Shown here: piece after piece, positions 1 to 64,000 of the stretch
Numbering within the stretch: the stretch's first letter is position 1
How the letters are laid out: the number at the start of each line of letters is the position of its first letter
Assembly: GCA_037176845.1 (NCBI GenBank)
Contig: JAYKXP010000105.1
Location: 62,001-126,000, forward strand
Direction: 5' to 3'
From: Paramarasmius palmivorus
Lineage: Eukaryota; Basidiomycota; Agaricomycetes; Agaricales; Marasmiaceae
DNA: 64,000 nucleotides
Position numbers and translations under genes: made by a program
The notes under the pieces: model-generated
What the model was told of the DNA's origin: nothing
Databases searched by the model: none
What the model saw: only the letters and a program-made list of their open reading frames with translations

Positions 1-517
1 TGCATCATCGCGCCTGCCGAAGCAAAAGCGGAAAACGTCTGAAACGGAGTGCAACTTCGGCGGCCCAATGCAAGTGGCCTAACCGTCCGTGTCCATTGGC
101 TGTACTCTTGAGGCTGTAAGCGATTCCTGCGACGCAACTTCGACTGCTCTCTGATCATCCCCTACAGATCTAGAAATAACTGACATGGAACATACATGTT
201 GTTGCTGAAAGTGATGTTTCGCGCAAGATATGAAAGGTTTCGCAAGACATAGTCTACAGGTGAGAGTGATGTTTTCAATGAGTCAAGCTTGTTCTAATCT
301 ATATGATTATGAAGTGGCAAAATTGGCGGCCTACCTTTTGATTATAAACTTAAAGGGATATCCTTCACTGTTGTTCTGCGAATTTGGAGGATTCATGCGT
401 GGGTAAATCCAGCAGAGGTGTCCATTGTTCTGTGTTATCGGTCACGGTACCCGTTAAAAAGGCCAACTCTCGCGCGTCACGTCCTCCATTTTTACCACCA
501 TCTCTCAATCGCTCAAT

Positions 518-2536
518 ATGCCTTCACTCTGGCATTTGGATACCTATTTCGACGAACTGTCAGATGAAGAGTAAGTTATACGAGCCTTCCTATTGCTTTC
601 TTGTGCTAAAATCGTCTTAGAAGTCCTTTGGACATCCCGACCACGACCATAGAAGAAAATGGGTTTCTACGATCGTGAGTTTTTTTCCTCTCTATTCCTG
701 AGCCGTTGTTCAATAGTAGCCTTCATGTTCTCGACACAACAGCAGCCCCTTTTACGATTTGCCATTCTTTAACTGCGGAGACGAAGATTTCGTAGGTTCG
801 CCTGGCGTGCTCGAAGCTTCTTGCGCTCGGGACGCCTTCGAGCAAGAGTCTCTCAGCATAGAGCCATCCCTCATACATTCCCCATCTCCTCCTACACCTA
901 CGCCGTCACAAACCGGGTCGTCGCCAAGTGGTGCCACTCACCGAGTCTCAGCTCCCACCTCACAAGCCTCCGACGCCTGTACAACTGGAAAAGATGAATC
1001 ATTCAACGAACCATCATCAACACACTCGCCATCTCTCGTTGTTCCGCACGAAACTGAGTCGTCGCCTAGTGGTGCCACTCACCCCTCAGCACCCGCCTCC
1101 CAAGACTTCGATACCTCCACAGGTGACAGTCAAGCCGAGCTAGACGCATCTTCTTTAACAGAAGCCCCCATAGATGGTCTATTCAAGTCGGGCTCTTTGT
1201 CGCTATACCGCAGGGCAGAGCTCTCAGTTCCACCGCCGACTTCAAGCACCAAGGCTGTAAAAGAAAATGAAGACGGTGAAACGTACGCATCGTAGCTTCT
1301 ACGTGGTCTCTCTTATTCTGACGAGGTTACGTTTACAGACTAGCCCCCAAGACAGGCGAACCTCCAAGTCACATAGTCAATACCGACCAGAGGCTCGGAA
1401 AAAGAAAGCTCAGCATGGTGGAGGATGAAGTATACCCGGTTGATGACTATACCGCAACGTCTACGGGCTCGACATATCCCATTGGTGGTCTTGAACATAC
1501 GTTGCCGGGATTCGGTGATGGAGAACAGGCTCAGTTTGATTCCCGGAACGGGATACCACAAATAGTTGGCCCACAGCAGCTCTTGCATCCAGATCCAGCT
1601 AGCGCGCATTCCTCCATGCCATCTATTTCTGGTCCCAGCCACTTGTCCCAAACCTCAGCCCTCGATGTCAGGCATGCTCGTCCCTATTCAGGATTTGACC
1701 GGCATATTCTCTTCGATCAGCACCTCCACCGCGCATTCTCTTTTGTCGGAGATGGTGGACTCTCTCATCTCGGTAATCGATTGCATTATCAACAAGTCGA
1801 GCCTCAGCCGATGGCCATACATCCTCAACTTCCCGCCGCCGGCCCTCTCCAATGCGAATACCGTGCTCACGTCGAGGAAGACTTCCGCGAGGAACCAGCC
1901 GAGCCGCTGGAGGGCCCGTACGACTACCGCCAATATAATGGTTACCAGTACGGGTATCAGATGGGAGGAGCCCCTGCACCGAGCTTTCGCAGTACCCCAC
2001 CCGAGCTCGAAGCTCGCATTCCCGATGTGGTGGCCAATAACTATGCTGGCGGCGCCCAGCTACCTTCACTCGCTCCTTCGCCCCCTTTGACCAATGCTCC
2101 AATGGCAGGTCCACCTACACCTTCCACCCCCGCTGGGGCCCCGACCACGCATGTATGTGAGCTGACGCCTGTGGAGACCCAACCAAAGAAATGTTGTTGG
2201 AAAGAGAACGGTGGTACCGTGGAATGCACTGTCCTTATTGAACCAGGAGAACACACGGCCTCTGATCATGTGAAAGGGAGCCACAAGATACGGAAGCCTA
2301 TGGTCAATAATGCGAATGGAGAGCAGGTCGCGTCGAATACACATTGGATTTGCGATTGGTGTAGCAAAACTTTCAGCAATGGCACACATCTGTTTCGCCA
2401 TCTGAACACACATACGAACTTTGGCGCTATGAAGTGCGCTTGCGGTCATATCAGTGCTCGTAGCGACTCTCACAAATCGCGACACCGCAACTGCCAACAG
2501 GCAGTAACACAAGGGAATAAAAGACGAAAGGTTTAA
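518..2536 (+). CDS. C2H2 zinc-finger protein
   Basis: Four exons (518-570, 621-674, 743-1282, 1339-2536) join in phase at three GT-AG introns of 50, 68 and 56 bases and give 614 aa without a stop. The first 500 residues are low-complexity, rich in Ser, Pro and Thr. Near the C-terminus a classical finger is visible (C554-x2-C557-x12-H570-x3-H574), followed by a degenerate second Cys/His cluster (from about C582) and a basic tail (KRRKV). This is the architecture of fungal C2H2 transcription factors, so nuclear DNA binding is likely, but the target is unknown. The start was chosen because the ATG at 518 opens an exon whose phase fits all later exons. The internal ATG at 1415 would lose the in-phase upstream exons. 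Confidence 0.82.
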
Positions 2537-3839
2537 TCTCTAGATCTACAGTGTGGACAACGTTTGATCCACCTAAAATGATACTGTATTATGTGTACTT
2601 CGTTGATGATCTTTAGTGTAGGTAAGTAGGATAGGCTACTCGTATAATTGCTGTACTATTCAAATTACCACTGTATATTTCATTGTTGTCGACTGTTATG
2701 GACATGTACTAGGATGCTCTGTCGTCGTACCACATCGTTTGAATGTATCTATCGTGCTTTACTGTACATGGTGCATAGTAACTTGGATTGTCAGACATTT
2801 AAACGTACCAAGTCCTGAGAGCTAAAGCAATTGAGCGCTTGCTGTGCCATTCTCGCGTCATCCTTGCTTAACATCTCCCATCATTAGGTTCCCTTTGGCG
2901 ACACTCGCGTACGGTCTTGTTCCCAGAACAAATGGCTCCTTTTTTGCTCTTGGACCGAACGAGAAGGATGTCTGGGCGGATGAAGACTTGGTAACTGTTC
3001 GATGGCGGAAATAGAAATGGCCATTGTGTGGTGCGTTCTAGTCTGAGTCATCTCGGTTTCTTCCCGCATCTCACGGGATAAGCCCTAGGAACACGAGAAG
3101 TTACAGCAAGGAATACAGACTCGAAGACGAACCGTCAATACCTCTCTTTTTACTTACCCGTCTCGACTAGAAAATACGACTTGGACAATCATAGCGTGCG
3201 GCGGAGAGAACGCAAAGATCGACCAAGCTACCTAGTACCTCGCCCTTCAAGACCAAACCGGTCCAATAAAGTGAAGAACAACCAGGAGGCGCTCCGCTAT
3301 AGAGGTCAATGTGTGTCGATAGGATGATAGTGAAGAAGAGCAGGAGGTGCTTGTTGAACGGAGATTTGTGCAGGCACATCTGCCTAGCTTTTAAGTCAGG
3401 TCAGTCGTGTTCCTCAACAGGGGTACATATCTTGTGCTCATTGCATTCAGTTCACTTACCAGAGTCCTTTGTATTGCATGTCAATTCATATCTATTTCAT
3501 ATCATTGATAACCATCCCTTCGTTCGTGTCATGATGCATGATGGCCGCGGACACTTGGATCGCAAAGCGACTCTCACACTCTCTCACAGTGCTCGAGCAA
3601 GCCCATATCGTCAGGGCCATCAAGGCGAAATGCTAACACCGGCCACAATCTACTGATCGACAAGAGAGTTGAACACACAGAAGCTTCACATAATGCAGGA
3701 GTTGTGTATCAGTTGTGTATCAGCTTCAAGAGAAGCTTACTAGATATCGGTGAGTCATCTTTCTCTGGAATCGCGGTCGGGCTAGGCGAAATGCCAAGTG
3801 TAGCTGATAAGATTCCTCTCAGGCCCTGTCACGCTATTT
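2537..3839. other. Intergenic region without a recognisable gene
   Basis: Only short ORFs without similarity, splice support or consistent coding character occur here. It must hold the 3' end of the zinc-finger gene and the promoter, and possibly a first exon, of the GH76-like gene: an acceptor-like CTCAG lies just before the ATG at 3840. Confidence 0.5.
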
Positions 3840-6146
3840 ATGCTGAGCACAGCTGTCTCGAAATTACATCCCATCTCATTCCCAGATGTCTCGTATACCT
3901 CCGTCAGTTCCGACGTTTCCGAGCTCCTGGAGAGTGAGTGTTTCCTACTCTCGAGTCTGGTATTACCATCTCGCTCAAACGCTTTCGTTCGCTCCCAGAA
4001 ACCCAATGTCACTCTCCCCTTGGAGGGCCGCCTCCAAGTGCTCAGTCAAGCCATACAGAAGGCAGTTGATCTCATGGCACGTAACGACAAGCTATTCAGT
4101 ACGTACCATCCACCATAACAAGTAGACCAAAACATGATGATATTCTTTTTAGCTACTGTTACGCTGTGTGTGGACATGGCTGAGGCTGACAAAGTCAAGC
4201 AGCAAATCCAATACAAAGACTGGCTAAAGTCTTTCATGCAGGATGACCGAAGGAAGAGCTCGGTGTTTAGTCATTCGGAGTACGTTATTTAGTCGAGACT
4301 TCGGGATGAGATCTGCTGAACTTTCTTCTGAAGTGTTCGTAATTCATCTAGTTCCGAGGAGTGATACCGTTTTTCTGAAGGCACTCCCTTGCTTAGCTTC
4401 TCGTTCCTCTGTAGGCCAAATGATGGACTGGAGGTTGATAGCTCTAAGCTCAATGATTCTCACCTAGGACATATGGACATGCCGCTGCACAAGCATACCT
4501 CGCCTACAATGATGCTGTATTTCTAGATCTTGCTGTGGAAGCTTGGAATCGGGGCCGTATGTATACCCTGACCGACGATGGACTAGCTGATACGGCCGTT
4601 AAGGAACCCATCGTACAACAATATTGTAACGGAGGTACATATATTCCTAATTCTTCTCTTGATGACTCGAGTTCATGCCTTGTACGAGCAGCGTTGATGT
4701 CTGGTGGGACATTTGCTGTGAGATAATTTTCCTCCGCAGGCGCAGAAACCAGTGTACAAGTTCAGGATATTGGCACACAGAATAGTAGCTCCCAAGAGAT
4801 GCAGCTAGACGCTCGACAAACGGGGTGCGTATGATGGCCTCTATTTTCGTCGCCGTTTTAGGCTGAGATGTGGAGTCTAGGCGTTTCCTATCGTGCGTTC
4901 CTTAGTCTGCTTCGGGGTCTGGTCTTCATTGCTGCATGATTACAGGCTTTCGGCGTCTTTGGCAGAAATCACATCCAATCAAACATATGCGACCGCTGTC
5001 AATCGCACAAGAGACTTTATATTCACCCACTTGTATGATGAGGAAACAAATGCTGTCTTCCAGTCCATATCTGCTGACGGGTGCATACCTGTCAAAAGCG
5101 ACAATCTGGGCTGTGCGGGTCTAGTGGTCGAAGGGTTATCTTTCGTAACTGAATCCTTCGCGCAGTACATGTAAGGGCCATAAATGTCGGTCTATTTTCC
5201 AAATACTTACCGTCTCGTAGGCTCCAAAGCGTCGTTATTAACGCTGTTTCTAATCCAAGTTGGCATAGTGAGCAGGGTGTACTACAGAATGGAGGTAAGT
5301 ATTTATCACAACCTCAGTTTTCTCAGTTATGCCGAACTTTCTACCAGCCAACCGACTCCCCGACTCGTATTTCCTACGTGGTTTACACGCCTTGTATGTG
5401 ACTAACAAGGTACCCATGGATCTTCGGCGTTATCTCGCAAGCTACATAGGTGTTCAGGTGTCGTCAACTTTCCCAAAGAAGCGTCCGAACAAATATGACT
5501 CACGTTCAGTATTCAGTACAACGCTGTCTTGGACCTATCCCATAACATGGAAACTGATTTCTATGGGCCTGACTGGAGGGGACCGCCGCCGAAGGAGTTT
5601 AGCATGGATAACCAAGTAGCCGCTCTTGGTCCTCTGATGGCTGCCGTCGTTATCGGGACTATGAATTACACCACCTCAAGTAACGACACGGCAGCTACGA
5701 CGCCTATTAGCGATCCTACAGCACCAGTTTCGCCCGGCGACAATGGAGCATCTTCAAAATCGATCGCTCCCATTATCGGAGGTGCCGTTGGAGGTGGTTT
5801 GATAGTCCTGTTGTTCACCGGTGCCTTTCTTTACTGGTACCGTCGCAAGCGACAGACAGCTCCCACCCCGGAAGTAGTTTCGGCAACCCCTTGGATCTCA
5901 CAACCTTTGGAGACGGATCTACATCCTCTATTTGACTCAAAGATGTTAGTCCTATCGCCGAGAACATTGCCCAGTACCACAACTGGGACAGGAACTAGTG
6001 TGACCTCCAGTATCGGAGACCATACGCACGCGCTTGAAGCCCTTCAGGATGACGTAGAGCATTTGAGGAGGCTGCTTAATGAGAGGCAACATTGGGATGA
6101 CATGCACAGTGTTGCACCTCCATCGTATTATAGTGCTCGAGGTTAG
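3840..6146 (+). CDS. GH76-like protein with C-terminal membrane anchor (copy 1)
   Basis: A multi-exon gene. Recognisable segments in order: an N-terminal piece ending in a helix of the type PLEGRLQVLSQAIQKAVDL; a TYGHAAAQAYLAYND-type block with EAWNRG; SASLAEITSNQTY; DFIFTHLYDEET; a VVEGLSF helix; and MDLRRYLASYIGVQ joined to YNAVLDLSHN. These match agaric proteins annotated as glycoside hydrolase family 76 (alpha-1,6-mannanase fold, six-hairpin barrel). After the enzyme-like part come a Ser/Thr-rich linker, a glycine-rich transmembrane segment (about 5765-5850), the basic stop-transfer RRKR, and a cytoplasmic tail ending in a PPSYYSARG-type motif. I could not identify the Asp-Asp catalytic pair, so activity is uncertain. 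Exons 3840-3932 and 3999-4098 join in phase. A more upstream exon carrying a signal peptide is possible. It is convergent with a paralogue 87 bases away. Confidence 0.68.
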
Positions 6147-6233
6147 AGGGTAGCAGATCGCGGTGACTTCCTTTTGGAACGGCCATAGACTTGTTTGTTA
6201 GGAAGTACATGTTCATATAATTATTCCAAGAAC

Positions 6234-6612
6234 CTACACTGTTGTAGTGCCATATGCTGGTGGCCCAACCAATCGCTCTGCGAAGGAAAGCACTCGCCGG
6301 ATTTCGGAAACCACCTCTTCGCGCATGCCCCCTACTTCTTCACGTATACCCTCGACTTCTTCAATTAGAGATTGCTCCGTGCATGCAGACCTGCGCTGAT
6401 GGTGACGGTTTGCCATCTTCTCTGGAATACGAGGGACGAAAGGCTCGTCGCCGATTGGGAATGGGTCTGGAGGCGGTGGTTCGTTATTTCTCTTCCGCCG
6501 ATACCGGCGGAAAAACAGCCAAACAGCCAATGTGATCATAGTTACTACTACTCCTATAACGACTCCGACGATTGGTCCGACCAGGCATTTGAACGTCTGG
6601 TTTGGTGGTGGT

Positions 6613-6643
<31 letters not shown>

Positions 6644-8483
6644 CCATATTGATTGTATAATTGGCATTGTCAGTCGACAAGATGACTGGACCTGCCAAGG
6701 CAGCCATCAAAGGACCAAGGGCTACCGCTTCTGCTACAAGACTAGCATTTGAAAATCTGGCCGCTCCACAGGGCTTTGTGGTGACAATGGCATTATACTG
6801 GAAACTCATGTCAGAAATTGGTCAGGAATCCCAAAGTGACAGATAAAGAATTTGAACACATGCCTGAACGCCAATATAACTTTTGATGTAAGTTCGGAGG
6901 TTTTCAGATATATTATCCATACAGTAGAACGACGTCAGTCCCCGAATAAAAAAGGACCCCCTCAGTGCTACCTCACCATCTATTAAGGTATGCTACTCGA
7001 ATTCTTTGAATACTGATATGACAACTCACCTGTATGGAATGCACGAAGTATCCCTTGATTGTCGTGCCATTCCGAGGACAATGTTGCACTGACGATCATA
7101 TCGCTAAAACTGGCAAGAAAGTCATGTCTTGTTTTCTCCGGTCATAGATATAATTCACGTACACGGGGCCTTGCAATAGAGGGAACTCATTCAAGTGCGC
7201 ACTCAAAGCGCTAAAGCCTTCTATCATCATACCAGTGTCCTCTGGAGATGGGTTTTTGAAAAGTATGCAGCCGTCAAAGGATATAAATCGCTGGACCTCG
7301 TGTGTCTTCCCGTCGTAGAGATGCGTAAGCATAAAATCTCTGGACTGCTGAGCATGGACGATATACGTCTGATTCGAGGTGATCTGTCCTAATCGCGTAG
7401 ACAACCTGGGAAGTTCTGGTTATCATTGTGTTCTTGTCTGGTCCATGACACTCACGCCACAAATTTCCTGTTCAAGACCAGTAAGTAATGTAAATGTCAT
7501 TCGGAAACAGAGACATACCCCAGATGTCTTGGGCTTAGCTGGGTGTCCAGAGGATTTGCCTTCTACGTTGAATTCAAAACAAAGAAAAATCGACCAAAAG
7601 TCGCATACCGTTGTACTGGCCAATGCTACTGAGCTTGAGTCACCAGGACTAGTTTTATATGAGAATTCAGCTCACTGGTGTGACAGGAACTCTGATCCCG
7701 TTCACTAGCTCTCTTCATCCCGAGTTCTACATACACGCGTCCACGATTCCATGCATCGATAGCGTAATGCAAGAAAGTGTCCTCCTGGTATACGAAATGG
7801 GCCCTGGCGGCTATGTATCCGTATGTCCTATTATCGCAAAGCAAAAGTTGGAAACGTACAAATTTTAATAGAAGGTGATACTTACAACGTGCGCAGCACC
7901 TTCTCAAAGTTGTGATATGAGTACACTATGATCAGAAACACGAATCGAGAATCCACGAACGCTAGAACAGGACTCAGATGAATATTCTTCGTAGATTTTC
8001 GATGAGAACGTACTCGACATGGCCTCTGGCGTCCTCCTGGTCATGGTATTGCTGCAAATATAGCCCGACTTGATCCTTGTAATACGTTTGGTTTATTCGG
8101 ATATCAAGATCAACCATATCTGAATGCACGGTCGCGGCAGCTAGTAAATTTTTAACACAATGAAAAGGATGGCATTGTAGCATGCATACCAAAAGATTGA
8201 AATTCCTCGTTGGTGGTCATATTGATGGCTTGCATCAACGTTTCGCGGACAAAGGTAAGTCGGTCTTGAAACGAGGTCGTAATGTCCAGTTCCTGGTCAA
8301 AGGCACGGTCTCATTCAGTCCGAAAGGCGGGAACCGTAGAATGCTGAAAGTTCGCTTACTCGCCAGGTGCTTGGAATTGTCGGAACAGATAACATGAAGG
8401 GCCAGAACGCTATGCAGATGAGTGACGAATAGAGAGTGCACTTTTGTACTGAACGAGGGTGGGCACAGCCAGTGGTTTCGCAT
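6234..8483 (-). CDS. GH76-like protein with C-terminal membrane anchor (copy 2)
   Basis: Paralogue of the preceding gene on the opposite strand. It shows the same blocks: ELDITTSFQDRLTFVRETL, TYGYIAARAHFVYQED with DAWNRGR, GQITSNQTY, DFMLTHLYDG, MMIEGFSAL and a VALGPLMAAL exon. The last exon (6234-6809) carries an uninterrupted run of 13 prolines, a transmembrane helix (VGPIVGVVIGVVVTMITLAVWLFF, split here as VGPIVGVVIG and VVTMITLAVWLFF), an arginine-rich stop-transfer and a coiled-coil-like EEVEGIREEVGGMREEV tail ending in PPAYG. Several introns of 50-70 bases separate the exons. The first exon is uncertain; the ATG at 8483 gives a moderately hydrophobic leader. A cell-wall or plasma-membrane role is inferred from the family only. 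Confidence 0.65.
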
Positions 8484-11400
8484 CTAATGCAGAACAGCTC
8501 GGGGTATTAAAAATAACATGTTTCTCAACAGGTTTACAAAACTAGAGCCAACAACTAGTAGGGTACGAAACAATGATCAATTCTAGTCTAGGAACAAGGA
8601 GATCATGGCACGAAACGCACCGCCTAAAACATCTCAGTGTTCGAGCCGCCACAAGCTAATTGGCCGAGAGCACGGAAATGCGGTATCCAACACCATGAAC
8701 GGGCGGGCCAAAGCTATCAGACATCAGAGGAAGCCCAAAGACGCTGTGAAAAGCGCCCATAAACAGCTCTAGTGCCCAAAGCGACCGACAAGTACCCATG
8801 AAAGTTCAGAGTCTTTAAGACCATGGATTCTTCGCACCATGTATGTTGTTCCCAGCTAGTTCGGGGGATTCAAGGAATTCTGGACGTACGCCAACCCAGC
8901 AACCTTGCGTGTGGAGAGAATGCAGGCTTTGCCGCTTGACAGCAGTTGACAGATCTCACGATAGAACAATGAAACTATCCTGAGGGATACAATGCACAGC
9001 ATTTCAGTGAGAAGTTCCGTGTATACGAAGGAAGATTCTCGTACCCTGAAATAGATCTAATTCGACTCTTGTTTTCAGACAAAGGCCTCGTCGTCTTTCT
9101 GCACATTCTGGCATTTCTGATAGCGGCGAAAACGCCAGAACTGATCGAGTCTGAAGTTGATCTCATCCACCGTGTAAAATTTGACTATAGTGTGCTGTAA
9201 GGGCCACGACATATGCTGTTAGAATCCAACTGAGATTCAGCGAGCTCATACCGGAAGAAATTGGGATCAACTATAGCGCACCAATACCAATAGCTTCTCC
9301 TAACCGTCTACTCCTATTGTCAGAGCATCTGATTGACATCTTGGAAGATAACAGCGCTTGTCAAGATACATCATTTTGTTCGATGACTGTACGCAAAATC
9401 GTCGGCGGTGGGTTCGAAAACTTCCGCGAAGCGATTCGAAGTACTTGTCGATTAGACTTGAGGAAGATATCGAGGGCGACATTGCAATCTGTAGGAAGAA
9501 ATGTCAGTCACCTTCGTGGGCATTGCAAACGCTTCCACAATACCTATCATGATGTATAGGCGAAGGAAGAGTGAGCAACGAAGCTTCCATTGGCTATGAG
9601 CAGTATAGAGCCATATTAAAATGCCTGCGGCTTCGACTTTCCGAGGCTTCGCATGGGACCAAATGGGACTACGACGACTTCAAGTCTTGTACTACATAGC
9701 TAGAGTTCCTCACAGTGACTGACAGTTAGTAAAAGAAATATTTACAGGGAAAACTACGTAACGCACTTGGTCCAAGCAAAAATTACACAACTTCAGGCGG
9801 CGGATACGCACTCTCAGTATTGAGTGTCACCGAGTGGTAGTGGTGGAGAGTGAAAAAGGAATGTTCGACGCGTCAGCACTCTCTCTTTCTCTCCCATCAC
9901 TACATATCCGTGGACAATAATCCTCCTGACTGAGGTGGGTGATTCAATTTCAGCTTTTCATTGATAATGCATAGATTTGACTCTATTCTAATTTTTCAGG
10001 TCGAGCTTTCAACCTCAAACAGAATAGTTGGTGATATTGCAAGGGAATACGGACATCGTCAGATGATCCCTGCAATCTTCTTTGGACCCTAATTTGCGAT
10101 CAGATTCGGTTGCTTATGATTAAGAAAAACGGCGGGGTTCACGGGGAAATATGAGATGACGGTGAGTTGCTTGCAATCTCGTAGACAATGTTGGTGCTGA
10201 TTTCTAGACCGGTACCATTAGCACCGAAAACCCCATGAAAATCCTTTTCAAAGGTCGAAATGTCATCTCAGGAACTTCAGCGTGCCATTTCATCGTTTTG
10301 CCAGTCGCTGCGAGAGCCCAGGTTCTTGTTCACACATCGGATTATCCAGCGTTCCTCTCCGTCAGCCAACCGTCAGCACTTCTGTTTATCCCGGCGCGGT
10401 AACCTACCATCCCACATGCTGGAAAGACGACGACATTTGTACTGGCTTGCGGTTGTTCGTATAATGATGTTTTCGCCCATCTACGCCAAATTGGGAAGCC
10501 GAGTACGATTCCAGGGGCTACAACTACGTAGTAGTGTTCAGATCCTAGCGAGTTTGCACCGAAGAAGATCCAAAGGAAGAATCGCCAATACGCCTCTTCT
10601 CAAGGTATCAGAATGTTCAGGATTAGGAAGCAGTCGGTTCGCTTGTGGTACTCTTATTCTGTGCTTTCCATGACTGGGTATTCTGACACGACTTTCAGTC
10701 AAAGCCCTGCCCTGATCAAATGCTAGTACATCTTGAGAAGCGATTTCGCGTAGAGGCAGATACATTCCAACGGCTCGAGGTGCTTTGTCTGCCAAGATGG
10801 GGAGCGAAGAGGAAGAATGCTTACCGGGGTGGGTGGATCTAAATATATCTGACTCCGTTCTCATCGCTAAGCATGTTCATCTGGACAGATTGTTCAATAA
10901 CTCGAGCACAGGTCAACATAGCCAGGACCACCAGCTGTGCTCACCAAGTTATCGCTCGGTCATCGGACCGGCTTTCTGTGGGGTCCAGATAGATGACCGT
11001 GTATCCTTGACAGTGGCACTTGGAAGATAGCCACGGAGACCGTTGGTATCGCGAGCTGCACAAGGCAAAAATGACAGAGTATACTAGCAATAACCCAGTT
11101 TACATAGGCTGCACCGTGACCTGGTGAGGCTATGCGACAACTTGGTGGGTATACAAATGATCAGGACCTGCCCCTCCGTTAAGTACTTAGTTCTTACGCA
11201 TCATTGGACCAGTATCGGGCTCCGTCTAGTACTGTTTTTGACCAGTCGATCTCAGTCATAATACACCTCCGTAACTGTACGAGTCCCACTAGGGAATATC
11301 AGTTGGAACATAAACGATTGTAGCCGCGAGCTCGGTAAGAATGGTACTATTCCAATCATTCAACGAAAAATTTGAGCTTTCCGGATCCGTAATGGATTCT

Positions 11401-11951
11401 GAAGAAACCGAGTCATCCATTTACATACACACCATCCGAGTCATTCCCTTCCCTTCCATCCACGTCATCAACAAGCCTCGGATCCGCCCAGGACCCACAT
11501 CTCTAGTCGCGTCGATGACCAGAGCCACAAACCTCGCAGTTGGAATGACCAGATCACACGAGAATACACTTTTGAGAATGCAAGATCATCTAGGTGCGTC
11601 ACTGCTCAAAAACCACACAATCTAAAAAATCATTTCTATCTGCCAGGCCCCCTCAAGTCACCACAACGTTAGCACGGCGTTCATATCCCGTATCCTTCGG
11701 AGAATACCATCAGTATCGATGCTCTGCATAGCAGCTGATCATGAGTCGGGCGGTACCGATGGTTCAGGGCGCGGATGATCTTAGAACAGGATACAAATCT
11801 ACGTGTGGTATGTTTTGTATACCGCCCATGAATTTGGTAAACTGATATCCGTTGTTAGCATTGGTTATCGTTCCTTCGTTCGGCACACAAGCTTTTAAAA
11901 GAACGAGTGTTCGAGCAGCAATTTCTACACGAACCCCCAACAACTTCTACG
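8484..11951. other. Gene-poor stretch, no supported gene
   Basis: About 3.5 kb. I see only short ORFs in all frames, the longest about 137 codons, with no family motif, no chain of in-phase exons and no RNA gene. Degenerate coding remnants may exist around 9.3-9.6 kb and 10.2-10.9 kb, but I could not assign them. The promoter of the feruloyl esterase lies at its right end. Confidence 0.5.
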
Positions 11952-13702
11952 ATGTACGCTCCTGGGCTTGCGTTATCTAGCCTCCTTATTGGAGTCCAGG
12001 CGTTCGCATTTGCATTTGAATTCGAAGCATCGTGCTCCTCTCTAGCTGCTCAGGTAGCAGCACTTCCCAATGTCACGGTTCTGTCCACCGAAAATGTACC
12101 AGCTGGGACGACCATGACATTCACCGATGCCGACCCCACGTGCGGAGCCAACGCAACGCCGACGTCGGTGTCTGTGGACATCTGTCGTATCAAATTGAAC
12201 GTCGCAACTTCTAATGTATCGGGTATTCGAATGGAGGCTTGGTTGCCCAAGAATTGGACAGGAAGATTCCTGAGCACTGGAAACGGCGGCTTGGGAGGAT
12301 GTGAGTGCTAAAATTTATCGCGTTCCTCGCAAATGCTGATTCGTCACCGTATCACAGGTATCCAGTATCCTGATATGGCTTATGGAGCATCCCTTGGTTT
12401 CGCAACAGTGGGAGCCAACAACGGACACGATGGACAGACCGGGGCTCCTTTTGAGAACGCTCCTGAGGTATTGGCGGATTTTGTATATCGCTCGTAGGTC
12501 TTGGATGCTCCATATCGCAGGACTGAACGCTCATACCATCTGCTTTAGCATTCACACCAATGTTGTCGTAGGAAAGCAGATTACTGAGCTGTTCTACGGT
12601 GCTCCCCACACCAAGTCTTACTACATTGGTTGCTCAAACGGCGGTCGCGAGGGAATCAAGTCTGTCCAAGATTTCCCTGAAGACTTTGACGGTGTGGTTG
12701 CAGGGGCGGCTGTGCTTGACGCCAACAGGGCGTTTGCGTGGTTCGGTCACTTTTACAATATTACTGGGACACCCAGTTCGCCGAGTTTCATACCTGCAAA
12801 GACATGGACCTCTACTATCCACCAGAACGTTTTGGCCCAATGCGACATGATCGACGGTGTTCAAGATGGCATCCTTGAGGATCCTAATCTATGTAATTAT
12901 GACCCAAGCGAATTGTTGTGCACCTATCACAACACCACCGACTGTCTCACAGAGGCCCAGGTTGAGACGGTCAGAAAGATCTTCGAGCCCTTCAAAGACC
13001 CACAGGGCAACTTGATTTATCCTCGAAGCTTCCCAGGTAGCGAAAGCGACCCCTTCGCTGTCGTCCTTGTATAATGGCAACCCAAATCCTCTCGCCTCAG
13101 TAAGTTCTTTGAAGCTCCTCTATTGTATTGTCCTGCTAAACAGGTTTGTTAGGATTGGTTCCGCTATGTGGTATACAACAACTCTTTCGACCCTAGTATA
13201 CTCACGTTTTGCCGACTACGAGCGTGCAATCGAGCTTAACCCGTTCGACTTTGCCACCTACAAAGGCGACCTCTCAGCATTCCAATCCCGTAACGGAAAG
13301 CTCCTCACCTATCATGGTCAAGCAGACACCTTAGCTACTCCAGGTATCTCTCAGCAATACTATGAACACGTTTCGGAAACCATGAACCTCAGCCCTTCCT
13401 CTCTTGATGAATTTTACCGGTACTTCAGGATTAGTGGGTTGTTCCATTGTACTGGAGGCGAAGGACCATGGCAGATTGGTCAAGTTGCAGGATCTAGCCT
13501 GGACCCTGATGCAAATGTGTTGATGGCGGTAGTGAGATGGGTTGAGGATGGTCGCGCCGGATACGATTTTGGGAACCAAGTTTGTGAATGATACTCCCGA
13601 GGCGGGGGTGGCGTTTAGTAGAAAGCATTGTCGTTATCCGTTGAGGACGACGTATAATGGAATGTGGGATAGTAATCTGCCTGAGAACTGGTCTTGCCAG
13701 TG
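11952..13702 (+). pseudogene. Feruloyl esterase / tannase family, apparently frameshifted
   Basis: A tannase-family secreted esterase that would cleave ferulic-acid or gallate esters in plant cell walls. Seen: an N-terminal signal peptide (MYAPGLALSSLLIGVQA); then CSSLAAQVAALPN, RFLSTGNGGLGGC and NNGHDG; the nucleophile motif GCSNGGREG (about 12630); and the family's acidic DMIDGVQDGILEDP loop with paired cysteines. Introns at 12301-12357 and 12494-12548 splice in phase. The 3' half changes frame three times by one base: near 13055-13066, in a run of four T at 13207-13210, and near 13553. The homologous sequence still continues to a TGA at 13700-13702 and includes the HCTGGEGPW and NDTPEAGVAF blocks. 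If the shifts are real, the catalytic His region is lost and this is a pseudogene. If they are assembly errors, the gene is intact. Confidence 0.8.
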
Positions 13703-14158
13703 ATTCGGGCATCTACTATTGATTTACATACATCTACATACCAAGTACGCTACGGACTGCAGATTCTACGCGTCGATAGGATCGTACTTTACAGAGTCGT
13801 AATTGAGGATACTGCTTTCCCCGAAGCATTCCACATTTTGATGACCGTGAAACATACTTTCACAGACAGACGAAATGCTAGGTAGTGATGGTAGTTAGCA
13901 AGTCATGATTCGGCAAGACAAAAGGATCTTACGAATAGGTAGTGTTTGGGGGATCGCTGTGGTCCGACGCATCCGCGCTGTTCAAACGCCCGGCTACGGC
14001 TCCGATATGATCTCTACAGCGTAGGAGGAGGCCGGCTTCGATGAACCACAAACAGCAACTTGCGTACTCCATTCCAACGGCATGTTCAGTTACATACATA
14101 CTATGATACGAGATGTTCATTTCATTGGCAACTACAAACATTTTGACTGTTCTACACC
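13703..14158. other. Convergent intergenic spacer
   Basis: This lies between the 3' ends of the esterase genes on opposite strands. No coding region, repeat or RNA gene is recognised. Confidence 0.5.
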
Positions 14159-15812
14159 TTACACTTTCAACCCCCATTTGTTCAACCACTCGATAAATTG
14201 CTCTGCGATGTGTTGATGACCGGGAACGTTAGGGTGTACGTTGCTGTTTCAATAGTTAGGGCATGTCGGTATGAGCAAGGTGGTACGTACTCGGAATAGA
14301 ACATCGTCCCAGCCAACCCATCCTGTTGTGTTGACTAGGAAGACGTTTTTGTCGCCTATGGCATGCCTGAGAGTTATTTAACGCGACGTTAGACACTCCA
14401 ACACGGAAGGGGAGTATTACGGTACCTAGCGTCGACGATAGTCTGGTATGCACCGTCGTAGTAGTAGTAAACTGACCCGTCTGCGTTGGGCCAACCCCAC
14501 TGTACATGAATTCGTTGGCGACGGTATCGAAACGAGGCATGTATAAGGGAAAGACTTACCGGCGTGAAGACAAAGATGGGCTGACGAGGATAAAGCTTTC
14601 TCAGCTTGGTAAGGAAGTCGGTGTATATCTGTCCCGATTCCCAGTTTAGCGATGAGAAAACACGAAAAGCGAAGGGTACAGCGGTACCTCAACGAATCCA
14701 TCAGCTGTCACATTCTGCGAAGCGTCGTTTGCTCTACGGCATTCAACCATCAGTCAGACGAAAAAGCAAGAAAGGCAAAAACAAACCCGATATGAATCAC
14801 CACATGTGTCGGCGCAGGTACGTCTCGTTTAAAATCCCATGGAGTCGTGTAGTTGTGGTCTGCGGTCCAGAAGTATCCCGTGTCTTCTGTCTGTAGGCGG
14901 TTTGGTTACGTTTTGGGGGGTCGGCGGCAAGAGAAAGGGGTACATCACCTTGAAGTACATGAATGAAACGCCGTGTTGATTACCATACGAGACCATATCC
15001 TAAAGTAATCATGAAGGGTTATTATTATCACCTTGAGACCAGAGTAGGTAAACCACACGGTTAATGTAGCTCCTGGTTGAGCATTGATTCGATGTTCTGC
15101 GTTAAAGTGCTCTCCGACAAGGAATGGCCAAGCTTGGTTGACACCTTGAGGAAGGAATTGACCCTGTGAGCCCGGACCGACGCCCTGGTCAGTTCAGGGA
15201 TATGAGGGGTAAGGTGGAGAAAGGAGCTGGCGTACGGCGGAAAGAGAATCTCCAATGAACTGGAAGGCGAAAGTTTTGAAGGTTTGTACGGGAGAAGTTT
15301 TGCGTCCTAAAATATCATAGGTCAACGCAGAGTCATGCTGGGATTAAGAAGCCGTATACCGAGTTGACGATAATATTCTGCAAATCAATCTGATTGCTCT
15401 GCCATCCTTCGACATTCAACCTGACCACGGTACTCTTCTTTGGCTTTAGAGAGTCCGAGCTGAGAGGAATCTCAGTGATACCCTGAGTAGCGTTGACAGT
15501 GAAAAAGTCTTGGTAGTCGATTGATACGCCGAGTGGTGCAGGTGCTGAAGTGCGTGGTCCGAGTTCGAGGCTTAGGGATTTGAGGTTTTCGATGTTGAGT
15601 TTAAGACCTGATCCTGCCCTATGCAGAAAGCTGTTTGAGATACAAGGATAAAGAGTAGAGTGTGAAACTTACCACCATGTACGAGGAGTATCATCCCACC
15701 GGCCGTGGTAGTAGATGCGTGGGTCCTTGTTGCCAATCTTCACCGTTGGGCTTGGAGCAGCTGAGGCCATAAAGACAAACAGAAACACAGAGAACGCGGT
15801 GAGGACCATCAT
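14159..15812 (-). CDS. Secreted SGNH/GDSL esterase (CE2-like architecture)
   Basis: The ATG at 15812 opens a signal peptide (MMVLTAFSVFLFVFMASAAP). It is followed by a beta-sandwich-like N-terminal region (RIYYHGRWDDTPRTWW) and the SGNH catalytic blocks: FIGDSLSAG (nucleophile Ser), the GND-type block IGAND, and NVHPNVPGHQHIA near the C-terminus with the catalytic His. At least seven short introns are seen. The layout resembles carbohydrate esterase family 2 / SGNH acetyl-xylan esterases, so deacetylation of plant polysaccharides is likely. At the last intron (about 14245-14292) the phase does not match: an upstream ...VLF and a downstream D/NVHPN would join only if one base were removed. As written, the protein would stop early and lose the catalytic His. 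A TATA-like TATTTAA sits at 15855-15861 on the minus strand. Confidence 0.75.
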
Positions 15813-16357
15813 CCTGGAAGGCAAGGAGTAAACACTGGTGCTTGCGTGCTCAGCTTAAATAGTCCTTGAGGAGACGAAAAGAAATTCCGATGTGGTCATG
15901 AGGGACGTTTTTGAGTATCCGAAGAATGTCCGTGGCGTTGCAAAAGGTACCTGAGAATGTAGAGCGTGCCGTTGAGGTGGTCCGGTGAAGCATTTTGACG
16001 ATAGACTCATAGAATGACCATAAAAGACGTATAGAGACGTAGAGCGCCTTTTTCGGAGCGACCCCGAGAGAGAGAAGCGCTGAAATGAACAGCAAATGAA
16101 GAACACATTGGGACGACGTCGACTAGTATCCCGGAGATCATAAGCTTTAGATGATGACAGAAAGAAAAAGAAAAGTCGTCTCAGGACCCAACAGAATACC
16201 CAGCGAATATACCTGGTCTAAATGGAACAGAAGAAAATTACATTTCTCCTTTGTGAATCGTGGCTGTGGAGGTCCACTTTTGCTTTGTCATCAAAGGTTC
16301 GCAACGTCCCGGCCAGAGAGGGATTTCCATCATCGACCATCAGCAATCCTCTAGGAA
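15813..16357. promoter_or_regulatory. Divergent promoter region between SGNH esterase and NST1
   Basis: 545 bases between two divergent start codons. The minus strand has TATTTAA at 15855-15861, 43-49 bases before the esterase ATG. No further element is recognised. Confidence 0.4.
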
Positions 16358-19300
16358 ATGGCAGTGACTCGTTCAGGCCAACCTAACCAACAACCTCAAC
16401 AGCCAAGTCAAGTCTCTATCGGGAAAAAGCCCATGACTTACTCCCAGCAAAACACGCAACAGCAACCTCAGTCGACAAACCGTCCCAGTGCGCGTGCTCA
16501 GTCAAAGGCACCCATTCCTCCTCATGGTTATCCTCAGCAACAGGCTGGCCAGCAGAGTGGACATAATCAATCCGCAAAGCATCGGTCAGCAGGTCCTGGC
16601 GGTGGCGGAGGCAGCGGAGGAGGCAATCAGAAGAGCAATTCCAAGATCTGGAGTACGAGTACGACAGAGGAGCGGGAGAGGATCAAACAGTTTTGGCTGG
16701 GGCTTGGAGAGGAAGAAAGAAGGAATTTGGTCAAGATCGAAAAGGAAACCGTGTTGAGGAAGATGAAGGAGCAACAGAAACATAGTTGCAGCTGTGCTGT
16801 CTGTGGTCGGAAACGGTGAGTTTTTTTCAAAGAAAATTTTTTCAGTAACGTTTTATCTGACGAACTCTTGTTTTTCTACTATAAAATCTCTTTCAAATCG
16901 TGTTTGGAAACCTGTGAATAGCAATGCAATAGAAGAAGAGCTCGAGGTACTGTACGATGCTTATTACGAAGAGCTAGAACAGTACGCGAACTACCAGCAG
17001 CGATATCTCACGTCGGGCGGCACAATTCCACCACCTCCTGGTCCCGGTCCTTTTCCTGGCTCAGTAGAGCTCGACAAGGATGGTGCAGTGATAGGGCATC
17101 CCCATGTCACTCACTCTCAGCAACAAGGGAAACATCCTCCAGCAAGAGCCGGCAAAGGCGTGCAACAGCAGCAACCTCAACAGCCACAGCCTCAGGTCAA
17201 CGGCAGAGGAAAGCAGCCTCAGCAACATCCTCCTCACACGCCAACACATAGAGGTCATCAACATCCACATCCACATCCGCATCAACACCCACATCCACAT
17301 CAACGTATGGAGAGCGAGTTTGATGATGATGATGGCGATGAGGATGAGTACGAGGACGAAGACGAGTACGAAGAGGAAGAAGAGGAAGAGGAGGAAGAGG
17401 AAGAAGAAGAGGAGGAAGAAGAGGAAGACATGGCGCTAGAAGAGGAATACACTCAGGATAAAGGTCAACAACGTAGGCGTCCGCCAGGTGCTAATCCGCC
17501 AGTCAACGCGACCAATGGCCGTGTAGCGGACCAGAAAGTTCCTCAAGTGAATGGTGTCGCCGATAAGGGTACTGGTGGTCGAGACGGGCTATTCAACCTG
17601 GGAAACAGTCTAACGGTAACCGGTGAGTTGTTTTCCCTGACCTCTGTGCTCTTTCAGCCACATTCCTCTCCACATCACAAAGACTTCCCAAGATCGGCTT
17701 CTATTCATAACCCCGCGGTGCTTTTTGCCGCGTGTATAGGCTCAGCAACTATCCACATCAACACGTGCTAACCGATACCTTCAAACAAATACCACATTCC
17801 CTTATTGCTTTTCTTGTTTTCCCTTCCCTCATGCGCCAACTTGACTGGTTTTCGACTTTTTTGAATGCCCTCACCTCTGGCGCGTCAACGGACCTATTCT
17901 ACTGCCACCTACCTTACGCCGCGCCAGTAGCGAACCTGGGCGGAGAGCGTGGACAAGAGACTATCTGCTCAAACAGAACTCGCACAGATGCTCGCAGCCA
18001 AAACATCCACAAGTTTTATTCCCTCTAAGTGCCGAGATGATGGAGCAGTTGGCGGAGCGGAGGATGCAGAGAGAGGAAGATGCCGCAAAGGGAGCGTCTT
18101 AGGACCCAAACACTGACGATAGCGCGTAAGGTTTTCATTCCATTCTAACTGACCTCCGATACGCACTCCATCTCTCTTTACTTATTCTCTTTTGACTTTC
18201 GACGCGGTTCTGATCGTTTCGCCTTTCGTTCTTTCAGAGACGAGGACGAGGAGGACGATGAAGATGAAGAGGATGAAGAGGATGATGAGGAAGACGAAGA
18301 TGATGAAGATGATGAGGAGGAAGAGGTGTGTTCTTTCGTCTCGTGTTTTCGTGGTGTTTTTCGTCTTTTCTATCCTGTTCGCCTTTATCGATGAACTGAA
18401 AAGGCGGAAAACGGCCATGGTTGCATGCCACGGCTATGCACACTATCAAGTATAGTTCACTCGATTCGATCATATTTGCATTTGGGAGATGCTGTTTCAC
18501 CTCACTTGCTTCACCCGTTTCACTCTGCGGACGTCATGCTCATTCATCGATTGCTTACGACAGGTCATGACTGAAGAGCAAAAAATGGAGGAAGGCAAAC
18601 GCATGTTTAGCATCTTTGCGGCTCGGATGTTTGAGCAACGCGTATTGCAGGCTTATCGGGAAAAAGTCGCTCAGGAGAGACAGCTTCAGCTATTGCGGGA
18701 GCTAGAGGATGAGGACAAAATGTCCAAAGAGAAGGAGGCGAAGAAGCAGACGCGAACCAGAGGAAGAAGGATAAGAAGAGGTGGGCATTGCCGTTTTATC
18801 TCGATGTCTTTTTTTTCCTTTTTCTTTTTCTTGCTTGGTTTTCCCTTGCTGGTGAATCCGGGTTGTACACCCGACTCTCTTTATGTGCGATGTGTCGATC
18901 ATGGATCATGATGGGAACATAGTTCTGGGGTTCCTGCGGCTAAGGCTACGGTTCTATCGATTTAGTTGGGGCACGGGGTAAACACACGGTCGCGGTCGTG
19001 TGTTCATTTTATAGGACGAGTGTCCTCGCTCCATCCTCGTGTTCGCCAGCTCCCTTTACTCCGGCCCTGACATTCCCCTCTTAACTACACACCCCTACTC
19101 CGTTTTCCGTTTCTTATTCGTCAACAACCATCATCATTCCACCATGTTGACTCTGAACATTGTGTTCTACCTCTTGATTCATATCGCAATAAAGTTATCG
19201 CTCTTATTCTTTCTGGCCGTTCTATCCCTTATTATATTCCCACCGTCCCCATCTAACCCACTTGACGGGCCCCCGACATTGATCACTAATACAATCGTCT

Positions 19301-20977
19301 TTTTGTACTCTCATAGGCAACAGAAGCTCGCCAAGGAAGAGGAAAAGGCGAAACGTGAAGCTGAACGGGCGGCAGAGGAGATTGCGGCAAAGGCTAGGCA
19401 GACGGCGCTTGAGGAGGAGCAGCGGAAGAGGAAGGAAGAGGATCGCGCGAGACGTGAAGCTGCCCGTAAGCAGCAAGAAGAGGAGAAGCAGAAGAAGGAA
19501 GAAGAGCGACGGAAACGTCTCGCCGAGGAGAAGGAGAGAGAAGCCGAGAGAGAGAGAAAGCGCAAGGAGAAGGAAGATAGACTGAAGGCTGAGCGCAAGG
19601 AGAAGGAGGAACGGGACCGCAAGGCCAAGGAAGAACGAGAGGAGAAGCTACGTGCTGAGAGGGCTGAGAAAGCCGCGGCCGAAAAAGCTCGCAAGGAAGA
19701 AAGGGAACGGGAAGAGAAAGCCGAAAGGGAGCGTAAAGAGAAGGAACGCAAGGAGAAGGAAGAACGCGAAAAGGAGGCCAGGGAAAAGGCTGCTCAACAA
19801 CAAAAGGAGCAACAAAAGTTGGCGAAAAGCAGTCGCAATGTTCCTACTTCCCCGCGAAATGCCTCAGGCTCGAGTTCTAATGGCAGAGCGAATGGACAGA
19901 AGAAGATTCTTAACAAACCGCCACCTGTCAATGCTACTGCCTCATCATCGAATGGCGCGAGCTCTCCGGGTGCTTCGTCGTCGAGTACCAATGCTCGCCA
20001 TGTAGCCCAGCCTCAGCCTCAACAACCACATCAACATGCTCCTCCTCAGCCGCAGCACGCACCCAGGCCCCTGGCACCACAGGTATCGGCGCCTGCCACA
20101 CCTATTAGTGCGCAGATGTCGCATATTCCTCCCCAAACACCTATGTTCCAGCCTCCAGGTATCTTGCAACAGCCGATGTCCCCGCGATTGAATAACTTCC
20201 AACAACCACCATTTGGGTTCCAAGGGCCGTCTATGCAACAAGGACCACCCCCTGTGGGACCTCCGCCGAACAATCTTGGTCCTTCACCATTACCCAGAAG
20301 CTTTGGTGGCGTGCCGGTTGGAAACGCTCCTAGTCCTTTTGACCCTGCAGCTCCCTCATTCAATCGCAATGGACCACCCGCACCTATCGGACCACCACCT
20401 CCCAAATCAGCAGGCATACTACCCGCATCGTCATCTGCTCCGCTAGCTCTAGGATCGTCGGTTTTACCGCATGCACCTAGGAGAATGTCGGTTGTAGAGC
20501 CTATTGGTGCACCAGGACCCATAGGGCGTCCTCCAGCACCGATTGCTCGACCATCGATCAGCAGTAGTAGTGCTGCAACTGGTGACAGCAGTGTTGGACC
20601 TAGCTCTGGCTCTGGCTCACCTGTGCGACGCAGCCCAAGCCCAAAAGCGTTAGGCTCATCGGCGCTAGTAGCAGACGACGACGAAGTGATCGGAGGATCT
20701 ACTGGTCGACGATCATCGACAGCACCTGTCTGGCCTGGTACAACCAGTCCGCCAAGGTCAGCAGGGACCTTGGGGTGGTCCTGGACCTATCGGTGGGGGC
20801 GTTCCTGGACATGGTATGGGCGGTGTGCATGGGCCACCAGGGTTTGGTGCACCTCGACCTCCTTGGGGTGCTATAGGTATACCTGGGAACCCGGATTGGC
20901 ACCAACCAGCGCCGAACGGATTTTACCAGAGTGCTTTCGTAGGACACAGCGCTACGCCTCCACCTCATTCCGGTTGA
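16358..20977 (+). pseudogene. NST1: NST1 stress-response protein, apparently disrupted
   Basis: Clear NST1 family: [53 protein letters not shown] and NAIEEELEVLYDAYYEELEQYA, then very acidic Glu/Asp runs, [31 protein letters not shown], a long charged coiled coil (19317-19820) and a Pro/Gln-rich tail. In yeast the protein lowers salt tolerance and works with the splicing factor Msl1. Introns at 16816-16921 and 18781-19316, among others, splice in phase. Three features break the frame: TAG at 18100-18102 directly after MMEQLAERRMQREEDAAKGAS; a missing base near 18753, where KKQT should run into [10 protein letters not shown]; and a shift near 20731, after which the conserved-looking Gly/Pro tail continues to TGA at 20975. 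The last could instead be a very short intron (34 bases). N-terminal coding is intact, so this is either a recent pseudogene or an assembly with errors. Confidence 0.8.
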
Positions 20978-21241
20978 AAGGACATTGCGATCTTTCTCGT
21001 ACGATACATGCCACCCGTTCCATTAGTAAACACCCACGCACATATGTGATACAATCTTTCTTGTGTCCTGGAAGCCGCGAAGCTATTTCTCGTTCTCCCC
21101 GTCGCCCTTCTCACCTTATTCTTTGATACTAGTAGCACACATTCCCATAGCACACACCATTTATTTGACGCAATACTGCATTATCGAAACTGAATAACTA
21201 TGACTGAGTTTTTGGCTGGAATTTTTTCAAGCTGACAAATT

Positions 21242-21266
21242 CCCGCTACCCCTATAGGGTAGTGGG
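21242..21266 (+). repeat. Proposed 5' terminal repeat and palindrome of the Helitron
   Basis: CCCGCTACCCC (21242-21252) is the inverted copy of 44671-44681. It also overlaps a local palindrome: CCCGCTACCC pairs with GGGTAGTGGG (21257-21266) with one G-T mismatch around CTATA. The preceding T would give the usual TC start. Confidence 0.6.
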
Positions 21267-21663
21267 TTTTGGTGGTGTGATGTGTTGAAAATGCCTCCAC
21301 TCCGATTTTGCGGCGAGTAACACAAAGTGAATTTTTTCTTTGGTCATGTTTATGCCGTGCTGTGTCCTTTTATTTGCGTACAAACAAAACTTTGAACAAA
21401 ACCCCGCGCTCCTTTTTCACCTTCTTGATCCGCTCCCCCTTTCACTTTACGGTGTAACCGTTTTGTGACTTTCTCTTTGACATCCAGCGCAAGTTGGGCC
21501 TCTCATTGACCAGTCTCTACGACACGCTCGAGTTCTCGCCTGAACTATCGCACACCGCTGCGCCCCTTTTCGCATAACGAACTCTGTATTTGCGCATTCG
21601 GTGTGTTGTGCTTCTTTTCTCTAGTGTTCAGTACACCCATTGCTTATATTCCGTCTAGAACCT

Positions 21664-24600
21664 ATGCCGTCAGTCCATGTCGAATGTGTGGAAGAAGACG
21701 AGCCCACTAATCCTTCGTTGGACGGTGAAGTCTGGGATCCTTCCGCGGACGTCTCCCCTGCTCACTACAATCCTGGTTGGGATTGTGGTGGCCCCTTTGT
21801 TCAGCCTCTTTTGGCTGGTTGTTCCAGTCAGGCTGAGCACCCCGGCTTGGCCGAGACTTCCGGTTCGGCCGAGATTTATATACATTCCGGTTCGGCCGAG
21901 ACTTCACAATTATATTCCGGTTCGGCCGAGACTTCACAATTGTATTCCGGTTCGGCCGAGAATTCATATCCATCTGGTTTTGCAGAGGGTTCGTTTTCAT
22001 ATGACTCGTCTACTCGTAACTATAGCTATGCGCATGCTGGATCATCTGGCCTTTCTATCCCTGTATCTGTGGTACCAGCTAACCTCCCTTCTGCTATTTA
22101 TATTGAAGATTCGGACGGTAATCACTTAGATGATGGTTGTTTAAATGATGATAATGACCAGATGGAAATTGACCGTACTTCTCTGCTGTCGTGTCTGTAT
22201 CAGAACGTGAATGGTCGTAACAAGCACTCCCCGTTCACCACCAAATCTGCTGATTTACTCACTGCGTGTTCCATGCATGGTATTGACACAGCCGGCAGCT
22301 TTTCCACAGACATGAAACAGGAAGCATTTTTACATCATTTGCTCACGGGGCAATGCGCTCATGATTCCCCCCGACTCGAAGGCTGTCGTAAAATGGCTGG
22401 CACTTTTATTGATCAATTTGACATGGCAAAATACTGTCTGACTCGCGTGGCTACGTCTACTAATAAACAAATGTCAGTACGTCGTCTGCATTTATGTGCA
22501 CGCTCTCTAGGACTGCCCGTTCACACCAGAGCCAATAACGCACGAAGAGTCCTTATAAAAGTACTTTCGGAGTTCCTCGCTACCTATGTCAAAGAGGATC
22601 GGGTGATGGACCGTATTTCTAGCGAAGATGTAACTTACCCCTTAGACGTTCATTCCACTTTTTTTAATTTTGAAAGGCTCACCAAGCCCGTTTTGCTGAA
22701 TCTGATGACACAGCATAACATCCAATCGATACGATATACTGCAACCAAGCCAGAACTAAGAAAGGCTATTTCGGAGCATTTCGCTGCTGGCGAGTGTATC
22801 GCTAATAGTAGGACAACTCTTTCTTCGGAAAGTCCGGGCTGCCATCGGATAACCAGCACGTTTCCTCCCCTTCATGACGCAGGCCACGCCCGAGTCGTTG
22901 CGTCTGACGACCCGCATCATATACAGTTGCTTAAGGAATTAGTAGACCTCTCTGAAGCCCCGTTGAAGAGGATTATGGATGTGCTTCATGTCGAATATAA
23001 TGCGTCGGACAGTGTGAAACAGTTGAGGACTAAGTTCCGGAGATACATTCGTCGCCGTGAAGTCGGGCGTACGTCTACAGATGAGTCTGCTGGTGAAAGT
23101 GACACACGGTTGAGCGAGATCCGTTCGCAATGGCCTCGGCTTGTATCTTCCGACAGAAAGGCGGAGTTAATCGCAGCATTTAAAGAAGCCACGTCCTCGA
23201 GTGAATTGTCCACGAACGTGTGCATGGCCTGTTCTTCACGAATATACAAGACACAAAGTGTCAAGACTGCGCTGAAGGATTTAGATGCTACCCCACTGCT
23301 CCGACCAGACATTCGCAGACGAAGTGATAACGATGATACCGTTGTTGACCGGTCTTGGTTAGATATAGGTTGCATTCCGCCTGTAACTCGCAACGCGTTT
23401 TGTGAAGATGGTGATGTCTTGATCGATCCGTCAGGTGTTGTGTATGAAGAAGGAGAGCAATGGGCTATTCTATGCAATGAATGTTATCGTCACCTTTTGA
23501 AAGAGCAGACCCCCCCCTTGTCTCTGGCCAATCACATGTATCTGGGTGCTGTTCCGGATGTCTTGCAGGATTTGACTGTGGTTGAAGAGGCCATGATTGC
23601 TAGATGTCGTGCAAAGAGTTGGATTATCCAACTCAAGGAGAAGGACCCATCTCGGTCGTTACCTATTAATCAACGGGGGTTTCGAGGTAACATCGTTGTG
23701 TATCCACAAGAGCCGTCTGCAGTGGCTGACGTATTACCCCCGTCAATTACAGACCTTTGTCGGCCGATTTGTGTAATATTTATAGGGAAAGAGCCCCCGA
23801 CGCGAGAATGGCTGGCACAAAAAGCCAAGCCGTTGTCTGTACGTCCCCACAAGGTTAGACTCGCACTGGAGTGGCTAAAAGGTCATAACAAATTTTATAA
23901 GGATCTGAGGATTGATTATGCATTGTTGGAATCGCTTCCAGACGAGTATACCTTGCCTGTCCACGTCGAGCACGTTCTCCCTGACTCCAGGCTAGACTCG
24001 CTGACATCAAGGTATGATCACAACGCCCAAACTGAGCCATCTGTTGCTCAGGGAGACCAGTCTTCCACGCCCATACATTTTGAGAGTGTCGTGATCACCG
24101 ATGTTGACGGTGATGCTAGTTCAAATGAATTGAAAGCAGCTGCTCTTCGCCATATTCACAAAAAAGGCGGGAGTTATGTTCAATTGCCTCATGGCCCACG
24201 CCCTGTTAGTGAGTTCAACAACCCGGCTCTCTTCCCCATGATATATCCAACACTGTTCCCATATGGTATCGGTGGATTTGAACAGAGTAAACGCACGAAA
24301 CGAGTTTCTATGCAGCGTCAGGTGAAGTATTTGTTAGGTTTATCTGATCGTCGATTTCAAGAACATTACAGCTTTTTATTTACTGCATTCAATATGTTTC
24401 AACGCAGAGAAATTTTGCGAACGACTGCAGCTAGGATCAAACGCTCCGACTTTCATTCCTTCGCTACCGCTATGTCATCTCTATCGCCAGAACTCGTCAA
24501 TTCTGTCGTAGAAAGATATGCAAGTGGTCTTCCTGTAGGTCATTTGACTGATGAAGAGAAGCGTGTGGAGGCCCTTATGCGCCAAGTAAACGTTGTAACT

Positions 24601-27600
24601 ACCAGTGTCGCAGGTAGTAGCGCATCTCGTGTGCGGATGCGCAATGAATTACGGGCACTGCAAATTGACCAAGGGCTACCTAGCTTTTATTTGACGATTA
24701 ATCCTGCTGATGTTTACAATCCTGTAGTTCGGTTCCTTGCTGGTGAGGAGATTGATGTCGACAATATATTGCCTCATCAAAAAGGTAATTATTGGGAGCA
24801 AGCGAAGCTGATCGCGAAAAATCCGGCGGTTGCTGCAAATTTCTTCGAACTGTATGTCAACGCCTTCATATCGGCTTTATTGCAGTACTCGACTAACAGT
24901 AGTGAACCTGGTGATGGCATTTTAGGTACTGTCAAAGGGTACTATGGTTGTGTAGAGGCTCAGGGCAGAGGAACTCTTCATTGCCACATGCTGATATGGG
25001 TTGAAGGCGGATTGAATCCGAACGAAATTAAAAAAAGGATTCTCGAAGAAGGTGATGAAGAGTTTAAGCGCAGGCTCCTCGCTTTTCTTGATGATACTAT
25101 ATCTACATCCGTCCCTGCTGATCCTGATCCCGCACTTGTGGTACCTTCTTCGACCTCACATCCATGTAGCGTTCGTGGGGTTGGCCCGCAGGGCAATCGG
25201 ACACCCGAGAATATGAAAATTGCACGTGAAAAAGATATGTTCCTGCTTGCGCAGGAATGTCAAGTTCATGATCATACAGATACATGCTTCAAGTATTGCA
25301 AGAAGGGTGAGCCCGAAGAGTGCCAGTTTCATTTGGATGCCGAGAATGTCAACCCTGTCAGTTTTGTAGACCCAGCCACTGGTGAAATCACATTGCAGTG
25401 CCTCGATGGTCTTGTGAATAATTATAATGCGACAGTGCTTGAGGCTATGCGCTGTAATATGGATATTAAGTTCATTGGTTCTGGCTCATCTGCAAAGGCA
25501 ATAGTGTATTATGTTACCGATTATATTACAAAAACTCAGCTAAAGACACATGTTGCTTATGCCGCTTTAGAGTCTGCTTTACGAAGAGCTGCTGAATGTG
25601 CATCTAGTACGGACAGTAACACCGGATTCCTCGTGTATGATGATACTACCGGCTTTCAGCCCTCGTCTTATCAACGCCAAGATTTGGATCCCGCCATAGC
25701 TCACGCCAAACGGTTGCTGCAAAAATGTTCCTTTTCTATCATTAACCATCAAGAGCTATCTGCGCAACAGGTTATGTCGTATTTGCTCGGTTTCAGCGAC
25801 CATTACACTAGTCACAAGTTCCGTTCCTTTTCGTGGTCCCCGATCGAGAAATTCATCAGTTCAACAGATTCATATGACGTTTCGGGGCCTGTGACGCCAG
25901 ATGAACCACACCTGTCTACCGAAAGGGTCCATGAAGAGCCTGTGGATGATGCAGGTACTGGTCAGGAAGAAGACGAACGTCTAGATCACGACGAGCATGT
26001 TCAGGATGATGATGCTGATAATGGGTATGATGGTATTGATGAAGAGTACGATCCACCGTTGCCCGCTAATGAAACATCCCATCGTTCTGTTGTCGACTCT
26101 GTTGAAGAGTATGATGGTGATGTCCGGGTCACCGTGGAAGACGGGACGATGCGCTTTCAAGTAGGACTCTTGGCAGACTATCATTTTCGCGCCACTGAAC
26201 TAGAAGAGTTGTGTTTATGGGATGCAGTCTCTCGACTACGCAAAGTCCGTAAATTGCGTCCTCGCGCTAGTCGTAGGCGGCCTGGCCCAGTTGATAGAGA
26301 AGATGAAATGCTGGCGGATGATGTATCGTTTGTCGATGAGAGTGGTGATGTGTCCGATGAACTCGAGTTGGATGACCAAGGCAGTGATAGTGGGGAGGAT
26401 ATTGAACACATCCATGATGGAGGTAGTGATAGCGATGACAATGACGAGGATGGAGTTCAACCGTCTGACGTAAATGATGTCTACTCATTACTAGGTGATT
26501 CGAGACGCAAACGGCCGAGATTTTCGTTCAAGGCTACCCACCCTGAAGCTGATTCCCATGACTATCAAATATGTTCGCCTCGTGATCGAATAGTGCCCGT
26601 CCCGATTGGGCAAAGTATTCCAAGAAGAGATCGGCCAGAAGTATATGAAAGATATTGTAGACTGATGCTGATTTTCTTCAAGCCGTGGCGTACCGCTGAG
26701 GATCTGCGGATGAGCGGACAGAGTTGGTCGGATGCGTTTGAACACTTTCGTTTAACCTGCAGATCATCTATATTGAAGCTTATGGACAACATGCAGTTGC
26801 AGCACGAATGTAAGGACAGTCGAGACGATCATTTTTCTAGCCGAGCTAGCAGGAGACGTGAAAGAAAGAGGTTGTTGAGGGGTTTGATATATAGAGAACG
26901 GGTTTCTGAGGATGATGATTTTTTTGGAAGTGATGACGTCACTTCCGAAGTTATCCAGCACATTGAATCTGTTTTGGCTGCCCGTAGCACCAGGGATAGC
27001 AATACGGAACAAGACATTGCAGAATGCTTGACATATGCTAACGTGGCGGGACTGTTCAGTAATCACGAAACTGACCATGCCAATGTGCCCAGAGCTCACG
27101 GTGACGCTGGTCATATATTCTTGGTCGAGGACCACCCTGAACTTGAGACAAAGATTTCCCGAAAGTATGAAGAACGAAGGCGCGCTCTTCGGACGAATGC
27201 TATGAATGTATCAATACAAAGTGACTCCGGTACCTCTCCAATGGAGGAATCGATTCCTGTTACAGTACAGCCAATTGCGACAGGGCCGACACATCTCATG
27301 AACCGGTTGGACCCTTTTGTAGAGCCCAGTATTGAACATGATATAGAAGCCACTGACTCAGATAATCACGTTGACATTGATGAATTCCTTAATCGATACG
27401 ATCCTCCACTCAACAAGGAGCAGGAGCGTTCATTCTGGATAGTAGCTCGCCGGTCCTTAACCCACAACCGCAGGCCTTTGCGCATGTTCATCGGCGGTCC
27501 AGGTGGTACTGGAAAGTCACATGTGATTTCTGCGTTAAAGGCATTTTTTGACGAAAGAAACCAGTCCCGTCGTTTCCGTCTCGCTTCCTTCACCGGAGTT

Positions 27601-29538
27601 GCGGCGAAAAATATCAAAGGGGTCACTTTACACTCCACGTTGTTGCTAGATCAACGCTCTACCATCAATAGTAATAGTAAAAGTCATAGAGATCTCATTG
27701 CAATGTGGAAAGGTGTCGATTATCTCTTCATTGATGAGGTGTCCATGATTGGTTGTCAGCTCTTGCTGAAGGTGAGCAAGGCTTTGGGAAGAGCAAAACA
27801 GAATAGTAAACCTTTCGGTGGAATCAATATCATCTTTGCAGGCGACTTTGCACAATTACCACCGGTGCGAGACATCCGATTGTATGCTCATGTGAACACT
27901 AAATCAGTCACTACAATGTATGGACAAAACACCGTTTTTGGTAAGCTTTTGTGGTTGTCGATTGACGTAGTGGTATTACTCGATGAAGTGATGCGTCAAA
28001 GTGGTGATGAAAACAGACGTTTTGTAGACTTGCTGTCCCGATTACGACTGGGTGCGTGTGACGATGATGATTACGAATTATTGCATTCTCGGGTACTTGC
28101 AAACATACAGCGCCGTGAGCGGCTACAAGATCTCAAAGGGACCCCAATCATTGTATCAGGCAACAAAGTTAAGGACACTATGAACATTAAGGCAGTTGAG
28201 ACTTTTTCCCAACAAGTCGGCCGTCCCGTGTATTGGTACAATGCTGTCGACAAGCATCGGGGGAAAATAGTCACGGATGCCACTTTGCGTTCTCGTATAG
28301 GATTGTTGCATTCCGGCCAGACAGGACACAGGATGTTTGAATTACCATTAGTGATCGGGATGCCTGTTGTCATTGGTCAGAATTTTGATGTAGCTGGAGG
28401 AGTTGTGAATGGTACTACTGGCGTTTTAGTCAGAGTTCGATTCAAATTGGATGGTGAAGGTAATCGATATGCATTGTCTTGTGTGGTGAAAGTAGACGAC
28501 AATAACATGCCACCAATGGACGATAGTCTGCATGAAGGTGAGGTGATGGTGCTCAGTGACTGTGTCCAATGCAGTCTCCCAAATCCGTACTCTAAGAAAA
28601 GGTTCAATTTTTCTCGAAGCCAGCTCCCGTTAATGCCCGGTTTCGTCATGACTGCGCATAAAGCACAGGGACAAACACTGTCTCGTGTTATCGTCGACTT
28701 GCAAACATGCAGGGGTACAGAAGAACCTTACGTCATGATATCCAGAGTCAAGAATCTTGAAGGTCTGTTTATTTTGCGGCCGTTTGATAGAAGGAAAATA
28801 CAATGTCGACAGTCGGAAGACACAAGGAAGGAAGCCATCCGTCTACAATTCCTTCGAGTATCCACCCTTCTAGAATATGGGGACGACGAGGAGGTAATTT
28901 TGGCTAGACGGCTGCTAAACGATCGCAGTTGGCTGTCTTATTCCGCCGCACATGTTTCACTAGACGAAATGATCATCGATGAAAAGGATCAGCCCCCGCA
29001 GCCGACTACCATCAGCCGGTTGAGCGCATTGCAATCTGCTACCAGTCATTTACCCCCCTCACCAATCCGTCTCGAGTCCAACCAGCGTGCACGTAATTCC
29101 ACGTCTGAACGGGACCGCCATGAACAACACGGTATCGAAAACGGCAGGCATAAACGTCGGCGTCTAAATTGTAGCAATACCAATTCTGCTACATCCGATG
29201 AACGCGTCTTCGTGCGCAGATCGTTGTCCGATTCGTTCGCGCCACTGCCTATTCCTGAACAATCCACTCGACCGCAACGGGCTTTCGTAAGAAGGGCCTT
29301 GTCTGATACATTTGTGTCTCGGGCAGAACCCCATAATCGACCCGCCTTGCCTGTCTCAACTAGAGCATCCAGGGAATTCTCCAGAATGACTTTGTCTGAG
29401 CGGTTCAATCCTCCACAAGTTCGGGAGGACTCTGTCAGACGATCGAATACAGGGGTCGTCAATGATACGAGACCGGTATTTGCGTTGAGACCGCTGTCGG
29501 CACTGTTCACTACTCCTTCCACACATCGATCATCGTGA
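21664..29538 (+). CDS. Helitron Rep/helicase transposase
   Basis: A single 2624-aa ORF with no intron. Domains in order: Ser/Gly repeats (four copies of the 15-base unit TCCGGTTCGGCCGAG between 21859 and 21960, encoding SGSAE); two SAP-like helices (about 350-480); a CxxC...CxxC zinc module (about 519-615); a DUF6570-like region (about 665-790); and a Helitron-like Rep domain. The Rep domain has the HUH motif H1106-C-H1108 (GRGTLHCHMLIW), a Cys/His knuckle (VHDHTDTC) and paired tyrosines Y1283-x3-Y1287 (YYVTDYITK). An acidic linker leads to a PIF1-family helicase with Walker A GGPGGTGKS (1944-1952) and Walker B FIDEVSM (2022-2028). The C-terminus holds four F-x-RR-x-LSD-x-F-like repeats (from about 2514). 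It should nick, unwind and rolling-circle copy the element. All catalytic residues are present, so it may be active. The ATG at 21664 is the first in the ORF. Confidence 0.95.
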   Translation: MPSVHVECVEEDEPTNPSLDGEVWDPSADVSPAHYNPGWDCGGPFVQPLLAGCSSQAEHPGLAETSGSAEIYIHSGSAETSQLYSGSAETSQLYSGSAENSYPSGFAEGSFSYDSSTRNYSYAHAGSSGLSIPVSVVPANLPSAIYIEDSDGNHLDDGCLNDDNDQMEIDRTSLLSCLYQNVNGRNKHSPFTTKSADLLTACSMHGIDTAGSFSTDMKQEAFLHHLLTGQCAHDSPRLEGCRKMAGTFIDQFDMAKYCLTRVATSTNKQMSVRRLHLCARSLGLPVHTRANNARRVLIKVLSEFLATYVKEDRVMDRISSEDVTYPLDVHSTFFNFERLTKPVLLNLMTQHNIQSIRYTATKPELRKAISEHFAAGECIANSRTTLSSESPGCHRITSTFPPLHDAGHARVVASDDPHHIQLLKELVDLSEAPLKRIMDVLHVEYNASDSVKQLRTKFRRYIRRREVGRTSTDESAGESDTRLSEIRSQWPRLVSSDRKAELIAAFKEATSSSELSTNVCMACSSRIYKTQSVKTALKDLDATPLLRPDIRRRSDNDDTVVDRSWLDIGCIPPVTRNAFCEDGDVLIDPSGVVYEEGEQWAILCNECYRHLLKEQTPPLSLANHMYLGAVPDVLQDLTVVEEAMIARCRAKSWIIQLKEKDPSRSLPINQRGFRGNIVVYPQEPSAVADVLPPSITDLCRPICVIFIGKEPPTREWLAQKAKPLSVRPHKVRLALEWLKGHNKFYKDLRIDYALLESLPDEYTLPVHVEHVLPDSRLDSLTSRYDHNAQTEPSVAQGDQSSTPIHFESVVITDVDGDASSNELKAAALRHIHKKGGSYVQLPHGPRPVSEFNNPALFPMIYPTLFPYGIGGFEQSKRTKRVSMQRQVKYLLGLSDRRFQEHYSFLFTAFNMFQRREILRTTAARIKRSDFHSFATAMSSLSPELVNSVVERYASGLPVGHLTDEEKRVEALMRQVNVVTTSVAGSSASRVRMRNELRALQIDQGLPSFYLTINPADVYNPVVRFLAGEEIDVDNILPHQKGNYWEQAKLIAKNPAVAANFFELYVNAFISALLQYSTNSSEPGDGILGTVKGYYGCVEAQGRGTLHCHMLIWVEGGLNPNEIKKRILEEGDEEFKRRLLAFLDDTISTSVPADPDPALVVPSSTSHPCSVRGVGPQGNRTPENMKIAREKDMFLLAQECQVHDHTDTCFKYCKKGEPEECQFHLDAENVNPVSFVDPATGEITLQCLDGLVNNYNATVLEAMRCNMDIKFIGSGSSAKAIVYYVTDYITKTQLKTHVAYAALESALRRAAECASSTDSNTGFLVYDDTTGFQPSSYQRQDLDPAIAHAKRLLQKCSFSIINHQELSAQQVMSYLLGFSDHYTSHKFRSFSWSPIEKFISSTDSYDVSGPVTPDEPHLSTERVHEEPVDDAGTGQEEDERLDHDEHVQDDDADNGYDGIDEEYDPPLPANETSHRSVVDSVEEYDGDVRVTVEDGTMRFQVGLLADYHFRATELEELCLWDAVSRLRKVRKLRPRASRRRPGPVDREDEMLADDVSFVDESGDVSDELELDDQGSDSGEDIEHIHDGGSDSDDNDEDGVQPSDVNDVYSLLGDSRRKRPRFSFKATHPEADSHDYQICSPRDRIVPVPIGQSIPRRDRPEVYERYCRLMLIFFKPWRTAEDLRMSGQSWSDAFEHFRLTCRSSILKLMDNMQLQHECKDSRDDHFSSRASRRRERKRLLRGLIYRERVSEDDDFFGSDDVTSEVIQHIESVLAARSTRDSNTEQDIAECLTYANVAGLFSNHETDHANVPRAHGDAGHIFLVEDHPELETKISRKYEERRRALRTNAMNVSIQSDSGTSPMEESIPVTVQPIATGPTHLMNRLDPFVEPSIEHDIEATDSDNHVDIDEFLNRYDPPLNKEQERSFWIVARRSLTHNRRPLRMFIGGPGGTGKSHVISALKAFFDERNQSRRFRLASFTGVAAKNIKGVTLHSTLLLDQRSTINSNSKSHRDLIAMWKGVDYLFIDEVSMIGCQLLLKVSKALGRAKQNSKPFGGINIIFAGDFAQLPPVRDIRLYAHVNTKSVTTMYGQNTVFGKLLWLSIDVVVLLDEVMRQSGDENRRFVDLLSRLRLGACDDDDYELLHSRVLANIQRRERLQDLKGTPIIVSGNKVKDTMNIKAVETFSQQVGRPVYWYNAVDKHRGKIVTDATLRSRIGLLHSGQTGHRMFELPLVIGMPVVIGQNFDVAGGVVNGTTGVLVRVRFKLDGEGNRYALSCVVKVDDNNMPPMDDSLHEGEVMVLSDCVQCSLPNPYSKKRFNFSRSQLPLMPGFVMTAHKAQGQTLSRVIVDLQTCRGTEEPYVMISRVKNLEGLFILRPFDRRKIQCRQSEDTRKEAIRLQFLRVSTLLEYGDDEEVILARRLLNDRSWLSYSAAHVSLDEMIIDEKDQPPQPTTISRLSALQSATSHLPPSPIRLESNQRARNSTSERDRHEQHGIENGRHKRRRLNCSNTNSATSDERVFVRRSLSDSFAPLPIPEQSTRPQRAFVRRALSDTFVSRAEPHNRPALPVSTRASREFSRMTLSERFNPPQVREDSVRRSNTGVVNDTRPVFALRPLSALFTTPSTHRSS

Positions 29539-29616
29539 TGCCTCCTGTTTGTTTAGAGAGGTATGTCTCGTAGTTTCGACTCTGTTTATTGTAGATTGTA
29601 ATTTTTGTCCCGCGTG

Positions 29617-29624
29617 TATATAAA
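29617..29624 (+). promoter_or_regulatory. TATA box of the first cargo gene
   Basis: TATATAAA 82-89 bases before the ATG at 29706. The in-frame ATG at 29637 lies only 13 bases after it, too close to be on the transcript, so the downstream ATG is preferred. Confidence 0.55.
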
Positions 29625-29705
29625 GATCAATGTACGATGGTATTGAACAGCAGTTGCCTGCACTTCATCTCCAAACAACGTCTGCACTCGAAGTCACCTT
29701 CCTCA

Positions 29706-31466
29706 ATGTACAACAACATCGCATATGACGACTACCTTCCCGGTCATCAATATGATGATATTCTGGACAAACGGGCGAAGCCAGACGGTGTGTATGAATA
29801 CATTATCGGGCAATGCGCCAAGCAGAAAGAATCTTGCTTGGCTTTTTTGAATGAAGACTTTGGATCTCGTGTCAAAGTTAACGACTATGGAGGTATGTTA
29901 GAATGCGCATCAAAGTTCACAACTCAATAACATTACCTAGATAATTATCAGCTCGTCAGCGGTGGTCGACCCGTAACTCTTTTGGCTTTCGGGGAAATTG
30001 CCGGCCATAGTGCTGGTACTCGTCTTGGTGCTTCTGGTAACCACATCCTTCCGTTGCAAGGTTCTGGCAAGGTGTGTACACCCGTACTTTACTAGTCACT
30101 GTTTCTGAGATAGTATGCGCTAGCTGAGGCCGATTACGGACGAAACAAAAGTTCGCCACGTTATCGTTCTAGGACAGCCGAGCGGCGCGACCGGTGACTT
30201 GGAGGCACTTTTCCAAAATCAGATCGCCGCCGTAGGTGAATTTAGAGAGACGGACGCTCGCCTTGAACGTGAGAAGGGACCGGTACGTTGATTTTCTCTT
30301 TGAAGTAACATGCTAAACTTGCCGTAGGTTCCGTTCGCCGTCAAGGATTGGATCTGTAAGCTGGGCGGCGACGACGAATACAATGGTTTGATATTGACAG
30401 GCGGCGACTTATATGGGGTGAGTGCCGTGATTGTTGTTATGTCAAACAGTTCTGAATTGCTTTTATAGTCTAAACAAGCGTTCAGCCAGAAAAAGGCTGT
30501 TGAGGAGGGGGCTTCCGAAGCCAGAACGTTCAAGAGGCGCAAGCTTGGAACCGCCTTTCAAACCACCACTCCGAAGACACCCTCTATCTCTGCTGGTACC
30601 GCCGCAAAAGAGGCTCCACCGCCTAAGGCTACGGTGTCCCAAGTTATAGGTAAGCGTTCGGACCGAATATCTTTTCTCGTGCTGACCTCGTATTAGTTCG
30701 CGCAGGTGATTATGTCGACCCAACCGACGTCTCCGACTATCAGAAGAATGGGCCTGTGTTCCGCCATGTGCTGATGAAAATGATCCAGATGCCTTACTAC
30801 GGGAGAAAACGTGTTATCATTCGCATGAGCGAGATTGCGAGGGTTTTGTTGCCGGGTACCCTTGTGTTTGCTTGGGTCGGTATTATGGTATATGTCATTG
30901 TCAAGAAGGAGTTCGGAAACAGGCCACGCAAGGTAAGTGGCTCCCATCCAGTGTTTAACCGGCTGCTTATGTCTTTGCAGGTATATCATCTAGCAATAAG
31001 GCAGTTGCATGTTGTGGGAGAATCCCACCTCCAGGCGCTCGATTTTGTACCCTGGACCACCCCAGAGGAGGATGATGAGCGTATCAACGACCTCGCTGCT
31101 AAACTGGACCCACTTCCGACAGACGAATTAGAATCACCCGCTGATTCCGGACCACCTAGCTCTCCTATTTCGTTCACTGGTGGTACTCCGCTCACCGTCG
31201 CGTCACTGACTGCAACGTCGTCCGGGAGCTCGTCTTTCGAACCTGCGAGAGATTCCAGCGTCGACGACCATGGGTCTGAATCCGACCAGGACCTTTCACG
31301 GGAGTACAACGCTCCAGGCTCTGACGAATACGATGCCGATGACTACCGTATGCATGATCCGATCCCTCCATTCGAACCAGGAGGCAGTGACGACTCGGAC
31401 GAGCAGTACGTGTTCACCGAGGACGTGCATGGAAAGGGGAAGGGTGTAGATTCCTCTAGGGGGTGA
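29706..31466 (+). CDS. Uncharacterised cargo protein (489 aa)
   Basis: I do not recognise this family. Seven exons (29706-29892, 29941-30071, 30124-30282, 30328-30417, 30469-30649, 30697-30932, 30981-31466) join in phase with short GT-AG introns and give 489 aa, so the gene is well preserved. The middle part carries a basic stretch (FKRRKLGTAF). One hydrophobic segment (VLLPGTLVFAWVGIMVYVIV) is followed by KKEFGNRPRK, which suggests a membrane-associated or amphipathic helix. The C-terminal 130 residues are acidic and rich in Ser, Asp and Pro. It sits directly downstream of the Rep/Hel gene on the same strand. A structural role in the element or a captured host gene are both possible. Confidence 0.72.
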
Positions 31467-31542
31467 AACTGCTGTCTAGGACAATGTGTTAGACTATTTC
31501 CTGTAGTTTATTAACACGCGAATGGTTACCTTGTATGTATCA

Positions 31543-32106
31543 ATGCCTAAACAACTTTCTATTTCCCAGTATCTTCCTTCTATCAAAGGACAATCCAAGC
31601 GTGGCTCTTCTGGTTCACGTTACCCATCGAGGTCGGCCAGTAAAAAAGTGGTAAAACGTGCTCCTCCTCGTTTGTACTTTGACTTGTCCCATGTCGTAGT
31701 CCTGCTAATCCTTGGAAAGGTCGCGATACTGAATCGTCTGCAGAAGAGCTGCGACTTGTTCGATTTGATCTGTGAGTCGGCGGAATACTGTCATGTTTCG
31801 ATATCCTTTTTGATTCGCTTGTATAGTGACACCCTTTTTGGTCCTTGCATGGGTATGACTAGGCTGGTGCGATGGCATCGAGCGTGCATGCTGGGATTGA
31901 AGCCTTCTCAAGAGGTATGGTCGACGCCAATCCCCGATACCATAACTGTATCTGACTTTACGCAGATCTACGAGTTGCTCGTGGATAATAAGGGTAGGGA
32001 GATTGAATCACGCCGGTGGTCGGACCTCGATAATAAATTGAACAATACTGTAGCATTAGGTGTTGCTACCTGTGCTACAACCTTCGAATTAGGCTGTAGG
32101 TACTAG
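31543..32106 (+). CDS. Hypothetical ORF, 187 aa
   Basis: An open frame on the same strand as its neighbours, with a TTTATTAA box at about 31507. The N-terminus is basic (QSKRGSSGSRYPSR, KKVVKRAPPR), followed by a hydrophobic helix (VVVLLILGKVAILNRL). I recognise no domain. It may continue through an intron into the open frame at 32126-32416, but no convincing splice pair joins them. It could be a remnant. Confidence 0.35.
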   Translation: MPKQLSISQYLPSIKGQSKRGSSGSRYPSRSASKKVVKRAPPRLYFDLSHVVVLLILGKVAILNRLQKSCDLFDLICESAEYCHVSISFLIRLYSDTLFGPCMGMTRLVRWHRACMLGLKPSQEVWSTPIPDTITVSDFTQIYELLVDNKGREIESRRWSDLDNKLNNTVALGVATCATTFELGCRY

Positions 32107-32556
32107 GTAGTACATTGGGCGGTGTATGTACAGTGACAATGGAGTTGATAGTCCGAGGTCGGGTATGTTGATAGTAACGTTTCGCAGTCCATCCTCGTAT
32201 GGGTATGCTGCGCGAGTTAACGGTTACACCGTCGACTCGTACTGGGCAGCAACGTTCCGAGTTGTGCGTTGCGGAAAGGAAGGTGTCCCAAGCGCGTGTA
32301 TTACAAATCATTACAAATTGATGCGGTGCCGTGACATCATGTTGGATGTTCCTTTTCTTTTCACTACCGCATTCATGTTTTTTATACTCTTCCGACCTAC
32401 TGTATTTAGGCGATAGTCTGGCTTTTTGAGGTGTAACCTTGGAAAGGCGACTTGCTCGTTTGGCTTTTCGATTCGTTTTCAAGGTCAGAAACCGACCTCG
32501 TGTTTTAATGCCTAGCTGACTCTACCCCCGTCTTTTTATCCAGAATCCTCGAAACG
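32107..32556 (+). other. Spacer inside the element
   Basis: No supported gene. It contains a 96-codon open frame (32126-32416) without known motifs, and the promoter of the 891-aa gene (TTTTTATC at about 32532). Confidence 0.4.
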
Positions 32557-35327
32557 ATGGGAGACGGTATGGATCGTATGAAAGACGGCGAGTGGCAAAC
32601 TGTAAATGGGCTGGTGCCCTCGGAGGATGCTCAACTTGGTACGCAACTTTGACACGTCATTTTTCTTTTGTACTGACTATTGTACAGTACATCCGGTCCT
32701 GCAAATCGGCCGCCATTGTATACATAATAACATATTCTTTACTTCCATTGGAAAGGCTGGCTCGCGACTGCCAGACGTTATTCCTGTAGAATCCACTCTG
32801 CACCCTTCTGCACAATGGTCGCGTCTTCCGAGATTTGATCGACCTCACTGGATATCTGGAGAACTACCTTTCTTACCGTTCGTTCCGAACTGGAATATAT
32901 TCACCTCGACCCTCCTGTCTTGCCTGAACGAGACCTACTCTTCCGTCCCGATTGAGCAAGCTGAAGACGGCAAATATGTCCTCCGACAAGACGTATTGCA
33001 GAAATGGGATTTTCAAGAGCGAATGCATCGTTTACTGCTGAATGTTGCCATGGGGTTGGCTCACGTACCACTGTCTGCTGTGTTCAGACTCTGGTCCTGG
33101 CCTCGCCAGTACGGATACCAGTTCAGTCATCAAACTGAATCAGCATGTCGACGGCAAGTACTCGCCGCTCGCAACGCATTCGTTCCACTCGTGGCTGCCA
33201 TCATATTCTTCGTCCGCTACGCGCAAATGGTCCTTGACGAGGACGTACTACCGGATCCCTGTTCACCGCTGCCTGCAGGCAGTGACGGTTTAACTACTCG
33301 TCCACCGCTGTGGCGCTTACGCCTTAGTGCTTGCCCCGATGTTGATTGTGTGTGGCTCAATGAGTGGATCACTACATTCCTCCCTCCTATTGGTTCCGTT
33401 TACTGTGAATATGTCGGAGGTTATCTCGACTTTGCGAAGTCCATGAAGGACCACAACAGCTCGTATGTACCTTTGTACGAGTTCAGTTGTGTTCCGGTTT
33501 TCATTCGATGGGGACCTTCTTCCACCTTCCTATCCCCATTGCCACATACTGTCCAGCAAGTTCTCCCGACGCGTGCCGAGCTAAGCGCACTGACCGTAGC
33601 GTACTCTACGCGGAACCATGTGTCTGGAGAGGTCGATAACCTGTCGCGGAATGGCAATGCGGGTGATGAAGCCGTTCGTATGTTTTTCGAACGAAGGGCC
33701 CAGCGGGACCTCGTGTTGATACAGAATGAAACAGAAAAGGAACGTCAGCAACGTATAAATCGCCAGTCGGCTGCCTCCGCTTACAATACTCCATCTTCTC
33801 GCGGCGCCCGTGTTTATATTTGGGAGCGAGTAGGGGATCGGTTTGTCCGTACGTTGGTGGCTAGGCGGGAAGTTATAGATTTCTGGGACGACTATACACC
33901 CAACCAGAAAAGATTTGATGCGATCAGGAATGAATGGGACTTATGGCATGGCTTCGCTCCTAATGAAGCTGCCAGCTACTCCGACGACGACGACTTTGAC
34001 GACTTTGACCGACCAGACATGGAGATGCCGTCACCGTCATTCACATATAGAGAGGAAGGTGAATTGTCACCGTTACATGTGTTCGAGAACGATATCCATA
34101 CGCATGACACTCCTCTTCCCGATGCTGCCGAAGTGATGCCGCATCTCTATTCTTCTTCATTCAATGCGGGCCAAGTTCTTTCCGCTGATACTATCCTAGA
34201 TGTGGCATACAAGCGCTACATCTTCTGCCCTGTCTTTCAGGGTTCGGTTAGCTTTCATACCCTGCCTTGGCAGCGTGTACAGAAGGTTCTTGGATGTTCA
34301 GGAAGCAAGGTTGGCATTGAAGATGAAGAAAGGATATCAAGAATAGTAGAGGCTGTTGTATCCAACGGTTCTCGTCTGATCAGCTGGGAATCACCTATGT
34401 TCAATCTCATTGTTGAGCGTCAAAAATTAGTATCCACATGCCCTTTCAAGATATCACTGTTATCTGGCGATACTACTGTTTACCTGCTACGGTTTCCGCT
34501 GCCACAAGAGGCTTTCACTGTCGCGGTATTTAGTCCCACAACGATACTTGAAGTGCTAAAACGGGGTGTTCACGCCGACAATCAAACGCTTATCACATTC
34601 CTAGTTGCACGCTGTGTTCCTTTCAGGACATTGGTTGAAGGGCCTCTGCGCGAGCTGCCTTCCGCTCCTTCTTCTCAATACACTGTGCATGGGTATCGTG
34701 CTCCCGAATACACTTTCACAGTCCACGACTACTACGCTTATACGGAGCGGGTGCAAGCCTTCTTTCGACTACCTAAGTCGCGAGCTGCGCTGCTTTATGG
34801 CGGGATAGTAGCGCGGCTAGCACACGCCTTCTTAAAGCCCGAAGACATCGTGGACGGTCCATCCGAGAGTGTGATGATGTGTGAAGATGGGGCTTGTTTT
34901 TCGGACGGTGCTCAGTCGCTGTATGGATATTGGGACGACCACCTAACCGACGATGACATCGACTTAATATGTGGAGTTTACAATGTCGGAACTGGTGAGT
35001 TATCAAACACATAGTCTGAATGGATACTCATTGATCGTAGGGCAATACGACCGTCAAAACCATCCACAAGTGGCACATAGATCATGGTGGCCCCGTCCAC
35101 AATCTTGGAAATATAGTGGACTCAACGATGGTTATTGGTCGAACGACGCCGAGGCCTGGTTCATGAAACGCTATAGTGCTATTCGGGATGGTCGTGCACG
35201 TCCTTTTACGCATACCGAATGGAAGGATCAAATCAAATTCACGAAAACTACATTAACATTTGTTGATGAAGTGCGCTCTATACATCATAAATTCTTGGTA
35301 GAGAATGATATTGTTCGCAGTGGCTAG
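32557..35327 (+). CDS. Agaric-specific expanded family protein of unknown function (891 aa)
   Basis: Three exons (32557-32638, 32688-34994, 35041-35327) join in phase. Family marks: HPVLQIGRH, NNIFFTSIGKAGSRLPDV followed by PVESTLHPSAQWSRLP, FFERRAQRD, SRGARVYIWERVGD with a DDYTPNQKRFD helix and EWDLW, and a C-terminal WWPRPQSWKYSGLNDGYWS block with an EWKDQIKF helix. As I recall, this architecture is present in many copies in gilled-mushroom genomes and has no assigned function. It contains no transmembrane segment or catalytic motif that I can name. Its presence inside a Helitron-like unit offers a possible explanation for its spread. Intact, with no frame disruption. Confidence 0.8.
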
Positions 35328-35490
35328 TGTTTCAGTCGGACATTCTGCGTTTGTGGAAATCCGGACATTGGTATATTTGTCAATCAGGTTCGCAACAATA
35401 GCAACAATAGCTCTTACATTGCCCATAGCGCTACAGCTGTTTCATGTGTGCCCCTTTATTTAACATGACTCGTAGCGGTACCGGCCTCTG

Positions 35491-35496
35491 TATATA
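35491..35496 (+). promoter_or_regulatory. TATA box of F-box gene 1
   Basis: TATATA 32-37 bases before the ATG at 35528. It fits the spacing seen for other genes in the block. Confidence 0.45.
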
Positions 35497-35527
35497 GCGA
35501 TCTCCTGCCTATGATGCATGTCCAAAA

Positions 35528-36881
35528 ATGTTTCCTTCATTCCCCCAGGAGGTCTGGCGCGTCGTGTTCAAATTCACTGCACAGTCGCCACCTACTGACC
35601 CGACCATGGTATCTACACTCTTTGTCCTCAGTATGGTTTCATACATCTTCCGTGTTATCGTCCGAAACGATTCTTCTCTATGGAAGTTTTTGTTCATTAA
35701 TCCCCAAACCATGGCCTGCGTACCACGACTCCGCACCTGTCTCTCCCTTTCGAAAAATGAACACATTCACGTTGCGTTCGAAACATCGCCTGATGTCAAT
35801 CACGGAGCACTGCGACATGCCACCTCATTCCTTCTGCAACATTCCAACCATGTTCAAGGGTTGGAATTCCGGCTCCGATCACAAGTACCACAGGGAATCT
35901 TCTCTCCTCCTTTAGCTCCTTTCCCTGTCCTGGATTCTTTTCATTTGGATCATGATGGCTGTCTCTCCCGCAAGCTGGCAACCCCTTATTTGCTACACCT
36001 CCTGCGCACATGTCCATTGAATGAGTTGGGATTCCATGGCCGAGATACTGCTTTGTCTCGTGCGCTATATGTAATGCCCAGCATTCTCAATAATCCTCGA
36101 TTCCGTTTCGAGCATATCCGTGTAATTTCGCTGCAACTCGTTGTATCAGACCAGTGGATGGTGGCCTTGACCCATTTGACACAATTACGGTCGCTGCATG
36201 TTACCTATGCGATTGCGTCACTTCGCTATGCGGCGTCCGAACTTGTGGTACATTTACCGCATTTGACGAACTTGTCTATTGCGGGAGAGGCTGTCGCACT
36301 GAAGCGTCTCCTGATTTTACTGGATGCGCCAAACTTGGAGTGTTTGACTGTCGATGGGATGACGAACACAGACTTCGAGGCATACATGCTCGGCGTTCGA
36401 CCAAATCTAGTCGATCTACACGCAAAATTGGTTGTCGCAGATGACAGCCGTTCCCTTGCCCTCCTGTCATCCATTGCAGTGGCCGGATCGACTCTCAGGA
36501 CACTGTCGTTAAGGTTCACAGGCGGGTTGTGTGGCGAATATCCCAGTATCGCACGTCCTGTTCTTTTCCCTGTGTTACAGACGATTGACCTGGAAAGCTT
36601 TCACTGTCCTTCGTTGGTCGACGATATGCTGCGTTCCTTATGCGCACCCGCAGCCGCCACCTTTGTTGTTGTAAGCCCTAAATCTCACCTATCGACTCTG
36701 GCCAATGCGACAATGCACACTCAAGTTTCATACATCCGAGCCAAGATCCAGATTGATGGGTCGTTCGTAGTAGGATCCTTCTTGAGAGAACGTCCGACTC
36801 TTCGCCACGAATTTTTTATCATTGTGAGTCGGTTCCTCCTCCTCCTGTTGATCACGCTAATTGTATTATTAGGAGACGTGA
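35528..36881 (+). CDS. F-box/LRR-like protein 1
   Basis: Exon 35528-36823 plus a tiny last exon (36873-36881, Glu-Thr-stop) give 434 aa. The N-terminus is a degenerate F-box (FPQEVWRVVFKF...SLWKFLF). The rest is a series of leucine-rich-like strands and helices (LTQLRSLHVTY, LPHLTNLSI, LDAPNLECLTV). Such proteins recruit substrates to SCF ubiquitin ligases through Skp1. Without the intron, the frame would run on to 37138 with non-family sequence, which I reject as coding. It is one of three F-box genes in the block. Confidence 0.72.
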
Positions 36882-37078
36882 TTCAGGGTGCTGCGTGTAC
36901 TTCTGTGAGCTTATGGTTTTCTGTACGGAAATGTATGTATCAGCCGTATTCGGTGTTTCGGTTCTGTCCTGCAACTAGTAAAAGATTTGTGCACTTCCCT
37001 ATGTGTCCGATTGCACCCCGAATTTGCGGAAACTGTTGCTGCAGGGTCTTGTTGGCTGAGCGGGCAAAAGGGTCAATG

Positions 37079-37086
37079 TATTTAAG
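37079..37086 (+). promoter_or_regulatory. TATA-like box of the nucleotidyltransferase-like gene
   Basis: TATTTAAG 35-42 bases before the ATG at 37121. It argues for this start over the in-frame ATG at 37076, which precedes the box. Confidence 0.4.
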
Positions 37087-37120
37087 CCCATTGCCTCTCA
37101 GACTTATACTGGACGTTACC

Positions 37121-38765
37121 ATGTTGAATTCGCTGTAAGCATGTCTTCTTCACTTCGTTTGTACTCCGCTCATTGTGTTACAGCCCTTACACAACCCATG
37201 ACTTTCTATTCAAGGACCTCTCTGTCAAGGACATGCTTCGTCTATATCGTGTCAGTAAGGAGACGTACCACGACCTCCATGCTTTCTTTACTCGCGCTTA
37301 TCGACTAGAGCGTGTATTGTCTCCCTTTTTCTCGGCAGAGGAGATTCCGCAGTTTCGTTTCCAGCTCTGGAACTGCTCTGCTCTCGTGTCTGGGTCGACC
37401 GCATTGTCTTTCTTCAACCGCGAAAATTATGGCACAAACGATCTCGATGTCTACTCCGATGTCGATTCTCTTGACGACCTCGTAGCTTGGTTGCTGTTCA
37501 TCGGCTTTGTTTTCCATCCACGAGTCACCGCTCGGAATTCCCAACGACGAGATCTATTCGAAGCGATCGAGTATGCAAGAACTGTTCTCGTGAACAATGT
37601 GTCATATCATTTGAAGCGTATTCATCTCGATGGTGTGGATTACTTCTGCTCCGGGATAGTAGACGTGTTCGATTTCATTCGTGATGGCAAGAAGGTCCAA
37701 ATCATCGCATGCGCCTCCCATCCGTTGGGTGTAATATTGCAGTTTCATTCAAGTATGTTATTTGTTTTATGTACATGTTCGATATGCTAACCCCAGTTCG
37801 TGTTAGCCATCGTAATGAACTTCATTGGCGCCTACCATGCAGTGTCCCTTTACCCCAAATCCACTTTCGTAGACGGGAAAGGTCTACGTATGAACTGCCA
37901 GAATGCCGAGCGCGCTTGGGAGAAGTACAGCGAGAGGGGATGGACATTGGTTTCATCTGTCCCCTTGGATACGGAGTTCAGTTTGGACTCCGAACTGAGT
38001 GTCTTAGACAGAGTGGTTGGTGACAAGTTCTCCTGGGTTATTCCTCTGGAAGAATGTTCCCTGCTCCCATCTGCCCCTGACAATGTTCTTCTCAACTCGT
38101 TTGCGCTTTCGTACGAAGGCATCCAACCCCGAGTGTTGACTTCGTACATGAAGCTCCCTTCCTCCACGCCTGGTACATTATGTGTGTCCAAAGGATTCGC
38201 TTTCGCCTTGCGGTCTGCGGTTCGATATGGCTTTGTCTCGTTGGACCCTTTGCGCGAGCTGGACACACTCGATGACTAGTACGTTGCTCTTTTTGTTCAG
38301 TACGGTTAATGGCTCACGTTTGTTTCAGCGAGCGCGCTTGTTGGCACGAAGTAATTGCCAGAGCACTGAGCCGTCACTCTATCATCACGCCTTCGTTTGT
38401 GTCGGCCTACAAAGCATTGCAACAATCCCTCGATGTATATTTGTCTGTGAAACACTGTGTAACTTCTGCTCAGTTATACGTGTTGGTCAAATTCGTGGTG
38501 AACCGGGCATTACCGGCTCCTCTCCCTTTCGAGGTAAGTATCATCAGTGGCTCGTATTAATGGATCGTACTAATAGTGGGCGAAGTTCTCTCTACATCAC
38601 GAGTATCTTGAGACAGATAATGAATGCCATCTGCAGGTCATCCTTCGGTCATTTCGGCCGAAGCTTACTTCTCCTGGTAAACTCATCTTGTTGAAGCATT
38701 GGGCCGGATTGTCTATGACATTATATGTACAACACTGGCCCGATGCCTGGAAAACGCCTGTATGA
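37121..38765 (+). CDS. Nucleotidyltransferase-fold-like protein with F-box-like N-terminus
   Basis: Five exons (37121-37134, 37184-37752, 37807-38278, 38329-38533, 38577-38765) are all in phase and give 482 aa. An F-box-like helix pair (KDLSVKDMLRLYRVSK) precedes a core with SGSTAL (about residue 74) and NDLDVYSD (about 91-97). This Gly-Ser plus Asp-x-Asp pattern is the signature of the nucleotidyltransferase fold. Then follow LGVILQFHST and IVMNFIGAYHAVSLYP, with Trp-rich C-terminal pieces (HWAGLSMTLYVQHWPDAW). Proteins of this architecture are frequent and uncharacterised in agarics. Whether it transfers nucleotides is unknown; a third carboxylate was not located. The gene is intact. Confidence 0.75.
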
Positions 38766-39242
38766 TCATGTACTGTTCCTCAGCTTTGTATTACCACCAG
38801 TCTCATGTAAATTGGTTTATTTTGAACGTGGAAGACTGAATGAAACTTGAATGAGAAATTATGCATTGCTTTGGCACCCTGATAACCGAAAGGTTGAAGC
38901 TTGTTAGCTAAACATACTTCGTATCCATTGTGAATCTGTGGATTGATTCGTACATGGTCTCTTACCGATTGCGATCACTGTTGTGATCCGTGCCTCGCCG
39001 GATGTAACCAGTAGATATCTGTTTTTTTACCGTTAAACAGGCTGTGTGAGATCGGGTGTCTGTCTCTACTTGTTCTAAACCTCCGTTTCAGTTGCCATGT
39101 TCTACGTGATTTCCCCTCGGATTATGTTCTAGAATATTAAGTCGAAGCCGTTCGTGATATGTTGGGACTGTGTTAGACTTCTCCTAAACAAGCCTATAAG
39201 TACGAAGCATACGAAGCCCACCAGTTATCCGCAGTCATACAA
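38766..39242. other. Spacer inside the element
   Basis: 477 bases, AT-rich, with no open frame of interest. The TATA-like TATAAG at 39195-39200 lies 43 bases before the next ATG. Confidence 0.45.
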
Positions 39243-39577
39243 ATGCCTTCCCGTCCTAAGCTCTACGCTCGAATGGTCCCAGGGGGGAAGCCCAAGATCC
39301 AGAGGCGAGACATGGATGGTAATTCAATAGCTACTTGCCTACTGTTGCTTTATCGCTCACTTTGTCCGCGATACAGACCTCCCCAGCCAACCGCTATCGA
39401 ATTCCCCCGATACAAATGCCACTCTTGGGGGCGAAGTTGTGAGTGTTGTGCTGTTTGTGGTCGTTCTTCGAGCTTATTTTTAACTAGGGAAATTCAAATA
39501 ATCCAACACAAGTGTCTCCATCCATGCGTAGAAGCGACCGGCTGGCCAAATTGAAGAGAGTGGACTATTCCCTGTAG
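39243..39577 (+). CDS. Small basic protein (75 aa)
   Basis: Three small exons (39243-39318, 39377-39438, 39488-39577) join in phase at introns of 58 and 49 bases. The protein starts MPSRPKLYARMVPGG and ends RRSDRLAKLKRVDYSL, with a polar Asn/Ser/Pro middle. It has no hydrophobic segment and no known domain. The exact phase fit of three exons and a TATA-like box 43 bases upstream make chance less likely. An alternative reading without the second intron ends in a short hydrophobic tail, so a 63-aa tail-anchored isoform cannot be excluded. Confidence 0.5.
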
Positions 39578-40022
39578 CATACCGTGTGAATAGTGCTTTG
39601 TAATCCATGCTCAACCTGTAATGAGACCTTCGTGTGTACAACTATGTTCGTTCGGTTCCTTCATGCGGGTGTGTAACGCCTACATGATTGGCTTCCACTC
39701 ACCGAATGCCATTCATCTTCATGGGATCCTATGCTTGCATTGACTATCGTATTGAATGATTCAAAGCGCCGAACCCACTTCACTCCAACACCCAAAGGGT
39801 ACGGTACTCTGAAAAGTCTGTTCCGTTCGCCTTTATTCAGTCCATCTTTCTTCTCCGAAATAGCTGAAACTCCACCCCGCTGTCTCATGCATGTGTCTTG
39901 CCCTAAACAAGCTGCTGGATATGGAGGGCTTGGTATGAACCAATCCCTGCTGTGCTAGCACTCCTATTCTTGCACTGTATTTAACTAGTGCGCCCGTGTC
40001 AAATACTTGCGCCTGGGGCGAT
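39578..40022. other. Spacer inside the element
   Basis: 445 bases, no supported gene. TATTTAA at 39978-39984 precedes the F-box gene 2 ATG by 39 bases. Confidence 0.45.
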
Positions 40023-41666
40023 ATGGATTCAGTGACTGTATACCATGGTACTATCCTTCCCTACGTTATTTCTCTGCTCATGCTGACGTTGTAAACAGCG
40101 AACTCCCCGCAGCCTGCTACAGAATTGGGGGTCTCGTTAGGCATCAATAGACTGTCTTTATCCGTGGTGAGTCTAACCTTGTGGGAAGATTAACATCATT
40201 GCTAATGCTTCAAACCACAGAAAGCTACGCCCACTGAGGTCTGGTGCAGAATCTTCGAGTTTGTCGCCACCGGTGCATTCCGTCATGTTCTGCTCCTCTG
40301 CAAAATCTGCCGACGATGGAGGGAGATCGCCATTACGTGTGGGTCTTTGTGGAACAACATCGTTGTGTTCAATCCCCGTGTGGTTCATATCACTATGGTG
40401 GAAATGTGGTGTCGTCGTGCTGGCGCCTATCCTCTATCAGTTGACATCTTTGCTTCCTACACTCACTTGCGATCTACTACCAACATTGCGGTGATGCTTT
40501 GTCTATTCTCCCTGATAATGGCCCAAACAAACACCCTCCACTCGTTCTCATTCACGTACCCGGCGACATTGATCACCCCTACAACCTTGCCGACTCCTTC
40601 TGCGTTCACATGCCTCCGAAAGTTGGTCCTTCAATGTGCAGACTACTCGGAAGATGCAGCAAGATATTTAATTTCCCTGTTCAGGGAAGTGCAGTTGACG
40701 CGGTTGGAATGCGGCTCTCTGCATAATGTCCTTGCACCACCGCCAATACTATTCGACCGGCCGACGAACAGTTTAACGCATTTGCGCGTAGATGTGGCTT
40801 CGCCCGCCGACGTACCCCTATTGCTTTCCAGATGTCCTCGCTTATTGACACTGGACGTTTTCTTCAACCATCAAAGGGGGGAAACAGTGGGAGTATGTTC
40901 CTTCGAAACAGCGCTGACATGCCTCATTCTCAGAGGTGACATCAAGGCGAAAATAGCGCTACTCGGTCGTGGGTTGTTCCCTAACCTGACCACCGTCGAT
41001 TGTGGCAATAACGCGTTGGACGACATGTCGATATCGCCCATTGTTCTGGCCCAACAAACCTCTGGTTTCCGTTTGTCCAAACTCACTGCGTCGTGTGTAG
41101 GCGACAGTTTAGACCAACATGGCGCGCCTGATTGTTTGCTTGCCCTGCATACTATACTCGGACACTTAACTTATTTCGACGTTTCCCTTCCTGCATTTTC
41201 ATCGCGTATCGATCAGGTATTGGACCTGCCAAACGTACGAGAAATGGTCATCCGTTTTAACTCGTACAAACTACTGCCAGCTCCATTCGTCATTCCTCAA
41301 TTTCGTGTCCCAAATTTGGGCAGACTTCGGCTCGAAGATTGCAGCTCTCTGATGGACCAAGTCTTAGACCATCTAGAGACCTCGAACTGTCGTCTAAAGG
41401 AGGTCAGCATCAAATTACATAATAACATTCGCCCAAACGATGTTCATCCTATCCGATTTTTACGGGCACCATTCGCAAGTGTGGAAATACTCGATATAAC
41501 CGGTCCCCTTTCCGCATACCTTCTAGAACTACTTGCGACTACTCCTACAGTATTTCCTTCGTTAGCTTGTATTTGCGTCGCTCCATCGATGTTCTGCACT
41601 GACTTCATTCATCGCATTCGCATGCAACGTACCCTGATCCATGTAAAAATAGCAGTTCGTTCGTAG
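40023..41666 (+). CDS. F-box/LRR-like protein 2
   Basis: Three exons (40023-40047, 40099-40166, 40221-41666) join in phase and give 512 aa. The F-box is clear: TPTEVWCRIFEFVATG, then LLCKICRRWREIAITCGSLW (about residues 33-80). The remainder is LRR-like (TCLRKLVLQCADYS, VQLTRLECGSL, LPNVREMVIRFNSY, VPNLGRLRLEDCSS). This is the common agaric F-box type, and SCF-type ubiquitin ligase adaptor is the family role. It sits between the 75-aa gene and RNR2 on the same strand. Confidence 0.82.
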
Positions 41667-41816
41667 ATCCATTCGTGATAGGAGTACAGACATTTGTATC
41701 AAAGATTCCTCAGTACAGTGCCTTTGTCTCTTCGAGTGCTTGGTTTGACGTACATAAATATGCAATGCACCTCGTTTATTTCTACGCCCCCTTCACACAA
41801 TCATACAACTCTAGGA

Positions 41817-42889
41817 ATGGAACCCCTTCTCACCCCATCAGAGCAACGGTTTGTGCTTTTCCCGATTCAGTATGACGACGTACGTGATTATTTAACACCG
41901 TTTGAAGTGTCTGATGAATGCCTAGGTGTGGAAAATGTATAAGAAATCTCTTGCGTCGTTTTGGACTGTGGAAGAGGTGGATCTCTCGAAAGATCTCAAC
42001 GATTGGCGGAACGTGCTTACCACCCAAGAACGCCATTTTCTGTCTCACGTACTGGCCTTCTTCGCCGCTTCCGACGGGATAGTCAACGAGAACCTCGTAG
42101 AGCGGTTCTCAACCGAAGTACAAATTGCAGAGGCGCGAGCTTTCTACGGCTTCCAGATCATGATGGAAAACATTCATTCCGAAATGTACTCTTCCCTCAT
42201 TGCGACGTATATCGAGGACGATACCGAAAAATCGGCTCTATTTAACGCGATTGCCAATATGCCAACCATCAAGAAGAAGGCAGACTGGGCTCTCCAGTGG
42301 GCTCATGATTTAAACGTGCCCTTTGGCGTTCGGTTGGTCGCCTTTGCCGCGGTTGAAGGCATTTTCTTCTCTGGATCCTTTGCCGCTATCTTCTGGCTGA
42401 AGAAAAGGGGGCTTATGCCGGGTTTGACTTTTTCCAATGAACTGATCTCGCGGGACGAGGGTCTTCATACCGACTTTGCCTGTCTCTTGTTCAAACATCT
42501 CAATCATCCGCCCACCCATGCCGCTATAGTCAACGTCATCCGTTCTGCTGTTGAGATTGAGAAGGAATTTCTTGTAGGTATGTACAAAACGTTTGTTCTG
42601 TGTTCTATCATGCTAACTTGTTTCAGACGCCATCCCTGTAGAGCTCATCGGGATGAACAGCGGTTTGATGATCCAATACATTGAGTTCGTTGCCGATCGT
42701 CTACTCTTATCTCTTGGAGTGCCGAAGACGTTCTTTTCGACCAATCCTTTCGATTTTATGGAATTGATCTCGATGGAAGGAAAGACAAATTTCTTCGAGA
42801 AACGTGTTTCGGAGTATTCCAAAGCGAATGTCGCGTTGACGCCAGGAGTCGTGAACCGAGAATTGTACGTTCAATTGTTTGATCGTTAG
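41817..42889 (+). CDS. RNR2: Ribonucleotide reductase small subunit (R2)
   Basis: Three exons (41817-41879, 41926-42577, 42627-42889) give 325 aa. R2 makes the di-iron tyrosyl radical used by the large subunit to reduce ribonucleotides. All metal ligands fall in place: D71 ([10 protein letters not shown]), E102 and H105 (MMENIHSE), E165 ([11 protein letters not shown]), E199 and H202 ([10 protein letters not shown]), plus the radical tyrosine Y109. Two features are odd. It lacks the long N-terminal extension usual in nuclear fungal R2. The C-terminus ([12 protein letters not shown]) departs from the acidic Phe-x-x-Asp-x-Asp-Phe-type tail that docks on R1. Its position among F-box genes inside the proposed Helitron suggests captured cargo rather than the housekeeping copy, but that needs the rest of the genome. 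Confidence 0.93.
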
Positions 42890-43032
42890 ACCAATCTGAT
42901 CCTGGCCGCATAGCATTCTGGACGAAGACTTCTAAGTTGTCGCTCTACGTTTCTCCTCCTGATTTTTTTTTGTCTCATATCTCCTTTGTCAAATAAAAAC
43001 GCTTTGTGCACTGTATGCAATGGTCTGTCATC

Positions 43033-44570
43033 ATGCCAGTTTTCTCTAAGCCTCTCCGACGCGTGTACTTCCCTCCAGAGTTGCTTCTGGCTATCTTCTC
43101 ACATCTCACACCCTCTTGCAGCGTGTCCTTCCTCGAACTGTTGAAAATCACCTGGGTGTCTCGGTTCTGGCGTAATGCTGCAATACACGACAGTAACCTG
43201 TGGTCAACACTCATTCTGTCTTCTCCGGAAGCATGTCACGTTGATATGGTCAATGCGTGGCTCAGACGGTCGGGTGATCGCCTCCTGACTGTCAAGATTA
43301 TTGATCATCCAGTCTTCCCTCTATGTCCTACTCTTGCGCCTTCGCCGTTCGAAAGAATCGTTTACCAGCTCTTCGATTATTCTGCAAAGTGGAAAGAGAT
43401 CACCCTGCTGACGCCTGGGTCGATCCTTCTCCCACGCCCACGCAAGCAGATGAGTTTCGATATAGCGCAGCTTGAACTGTTGCATTTGGAATGTACGGAC
43501 ATGCCAGATGCGGTGGCAGAGTATTTTTGCTCTATTGTGGCTAAGAATGAGCTGCACACTCTCCTCATGGATTTCGCGATAGAGTCGAGCCTCGGCAGTG
43601 GGTGTCTAATCCCTTCGTGTCTATCCCTTACTACCTTGCGGTTCGTGATTCTTTCGAGCTTTCACAAATATTTCGCTGATTAAACTTAGGTGCAACTTCG
43701 ACATGGGTTTATACTCGCTCGCGGTCTTGACATGCTTCCGCCACCTCGAATTTTTGGGCGTGTGTGTCACCGAGTTCGATCCTTTGACATTCACTCGTCC
43801 ACTCAAACCATTTTCGGTGCCTGTGCGCGTATTAACCGTCACCGGGGACCTCAACGCGAAAGTCATTTTCCTGAGCTTGATGGATTGCCCTCGCTTGTAC
43901 GAATTGGACACCGGCATCGAAGACGACGAAAAGATGCCGTTGTTCTCGTTAACAGAATTCTTTTCTCGGACTGCTACTCGTATCAAACGGTTGTCCGTTT
44001 TCGTGAAGGAATCCAGCACTATCCAGTGGCCCACATTCGTCGACTTGGTCAATGACCTTCCGAACTTACATTACCTGCACCTGTCTTTTCCCAACGAGAG
44101 AGTGAGTTCGTCAACCTCCTCCGAATCGTTTAAACCTATGCTTCGATATGTCCAGTTGCACGCGCCTGCAACTGGCCGTGTCGGGGAACACGTCATCCGA
44201 ACAATCTGTGCTCGCTCTTTGAACACCTTCAAGTTCACCGGGTTCATGTTCAATTTCCCTGTGACAATGGCATATCTTGTCGAGAGGAGTGACTGTGTCG
44301 TCTGCATCACTGGAGCTGCTTACCGCAGAAGATGTGCACCATTTCTTAACGATTTTTACGAGTCCATCTACTTGGCCTCATTTGCGGCGTTTACGCTTGT
44401 CGGTTCGTTCGACGTCTATGATACTTAAACATATCCTCCGCTTCCCGCAATGCTTGCCGTCTTTGGAAGAGCTGAGTCTATCCTCGGAGTTTGTGGAACC
44501 TGCGCAAATGCGTAGGCTGAAGTCAGATAGAGGTATTGAGGTCAAATGGGTCTATTGTAATTTCCTTTGA
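43033..44570 (+). CDS. F-box/LRR-like protein 3 (possible frameshift)
   Basis: Exon 43033-43640 joins 43690 onward in phase. The N-terminus is an F-box (VYFPPELLLAIFSHL...WVSRFWRNAAIHDSNLW), followed by LRR-like strands. The frame entered at 43690 stops at 44428, giving a divergent tail. A neighbouring frame from about 44277 to 44570 continues with family-like sequence (SASLELLTAEDVHHFL, WPHLRRLRLSVRS, LPSLEELSLSSEF). A one-base shift between 44270 and 44312 would restore a full-length protein. This is the only such disruption I found inside the element, and it is in the gene nearest its right end. Confidence 0.65.
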
Positions 44571-44662
44571 GTTTTGTATATCTGGTTATGTTGTATTCTA
44601 TCGTATATTGGAATTTCATGCAACCACACGAAAAAAATGACATGTGACTATCAAATCCGAGG

Positions 44663-44700
44663 AGGGCCGTGGGGTAGCGGGCTTTGCCGGAAACGGCCCT
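44663..44700 (+). repeat. 3' subterminal inverted repeat and terminal hairpin of the Helitron
   Basis: GGGGTAGCGGG (44671-44681) is the exact inverted copy of 21242-21252. It is followed by GCCG-GAAA-CGGC (44686-44697), a stem with a GAAA loop. A larger stem, AGGGCCGT (44663-44670) with ACGGCCCT (44693-44700), encloses both. Order and spacing fit the right end of Helitron2-type elements. Confidence 0.62.
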
Positions 44701-44801
44701 ACGAGGATTATGACAATGCTGCGCACGGACCAGTTGCTTGCACGCCAGTGTAACACAATCAAAACTGTTGTGATTGCCATCATCTCTCAACTAAGCTCAT
44801 T

Positions 44802-44825
44802 GTCCCCTTCGGGGTGACATACGAA

Positions 44826-44856
<31 letters not shown>

Positions 44857-44923
44857 GGCCCCTGCACAAGGATGACACGCTTTTCCGGAGTGGTAGACCT
44901 ACGGGTCTCAATATTTATTTTAC
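44802..44923 (+). ncRNA. U6: U6 spliceosomal snRNA
   Basis: Near-invariant U6 core: a 5' CCCC-TTC-GGGG stem-loop, AATTGGAACGATACAGAGAA containing the ACAGAGA box (44840-44846), the AGC triad (44852-44854) and the internal stem-loop sequence GGCCCCTGCACAAGGATGAC. No intron interrupts it, unlike some basidiomycete U6 genes. The 3' part after CACGC diverges, forms an AGACC-TACG-GGTCT hairpin and runs into a TTTT at about 44920, taken as the Pol III terminator. The 3' end is approximate. It is only about 100 bases from the proposed element terminus. Confidence 0.92.
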
Positions 44924-45178
44924 TTCTCGTACATAATGTACGATAATCGTCCACCGTACGAGTGAGCCTGCCTGACGGGAGGTTATTCACTTTTCGCTGC
45001 TGGCAATGGTTCTGCATTCGGTTGTAGTCTCACATGGCAGTCTCGTTACTGTGAGTATTTTCGAAGTTTGGTTGTCATTCGCAGAGTCAATCAGTCGGGA
45101 GTTTTAGCAGTGGTAATAGAAGGTTATCAACGTTGACCAGTATTTGTGTATCATTTGCATGCAATGTCTACGTTGTGT

Positions 45179-47729
45179 CTATGTATGCTTCAATGCCTTT
45201 TTGGTCTCATCTTCTATACCGCTGTCACTCAACGAGTTTTCTCTTTCTCTTATGGTACTGTCTATACTTTCCAGTCGTGGTGGCCCTGCGTAGTGGTACC
45301 TACCACCTGTGAGGATATTAGTATGTTGTACCTCATCTTATACGATGAAAAAGTACGTACTTATCATGTACCAAACGGCACTGATGACCCCAAAGCCCAC
45401 AAACACGACGGATGCATAATCTGGCGCATGTCAGTCAGTAACGAACACTCGGCAAACAAACGCAGAAACCTACTCATTGTCACTTGGGTAACCGGCACAA
45501 CCGCCGGCATCGAGAAGAGAACGATTTCGAACAAGACCCAAAGGACCGCAATAGCATTCAGCGGAACGCCCCATTTACCCAATGGGTATGGACTATCTTG
45601 CACGTCTCTTCTTCCGTTCACCAAAGAGATCAGGATTGCCATGCCATTGCTCGCTCCGAGACATATCACGGCAACACCAACGAAAGCATTGAATGCGGTA
45701 CTAGAGCCCAGGTAGATGAGACCGATGAGAAGCTGGACTACCGTAGAGAGGAGGTATGCATTCAGTGGTGTTCCAGAACTATGCACGTGGGCGAAAACTT
45801 TGTGGAAGGGTAACGCCTTATCCCGAGCGAAGGCCCACGTCGCACGCGAGGCGGCACAACAAATTGAAATGGCACAAAAGATGCCCACCCCGAAAACTAA
45901 GGGAGCTTCGCTTAGTATCACCATGTGTAGTGTTTATGGAAGATTACTCACTTATGAACCACTGTACAAGAGCAAAAATCAACGCGGAGAACAAAATCAT
46001 TGCCCCAAGGACATGCACTCACCATACCAAAGCCGCCGCCCCTCGATCCCATGATCAACGTGTACATCACGCCTAATGGCTGACCACCGGGTACTGAAAG
46101 ATGTTCTGAGCAAGGGGCGCGAGGCTGGACGTTGAATATGAAACATACCCTCAAGCAAAGTGCCGATATCAGGCAGTGTAAACAGTATTGGCAAAAGAAA
46201 GATGATTCCGGTTAGCATGCCTATAGGTACTTGCCATGTCATAGCTCTAGGAAGGTCCACGGAAGGATCATGCACCTCCTCCGCCATGCTGGCAACTAAA
46301 CGGGCATTAGAAAGGAGATTCTATAAGTAGAATGGGCTCAAACGTACTCATGCATATTGCGGAATAGGTATATGCTTTGAGAAAGATAAGCTTCCCGTAC
46401 ATGATGCGAAGGGAAATGAAGCTTCCTACCGGGCTGCGAAAGAAGATTAGTTAACGCAAGTCATTGACCTATAGATAGTGGAACACACCGGGAGTAGACC
46501 GATAAAGAACGACCAACCGGGTGTCCAACCAGATCCTGAAGGATCAAAGAACCCTAATGCGAAACTTGCAGATCTACGTCCAGCATCGGCTTTCACGGAT
46601 AGGCACACGAGCATCACTAAGCATAGTTCAGACGTACTAGATCGAGGACAAGCAGCGAGATACGAACCGATGATACCCAGAGCCATCCAAACAGCTGAGA
46701 GCACCTGCATAGAGTGCAATCAGTGTTGGGTCGCATAAAAACAACGCAGTTGCTTACATCGAGCGCGGGCAGCGCTCCGTTGAAGAAGATACCGACTGCC
46801 GTAGACATAAGGGTAATTCCCATGAATATCAAGTCTGTTCGTGAATATCAGCAACCATATAAGAGGATCACACAAGCCGACATACATGTTTCCCAAGCTG
46901 TTGCAACCCACTCTGGCTGGAATATCCCTATTCCCGCAACTAGGAGCTGTGCCGTGCCCTAGACCAGCAACAATGCTATCAGCTCCTCCGAAGTACCGGC
47001 AGCGCCAAGGAAGAATACCCACGAAACACACGCTCAGCGATACCATCCAATCCCCCACTAACGTCAACCAACCATTGATCCATGAAAGTACCAGTCGATA
47101 TTCGGAGAAGCGAGTTGGAAACACCAATAATAAGCTCCTGCAGAGGTGGGGTACTTTGCGATGATTTCGGCAAGCGAAAGGGCGGTAGTGAGTGTTAATA
47201 ACGAGACCAATACGAAGCTGTAAACCGAGCTATGTCAGAGAAAGTACGTGAAGAAACTGGCGATCACGTACCCCCATATCATTACCACAGGTACCTCCCC
47301 CAACCAAACTTGTGGCAATCGGTGTTGACAGGCCGAACGCTATCCACGAGGGTTGAGTGGAGAGAACGAATAAGAAAGAGGATAAATACTCACGAACAGC
47401 CATAATAGCTAGCCAGTAGTCATTAGTCACGTATTGGTCATTTATAGCACTTCGGAACCTCACCAAGGGTCACTAGGACAAGTCAGCCTCCCATCTACAC
47501 CTGAATGAAATGAGAGTGCTCACTGAACAATATATGCCATACATTTCTCGACTAGATATTGTCTCAGCTGAAAAGATAAGCGATAGCATTGAGATAGGCG
47601 TACTCTTTTCATCTGTTGTTCATATCCCAGCTTGTGAAGCCCCTCGTTCGCGCGTAAATCCACTTCATCCATCTTCGATAGTGAGGAATCAAGAAAGAAT
47701 CGTGGGGAATCGACGAAGGAAGTGAACAT
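45179..47729 (-). pseudogene. APC-family amino-acid permease, apparently frameshifted
   Basis: A fungal amino-acid/GABA/choline-type permease with about 12 transmembrane helices in the plasma membrane. Segments seen in order: an N-terminal ANEGLHKLGYEQQMKR; SLVGGGT, then WGFVLVSLLTLTTALSLAEI; AKYPTSAGAYYW; FNGALPALDV; SFALGFFDPSGSGWTPGW; MAEEVHDPSVDLPRAM; TLPDIGTLL; SRATWAFARDKALPFHKVF; LNAYLLSTVVQLLIGLIYLG; ALGPL-free C-terminal VPVTQVTM; YASVVFVGFG; and a tail ending in ETKKALKHT. Nine or more introns are likely. Two one-base disruptions break the frame: near 47290 (between GGGT and VVMIWG) and near 47103 (between QLASP and YRLVLSW). Everything else reads like a functional transporter, so assembly error and recent decay are both possible. 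Confidence 0.75.
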
Positions 47730-49096
47730 TGAGCCTTATATATAGCGAGGTGATGGTCGGTACGACATCCTTGGGAAAAAGAAGCCACCTGTATACAGTT
47801 CATAATGTTGATGAATTCGAATATGTGATAGCCCTGATAAGGAGGTCAGCCGACGTCGTGAATCGTCAACCGAAGGAGAAACGAACTCTCGAATCCGACG
47901 TATCTTGCAGGGAATGAATATATCTCGTTCTCCTGGACGCCGGGTAGGGCGCGATACTAATGGAGCCTGAAACCTCGACGGGATGTGATCATAGGTTAAG
48001 CTATCGCCTACAGCTATCATACCAGGAAGAAAGTTGTGTCTTGTGGCACGGCCGATCTCATGCTCATGCTCCAACACGTAGTTCTGTTCGGACGAGTCAA
48101 CCGGTGTTGACCATTCTCGTTTTGCGTACCTAGGGGTCATAGATATGAGGTCTTGGAGCAGAGCTAGAATGATGAGGCATTACTCACCGACCATTTCCAT
48201 AACCAGGGCATTGAAGATACTACCGCCAGAATTAACTCAGGCCTGAAATAGGATATATATATTGCACGTGCTGACAGATACAATAGCGGCGCCACCACTA
48301 CTTCCGTAGTCCTCACATGCGTCCTGGGATAGGACGTCATGACCAGGTATCATAATGATGCTTAGGTCAAAACGTACCGGCTCCTCATTTGCCAAGGCTT
48401 CAGTTCCGCACCATAATCTACACTTTTCGCTAGAACTGATTATGTGTCCGGAGGGTTTTCGCATTGTTTTCGCAGCATTCTGGGGCTGTAATGAGACGCA
48501 TAAGAAACATCTGTAATGAAACAGATGTTCAATCAGCGAGACCAAATGAAGGATAGAGTAGCACACCATGTAGACGGGTAGGACAGGTGATTCGCCACAG
48601 CCTCCCATATTGTGTCGCCGCGCAATTGGGACATATCTTGTGCGGTTTAGGATTCATGCCGTTACGTTGCGGAGATTGTCCTGTCGCCTGGTCAGTACTG
48701 TGATAATTCCCTCCATATGGAACAGCAGCATACCACACGGGTACAGAGCCGATCAGAAAACCGTACTATAGCAGTATGCAAGTTCGGTACCCTTGCGAAC
48801 TGCGTACCTTGGAAACTCCCTCGACGTGGCTTGTCAGGCAGCAACAAAATCTATCCAGTAAACCATACTTAGTTGGGGAATTCAACGAAACATATCATGT
48901 TATCCACCGGAAACCCCGAATCCCACTTCGAGAAACAGTCGGTTCTGGTTTCAAAGCGTCAAAATGGTCTTCCATACCCGAGTGCGTTTCGGTGCGATCA
49001 AGTTGAAAGGAGAGCACATAAAGAGTTAAAGCCAATGAATAGACCGCGTTATTCGTAAGAGCATGGGGGTATAGTTAACAGGGTATACAAGATTCT
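47730..49096. other. No confident gene
   Basis: Short minus-strand open frames (47736-48140, 48237-48608, 48529-48738) contain scattered Cys pairs but no chain of in-phase exons and no family I recognise. They may be pieces of one decayed gene. The permease promoter lies at the left end. Confidence 0.4.
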
Positions 49097-49978
49097 TTAG
49101 TCCTCAATATGATTTATCTAAAAAGACATTAGAACAAACAGCCGTTACGGGAAAAAATCACTAAAACATACCGCCTGTGCAACCTTCATCCACTCTGATA
49201 TAGTTCCAAAATATTCATCCTTTCCAGTATCCACAGGTATATCGGGATGCCACAGCACGAACGAGGAGAATTGCATGCTAGCATCAAGCGTCGTAGTTTT
49301 GTGGGGTTCCTGGTCTTCGGGGAAGCCATCATCATCGCTAGGTGCCTTCATGTCTTCGTCTTCTGCATCGACATCAATGGCACTCGCACGACGCGCCGAG
49401 CGCCTGGTTGTCCGACTGCTGGATGGTTCTTCGTCTTCCTCTATCGACTTGCTCTTCTTTCCCTTTCGCTTCATCGCGCTCTTAGCCTTTTCTTTGGCCT
49501 TCGTGAGCATTCCTCCGCCTCCAGTCTTCTTCGTCGCCGTCAGACCTGAAAAGCACGCCCGTAAACCCTTTTGGTACCTGCACCTCAAGCCCATGAATAG
49601 TTCTCCCGCGAAATGTGGACACAAATCGTTTGGGAAGGTCTTCTGATTGTGCTGTGAGTGAAGAGGACGACGAAGTTGAGGTTGACGGAAGGGGTAATTT
49701 TGCGATGGTATCTGCTAGCTGCGAGGCTTCAGACTTGAGTTGGTGGTTTCGAGGGCTCTTCTTCAGCAACAATTATATCTTGGGAGTCTTGCTCCTTCAT
49801 CTTCTCCGCCCTCTGGGGCACCGACGTTCCTTTTGGCGTCTTCCACATGGAAGAAAGTCGAGATTGGGGCCGTCCCGTTGTAGTCGATACTAAATGGCAT
49901 GAGATTGGGAGTGCATGAAGATAATGAAGTAGATGACGAAGAAATAGCAAGCCTTGGGAGCTTGGGGGCGGCAGCCAT
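49097..49978 (-). pseudogene. RNASEH2C: RNase H2 subunit C, apparently frameshifted
   Basis: A subunit of the heterotrimeric nuclease that removes ribonucleotides and RNA-DNA hybrids. Family blocks: NLMPFSIDYNGTAPISTFFHV near the N-terminus (written here in parts as NLMPFSIDYNG and APISTFFHV), KRFVSTFRGRTIHGLEVQVP followed by GFTGVLF, then a Lys/Glu-rich linker and SSFVLWHPDIPVDTGKDEYF with SEWMKVAQA. A last intron leads to INHIED and TAA at 49097-49099. Frame changes by one base occur near 49800, 49735 and 49545, each between recognisable pieces. As H2 is normally single-copy and useful, the three shifts point to sequence error or to a dispensable duplicate. Confidence 0.72.
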
Positions 49979-51095
49979 AGTGGTTGTTGATCAACAGGAA
50001 GAGTGACGACCGCGACGCGTTACAGGTCGTGACCTGTCGTGACAGTCCGTGATTGTGACAGCTGCGTGTGACAAAGTGTGACTTCATTCTTTTTCCCAAC
50101 CGCAACATTGAGGTTTTAGTCGGGTCACCAGTCTTAAGTCGCAGGCTCGGAGAACTACCCTCTTCAGTTAAAGTAAGGGTAAGCTATACGGTTGCTCTTG
50201 ATCCTATCCGTGCAATTCGTCGTGTGATTCGGAATCGCTCCGGACTCTATCATTATGACTAGACGAGATCATCAGCCTCCTTGTCAGCCAGTAACGATTC
50301 ATTGGCAGTGGCGCATCATGTTAATATACCTATTGGTCACCCTTCTTTGTGGTTTGCTCACCTATCGATTCATTTCAACTGAACCATTGGCATACCTTCA
50401 CAATCCCCTATGGTCGAGGCATTATCAACAGTAAACAGGCAACCAGGGTCGAGCTCCTGGACTTTGGGTACTGTTCAAAGAGGCCTTGAATATCAGGCTC
50501 ACGGTAAGCAATCGGATTTACCCGTTTCGCCCCTCGCTGACTATTGATGCATTATTCGCAACCGACCCATAGGTAGAGCGGCGCTGAATTGGAACGAGCA
50601 TTTTTTTTTTTTTTTTTTTTTTGTGTCAATTTATTGAGCTCAGGTAGACTACGCTGTACCTATGGTGCTCATAAACTATCTATCTACGGGGGCCCGAAAG
50701 TCCCATTTTGGAACGAGCATGGATCTTTCCGTTGGCTTTTTCCAAACCCGAGAACCCTCGAGTACACGATAATAAAGACGCCGATGGACTTACATATGAG
50801 GCTCGGAGCAGCTAGACGGACGGCACAACCACTTCTCAGTGCGCACTGAAAGTACTGAACCCTCAGACTTTTGATTGGCGTGGCGAGTGAACACGAATCT
50901 GGTCCTCGGTTTATAGCCTGATGCATCCCCAAATAGGCATTCTGGAACACTAGATATCATATTGCTAAGGGCAATTGACCAAGCATATGTATTGCCATCA
51001 CAGTCTTGATAACAATTTCCCCATTATCGGGCAGGGTCAGCGGTACGTTTCAATACTTAAATAGGGCGCCATATCGTCGAGTCGACACGGCTTAG
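49979..51095. other. Intergenic region with a T22 tract
   Basis: No gene recognised. A homopolymer of 22 T occupies 50601-50622. It could be the reversed poly(A) of an old retroposed sequence, but no flanking duplication was found. The promoters of RNase H2C and the cupin gene lie at the ends. Confidence 0.5.
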
Positions 51096-51772
51096 ATGGG
51101 CACCACCAACATATCAGCAGAAGAAATAATCGCTCGCCTTGGGCTGAGACCGCATCCCGAAGGTGGTAAGTTGTTTTACCTTGCTCGCACCATGAAATTT
51201 TAGAATGCTAATCGCTACGAAGGGTACTACGTGGAAACAGACCGCCAGGATCCACAAATTCCTACTCCATTCTCTAGTAGGTCTTTGCCCAATCTGCTGC
51301 GCGAGACTGTTGACTGATACGCAACGATAGACGATGAACCTCGCCCACTCTCGACCTCAATATACTACCTCCTGAAGAAGGACAAGCCGAGCGGCGTGAT
51401 ACACACCAATAAGTCCATTGTACGCCTCAATTTCTTCTAGTCCTCTATGACTTACGCCCAGAACAGACATATCATCTACACCACGCAGGACGTGCCGAAT
51501 ACACTCTCATAACTCCGGAAAATCCACCCCGTATCGAAACGAAGGTGATCGGCCCCGGTGAAGGCGAAACTAGAATGCTTCTCGTCGGAACCGGTGTATG
51601 GAAGATGTCGCGAGTCGTTGACGGCGAAGAGTATTGTCTCATTAGCGAAGTCGTCGTGCCAGGCTTTGTATGGGAGGATCACAGATATCTAACTTTGGAA
51701 GAGTTGGAAAAGCTGTTTGATGGAGACGAAGAGAAGATCAAACAGTTCTCGCCACATGTCAAGCTAGATTGA
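51096..51772 (+). CDS. Cupin_5 / DUF985 family protein
   Basis: Exon 51096-51165 opens with RLGLRPHPEG and joins GYYVETDRQ; two more introns follow, with an acceptor at about 51477. Family motifs: LRPHPEGGYY, LSTSIYYLL, SGVIHTNKS, TYHLHHAGRAEYTLI, GVWKMSRVVDGEEY and VVVPGFVWEDHRYL. These form a double-stranded beta-helix with His residues (HxNK...HHAG) that could hold a ligand or metal. The yeast homologue YML079W is structurally solved but its function is unclear. All exons are in phase, so the gene is intact. It is one of few host genes here without a frame break. Confidence 0.85.
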
Positions 51773-51888
51773 TGTAGTATGTGCGCTTCATGTTTACCGT
51801 GTGTTTGCTGAGGTCTGAAAACTACAGGCATAATTAATACAGCTCTTGCAAGTGAAACACGTCTGTGAACGATCAGAGGCGCCTCTTC

Positions 51889-54482
51889 TCAATCTCCGGC
51901 ATAAAAGAAGTCCTCCGGAATCTTCATTCGTGAAACGTGATGCCTGTGAAGGTAATGTCAGCGAAATTATACACTCTCATGATCGCATACGGACTGACAC
52001 TTGGCTCAAGTGTTGCATAACTTCATTGCGGCTAACGAGCATATCTAGCTCACAATATGAACAACCCCAGCAACTCCTGGCATCTGTGCCTGACTCAATC
52101 TTCTCGAACTGGGGTACCTTGTCCTGTTCAGACTTCTCCCAATCGGAGGCGTGAATCCTTGCATGATGTGCAACCTGTAATGGTGTTGAGTACAGCATCC
52201 TAATAAGACCGCATGCGCCCAAAGATAAAGGTACTCACAGCTTCTCTCCACGTTCCCAAGAACGAAGTGCACAATTTGCACCGAAACAAGTCACCCAATG
52301 TATCCATATTGCTCGCCAACGCGGAGGCCACTTGTAGCCCCGACAGATTTTACCAATGCTACCGAAGCAGCAGAGACAAACGTGTCATAGCCGAGGGAGA
52401 AAGAAAAAATCGGTTTTCCTTCTTTCTTCAGGTGCCGTACGGCAGCTTCAGCCGTGACACTGACATGGCCACAGGAGCACGACACCGCAGTAATAGCTAG
52501 TTCCGAAGCATCCACATCTGGAGAGAACATATTCTCTTCGAAGGGAACGTCCAAGGTAGTGAAGATGTTGGCAAGGGCATCGGGTTTGCCAGTTATCTTC
52601 GATGCAACCGTTTGATGGCATTCCTTCACCCAATCCTCAAATTCGGTCTGTAGATCACCCATACAGTCCCGTATATCTTGCTCGCTGACTTGCTCGCCAT
52701 CTGGTGCGATCAATGTGTCCACTACCGATTGGAAACGAGCTAATTCCTTGGCATCTGGAAGGATATAACGCGCCTGAATTGTTTGAGCTAGCCTAAACTC
52801 CTCATACTCTTTGGAAAATAGTGCGAAACGCAATGCAAGAACACCAGTATCGTCGCTTGATAGACGGTGCTTCCGGTTGTTCCTGACACTGCGGAGCACG
52901 TCATGCTTGATACTCGCCCAGCCTACAATAAAGCATGAGGGTACAGCGTCGGACAATGTAATTGTTCTCGTACTCTGGTTGGTGAATGGTTTGTCATTAC
53001 GAACACATGGAAGGTTCTTGACGCCTTTCATGTCTGTTTCAGTGTACCCCAGATCTAGGAGGCGTTTTTTGACCCTGCGTAATTAACGGTTCTAGTAGAG
53101 TGATCAAAGGCAGTATGCAACAGGGTGACTTACCCCTCCATGCGAGCGTTCTGATTGGCCTTCTTATCATCGAGCTCTTGGATGATGTGGTCGTTTTTCA
53201 GCCACCGGAAAGCGCGTTGAGCATGCTGTAAATGAATTAACGTCAGCCGGGATGAAAATGTGCACGCGAATTTCGAGTAGACGTACCTCCGCTACAAGTA
53301 ACAGATATTCGCGACGGGATTTAACATATTCCTTTCTTTCCGCATTGGTCTGAAACGCGTGCAATGCATCGAGAACCTCGTCTATGTGAGCAATTGGATA
53401 ATATCCCGTTCCTTTTTGCACCCATCCCATGCCGATAGCTGGAATGGATGATCGATGTTAGCTTCGTAGCTGCAGCAGCGGTTCGAAGAGTACCCACTAC
53501 TAGGGATACATAACTGCAGTGCCAGATCTCGAAATTCTTTCTTTTCGCGTGGGTACTGACTTTTGATTCTTCCGCCTGGTACTCCGCTAACACAAGAAAG
53601 ACTGAGTTGTTCTGACAGGATCGACTCTGGTAGACACCTACGTAGCCTTGATGCAATTATGGCAATAACGCCTGCGGAAGATAAGATCGGGGCCCCCAAT
53701 GCCTGACGTACCGCATCTCTAAACCCAAGAGATTTCAGATGGGAGTACGAGATGGTAAAGAGTTGAATACCTGGCACTTTGAGTTTCCTAGTCCAAAGAG
53801 TAACGCTGCCCACTGGAGCTCTGTCATTCCTGGAGCAGGTTCGGGTAGTTTAATCATCTTTCTCTGAGTGATCCATAGAGACTGAAAGCCGGGCGATGTG
53901 AGGCTATCACGGAAGAGATGATTTACGCGTGCTAGCGAGACCAGGTCACCCAAAGATAGATGTCTGAATATCTACATGCACAAGGTCAGAATACTCTATC
54001 CACAGTTGGGTTTAGGCAAGATATGGCAAGCACGAAACTCACCGTGAACAAGATATCTACTGGCATGTTGGGTAACATGCTCAGTTTGCCCGCACTCTTC
54101 GCGCCTTTTCCCTTAGGTTTCTTCGGGGGCTTGCGGATGGGTTTCGAGGTCTTGTTCAGGTTAACTAATTCTCCATTTCTTGTCATGAATGGCTCGGAGT
54201 CTGCATGGAATAAGGCAAATTACATACCGGGTTCTGCTGTTATCGGTTCTTTATCGGGTTCCTTCGAGACAAAGGTTATCTCTTGAGTAAATGGATGAGA
54301 AAACTTTTGAACACCCCACAATGCAATCAAAACATACCTATATCTGAATCCTCAATTTCAGTTACAGGTTCGTCTACCGTTTTCTGCCTCGTTGAACCGC
54401 GTTTAGGGGCTTTGGGTCGAGGTGTGATCAATGCGTCTAGAACAGAGGCTTCCAAGCCCTGAAGGCGAGCTGAACGGCGCAT
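51889..54482 (-). CDS. F-box protein with C-terminal Cys/His clusters
   Basis: Starts MRRSARLQGLEASVLDAL (ATG at 54482), followed by a basic Lys/Pro linker and the F-box: LPNMPVDILFT spliced to IFRHLSLGDLVSLARVNHLF, then SLWITQRKMI and MTELQWAALLFG. The middle contains YVKSRREYLLLVAE and WLKNDHIIQELDDKK helices. The C-terminus has CKLC and CWGCSYC clusters with His residues (VAHHARIHASDWE, QHLSQVH) and ends at TGA 51889-51891 after KIPEDFFYAGD. This layout is a common agaric family of probable SCF adaptors. At least eight introns. I could not verify the frame through 53.4-53.7 kb, so that part is provisional. Confidence 0.7.
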
Positions 54483-55299
54483 AGGAGTGGGTAGGGTGTC
54501 CGACGTCAGTTGCAGGTGCTGGGGTAAGAAAGAAAAGGAGTGTCGCCGTTTGTGAAAAATTCACGCGACCTGTCAACACGACCACGTGCCGCATGAGTCA
54601 TGAGCGCTTAAGCGATTAAGTTATAACCCTTTAGAACCTCAAGGGAGACTTGACGCGCGAGGCCTCGTTTAATCAGGGTCAGCTCAGGGCTCCATGTCAG
54701 TGGGTACCACTCTGTACCACTTAACCCACGAGAAAAAGGCACATGGGCCGCTGCACATACGCCTAAGGTTCCGATTCCCCAAGTATTAGAATACTCAGGT
54801 CATCCCACTAGCTTGTTCTACTTTGTCGTCAAGTTCATCACTTTTTGTTCGTATGTACAAGGTCAACTGTACAATAGCTACGTGAATGTGAAGGAAAATC
54901 ATCAAGATCATTCGAGTCGGTGTGGATGTGCGTGCCAGAATCAAGCCATTAAGGCGACTCGATGGACACAGTCATTAGGGCAACTGGGAGGCGGACTTGC
55001 GCCTCACCAAAGCGAGCAACATGGGCAACCAGACGCGCTCGTGACCAGCAATAAAAAGTAGAAATAAGAATGAGAAAAATGCGATGTGATGCGATATGGA
55101 TACAGTATGTTTGCGGATGAATGAATCCGATGCAGGTGTGGTTCCGTGATGTGAAAGCATTGCGATAGCGATGATCATGAAGAAAAAAGCAAAACAAAGT
55201 GAAATAGATCAATAAAGCAGGGAAAAAAGGGAGGTTACCATCAACGGACACACGCCGGCCAGTGGACCTCTACCTGATATTCATGCTTGATTAATCCAA
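54483..55299. other. Intergenic region, no recognised feature
   Basis: About 800 bases between two minus-strand genes. Only short open frames, without motifs. Confidence 0.5.
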
Positions 55300-56781
55300 C
55301 TAGAGCTCTATTCTCAACCCACTCCCCATCTTCCTCTCAGCCTTCCAGCCACCCTTGTGGGCCCCTAGACGATCTCGATGCCGCAGTGTGAGTGTTGCAA
55401 CTAGTTGATCGAGACCTAAGGTGCGTTCCACACGCGGTGGCGCTGGTGGAGGTGGCGAAGGTCTTCTCTCGGGAAAGGAAGGTGGCGGCGGTGTAGAGGA
55501 CCGCTCCGAGGACTTTGCAATCCTCACGACTGGCAAATCATCCATATCCATGTCCATGTCCACATCCATCATCGCATCATCATCTCCAAACACGTCCCCG
55601 CCTCCAGCTAGCGCAGCTACGAATGCTTGATGCTGCGAAGGCATTGAGTTTTTGTTCTCCTTATCCTCTTCCGTCTCCAAATCGATTTCCGCGCACGCCC
55701 TGAAAGTTGGAAACTCCGGTAAAACTCTCTTCTCTCTCCAGCCCCACTCATGCAGATATGCGTTAAGCCGATGTATAAGAATCCTGTCCTGATCCATCAT
55801 GTCCTGCCTATCGTGTAGCGTATCCTGGGAAAGGTCTTCTAGGAAGTCGTATGTCACGCTTCCGCTCGACGACGTCGACGAAACGAGTGTGCATGACGAA
55901 TCCACAGAACTCGATACGTTAGCACGCAGTGCAGCGTACGACGTCTCACGTACCCCAGCAAGGATACTTCTCTTCACCATTGCCACTAATTTGACGTCTC
56001 CTCTCCGGCGAATGTGACTAGCGCTAGGACTTGGCAAGTCCAAGCCCATAAACGAGGGCAAGTCAATTACAACCTGGTCATCGTCATCATCAGTTCCATC
56101 ATACGGAACTGTCACCGGCGAAGTCGGTCTTTCGTACGACTGTCCAGGTACATTGCCGATGATCTCCGAAACAGAGGTACATGACCGATGTCGTTTATGA
56201 CCCTTGGAAGGGTGACGAGTTTTTAACGGCGATGATTTACGCAACAGGAGGTGGTTGGAACGAGATCGTGAGTGTTTTGTAGGTGATGAGGGTGGTGAAA
56301 TGGTAGCCGAGGGGGAGGAAGGAAAGGGGATGACATTGACATTGGTATCTAGTGACTCCAAGGGCCCTCGGGAAGTTGCATTCTCGAGAGAAATGGTACA
56401 AATAGGAGGGGATTTGGGTACACTTGGCGATATAGGCATAGACCTAGGACCTTTTGGAGTACTGGGAATAGGAATCGGCTGTGATCTGGATTCTCCGTTT
56501 CCTTGTACACTGCTAATGCCAACGCCAACGAGCGAGCCTAGGGCAAAGATAGACGAGAATCTCCCTCGTGCTCTCTTGGTGGGCTTTTCAGTAGTCACAG
56601 TCAAGGACTTTCGTTTCTGGGAGGTTCCATTTGAAAGAATGTGATCCGTTGTGGGGTTAAGCGACGTAAAAGAGGAAAGAAATGGCATTATGACAAGTCG
56701 CTGGTAAAGCATTTCAGTCGGACTTTTTTCGTCCAAAGGTACAGGGAGACTCACTAAATCTCTATATTCCCTTTCTCCCAA
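55300..56781 (-). CDS. Ser/Pro-rich hypothetical protein (493 aa)
   Basis: An uninterrupted single-exon ORF. It is very rich in Ser, Pro and Thr, with repeated short SP/TP sites (possible kinase targets), a basic patch (KRARGRF), Asp runs (DDDDDQ, MDVDMDMDMDD), and a more ordered segment (RILIHRLNAYLHEWGWREKRVLPEFP) quoted here as HRLNAYLHEWGW and RVLPEFP. The tail after PPPAPPRVERTLGLDQLVATLTLRH may be a short helix. No domain that I can name. A minus-strand TATAAA at 56903-56908, about 120 bases before the ATG, supports expression. The internal ATG at 56689 is an alternative start. Confidence 0.75.
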   Translation of the reverse strand: MGEREYRDLVSLPVPLDEKSPTEMLYQRLVIMPFLSSFTSLNPTTDHILSNGTSQKRKSLTVTTEKPTKRARGRFSSIFALGSLVGVGISSVQGNGESRSQPIPIPSTPKGPRSMPISPSVPKSPPICTISLENATSRGPLESLDTNVNVIPFPSSPSATISPPSSPTKHSRSRSNHLLLRKSSPLKTRHPSKGHKRHRSCTSVSEIIGNVPGQSYERPTSPVTVPYDGTDDDDDQVVIDLPSFMGLDLPSPSASHIRRRGDVKLVAMVKRSILAGVRETSYAALRANVSSSVDSSCTLVSSTSSSGSVTYDFLEDLSQDTLHDRQDMMDQDRILIHRLNAYLHEWGWREKRVLPEFPTFRACAEIDLETEEDKENKNSMPSQHQAFVAALAGGGDVFGDDDAMMDVDMDMDMDDLPVVRIAKSSERSSTPPPPSFPERRPSPPPPAPPRVERTLGLDQLVATLTLRHRDRLGAHKGGWKAERKMGSGLRIEL

Positions 56782-56902
56782 TATGTAGACCCGAAAGAAT
56801 TAGAAGAAAAGGAAATAAGAAAGAGAAGAGAAGAGGAAAGGTTGAACTGAACTGGGGGGACGAGTCCAAGAAGGAAACGTGTCGTCACATTTCCATTCCC
56901 CC

Positions 56903-56908
56903 TTTATA
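56903..56908 (-). promoter_or_regulatory. TATA box of the 493-aa gene
   Basis: TATAAA on the minus strand, followed by a pyrimidine-rich leader and the ATG at 56781. Confidence 0.5.
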
Positions 56909-59619
56909 CACGCGCCACGCCCTCACGTGTAGTGCACTACGCGTCAACTCGGTCCGTGACTACACGAGGCGCGCCAGGGCAACAAACCCCGCGTTTGTTC
57001 CGTGCTTTCATCAGAAGGACCCAGAGCAACCGTTTTGTCCTGCTCTGCCTCTTGTCTTTTTTTCATTAGGTGTACATAGGCCAACATGCGGCGGTCATAG
57101 CTTCGCTCGATCGTGATCAAATGAATTGGCGAGAATCTGGACTGAAGCCGTTTTTTAATTATCGTACAGCGCATTTGAGCGTGTTCATCAACACGAGGAT
57201 TCGTCCGCATACGAGTAATATGGACCGTGCTTTCCGGACCTTGGGGATCCTGTTGAGTTCGACAGCCTAAATACCTAACCGATAATGAGCCGGAATTGGG
57301 GAATGGGGAATAAGACGTACATTGGGGAAAGAAGGGCAGGCATCGACAACCTGTATCTGCCACGACCTTGGTCGAGAGATCCGACACCCACACGTTCATC
57401 GGGAATACGTGAAACCCACAAGCAAAAAACATATCTACAGCTCCAAGCCACAACACCATTGAGCTGTCGTCGCTCCAGGCTGAATCCGCAGGCCTACACG
57501 AGGCGGTTGTCAGTCCGGCATGTTCCTTTCATGCTTATCGTCCGCGGCTACCAAGTCCAGTCACTAAATCCGAGATCTAATTCTGATTTCTGTGAATAGA
57601 TATGTTCATGTCAATTTGTGCCAATTATAATGTTGTAAAAACAGGAACATATACCTGTACAACACCTTCTCGAAGACTGGTATAGGGTAAAAAGGTCCCG
57701 AAAAAATCGAAAGTCTGTGAAAGTCTCTGTGAGATCGTGATACTGATATGATGTCGCTGGTAGAAGACCGCCGATGAGATAGACCCTTCTAGCTAGTGAC
57801 TTCAGTGGAGGAGGTGCTGAATGTGGCGCCTTCAAAGCATAGACCCACCACGGAAAACAAAAGGATCATGCGATATGGCCCAAAAAGGTGATACAGAACC
57901 AGGCTTGCAGGTTGAACGTTCAAGCTGAAAGGTGACTTGGATGACCAATTTTAGGTCAGGTTCTCAATTGAACGGCGTACCTGCACTGAGATTGAGCCGC
58001 ATTCGTGGGCCCACCAACTCAGCATCGGAAATTTTCGCCAAAAATTCAGCCGGCAGCTGGGGAACCTAAGCGCCTGTTAAGCGCCTTGCTCAGAAAGGCA
58101 CACTCTCCTTCAATCGACTGTGCAGGTATCAACCCCGCAGATAAACTCGCGAAACGTTCGGTGCCAACAGAAAGGCTATCTAGGTTGCTTGTCCGATGGG
58201 TCCGATAAAGGATCCGCGGGAATTGCGGTGTAGGAGAAAGCCGGCTTTCATATCACATTCATAGCAATATCTAGACTCGTTTACCGTTCAGCATCACGGT
58301 ATAGGATCAAAAACTAATGCTTGCCTGCGTCAAGTAATGCGGAGAAGGCTCAGGCAGCGAAGCTCGCGGTTCCGAACAACTGTGATCCACCGAAATTGTT
58401 CACCCAGGCTGTAGGCATGTGGTTGCCCACGACGACGACAGCGTTGGGAAATCAGGTGCAAGGTGCATTGCGGCGGACGGCATGCGGAGCAAAGCAGGAC
58501 CTGTATCAGTCTGGCATCTACGCCTCCGAGGTAGCGTGTCACGGCCATACGTGCAACCCATGGCGAAAATGGCTCTAAAAGAGGCCAATGTAGGAGAAAT
58601 GCACGGAGGCTCTGGTAGATGACGCAACTCTTGCCTGTTTCTGGTCGGTTTCGTGAAACTTTGTACGCTGGTACTTGTGGAAACCTTCATCCCGGATGAA
58701 GTTAATATCGCTGCAAGTATGGGAACAGAAGTAGTTCGAAGAGTAACACGGTATTCGCGGAAAGCCCACTAAAGGATATTAGACACCACTGCAGAGGAAT
58801 CAAGAAGTCTGATCAGCTGTCGAGCCTCCTGGTAGAACCAATGACTCCATACCTGACAAGGCTCGCCCAAAGTCCTATTCAAATACTCTTCGCACACCAA
58901 ACTTTGTAACGATTCACAATTACACCTTGGCAAGACCTGGACTTTGGCGATCTTCACGCTTCAACGTCATTCAAGGCTACACGAGCACTGACGTCGATGA
59001 TTGATATTGAGTACTTGAGTCTTGACCGTGGTTCGAAACTTCGGATTCCCAGGATTTTGTATATTCGTGTAGATTGGGGTCGCTTGCCTGTCAGCATGAT
59101 GTGAAACGTTGAGATAAGTAGTGTATTGAGCTAGAGGCTGATATGAGGTATTAGAGATCGGAAGATAGGTGAGATGGTGGTGGTAAGACGGGAACAAGGA
59201 AGCGACGATCACGACTGCTTTCCGAGTCCGACAAATTTGCCTTCGTCTTACGCAACCATGTCTTGGCCTGCAAATGGTGCCTGTTACTAGTGGCGTTCAG
59301 AACTTCAAAAACTTCGTTATACAGCTTAAACTGGCAGCTATCTAACACAGAGCTCAAGAATTCAGCGTTCTGACAAGTGGAAAAGACTTGGCCCAATTTG
59401 ATAGTCCTTACCATCGCCTATAGGCTACATTGTTTCGATGGTAACCTCACAGAGCGCTCACACCTGTTATTTGGATCATGGGGCCATGCAGTAGAAGTTT
59501 ACGATATATGATTGCTACATGAAATAAACGACACCACGATAAGCAACATGTTTTCCACCGTTGGTACAAAAGTTTGGCCTGAACCGCAAGACGAAAAGCA
59601 TCGGCAGTCAAGTTCGCGT
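56909..59619. other. No supported gene
   Basis: Short open frames only. A minus-strand frame at 59151-59414 has weak protein-like character but no motif. Parts of 58.0-58.2 kb look loosely like segments flanking the CFEM genes further right, suggesting old duplication. Confidence 0.4.
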
Positions 59620-59875
59620 AGAGCACCACAATGACTGCGAAGAAGGCTGAATCCCATTTTCTGGTCGGCAGCAGAGCAACCTCCGCGGATGCACTGGCTG
59701 CCTTGAATTCCGGATGCCGCAGAGCTGTAGATACAAGCCTAAATGTGCACATACACAGATCCGCACCCAGCTGAAGTGGGAGCTTCCTGTCCGCACTTCA
59801 TGACATGAGGTACCCGTACACCTTCGACAGCGGCCACAGGATCAAGGTGAAGAAGACGAAGAGCTTGGCCAACAT
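59620..59875 (-). pseudogene. Decayed CFEM-type secreted protein (copy 3)
   Basis: Begins MLAKLFVFFTLI, nearly the same leader as copy 2 (MLAKVFAIFTLV), then changes frame by one base before VAAVEGVRVPHV and KCGQEAPTSAGCGS. The second exon piece SAASGIQGSQCIRGGCSAAD with KMGFSLLRSHC is recognisable, but the segment that should supply two cysteines (the YNxxCVC block of copy 2) is missing. It cannot form the eight-Cys CFEM fold as written. Confidence 0.6.
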
Positions 59876-60827
59876 GAAGATTAGGGTCCAAAGACGGCGA
59901 ACCGAGGGGGATGGATTCGATTCTTTGGGGTTCAAAACCATGCTGAGAGCGGCGTATAGCGGTGCAATCTTCAAATGTTCTTGTTTCCGGTTTGGCAAGT
60001 ATCTGGACGAAGTGGAAGTCGTGGGTGACGATCCAGTCCACTTGAAGATCGGAGACTTGTTTTATTGGCGAAAATGAACACGGAGCCAAGGGCTTGAGAC
60101 GATGATTTGGTGATCTGACATGTGGCATGAGTCGATAGACGGGGGCCCTGTTTTAGTTCTGAGTTGTTGCACATCGCCCAAGGGCCGTAAAGAATGACGA
60201 GCGTGAGCACTGAGATTCATGATTCCGACAAAGAAGTTGACCCATGAAAGGCTTAACCAGAGCCCTTGTCGACATCCAACAGCTCTCCTCGATCATCATC
60301 TCCAAATTCCTCCAGTAGCTTCCGAATTAGTGAAGACATAAACAACGTGGTCAGAGAGATAGACGGCAATGAGAGCACACCTGTAAGTAGTGGTGGTAGC
60401 GACTGTCCGATTCCCAATGTGTGCCATGCAGCTGGGTGATAATTTGAAACGTATGCGATGATCCTGTTGCCAACTCCGATGCAGGATAACAGTTATTTAG
60501 AGAAATATGGACAGAAGAGGGGATGTACTGAGGGTTGCCGACAAGTTGCCGAAGGATTATGGAGGCCGTCACTGGTGAGGGCGGACGCGCGGAAGGTCTA
60601 TGGAGGATGATTAATTCGGATCAGGTAAATTTTTAACAAGGCTCGTGACGACAAAACGACTGGCTGCAGTTTCGATGGCATTGGCAACTTCACGAGTGTT
60701 CTGGGCGGAATAAAAGTTTACAATATATATGGTTACGGTACGAAGAACAAGTGATACTACGACAACTAACATCCAAGTAACACCTTTCCACCATTGGTAC
60801 AGTCACGGTGAAGTTCAACATTCAACC

Positions 60828-61201
60828 TTAGTCTGAAGACGAATAGCATCAGTAATCATGTCCACATAAAGCGCTCGAATGACTTACTGTCACAGTAAGT
60901 GTGAAGAAGATTGAATCCCGTTTTCTGGTCGGCGGGAGAGCAACTCCGCTGGATGCATTGGCCACCATAATTTTTGAATGCCTGAGAGCTGCAGACGCAG
61001 TTGTGGTTGTAGCTGAGTAACACGAGACGTGAGCTGGACGAGCAATGGCAAGAATAAAACGTGTACACACAAGGACCCGCATCCAGCTGAGGAGGCAGCT
61101 TCAGTACCGCAATCCCAGACGCAATCGGGTATGCCTGGAAAGTCGACATTGGCAGCGACGGCTGCAACAAGAGTGAAGATGGCGAAGACCTTTGCCAACA
61201 T
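60828..61201 (-). CDS. CFEM-domain secreted protein (copy 2)
   Basis: Signal peptide MLAKVFAIFTLVAAVAA, then a CFEM domain split by an intron: DCVWDCGTEAASSAGCGS, then YNHNCVCSSQAFKNYGG and QCIQRSCSPADQ with LLHTYC. All eight cysteines are present. A second short intron leads to a two-residue last exon and TAA at 60828-60830. About 95 aa. CFEM proteins are extracellular or wall-bound, and many bind haem or act at host or wood surfaces. A TTTAAAA box lies upstream on the minus strand near 61275. Confidence 0.78.
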
Positions 61202-61519
61202 GATCGATATAAGAGATTAGATGCGGGATCCAAAGACGATGGATTGAGGAGAATGAACTCAAATCCTTAGGCTTTTAAACGAAGCTGAGTGTCGTTTAAG
61301 GGCATGTGCATCGAAAAAGCTCGAACTTTTCGTGTTTCCGGTTTGGCAAGACAATATCCAGACGTAGCCAAGTCATAAGTTCCAGTCCAGGATTTCCGGT
61401 GTGGTACGACTTTTCAAAAAGATGAGAGTGGAGATGGGTGAGAAAGAAGAGGGTGGTAGTCTTGACGTAGAAAGGATTCCGGTCGAAGAAAGAACCTTGG
61501 TGAACGATGCGCTGTGAAA

Positions 61520-61587
61520 GCTCCGACCGGCCAGGAAGACTGGATTATGGGGTCAATACGGCCTTCGTCGACATGTTTAGCAAAATG
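61520..61587. repeat. Diverged duplicated segment flanking the CFEM genes
   Basis: This segment resembles 63153-63232: both share CTAGGAAGACTG or CCAGGAAGACTG after TCCGACC, then GTCGACA followed by a TTTAGC/TCAGCTAAA-like stretch. Each lies left or right of a CFEM copy, suggesting that whole gene-plus-flank units were duplicated in tandem. Similarity was judged by eye. Confidence 0.4.
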
Positions 61588-62354
61588 CCTTCCCAGAAAG
61601 ACAGTTTCGTACCTTTCAGCGAAATCCATAGACTTCTACGCTCTTCCCTGTCTCCACAACCGAAGTAAGACAGAACGGATATCCAAAGTTGATCCAAAGA
61701 CCCGACTTCGGCGACTCCTTGAAGCGAAAAGAACCCCAATCAATTGACTTTGTCTAGCAACAACGGTGCGACCTGTATCTTTCCACCGCCATTTTTTGCT
61801 GTCGTAGCAGCCTAGAGTTCTTCGGAGCAAGTTCCACTCTGGCAGCCCAGGAGATCCCATGGACTTCCAATCCGCGAAGCCCAGCCATCGGATTCGGACG
61901 TGAACGGTCTTTTTCAGGGCTTTCAAGCTACAGTCCGACATGTTGCTGACGAGATTAACGGAGCCATAACGCTGGGCAAAGCGGATACGGTTGAGACTGC
62001 CATAGAAAGCGATGGTGGGGAAGCACAAGGACAATGTCACCCAAAACTCCCACGCAAGATATTCTGTACATATCCTCCTCCAAAGTTGCTAGACAACGAA
62101 CCCACCACAATCAAATTGATTTTGACCGTTTAGGATTGAAGAATGTTACAGTCTTGATATACGAGAAAGTTTACGATTTCAGTATGGGAAAGAGAAAGGT
62201 GTACTCTAGAGTGTATTGTACAACGTACCACGAGAATGACATCGAAGGCACTTTACTTCATACAGACGTACAAAATCAGACAAAACGATGCAACATGTTT
62301 TATGATTTTCGACAAGAGCAAACAGGTAATACTAGTACAACGAGAGGCGCAGGA

Positions 62355-62771
62355 TCATGAAGCGTCCAAGTTCGCGGACGACGGGCCTGGGGATGAAACC
62401 AGTTCAGCATCAGTCTAGAAACGAAGAAGAATAGTATGTATCAGCGAGATTTCATGCCAGTGGAACCATTCGAACGACTTACCACAGAGCTCGTGGAACA
62501 TCGCAGCTCCAGCACGCTGGTCATCGGGAGAGCACCTATCCGCAAGGCATTGCTCGCCCTCCGTCTTGAATCTATCAGAGGCGCAAACGCAGACCCTATC
62601 ATACCTGTGCTGGACGTCAGCAAAAAAAGACATTTTGAACAGCATGAAGTGCACATACACGGAACTGCAACCAGAATCCCTGGCAGCTTGGTTGCCGCAG
62701 TCGAAAACGCAGGACTGAGCGTTGGCGACGGTAACAAACGCGGCGAAGAGGGCGATGTACTTGGCGAACAT
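62355..62771 (-). CDS. CFEM-domain secreted protein (copy 1)
   Basis: Starts MFAKYIALFAAFVTVANAQ (signal peptide; ATG at 62769-62771). CFEM: SCVFDCGNQAARDSGCSS, an intron of about 55 bases, DRVCVCASDRFKTEGEQC, and LADRCSPDDQRAG with FHELCG: eight cysteines in the usual order. A further intron joins GPSSANLDAS and TGA at 62355-62357. An in-frame ATG 12 codons upstream would bury the signal peptide and is not used. A TTTAAAG box at about 62855 on the minus strand is the likely promoter. It is in tandem with two related copies on the same strand. Confidence 0.8.
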
Positions 62772-64000
62772 AGTAGATAGATGAGCAAAATTGAAATTCG
62801 ACTGCAAGGTTCAAAGAGCGATGAGCTGAAGAGACGGTTTGCAGCTCCTTGGCTTTTAAAGTAAACGGAGGTGTCTGTAATCTTTGGCAACGGCTGAAGC
62901 TGAGACGAGTAACAAGCACCACCGGCCTGTCTAGCCTTAGCAAAGAGAGGCACGGCTGAATTCATCGTTTCCATCTAGAGCACGATATCCACGCGTGGCG
63001 AAGTTATGGGCTCCACAGTGCCTTTGAGATTCAAGGCAGGCGTAAAACTCTTTTTGAAAGTGACAAGCGGTCAGAACGAGGAGGCGAGGAGAATTTGCAG
63101 TGTAGGGCGTTCCAGTTCCGAAGAGAACATCGGCGAAGCATGCATTGAGGAAGTTCCGACCTGCTAGGAAGACTGAATCAGGGAGTGGTGGAGTAACGTT
63201 GCTGTCTTGGTCGACAAGTTCAGCTAAACGCTTACCTCAAAAAATAGACAGGTACCTGACATCGAGCGTACCCTAACGACTTGTGACTCCTCCTTTGTCC
63301 TTCTCAAACGGAAACAAAGACGAGCCGATAGCGAGAAGACCTGCTGTGCACAAGAAAACGTCAACAATTAGCGACCTGGAGAGCTGAATGACCAGAATAA
63401 TGTGCTCACTGTATCGGAAATTCCTCTCAAAGATGTATCCATTGCGCCGTTGCGATTCTCGTCGCTTTAGCATTCCGGTGTTCTTGCATCCGCCCCCAAT
63501 CTCGTGACTTCGGATTCCCGAGGCCTTCGGTTCGCCAATCCAGAGTCCAGAAGGTAAAGTTCCATTGAAAATTGTCGAGCTCAAACTCGAAGCTTGAGGC
63601 CTTGAGGCCTTGAGGCTTTGGAACGATACTCTGAAGCAGACGGGGGAGTCACTACGCAGTGATGGTGAAATAAAATCAAAGGACAAGCGGAGAACGCGGA
63701 GTCACGACGAGCTGAAAATTTCCCACGCGATCGTCTTTGCTCTCTTTGTCTATCCCGTCAAGGACTTTGATTTCTGTTGATTTCCCGCCTGATGGTATGT
63801 CAAGTGCAAGTACAAACAAGCCCAGATACTGCAAAAACCAAGTGGAAAAGCTCACCGGAACGAGGTATCTCACTGACAGTGATAAACATCCTCTGAATGG
63901 GAAACGTGTGTCTGACTGCTCCCGGGCCTTTTATCTCATCTGACAATTTGGCTGTCCATCTTGGAGCAGCCGAAGGTGTTCAGGTTGAACTATTCGAAGA
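62772..64000. other. Right end of window, CFEM promoter and duplicated flank
   Basis: It holds the promoter of CFEM copy 1, the diverged repeat at 63153-63232, and a 137-codon minus-strand frame (63273-63686) without recognised motifs. No gene is supported. Confidence 0.4.

Follow-up and report, generated by a model that had tools for sequence, protein, structure and literature searches.

Does the run of same-strand genes behind a Helitron-type Rep/Hel gene in Paramarasmius palmivorus belong to one very large transposon, or does a transposon of ordinary size lie beside host genes? The window analysed here, a stretch of 64,000 nucleotides from contig JAYKXP010000105.1 (positions 62,001 to 126,000, assembly GCA_037176845.1), had been given a sequence-only reading, which set a Helitron2-like element of some 23.4 kb between 21242 and 44700 and saw in it an apparently intact cargo of about nine genes. 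Both ends, the Rep/Hel gene and a collinear copy on contig 228 bear out the element and its cargo; the two termini do match, and their exact limits now stand at 21240 and 44710/44711. In our reading, to which we give a probability of roughly 0.85, this element (E105) belongs to an old Helitron2 lineage in which a conserved gene set travels with Rep/Hel, and it is itself giant, complete and of the autonomous type. That it is a complete element of a mobile type, with the whole cargo inside, we regard as close to certain. Besides Rep/Hel, eight further genes lie between the ends:

21240..44711, + strand: E105, predicted complete giant Helitron2-like element, 23.47 kb; ends kept in independent copies
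21240..21266, + strand: 5′ terminus, TT followed by the 11-nt ATIR CCCGCTACCCC, within the terminal hairpin
21625..29538, + strand: 2637-aa Rep/Hel frame, open from stop to stop; domains DUF6570, Helitron_like_N (HUH, Y2), PIF1-type helicase
29706..31466, + strand: 489-aa gene in 7 exons; second gene of the clade and part of its core
31543..32106, + strand: POLD4 homologue of 135 aa after splicing, in four exons: 31543-31669, 31720-31771, 31827-31914, 31966-32106
32804..35297, + strand: 891-aa family gene, conserved coding part; collinear in C228, 39% identity
35498..37138, + strand: F-box-type gene 1, frame; collinear in C228, 25% identity
37128..38279, + strand: nucleotidyltransferase-like (NTase-like) gene, two frames; GS...DLD motif
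40206..41666, + strand: F-box gene 2, PF12937 24.9 bits (cut-off 24.3); collinear in C228
41817..42935, + strand: RNR2 (ribonucleotide reductase small subunit), 4 exons, 324 aa, tail FILDEDF
41817-41879, 41926-42577, 42627-42864, 42914-42935, + strand: RNR2 exons; introns 1 and 2 from a splice model
42997..44428, + strand: F-box gene 3, two frames; PF12937 30.7 bits; collinear in C228
44671..44711, + strand: 3′ terminus, ATIR GGGGTAGCGGG at 44671-44681, hairpin, terminal GGATTAT

The 5′ end of E105 reads TTCCCGCTACCCC, with 21240 as its first base, and the conserved 3′ sequence runs as far as 44710/44711, which is the 3′ limit. The 11-nt inverted partner of the 5′ repeat, GGGGTAGCGGG, has its last base at 44681; the ATIR lies 2 bp from the 5′ end and its 3′ copy ends ~30 bp before 44711. 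Folded with RNA parameters, both ends form hairpins that include ATIR bases, with -18.7 kcal/mol and 10 pairs at the 5′ end and -20.9 kcal/mol at the 3′ end. The base before TTCCC is an A in all eight 5′ ends compared (C105, C228, C27, C109, C13, C9, C18 and C67). ATIRs, a hairpin at both ends and an HUH-Y2 Rep joined to a PIF1 helicase in one protein are features of Helitron2, for which published descriptions, including that of FoHeli from Fusarium oxysporum (PMC5148889), give the same layout: a T start, a 5′ ATIR 2 bp from the end within a hairpin, a 3′ ATIR ~30 bp inside the end and accompanied by a hairpin, and an HUH-Y2 Rep with a PIF1 helicase (PMC3627910, PMC5148889). Helentrons likewise have Helitron2-like ends and a Rep/Hel protein, and were rejected because the Rep/Hel frame has no Pfam match to an apurinic-like endonuclease domain at E values up to 0.01. 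Canonical Helitron1, with a 3′ CTRR end and no 5′ hairpin, was rejected since the 3′ end reads GGATTAT and a 5′ hairpin is present, and a Starship was rejected since the lead gene is Rep/Hel and not a tyrosine recombinase.

The Rep/Hel gene is a single open frame in which the HUH, Y2 and Walker A motifs are all present. Among the 16 rows examined, HUH and Y2 motifs occur in all 12 close Rep/Hel loci, and the HUH pattern used did not match in C67, C18b and C231; Walker A was looked at in E105 and in its relative on contig 228. The Rep part has 341 protein-database matches, the best among the 120 listed being 58% identical and those listed including Ephemerocybe, Collybiopsis, Trametes and Hypsizygus, so the transposase family is widespread.

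Ends of this type recur in the genome. The 5′ end was found 19 times, against 0 and 0 in a reversed-pattern control, in its exact form at C105, C228 and C27 and as a variant in C9, C13, C18, C109 and C67. A same-strand 3′ match lies downstream of 13 of the 19, judged by place (12 within 25 kb, that of C228 at 28.9 kb). Other copies with both ends, for which the sequence-only reading had proposed a search, are present at C228, C9, C13 and C18, each with Rep/Hel between; three of these full-size elements (~18.5, 20.5 and 23.0 kb) form a second clade, B. The B-clade 3′ ends match the 3′ pattern only at 3 mismatches, a level that gives 38 sites versus 11 in the control, and five or fewer of them (C9, C13, C18, C67) were read directly. 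The 5′ ends of the A clade pair over 11 nt with A-clade 3′ ends and over 8 with those of B, and B-clade 5′ ends pair over 10-11 nt within their own clade and over 8 with A; this clade-wise co-variation of the 5′ and 3′ inverted repeats argues that ends 18-29 kb apart belong together. Among C9, C13, C18 and C109, upstream homology starts no more than 3 bp from the 5′ end in five of six pairs; in the remaining pair it starts 14 bp ahead of that end. Eight short copies have both ends as judged by place, and one of the eight was also read; they show that ends of this kind have been mobile at some time.

The second element with both ends, E228 on contig 228, measures 28.9 kb and carries Rep/Hel, the 489-aa gene, the 891-aa gene, an F-box gene, the NTase-like gene, an F-box gene, RNR2 and an F-box gene, an order collinear with E105 and without POLD4. 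HUH, Y2, Walker A and both ends are intact in the two elements. Their proteins are 25-69% identical: RNR2 at 69%, with fourfold sites 65% different; Rep/Hel at ~55%, with fourfold sites 70% different; and the F-box genes at 25-35% only. The coding stretches for the fourfold-site comparison were picked from open-frame matches, so the absence of stops in them is partly by construction. Given fourfold sites near saturation together with conserved proteins, the cargo has very probably been maintained by selection, which is weakly suggested for the F-box genes. In trees built with copies from this genome alone, C105 and C228 group together for Rep/Hel (97/98) and less firmly for RNR2 (83/90). The cargo is an old set that diverged together with Rep/Hel, not freshly captured host DNA.

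These comparisons bear on two explanations in which the cargo would not belong to the element. A short autonomous Helitron at 21.2-29.6 kb beside a host gene cluster, with the 44.7-kb end there by chance or of foreign origin, would agree with the ~5-14 kb described for fungal Helitrons (PMC6431247, PMC5148889). The 3′-end pattern, however, occurs once without mismatch in the window, at 44674; sites with 3 mismatches lie at 16445 and 31925 on the minus strand and, on the plus strand, at 21259 within the 5′ end itself. Chance alone predicts 1.08 matches at up to 3 mismatches. Because of these positions, no 3′ end of the E105 type stands just after 29.6 kb, where the sequence-only reading had said that a proper end would speak against it (the scan, at up to 3 mismatches, is blind to strongly diverged ends). 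The 44.7-kb end bears the matching 11-nt repeat and E228 holds the same cargo order between the same ends, so this arrangement is contradicted by the present data and we give it next to no probability. A segmental duplication of a host block that happened to hold a Helitron would account for several cargo families having other copies in the genome, but the likeness between C105 and C228 stops at the element ends, and a protein-level comparison of the C228 flanks (3.7 and 2.9 kb) with the window gave nothing at E values up to 1e-3; this, too, is extremely improbable. A search of the assembly for an empty site found no second copy of the 239-bp left flank of E105, and for that reason the finding that no allele with the cargo and without Rep/Hel was seen carries little weight.

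Within the cargo, the gene at 31543-32106 matches PF04081 (E 1.8e-9, unspliced) and, when spliced, the POLD4 chain of PDB 9ekb (E 1.4e-10), and it contains the POLD4 core RFDL...GPCxG.TRL.RW.RA; its identity as a homologue of DNA polymerase delta subunit 4 is well supported by these matches. Its N-terminal QLSISQYL we take to be a PIP-like (PCNA-binding-like) motif. The sequence-only reading had missed this gene, which we judge to be the most telling of the cargo. POLD4 was not found in E228 by tblastn or motif scan and none was seen in the read parts of C9 and C18; at C11 it consists of two short tblastn pieces, both missed by the motif scan. RNR2, already named in the sequence-only reading, is confirmed by its matches to PF00268 (E 1e-90) and to the eukaryotic R2 1h0n_A (E 1.1e-102). 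Its last intron, which joins the C-terminal tail, was read from the sequence by eye. The conserved stretches hold class I R2 features, namely what we take to be the diiron ligands, the radical tyrosine and the C-terminal R1-binding tail; the tail is ILDEDF in E105 and STDADF in E228. For five of the ten Rep/Hel loci examined, the contig carries no RNR2 match.

The 489-aa gene splices in phase to full length, as had been proposed, and among 108 in-phase splice models the 489-aa one ties with a 486-aa one for the best score. A Pfam search gave no relative of the protein and PDB searches none that is credible (the PDB profile search was empty, and a single-sequence search returned one chance-level match, E 1.5), and a protein-database search returned nothing. 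An OB fold for its C-terminal half, OB-like by eye, was dropped as unsupported by these PDB and Pfam searches; an AlphaFold2 model of that half, whose input was exon fragments including one in-frame intron, is mostly helical and of low confidence (pLDDT 64.9, pTM 0.30). The 891-aa family gene and the NTase-like gene both lie inside E105, as first read. The 891-aa family also has members elsewhere in the genome; a piece of the protein gave four protein-database matches, two from Paramarasmius palmivorus and two from short contigs, and its predicted model has a pLDDT of 42.5. The NTase-like gene takes its name from the GS...DLD motif alone, and its family has 95 matches in the genome. The three F-box genes of the sequence-only reading are all present and Pfam backs two of them, gene 1 having no Pfam match. 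A 75-aa gene, also counted there as cargo, was seen in the window alone among the loci compared and is not conserved.

Near the Rep/Hel genes of the ten loci examined, the 489-aa gene occurs in all ten, POLD4 in seven and RNR2 in five, and 16 of 17 matched stretches of the 489-aa gene lie at Rep/Hel loci. The 489-aa gene and POLD4 lie near most of the Rep/Hel genes examined in this clade. Relatives of the 891-aa and NTase-like genes are also found at loci without a Rep/Hel match, in a search that scored 18 of 134 candidates.

In the cycle that we propose, Rep/Hel would nick at the 5′ end (21240) and unwind the 23-kb strand, pairing of the 5′ and 3′ inverted repeats near 44.67-44.71 kb would stop the cycle, and the strand would go in between an A and a T, leaving the target unduplicated. 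POLD4, with its PCNA-binding-like motif, would be expected to favour Pol delta-PCNA assembly on the element strand, RNR2 to provide more dNTPs for copying a long template when the cell is not in S phase, and the 489-aa protein to act as a core partner of Rep/Hel; the F-box, NTase-like and 891-aa genes would more likely act on the host, in protein turnover and conflict. The roles given to POLD4 and RNR2 derive from their family names, and we see an even chance that these two and the 489-aa gene serve the element's own replication. A Helitron2 lineage would in that case bring replication helpers for its rolling-circle synthesis. More tentatively, the elements of this lineage might be self-provisioning rolling-circle replicons, in which the Pol delta subunit captures the host polymerase, the RNR subunit provides dNTPs and the 489-aa protein partners Rep/Hel, possibly with an extrachromosomal stage; in life style they would then perhaps resemble large DNA plasmids or viruses more than simple transposons.

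The same cargo might instead serve the host. It is conceivable, at odds that we place below even, that E105 carries its accessory genes in the manner of a Starship, and that they help or manipulate the host (through F-box turnover, NTase-type conflict genes or RNR2 dosage) and have no part in transposition. The F-box-type, NTase-like and 891-aa genes do make up the larger part of the set, and the size of the NTase-like family and the 891-aa members at loci without a scored Rep/Hel point in this direction, but the tightest partners of Rep/Hel are of replication type (POLD4, RNR2) or the 489-aa gene. That the block is a fossil, formerly mobile, now fixed and with its genes kept for host use, is unlikely: intact HUH, Y2 and Walker A motifs and both ends in E105 and E228 would be unneeded for host use of the cargo, and the short both-ended copies speak of past movement of such ends, although a close full-size copy of E105 was not found in the assembly and the two Rep/Hel proteins have diverged as far as noted above.

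As a complete giant Helitron2, E105 departs from known systems in size and content. Fusarium Helitron2 elements are described as ~5-11 kb (PMC5148889), whereas the elements here span 18-29 kb and hold a conserved multi-gene set. Agaric Helitrons are represented by HELPO1 of Pleurotus ostreatus, reported to bear between one and four genes downstream of Rep/Hel, some of them without known function and confined to Helitrons; it reaches ~14 kb, and its named genes, capA-F, are described as viral/retroelement-like or without known function, with neither POLD4 nor RNR2 among them (PMC4289320). Fungal TET/JBP-carrying transposons, including a Helitron2 of Agaricus bisporus, have one accessory enzyme gene, of demethylation type as described and presumed to aid the element, in contrast to the multi-gene set with replication genes here (PMC12730594). 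Plant Helitrons with RPA-like genes likewise place a replication protein beside Rep/Hel, in their case a single-strand binding protein as described (PMC4683698, PMC6431247) and here a polymerase subunit and a dNTP-synthesis subunit. Large maize Helitrons, at up to 39 kb, are of similar size, but are described with up to nine host gene fragments rather than full-length genes (PMC6431247). Starships, as generally described, are also giant fungal cargo carriers, with a tyrosine recombinase and in Pezizomycotina, unlike the rolling-circle Rep/Hel of this agaric. Among titles and abstract openings of the open literature, subscription journals and preprints aside, none was found that names a Helitron with POLD4 or RNR2.

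One genome holds five elements of 18-29 kb with both ends, and the two compared fully share a conserved gene set that is very probably kept by selection. Should the replication genes serve the element, this would show how a rolling-circle transposon outgrows its usual size, and basidiomycetes would have a giant gene carrier built on a non-Starship enzyme. Which host replication factors Helitron transposition needs becomes a testable question.

The arrangement varies among loci. At C11 cargo is present, and in the part read CCCGCTACCC is absent and there are no matching ends and no convincing inverted repeat. The loci C41, C44 and C132 deviate in both the order and the strand of their genes, and the trees of RNR2 and Rep/Hel are only partly congruent: C44 goes with C41 in the former, and C41 lies nearer to C132 and C44b in the latter.

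We searched the genome assembly (68.3 Mb in 393 contigs, here C plus contig number, with letter suffixes for separate loci on one contig) for the termini of E105, the giant Helitron2-like element at 21240–44711 of the window, and of E228, a related element on contig 228. The window occupies positions 62001–126000 of C105. The boundaries are as follows.

21240, plus strand: 5′ end of E105, beginning TTCCCGCTACCCCTATAGGGTAGTGGG, with a hairpin of 10 pairs
44671–44711, plus strand: 3′ end of E105, GGGGTAGCGGGCTTTGCCGGAAACGGCCCTACGAGGATTAT
C228:51772 to about 22872: E228, 28.9 kb, both ends present

In E105 the 11 bases following TT are an exact inverted copy of 44671–44681, which together with the 5′ hairpin upholds the sequence-only reading that a matching terminal repeat and hairpin bracket the Rep/Hel gene (HUH-Y2 rolling-circle replicase plus PIF1-type helicase) and its cargo in a 23.4-kb element. 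The alternative, a short element ending at about 29.6 kb, called for a proper Helitron end just after that position. Scanning the window at up to three mismatches returned one exact 3′-pattern match, at 44674, and three more at three mismatches, with no plus-strand site downstream of Rep/Hel among those three; a short element stopping there would therefore have no end of that type. Genome-wide, the 5′ pattern was exact at C27 and C228 besides E105 and was found with three mismatches at C40 and C72, while the 3′ pattern occurred with 0–1 mismatch at C2, C78 and C228 and with three at C56 and C93 (control 1). E105 is located just upstream of a U6 spliceosomal RNA gene (44802–44918, plus strand, Rfam 88.1 bits), which starts 91 bp past its 3′ end.

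The search for further copies with both ends also bore out the giant element, since E228 is both-ended and collinear with E105 at the protein level (Rep/Hel, 489-aa, 891-aa, F-box, NTase-like, F-box, RNR2, F-box). E228 has additional F-box-type frames, named by similarity, and POLD4 was not found in it. Its flanks (3,726 and 2,858 bases) gave no protein-level match to the window at E up to 1e-3, and at the DNA level only matches of 15–19 nt.

That the 44.7-kb end arose by chance is strongly opposed by co-variation of the termini. The terminal repeat is CCCGCTACCCC in the A clade (C105- and C228-type ends) and CCCGCTACGT in the B clade (variant ends of the C9, C13, C18 and C109 type), and in a five-by-five comparison of elements 5′ ends matched own-clade 3′ ends over 10–11 nt and other-clade 3′ ends over 8 nt. 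This clade-specific matching links the two ends of one element across 18–29 kb. At the variant 5′ end (TTCCCGCTACGTAAG.. or ..GTTAG..), upstream homology starts at most 3 bp from the end in five of six pairs among C9, C13, C18 and C109; in the remaining pair the start is 14 bp ahead of the end.

A pattern covering both 5′ variants identified 19 five-prime ends in the genome (controls 0 and 0), and the 3′ pattern 38 sites at up to three mismatches (controls 5 and 6), B-clade 3′ ends matching only at three. A same-strand 3′ match lies downstream of 13 of the 19, within 25 kb for 12 and at 28.9 kb for C228; none was found for C3, C11:793 kb, C27, C102, C109 (contig end) and C167. Full-size both-ended elements are those of C105, C228, C9 (about 18.5 kb), C13 (20.5 kb) and C18 (23.0 kb); for the last three, both ends and parts of the middle were read and lengths are from end positions. 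Eight are short and both-ended by position (0.25–1.3 kb; C9:814 kb, C10, C24, C26, C40, C67, C72, C354), and the one read, C67, has both ends. The C40 and C72 elements look like alleles; near-equal 891-family matches at C41:203458 and C24:669978, the latter 5.7 kb from a contig end, are perhaps likewise two haplotypes in one assembly. B-clade elements share a frame of about 250–280 aa with, by eye, a basic start (C13:269351–270169, C9:783838–784593, C18:749137–749982). Directly after the C11 cargo, at 873.3 kb, lies a fragment that by eye we take to resemble the end of a KRE6/SKN1-type beta-glucan synthesis gene, perhaps the insertion site of that element.

E105 and E228 were compared over 12 coding stretches taken from open-frame matches, so that the absence of stops from every stretch in both copies is partly by construction. 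Protein identity was 69% for RNR2, 55% for Rep/Hel, 43–51% for the 489-aa exons, 39–43% for the 891-aa gene, 38–49% for the NTase-like gene and 25–35% for F-box-type genes. Fourfold sites differed by 65–92% in 11 stretches and by 29% in the twelfth, 489 exon 1, which has 7 such sites; dS was saturated, giving no estimate, in 8 of 12. Silent sites near randomness beside conserved proteins mean long purifying selection on Rep/Hel and cargo, with weak constraint on the F-box-type genes (dN 0.84–1.05).

With Rep/Hel as query, and 18 of 134 candidates scored, 35 matched stretches fell at 18 loci. Twelve of these loci form a close clade, each of them carrying HUH and Y2 motifs. Flanks were read at ten of these (all but C11a and C44b). 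All ten (C105, C228, C11b, C44a, C41, C132, C109, C13, C18, C9) carry the 489-aa gene no more than about 7 kb from Rep/Hel. When one member was used to query the genome, 16 of the 17 stretches matched were at Rep/Hel loci; the remaining match, a weak one, was at C65. POLD4 is present at seven (C105, C44a, C41, C132, C109, C13 and, as weak tblastn pieces about 10 kb from Rep/Hel, C11b); the portions of C9 and C18 that were read contained none. Of six non-self genome matches, five are no more than 5 kb from a Rep/Hel; the other, on C7, may represent the host gene. RNR2 occurs at five (C105, C228, C11b, C44a, C41), 7–13 kb from Rep/Hel, and short-branched copies at C61 and C16 (two) look host-like. 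The C16 pair stands head to head (401263–404044, flanks read to 1.5 kb), with a near-copy on C61. Gene order varies across the clade, since C41, C44 and C132 have the 489-aa gene and POLD4 upstream of Rep/Hel. In the trees of Rep/Hel and of RNR2, C105 and C228 fall together (97/98 and 83/90 respectively, the second value under the tool's support mark); otherwise the trees agree only in part, RNR2 joining C44 with C41 (94/93) and Rep/Hel joining C41 with C132 and C44b (85/89). The NTase-like family (GS...DLD motif; window 37128–38279) has 95 genome matches, with members near Rep/Hel at C41, C132 and C9 and a weak F-box match in four of ten scanned (best E 0.0043).

Frame 31507–32106 matches Pfam DNA_pol_delta_4 (E 1.8e-9) and, after removal of three introns, encodes a POLD4 of 135 aa. 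The solved POLD4 chains 9ekb_D (E 1.4e-10) and 6s1m_D match it in the core, RFDLDTLFGPCMGMTRLVRWHRA; the N-terminal QLSISQYL of the protein we take to resemble a PCNA-binding motif. RNR2 aligns with 1h0n_A, a eukaryotic R2 chain (E 1.1e-102), and retains a 22-residue conserved stretch and DEGLH, the site of the iron ligands and radical tyrosine. Its tail, after a small last intron, is FILDEDF (VLDEDF or IDEDF in host-like copies). The E105 reading, like those of C228 and C44, opens with Met at the EPLL stretch; host-like copies and C41 have GEEPLL and lack a Met at that point, pointing to a further exon upstream in them. Given such an exon, E105 RNR2 would lack the N-terminal region where other eukaryotes have regulatory signals.

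What E105 itself displays is its ends, intact enzyme motifs, cargo and long joint conservation. Rolling-circle copying would run from 21240 to 44711 and end when the 5′ and 3′ inverted repeats pair, termination by pairing of two repeats having been proposed for Helitron2 in PMC3627910. Integration would occur between A and T; an A precedes the element at 8 of 8 five-prime ends read. POLD4 and RNR2 may act as helpers in element replication, given their family functions and linkage to Rep/Hel.

By anatomy E105 is a Helitron2. It differs from the fungal Helitrons described in the papers compared in its size and its conserved full-length gene set including replication genes; no Helitron with such a conserved replication-gene cargo appeared in the titles and abstract openings surveyed, with subscription journals and preprints outside the search. 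Metagenome and mushroom proteins include many Rep/Hel relatives (341 matches, up to 58% identical among the 120 listed), and giant relatives may therefore exist in other species.
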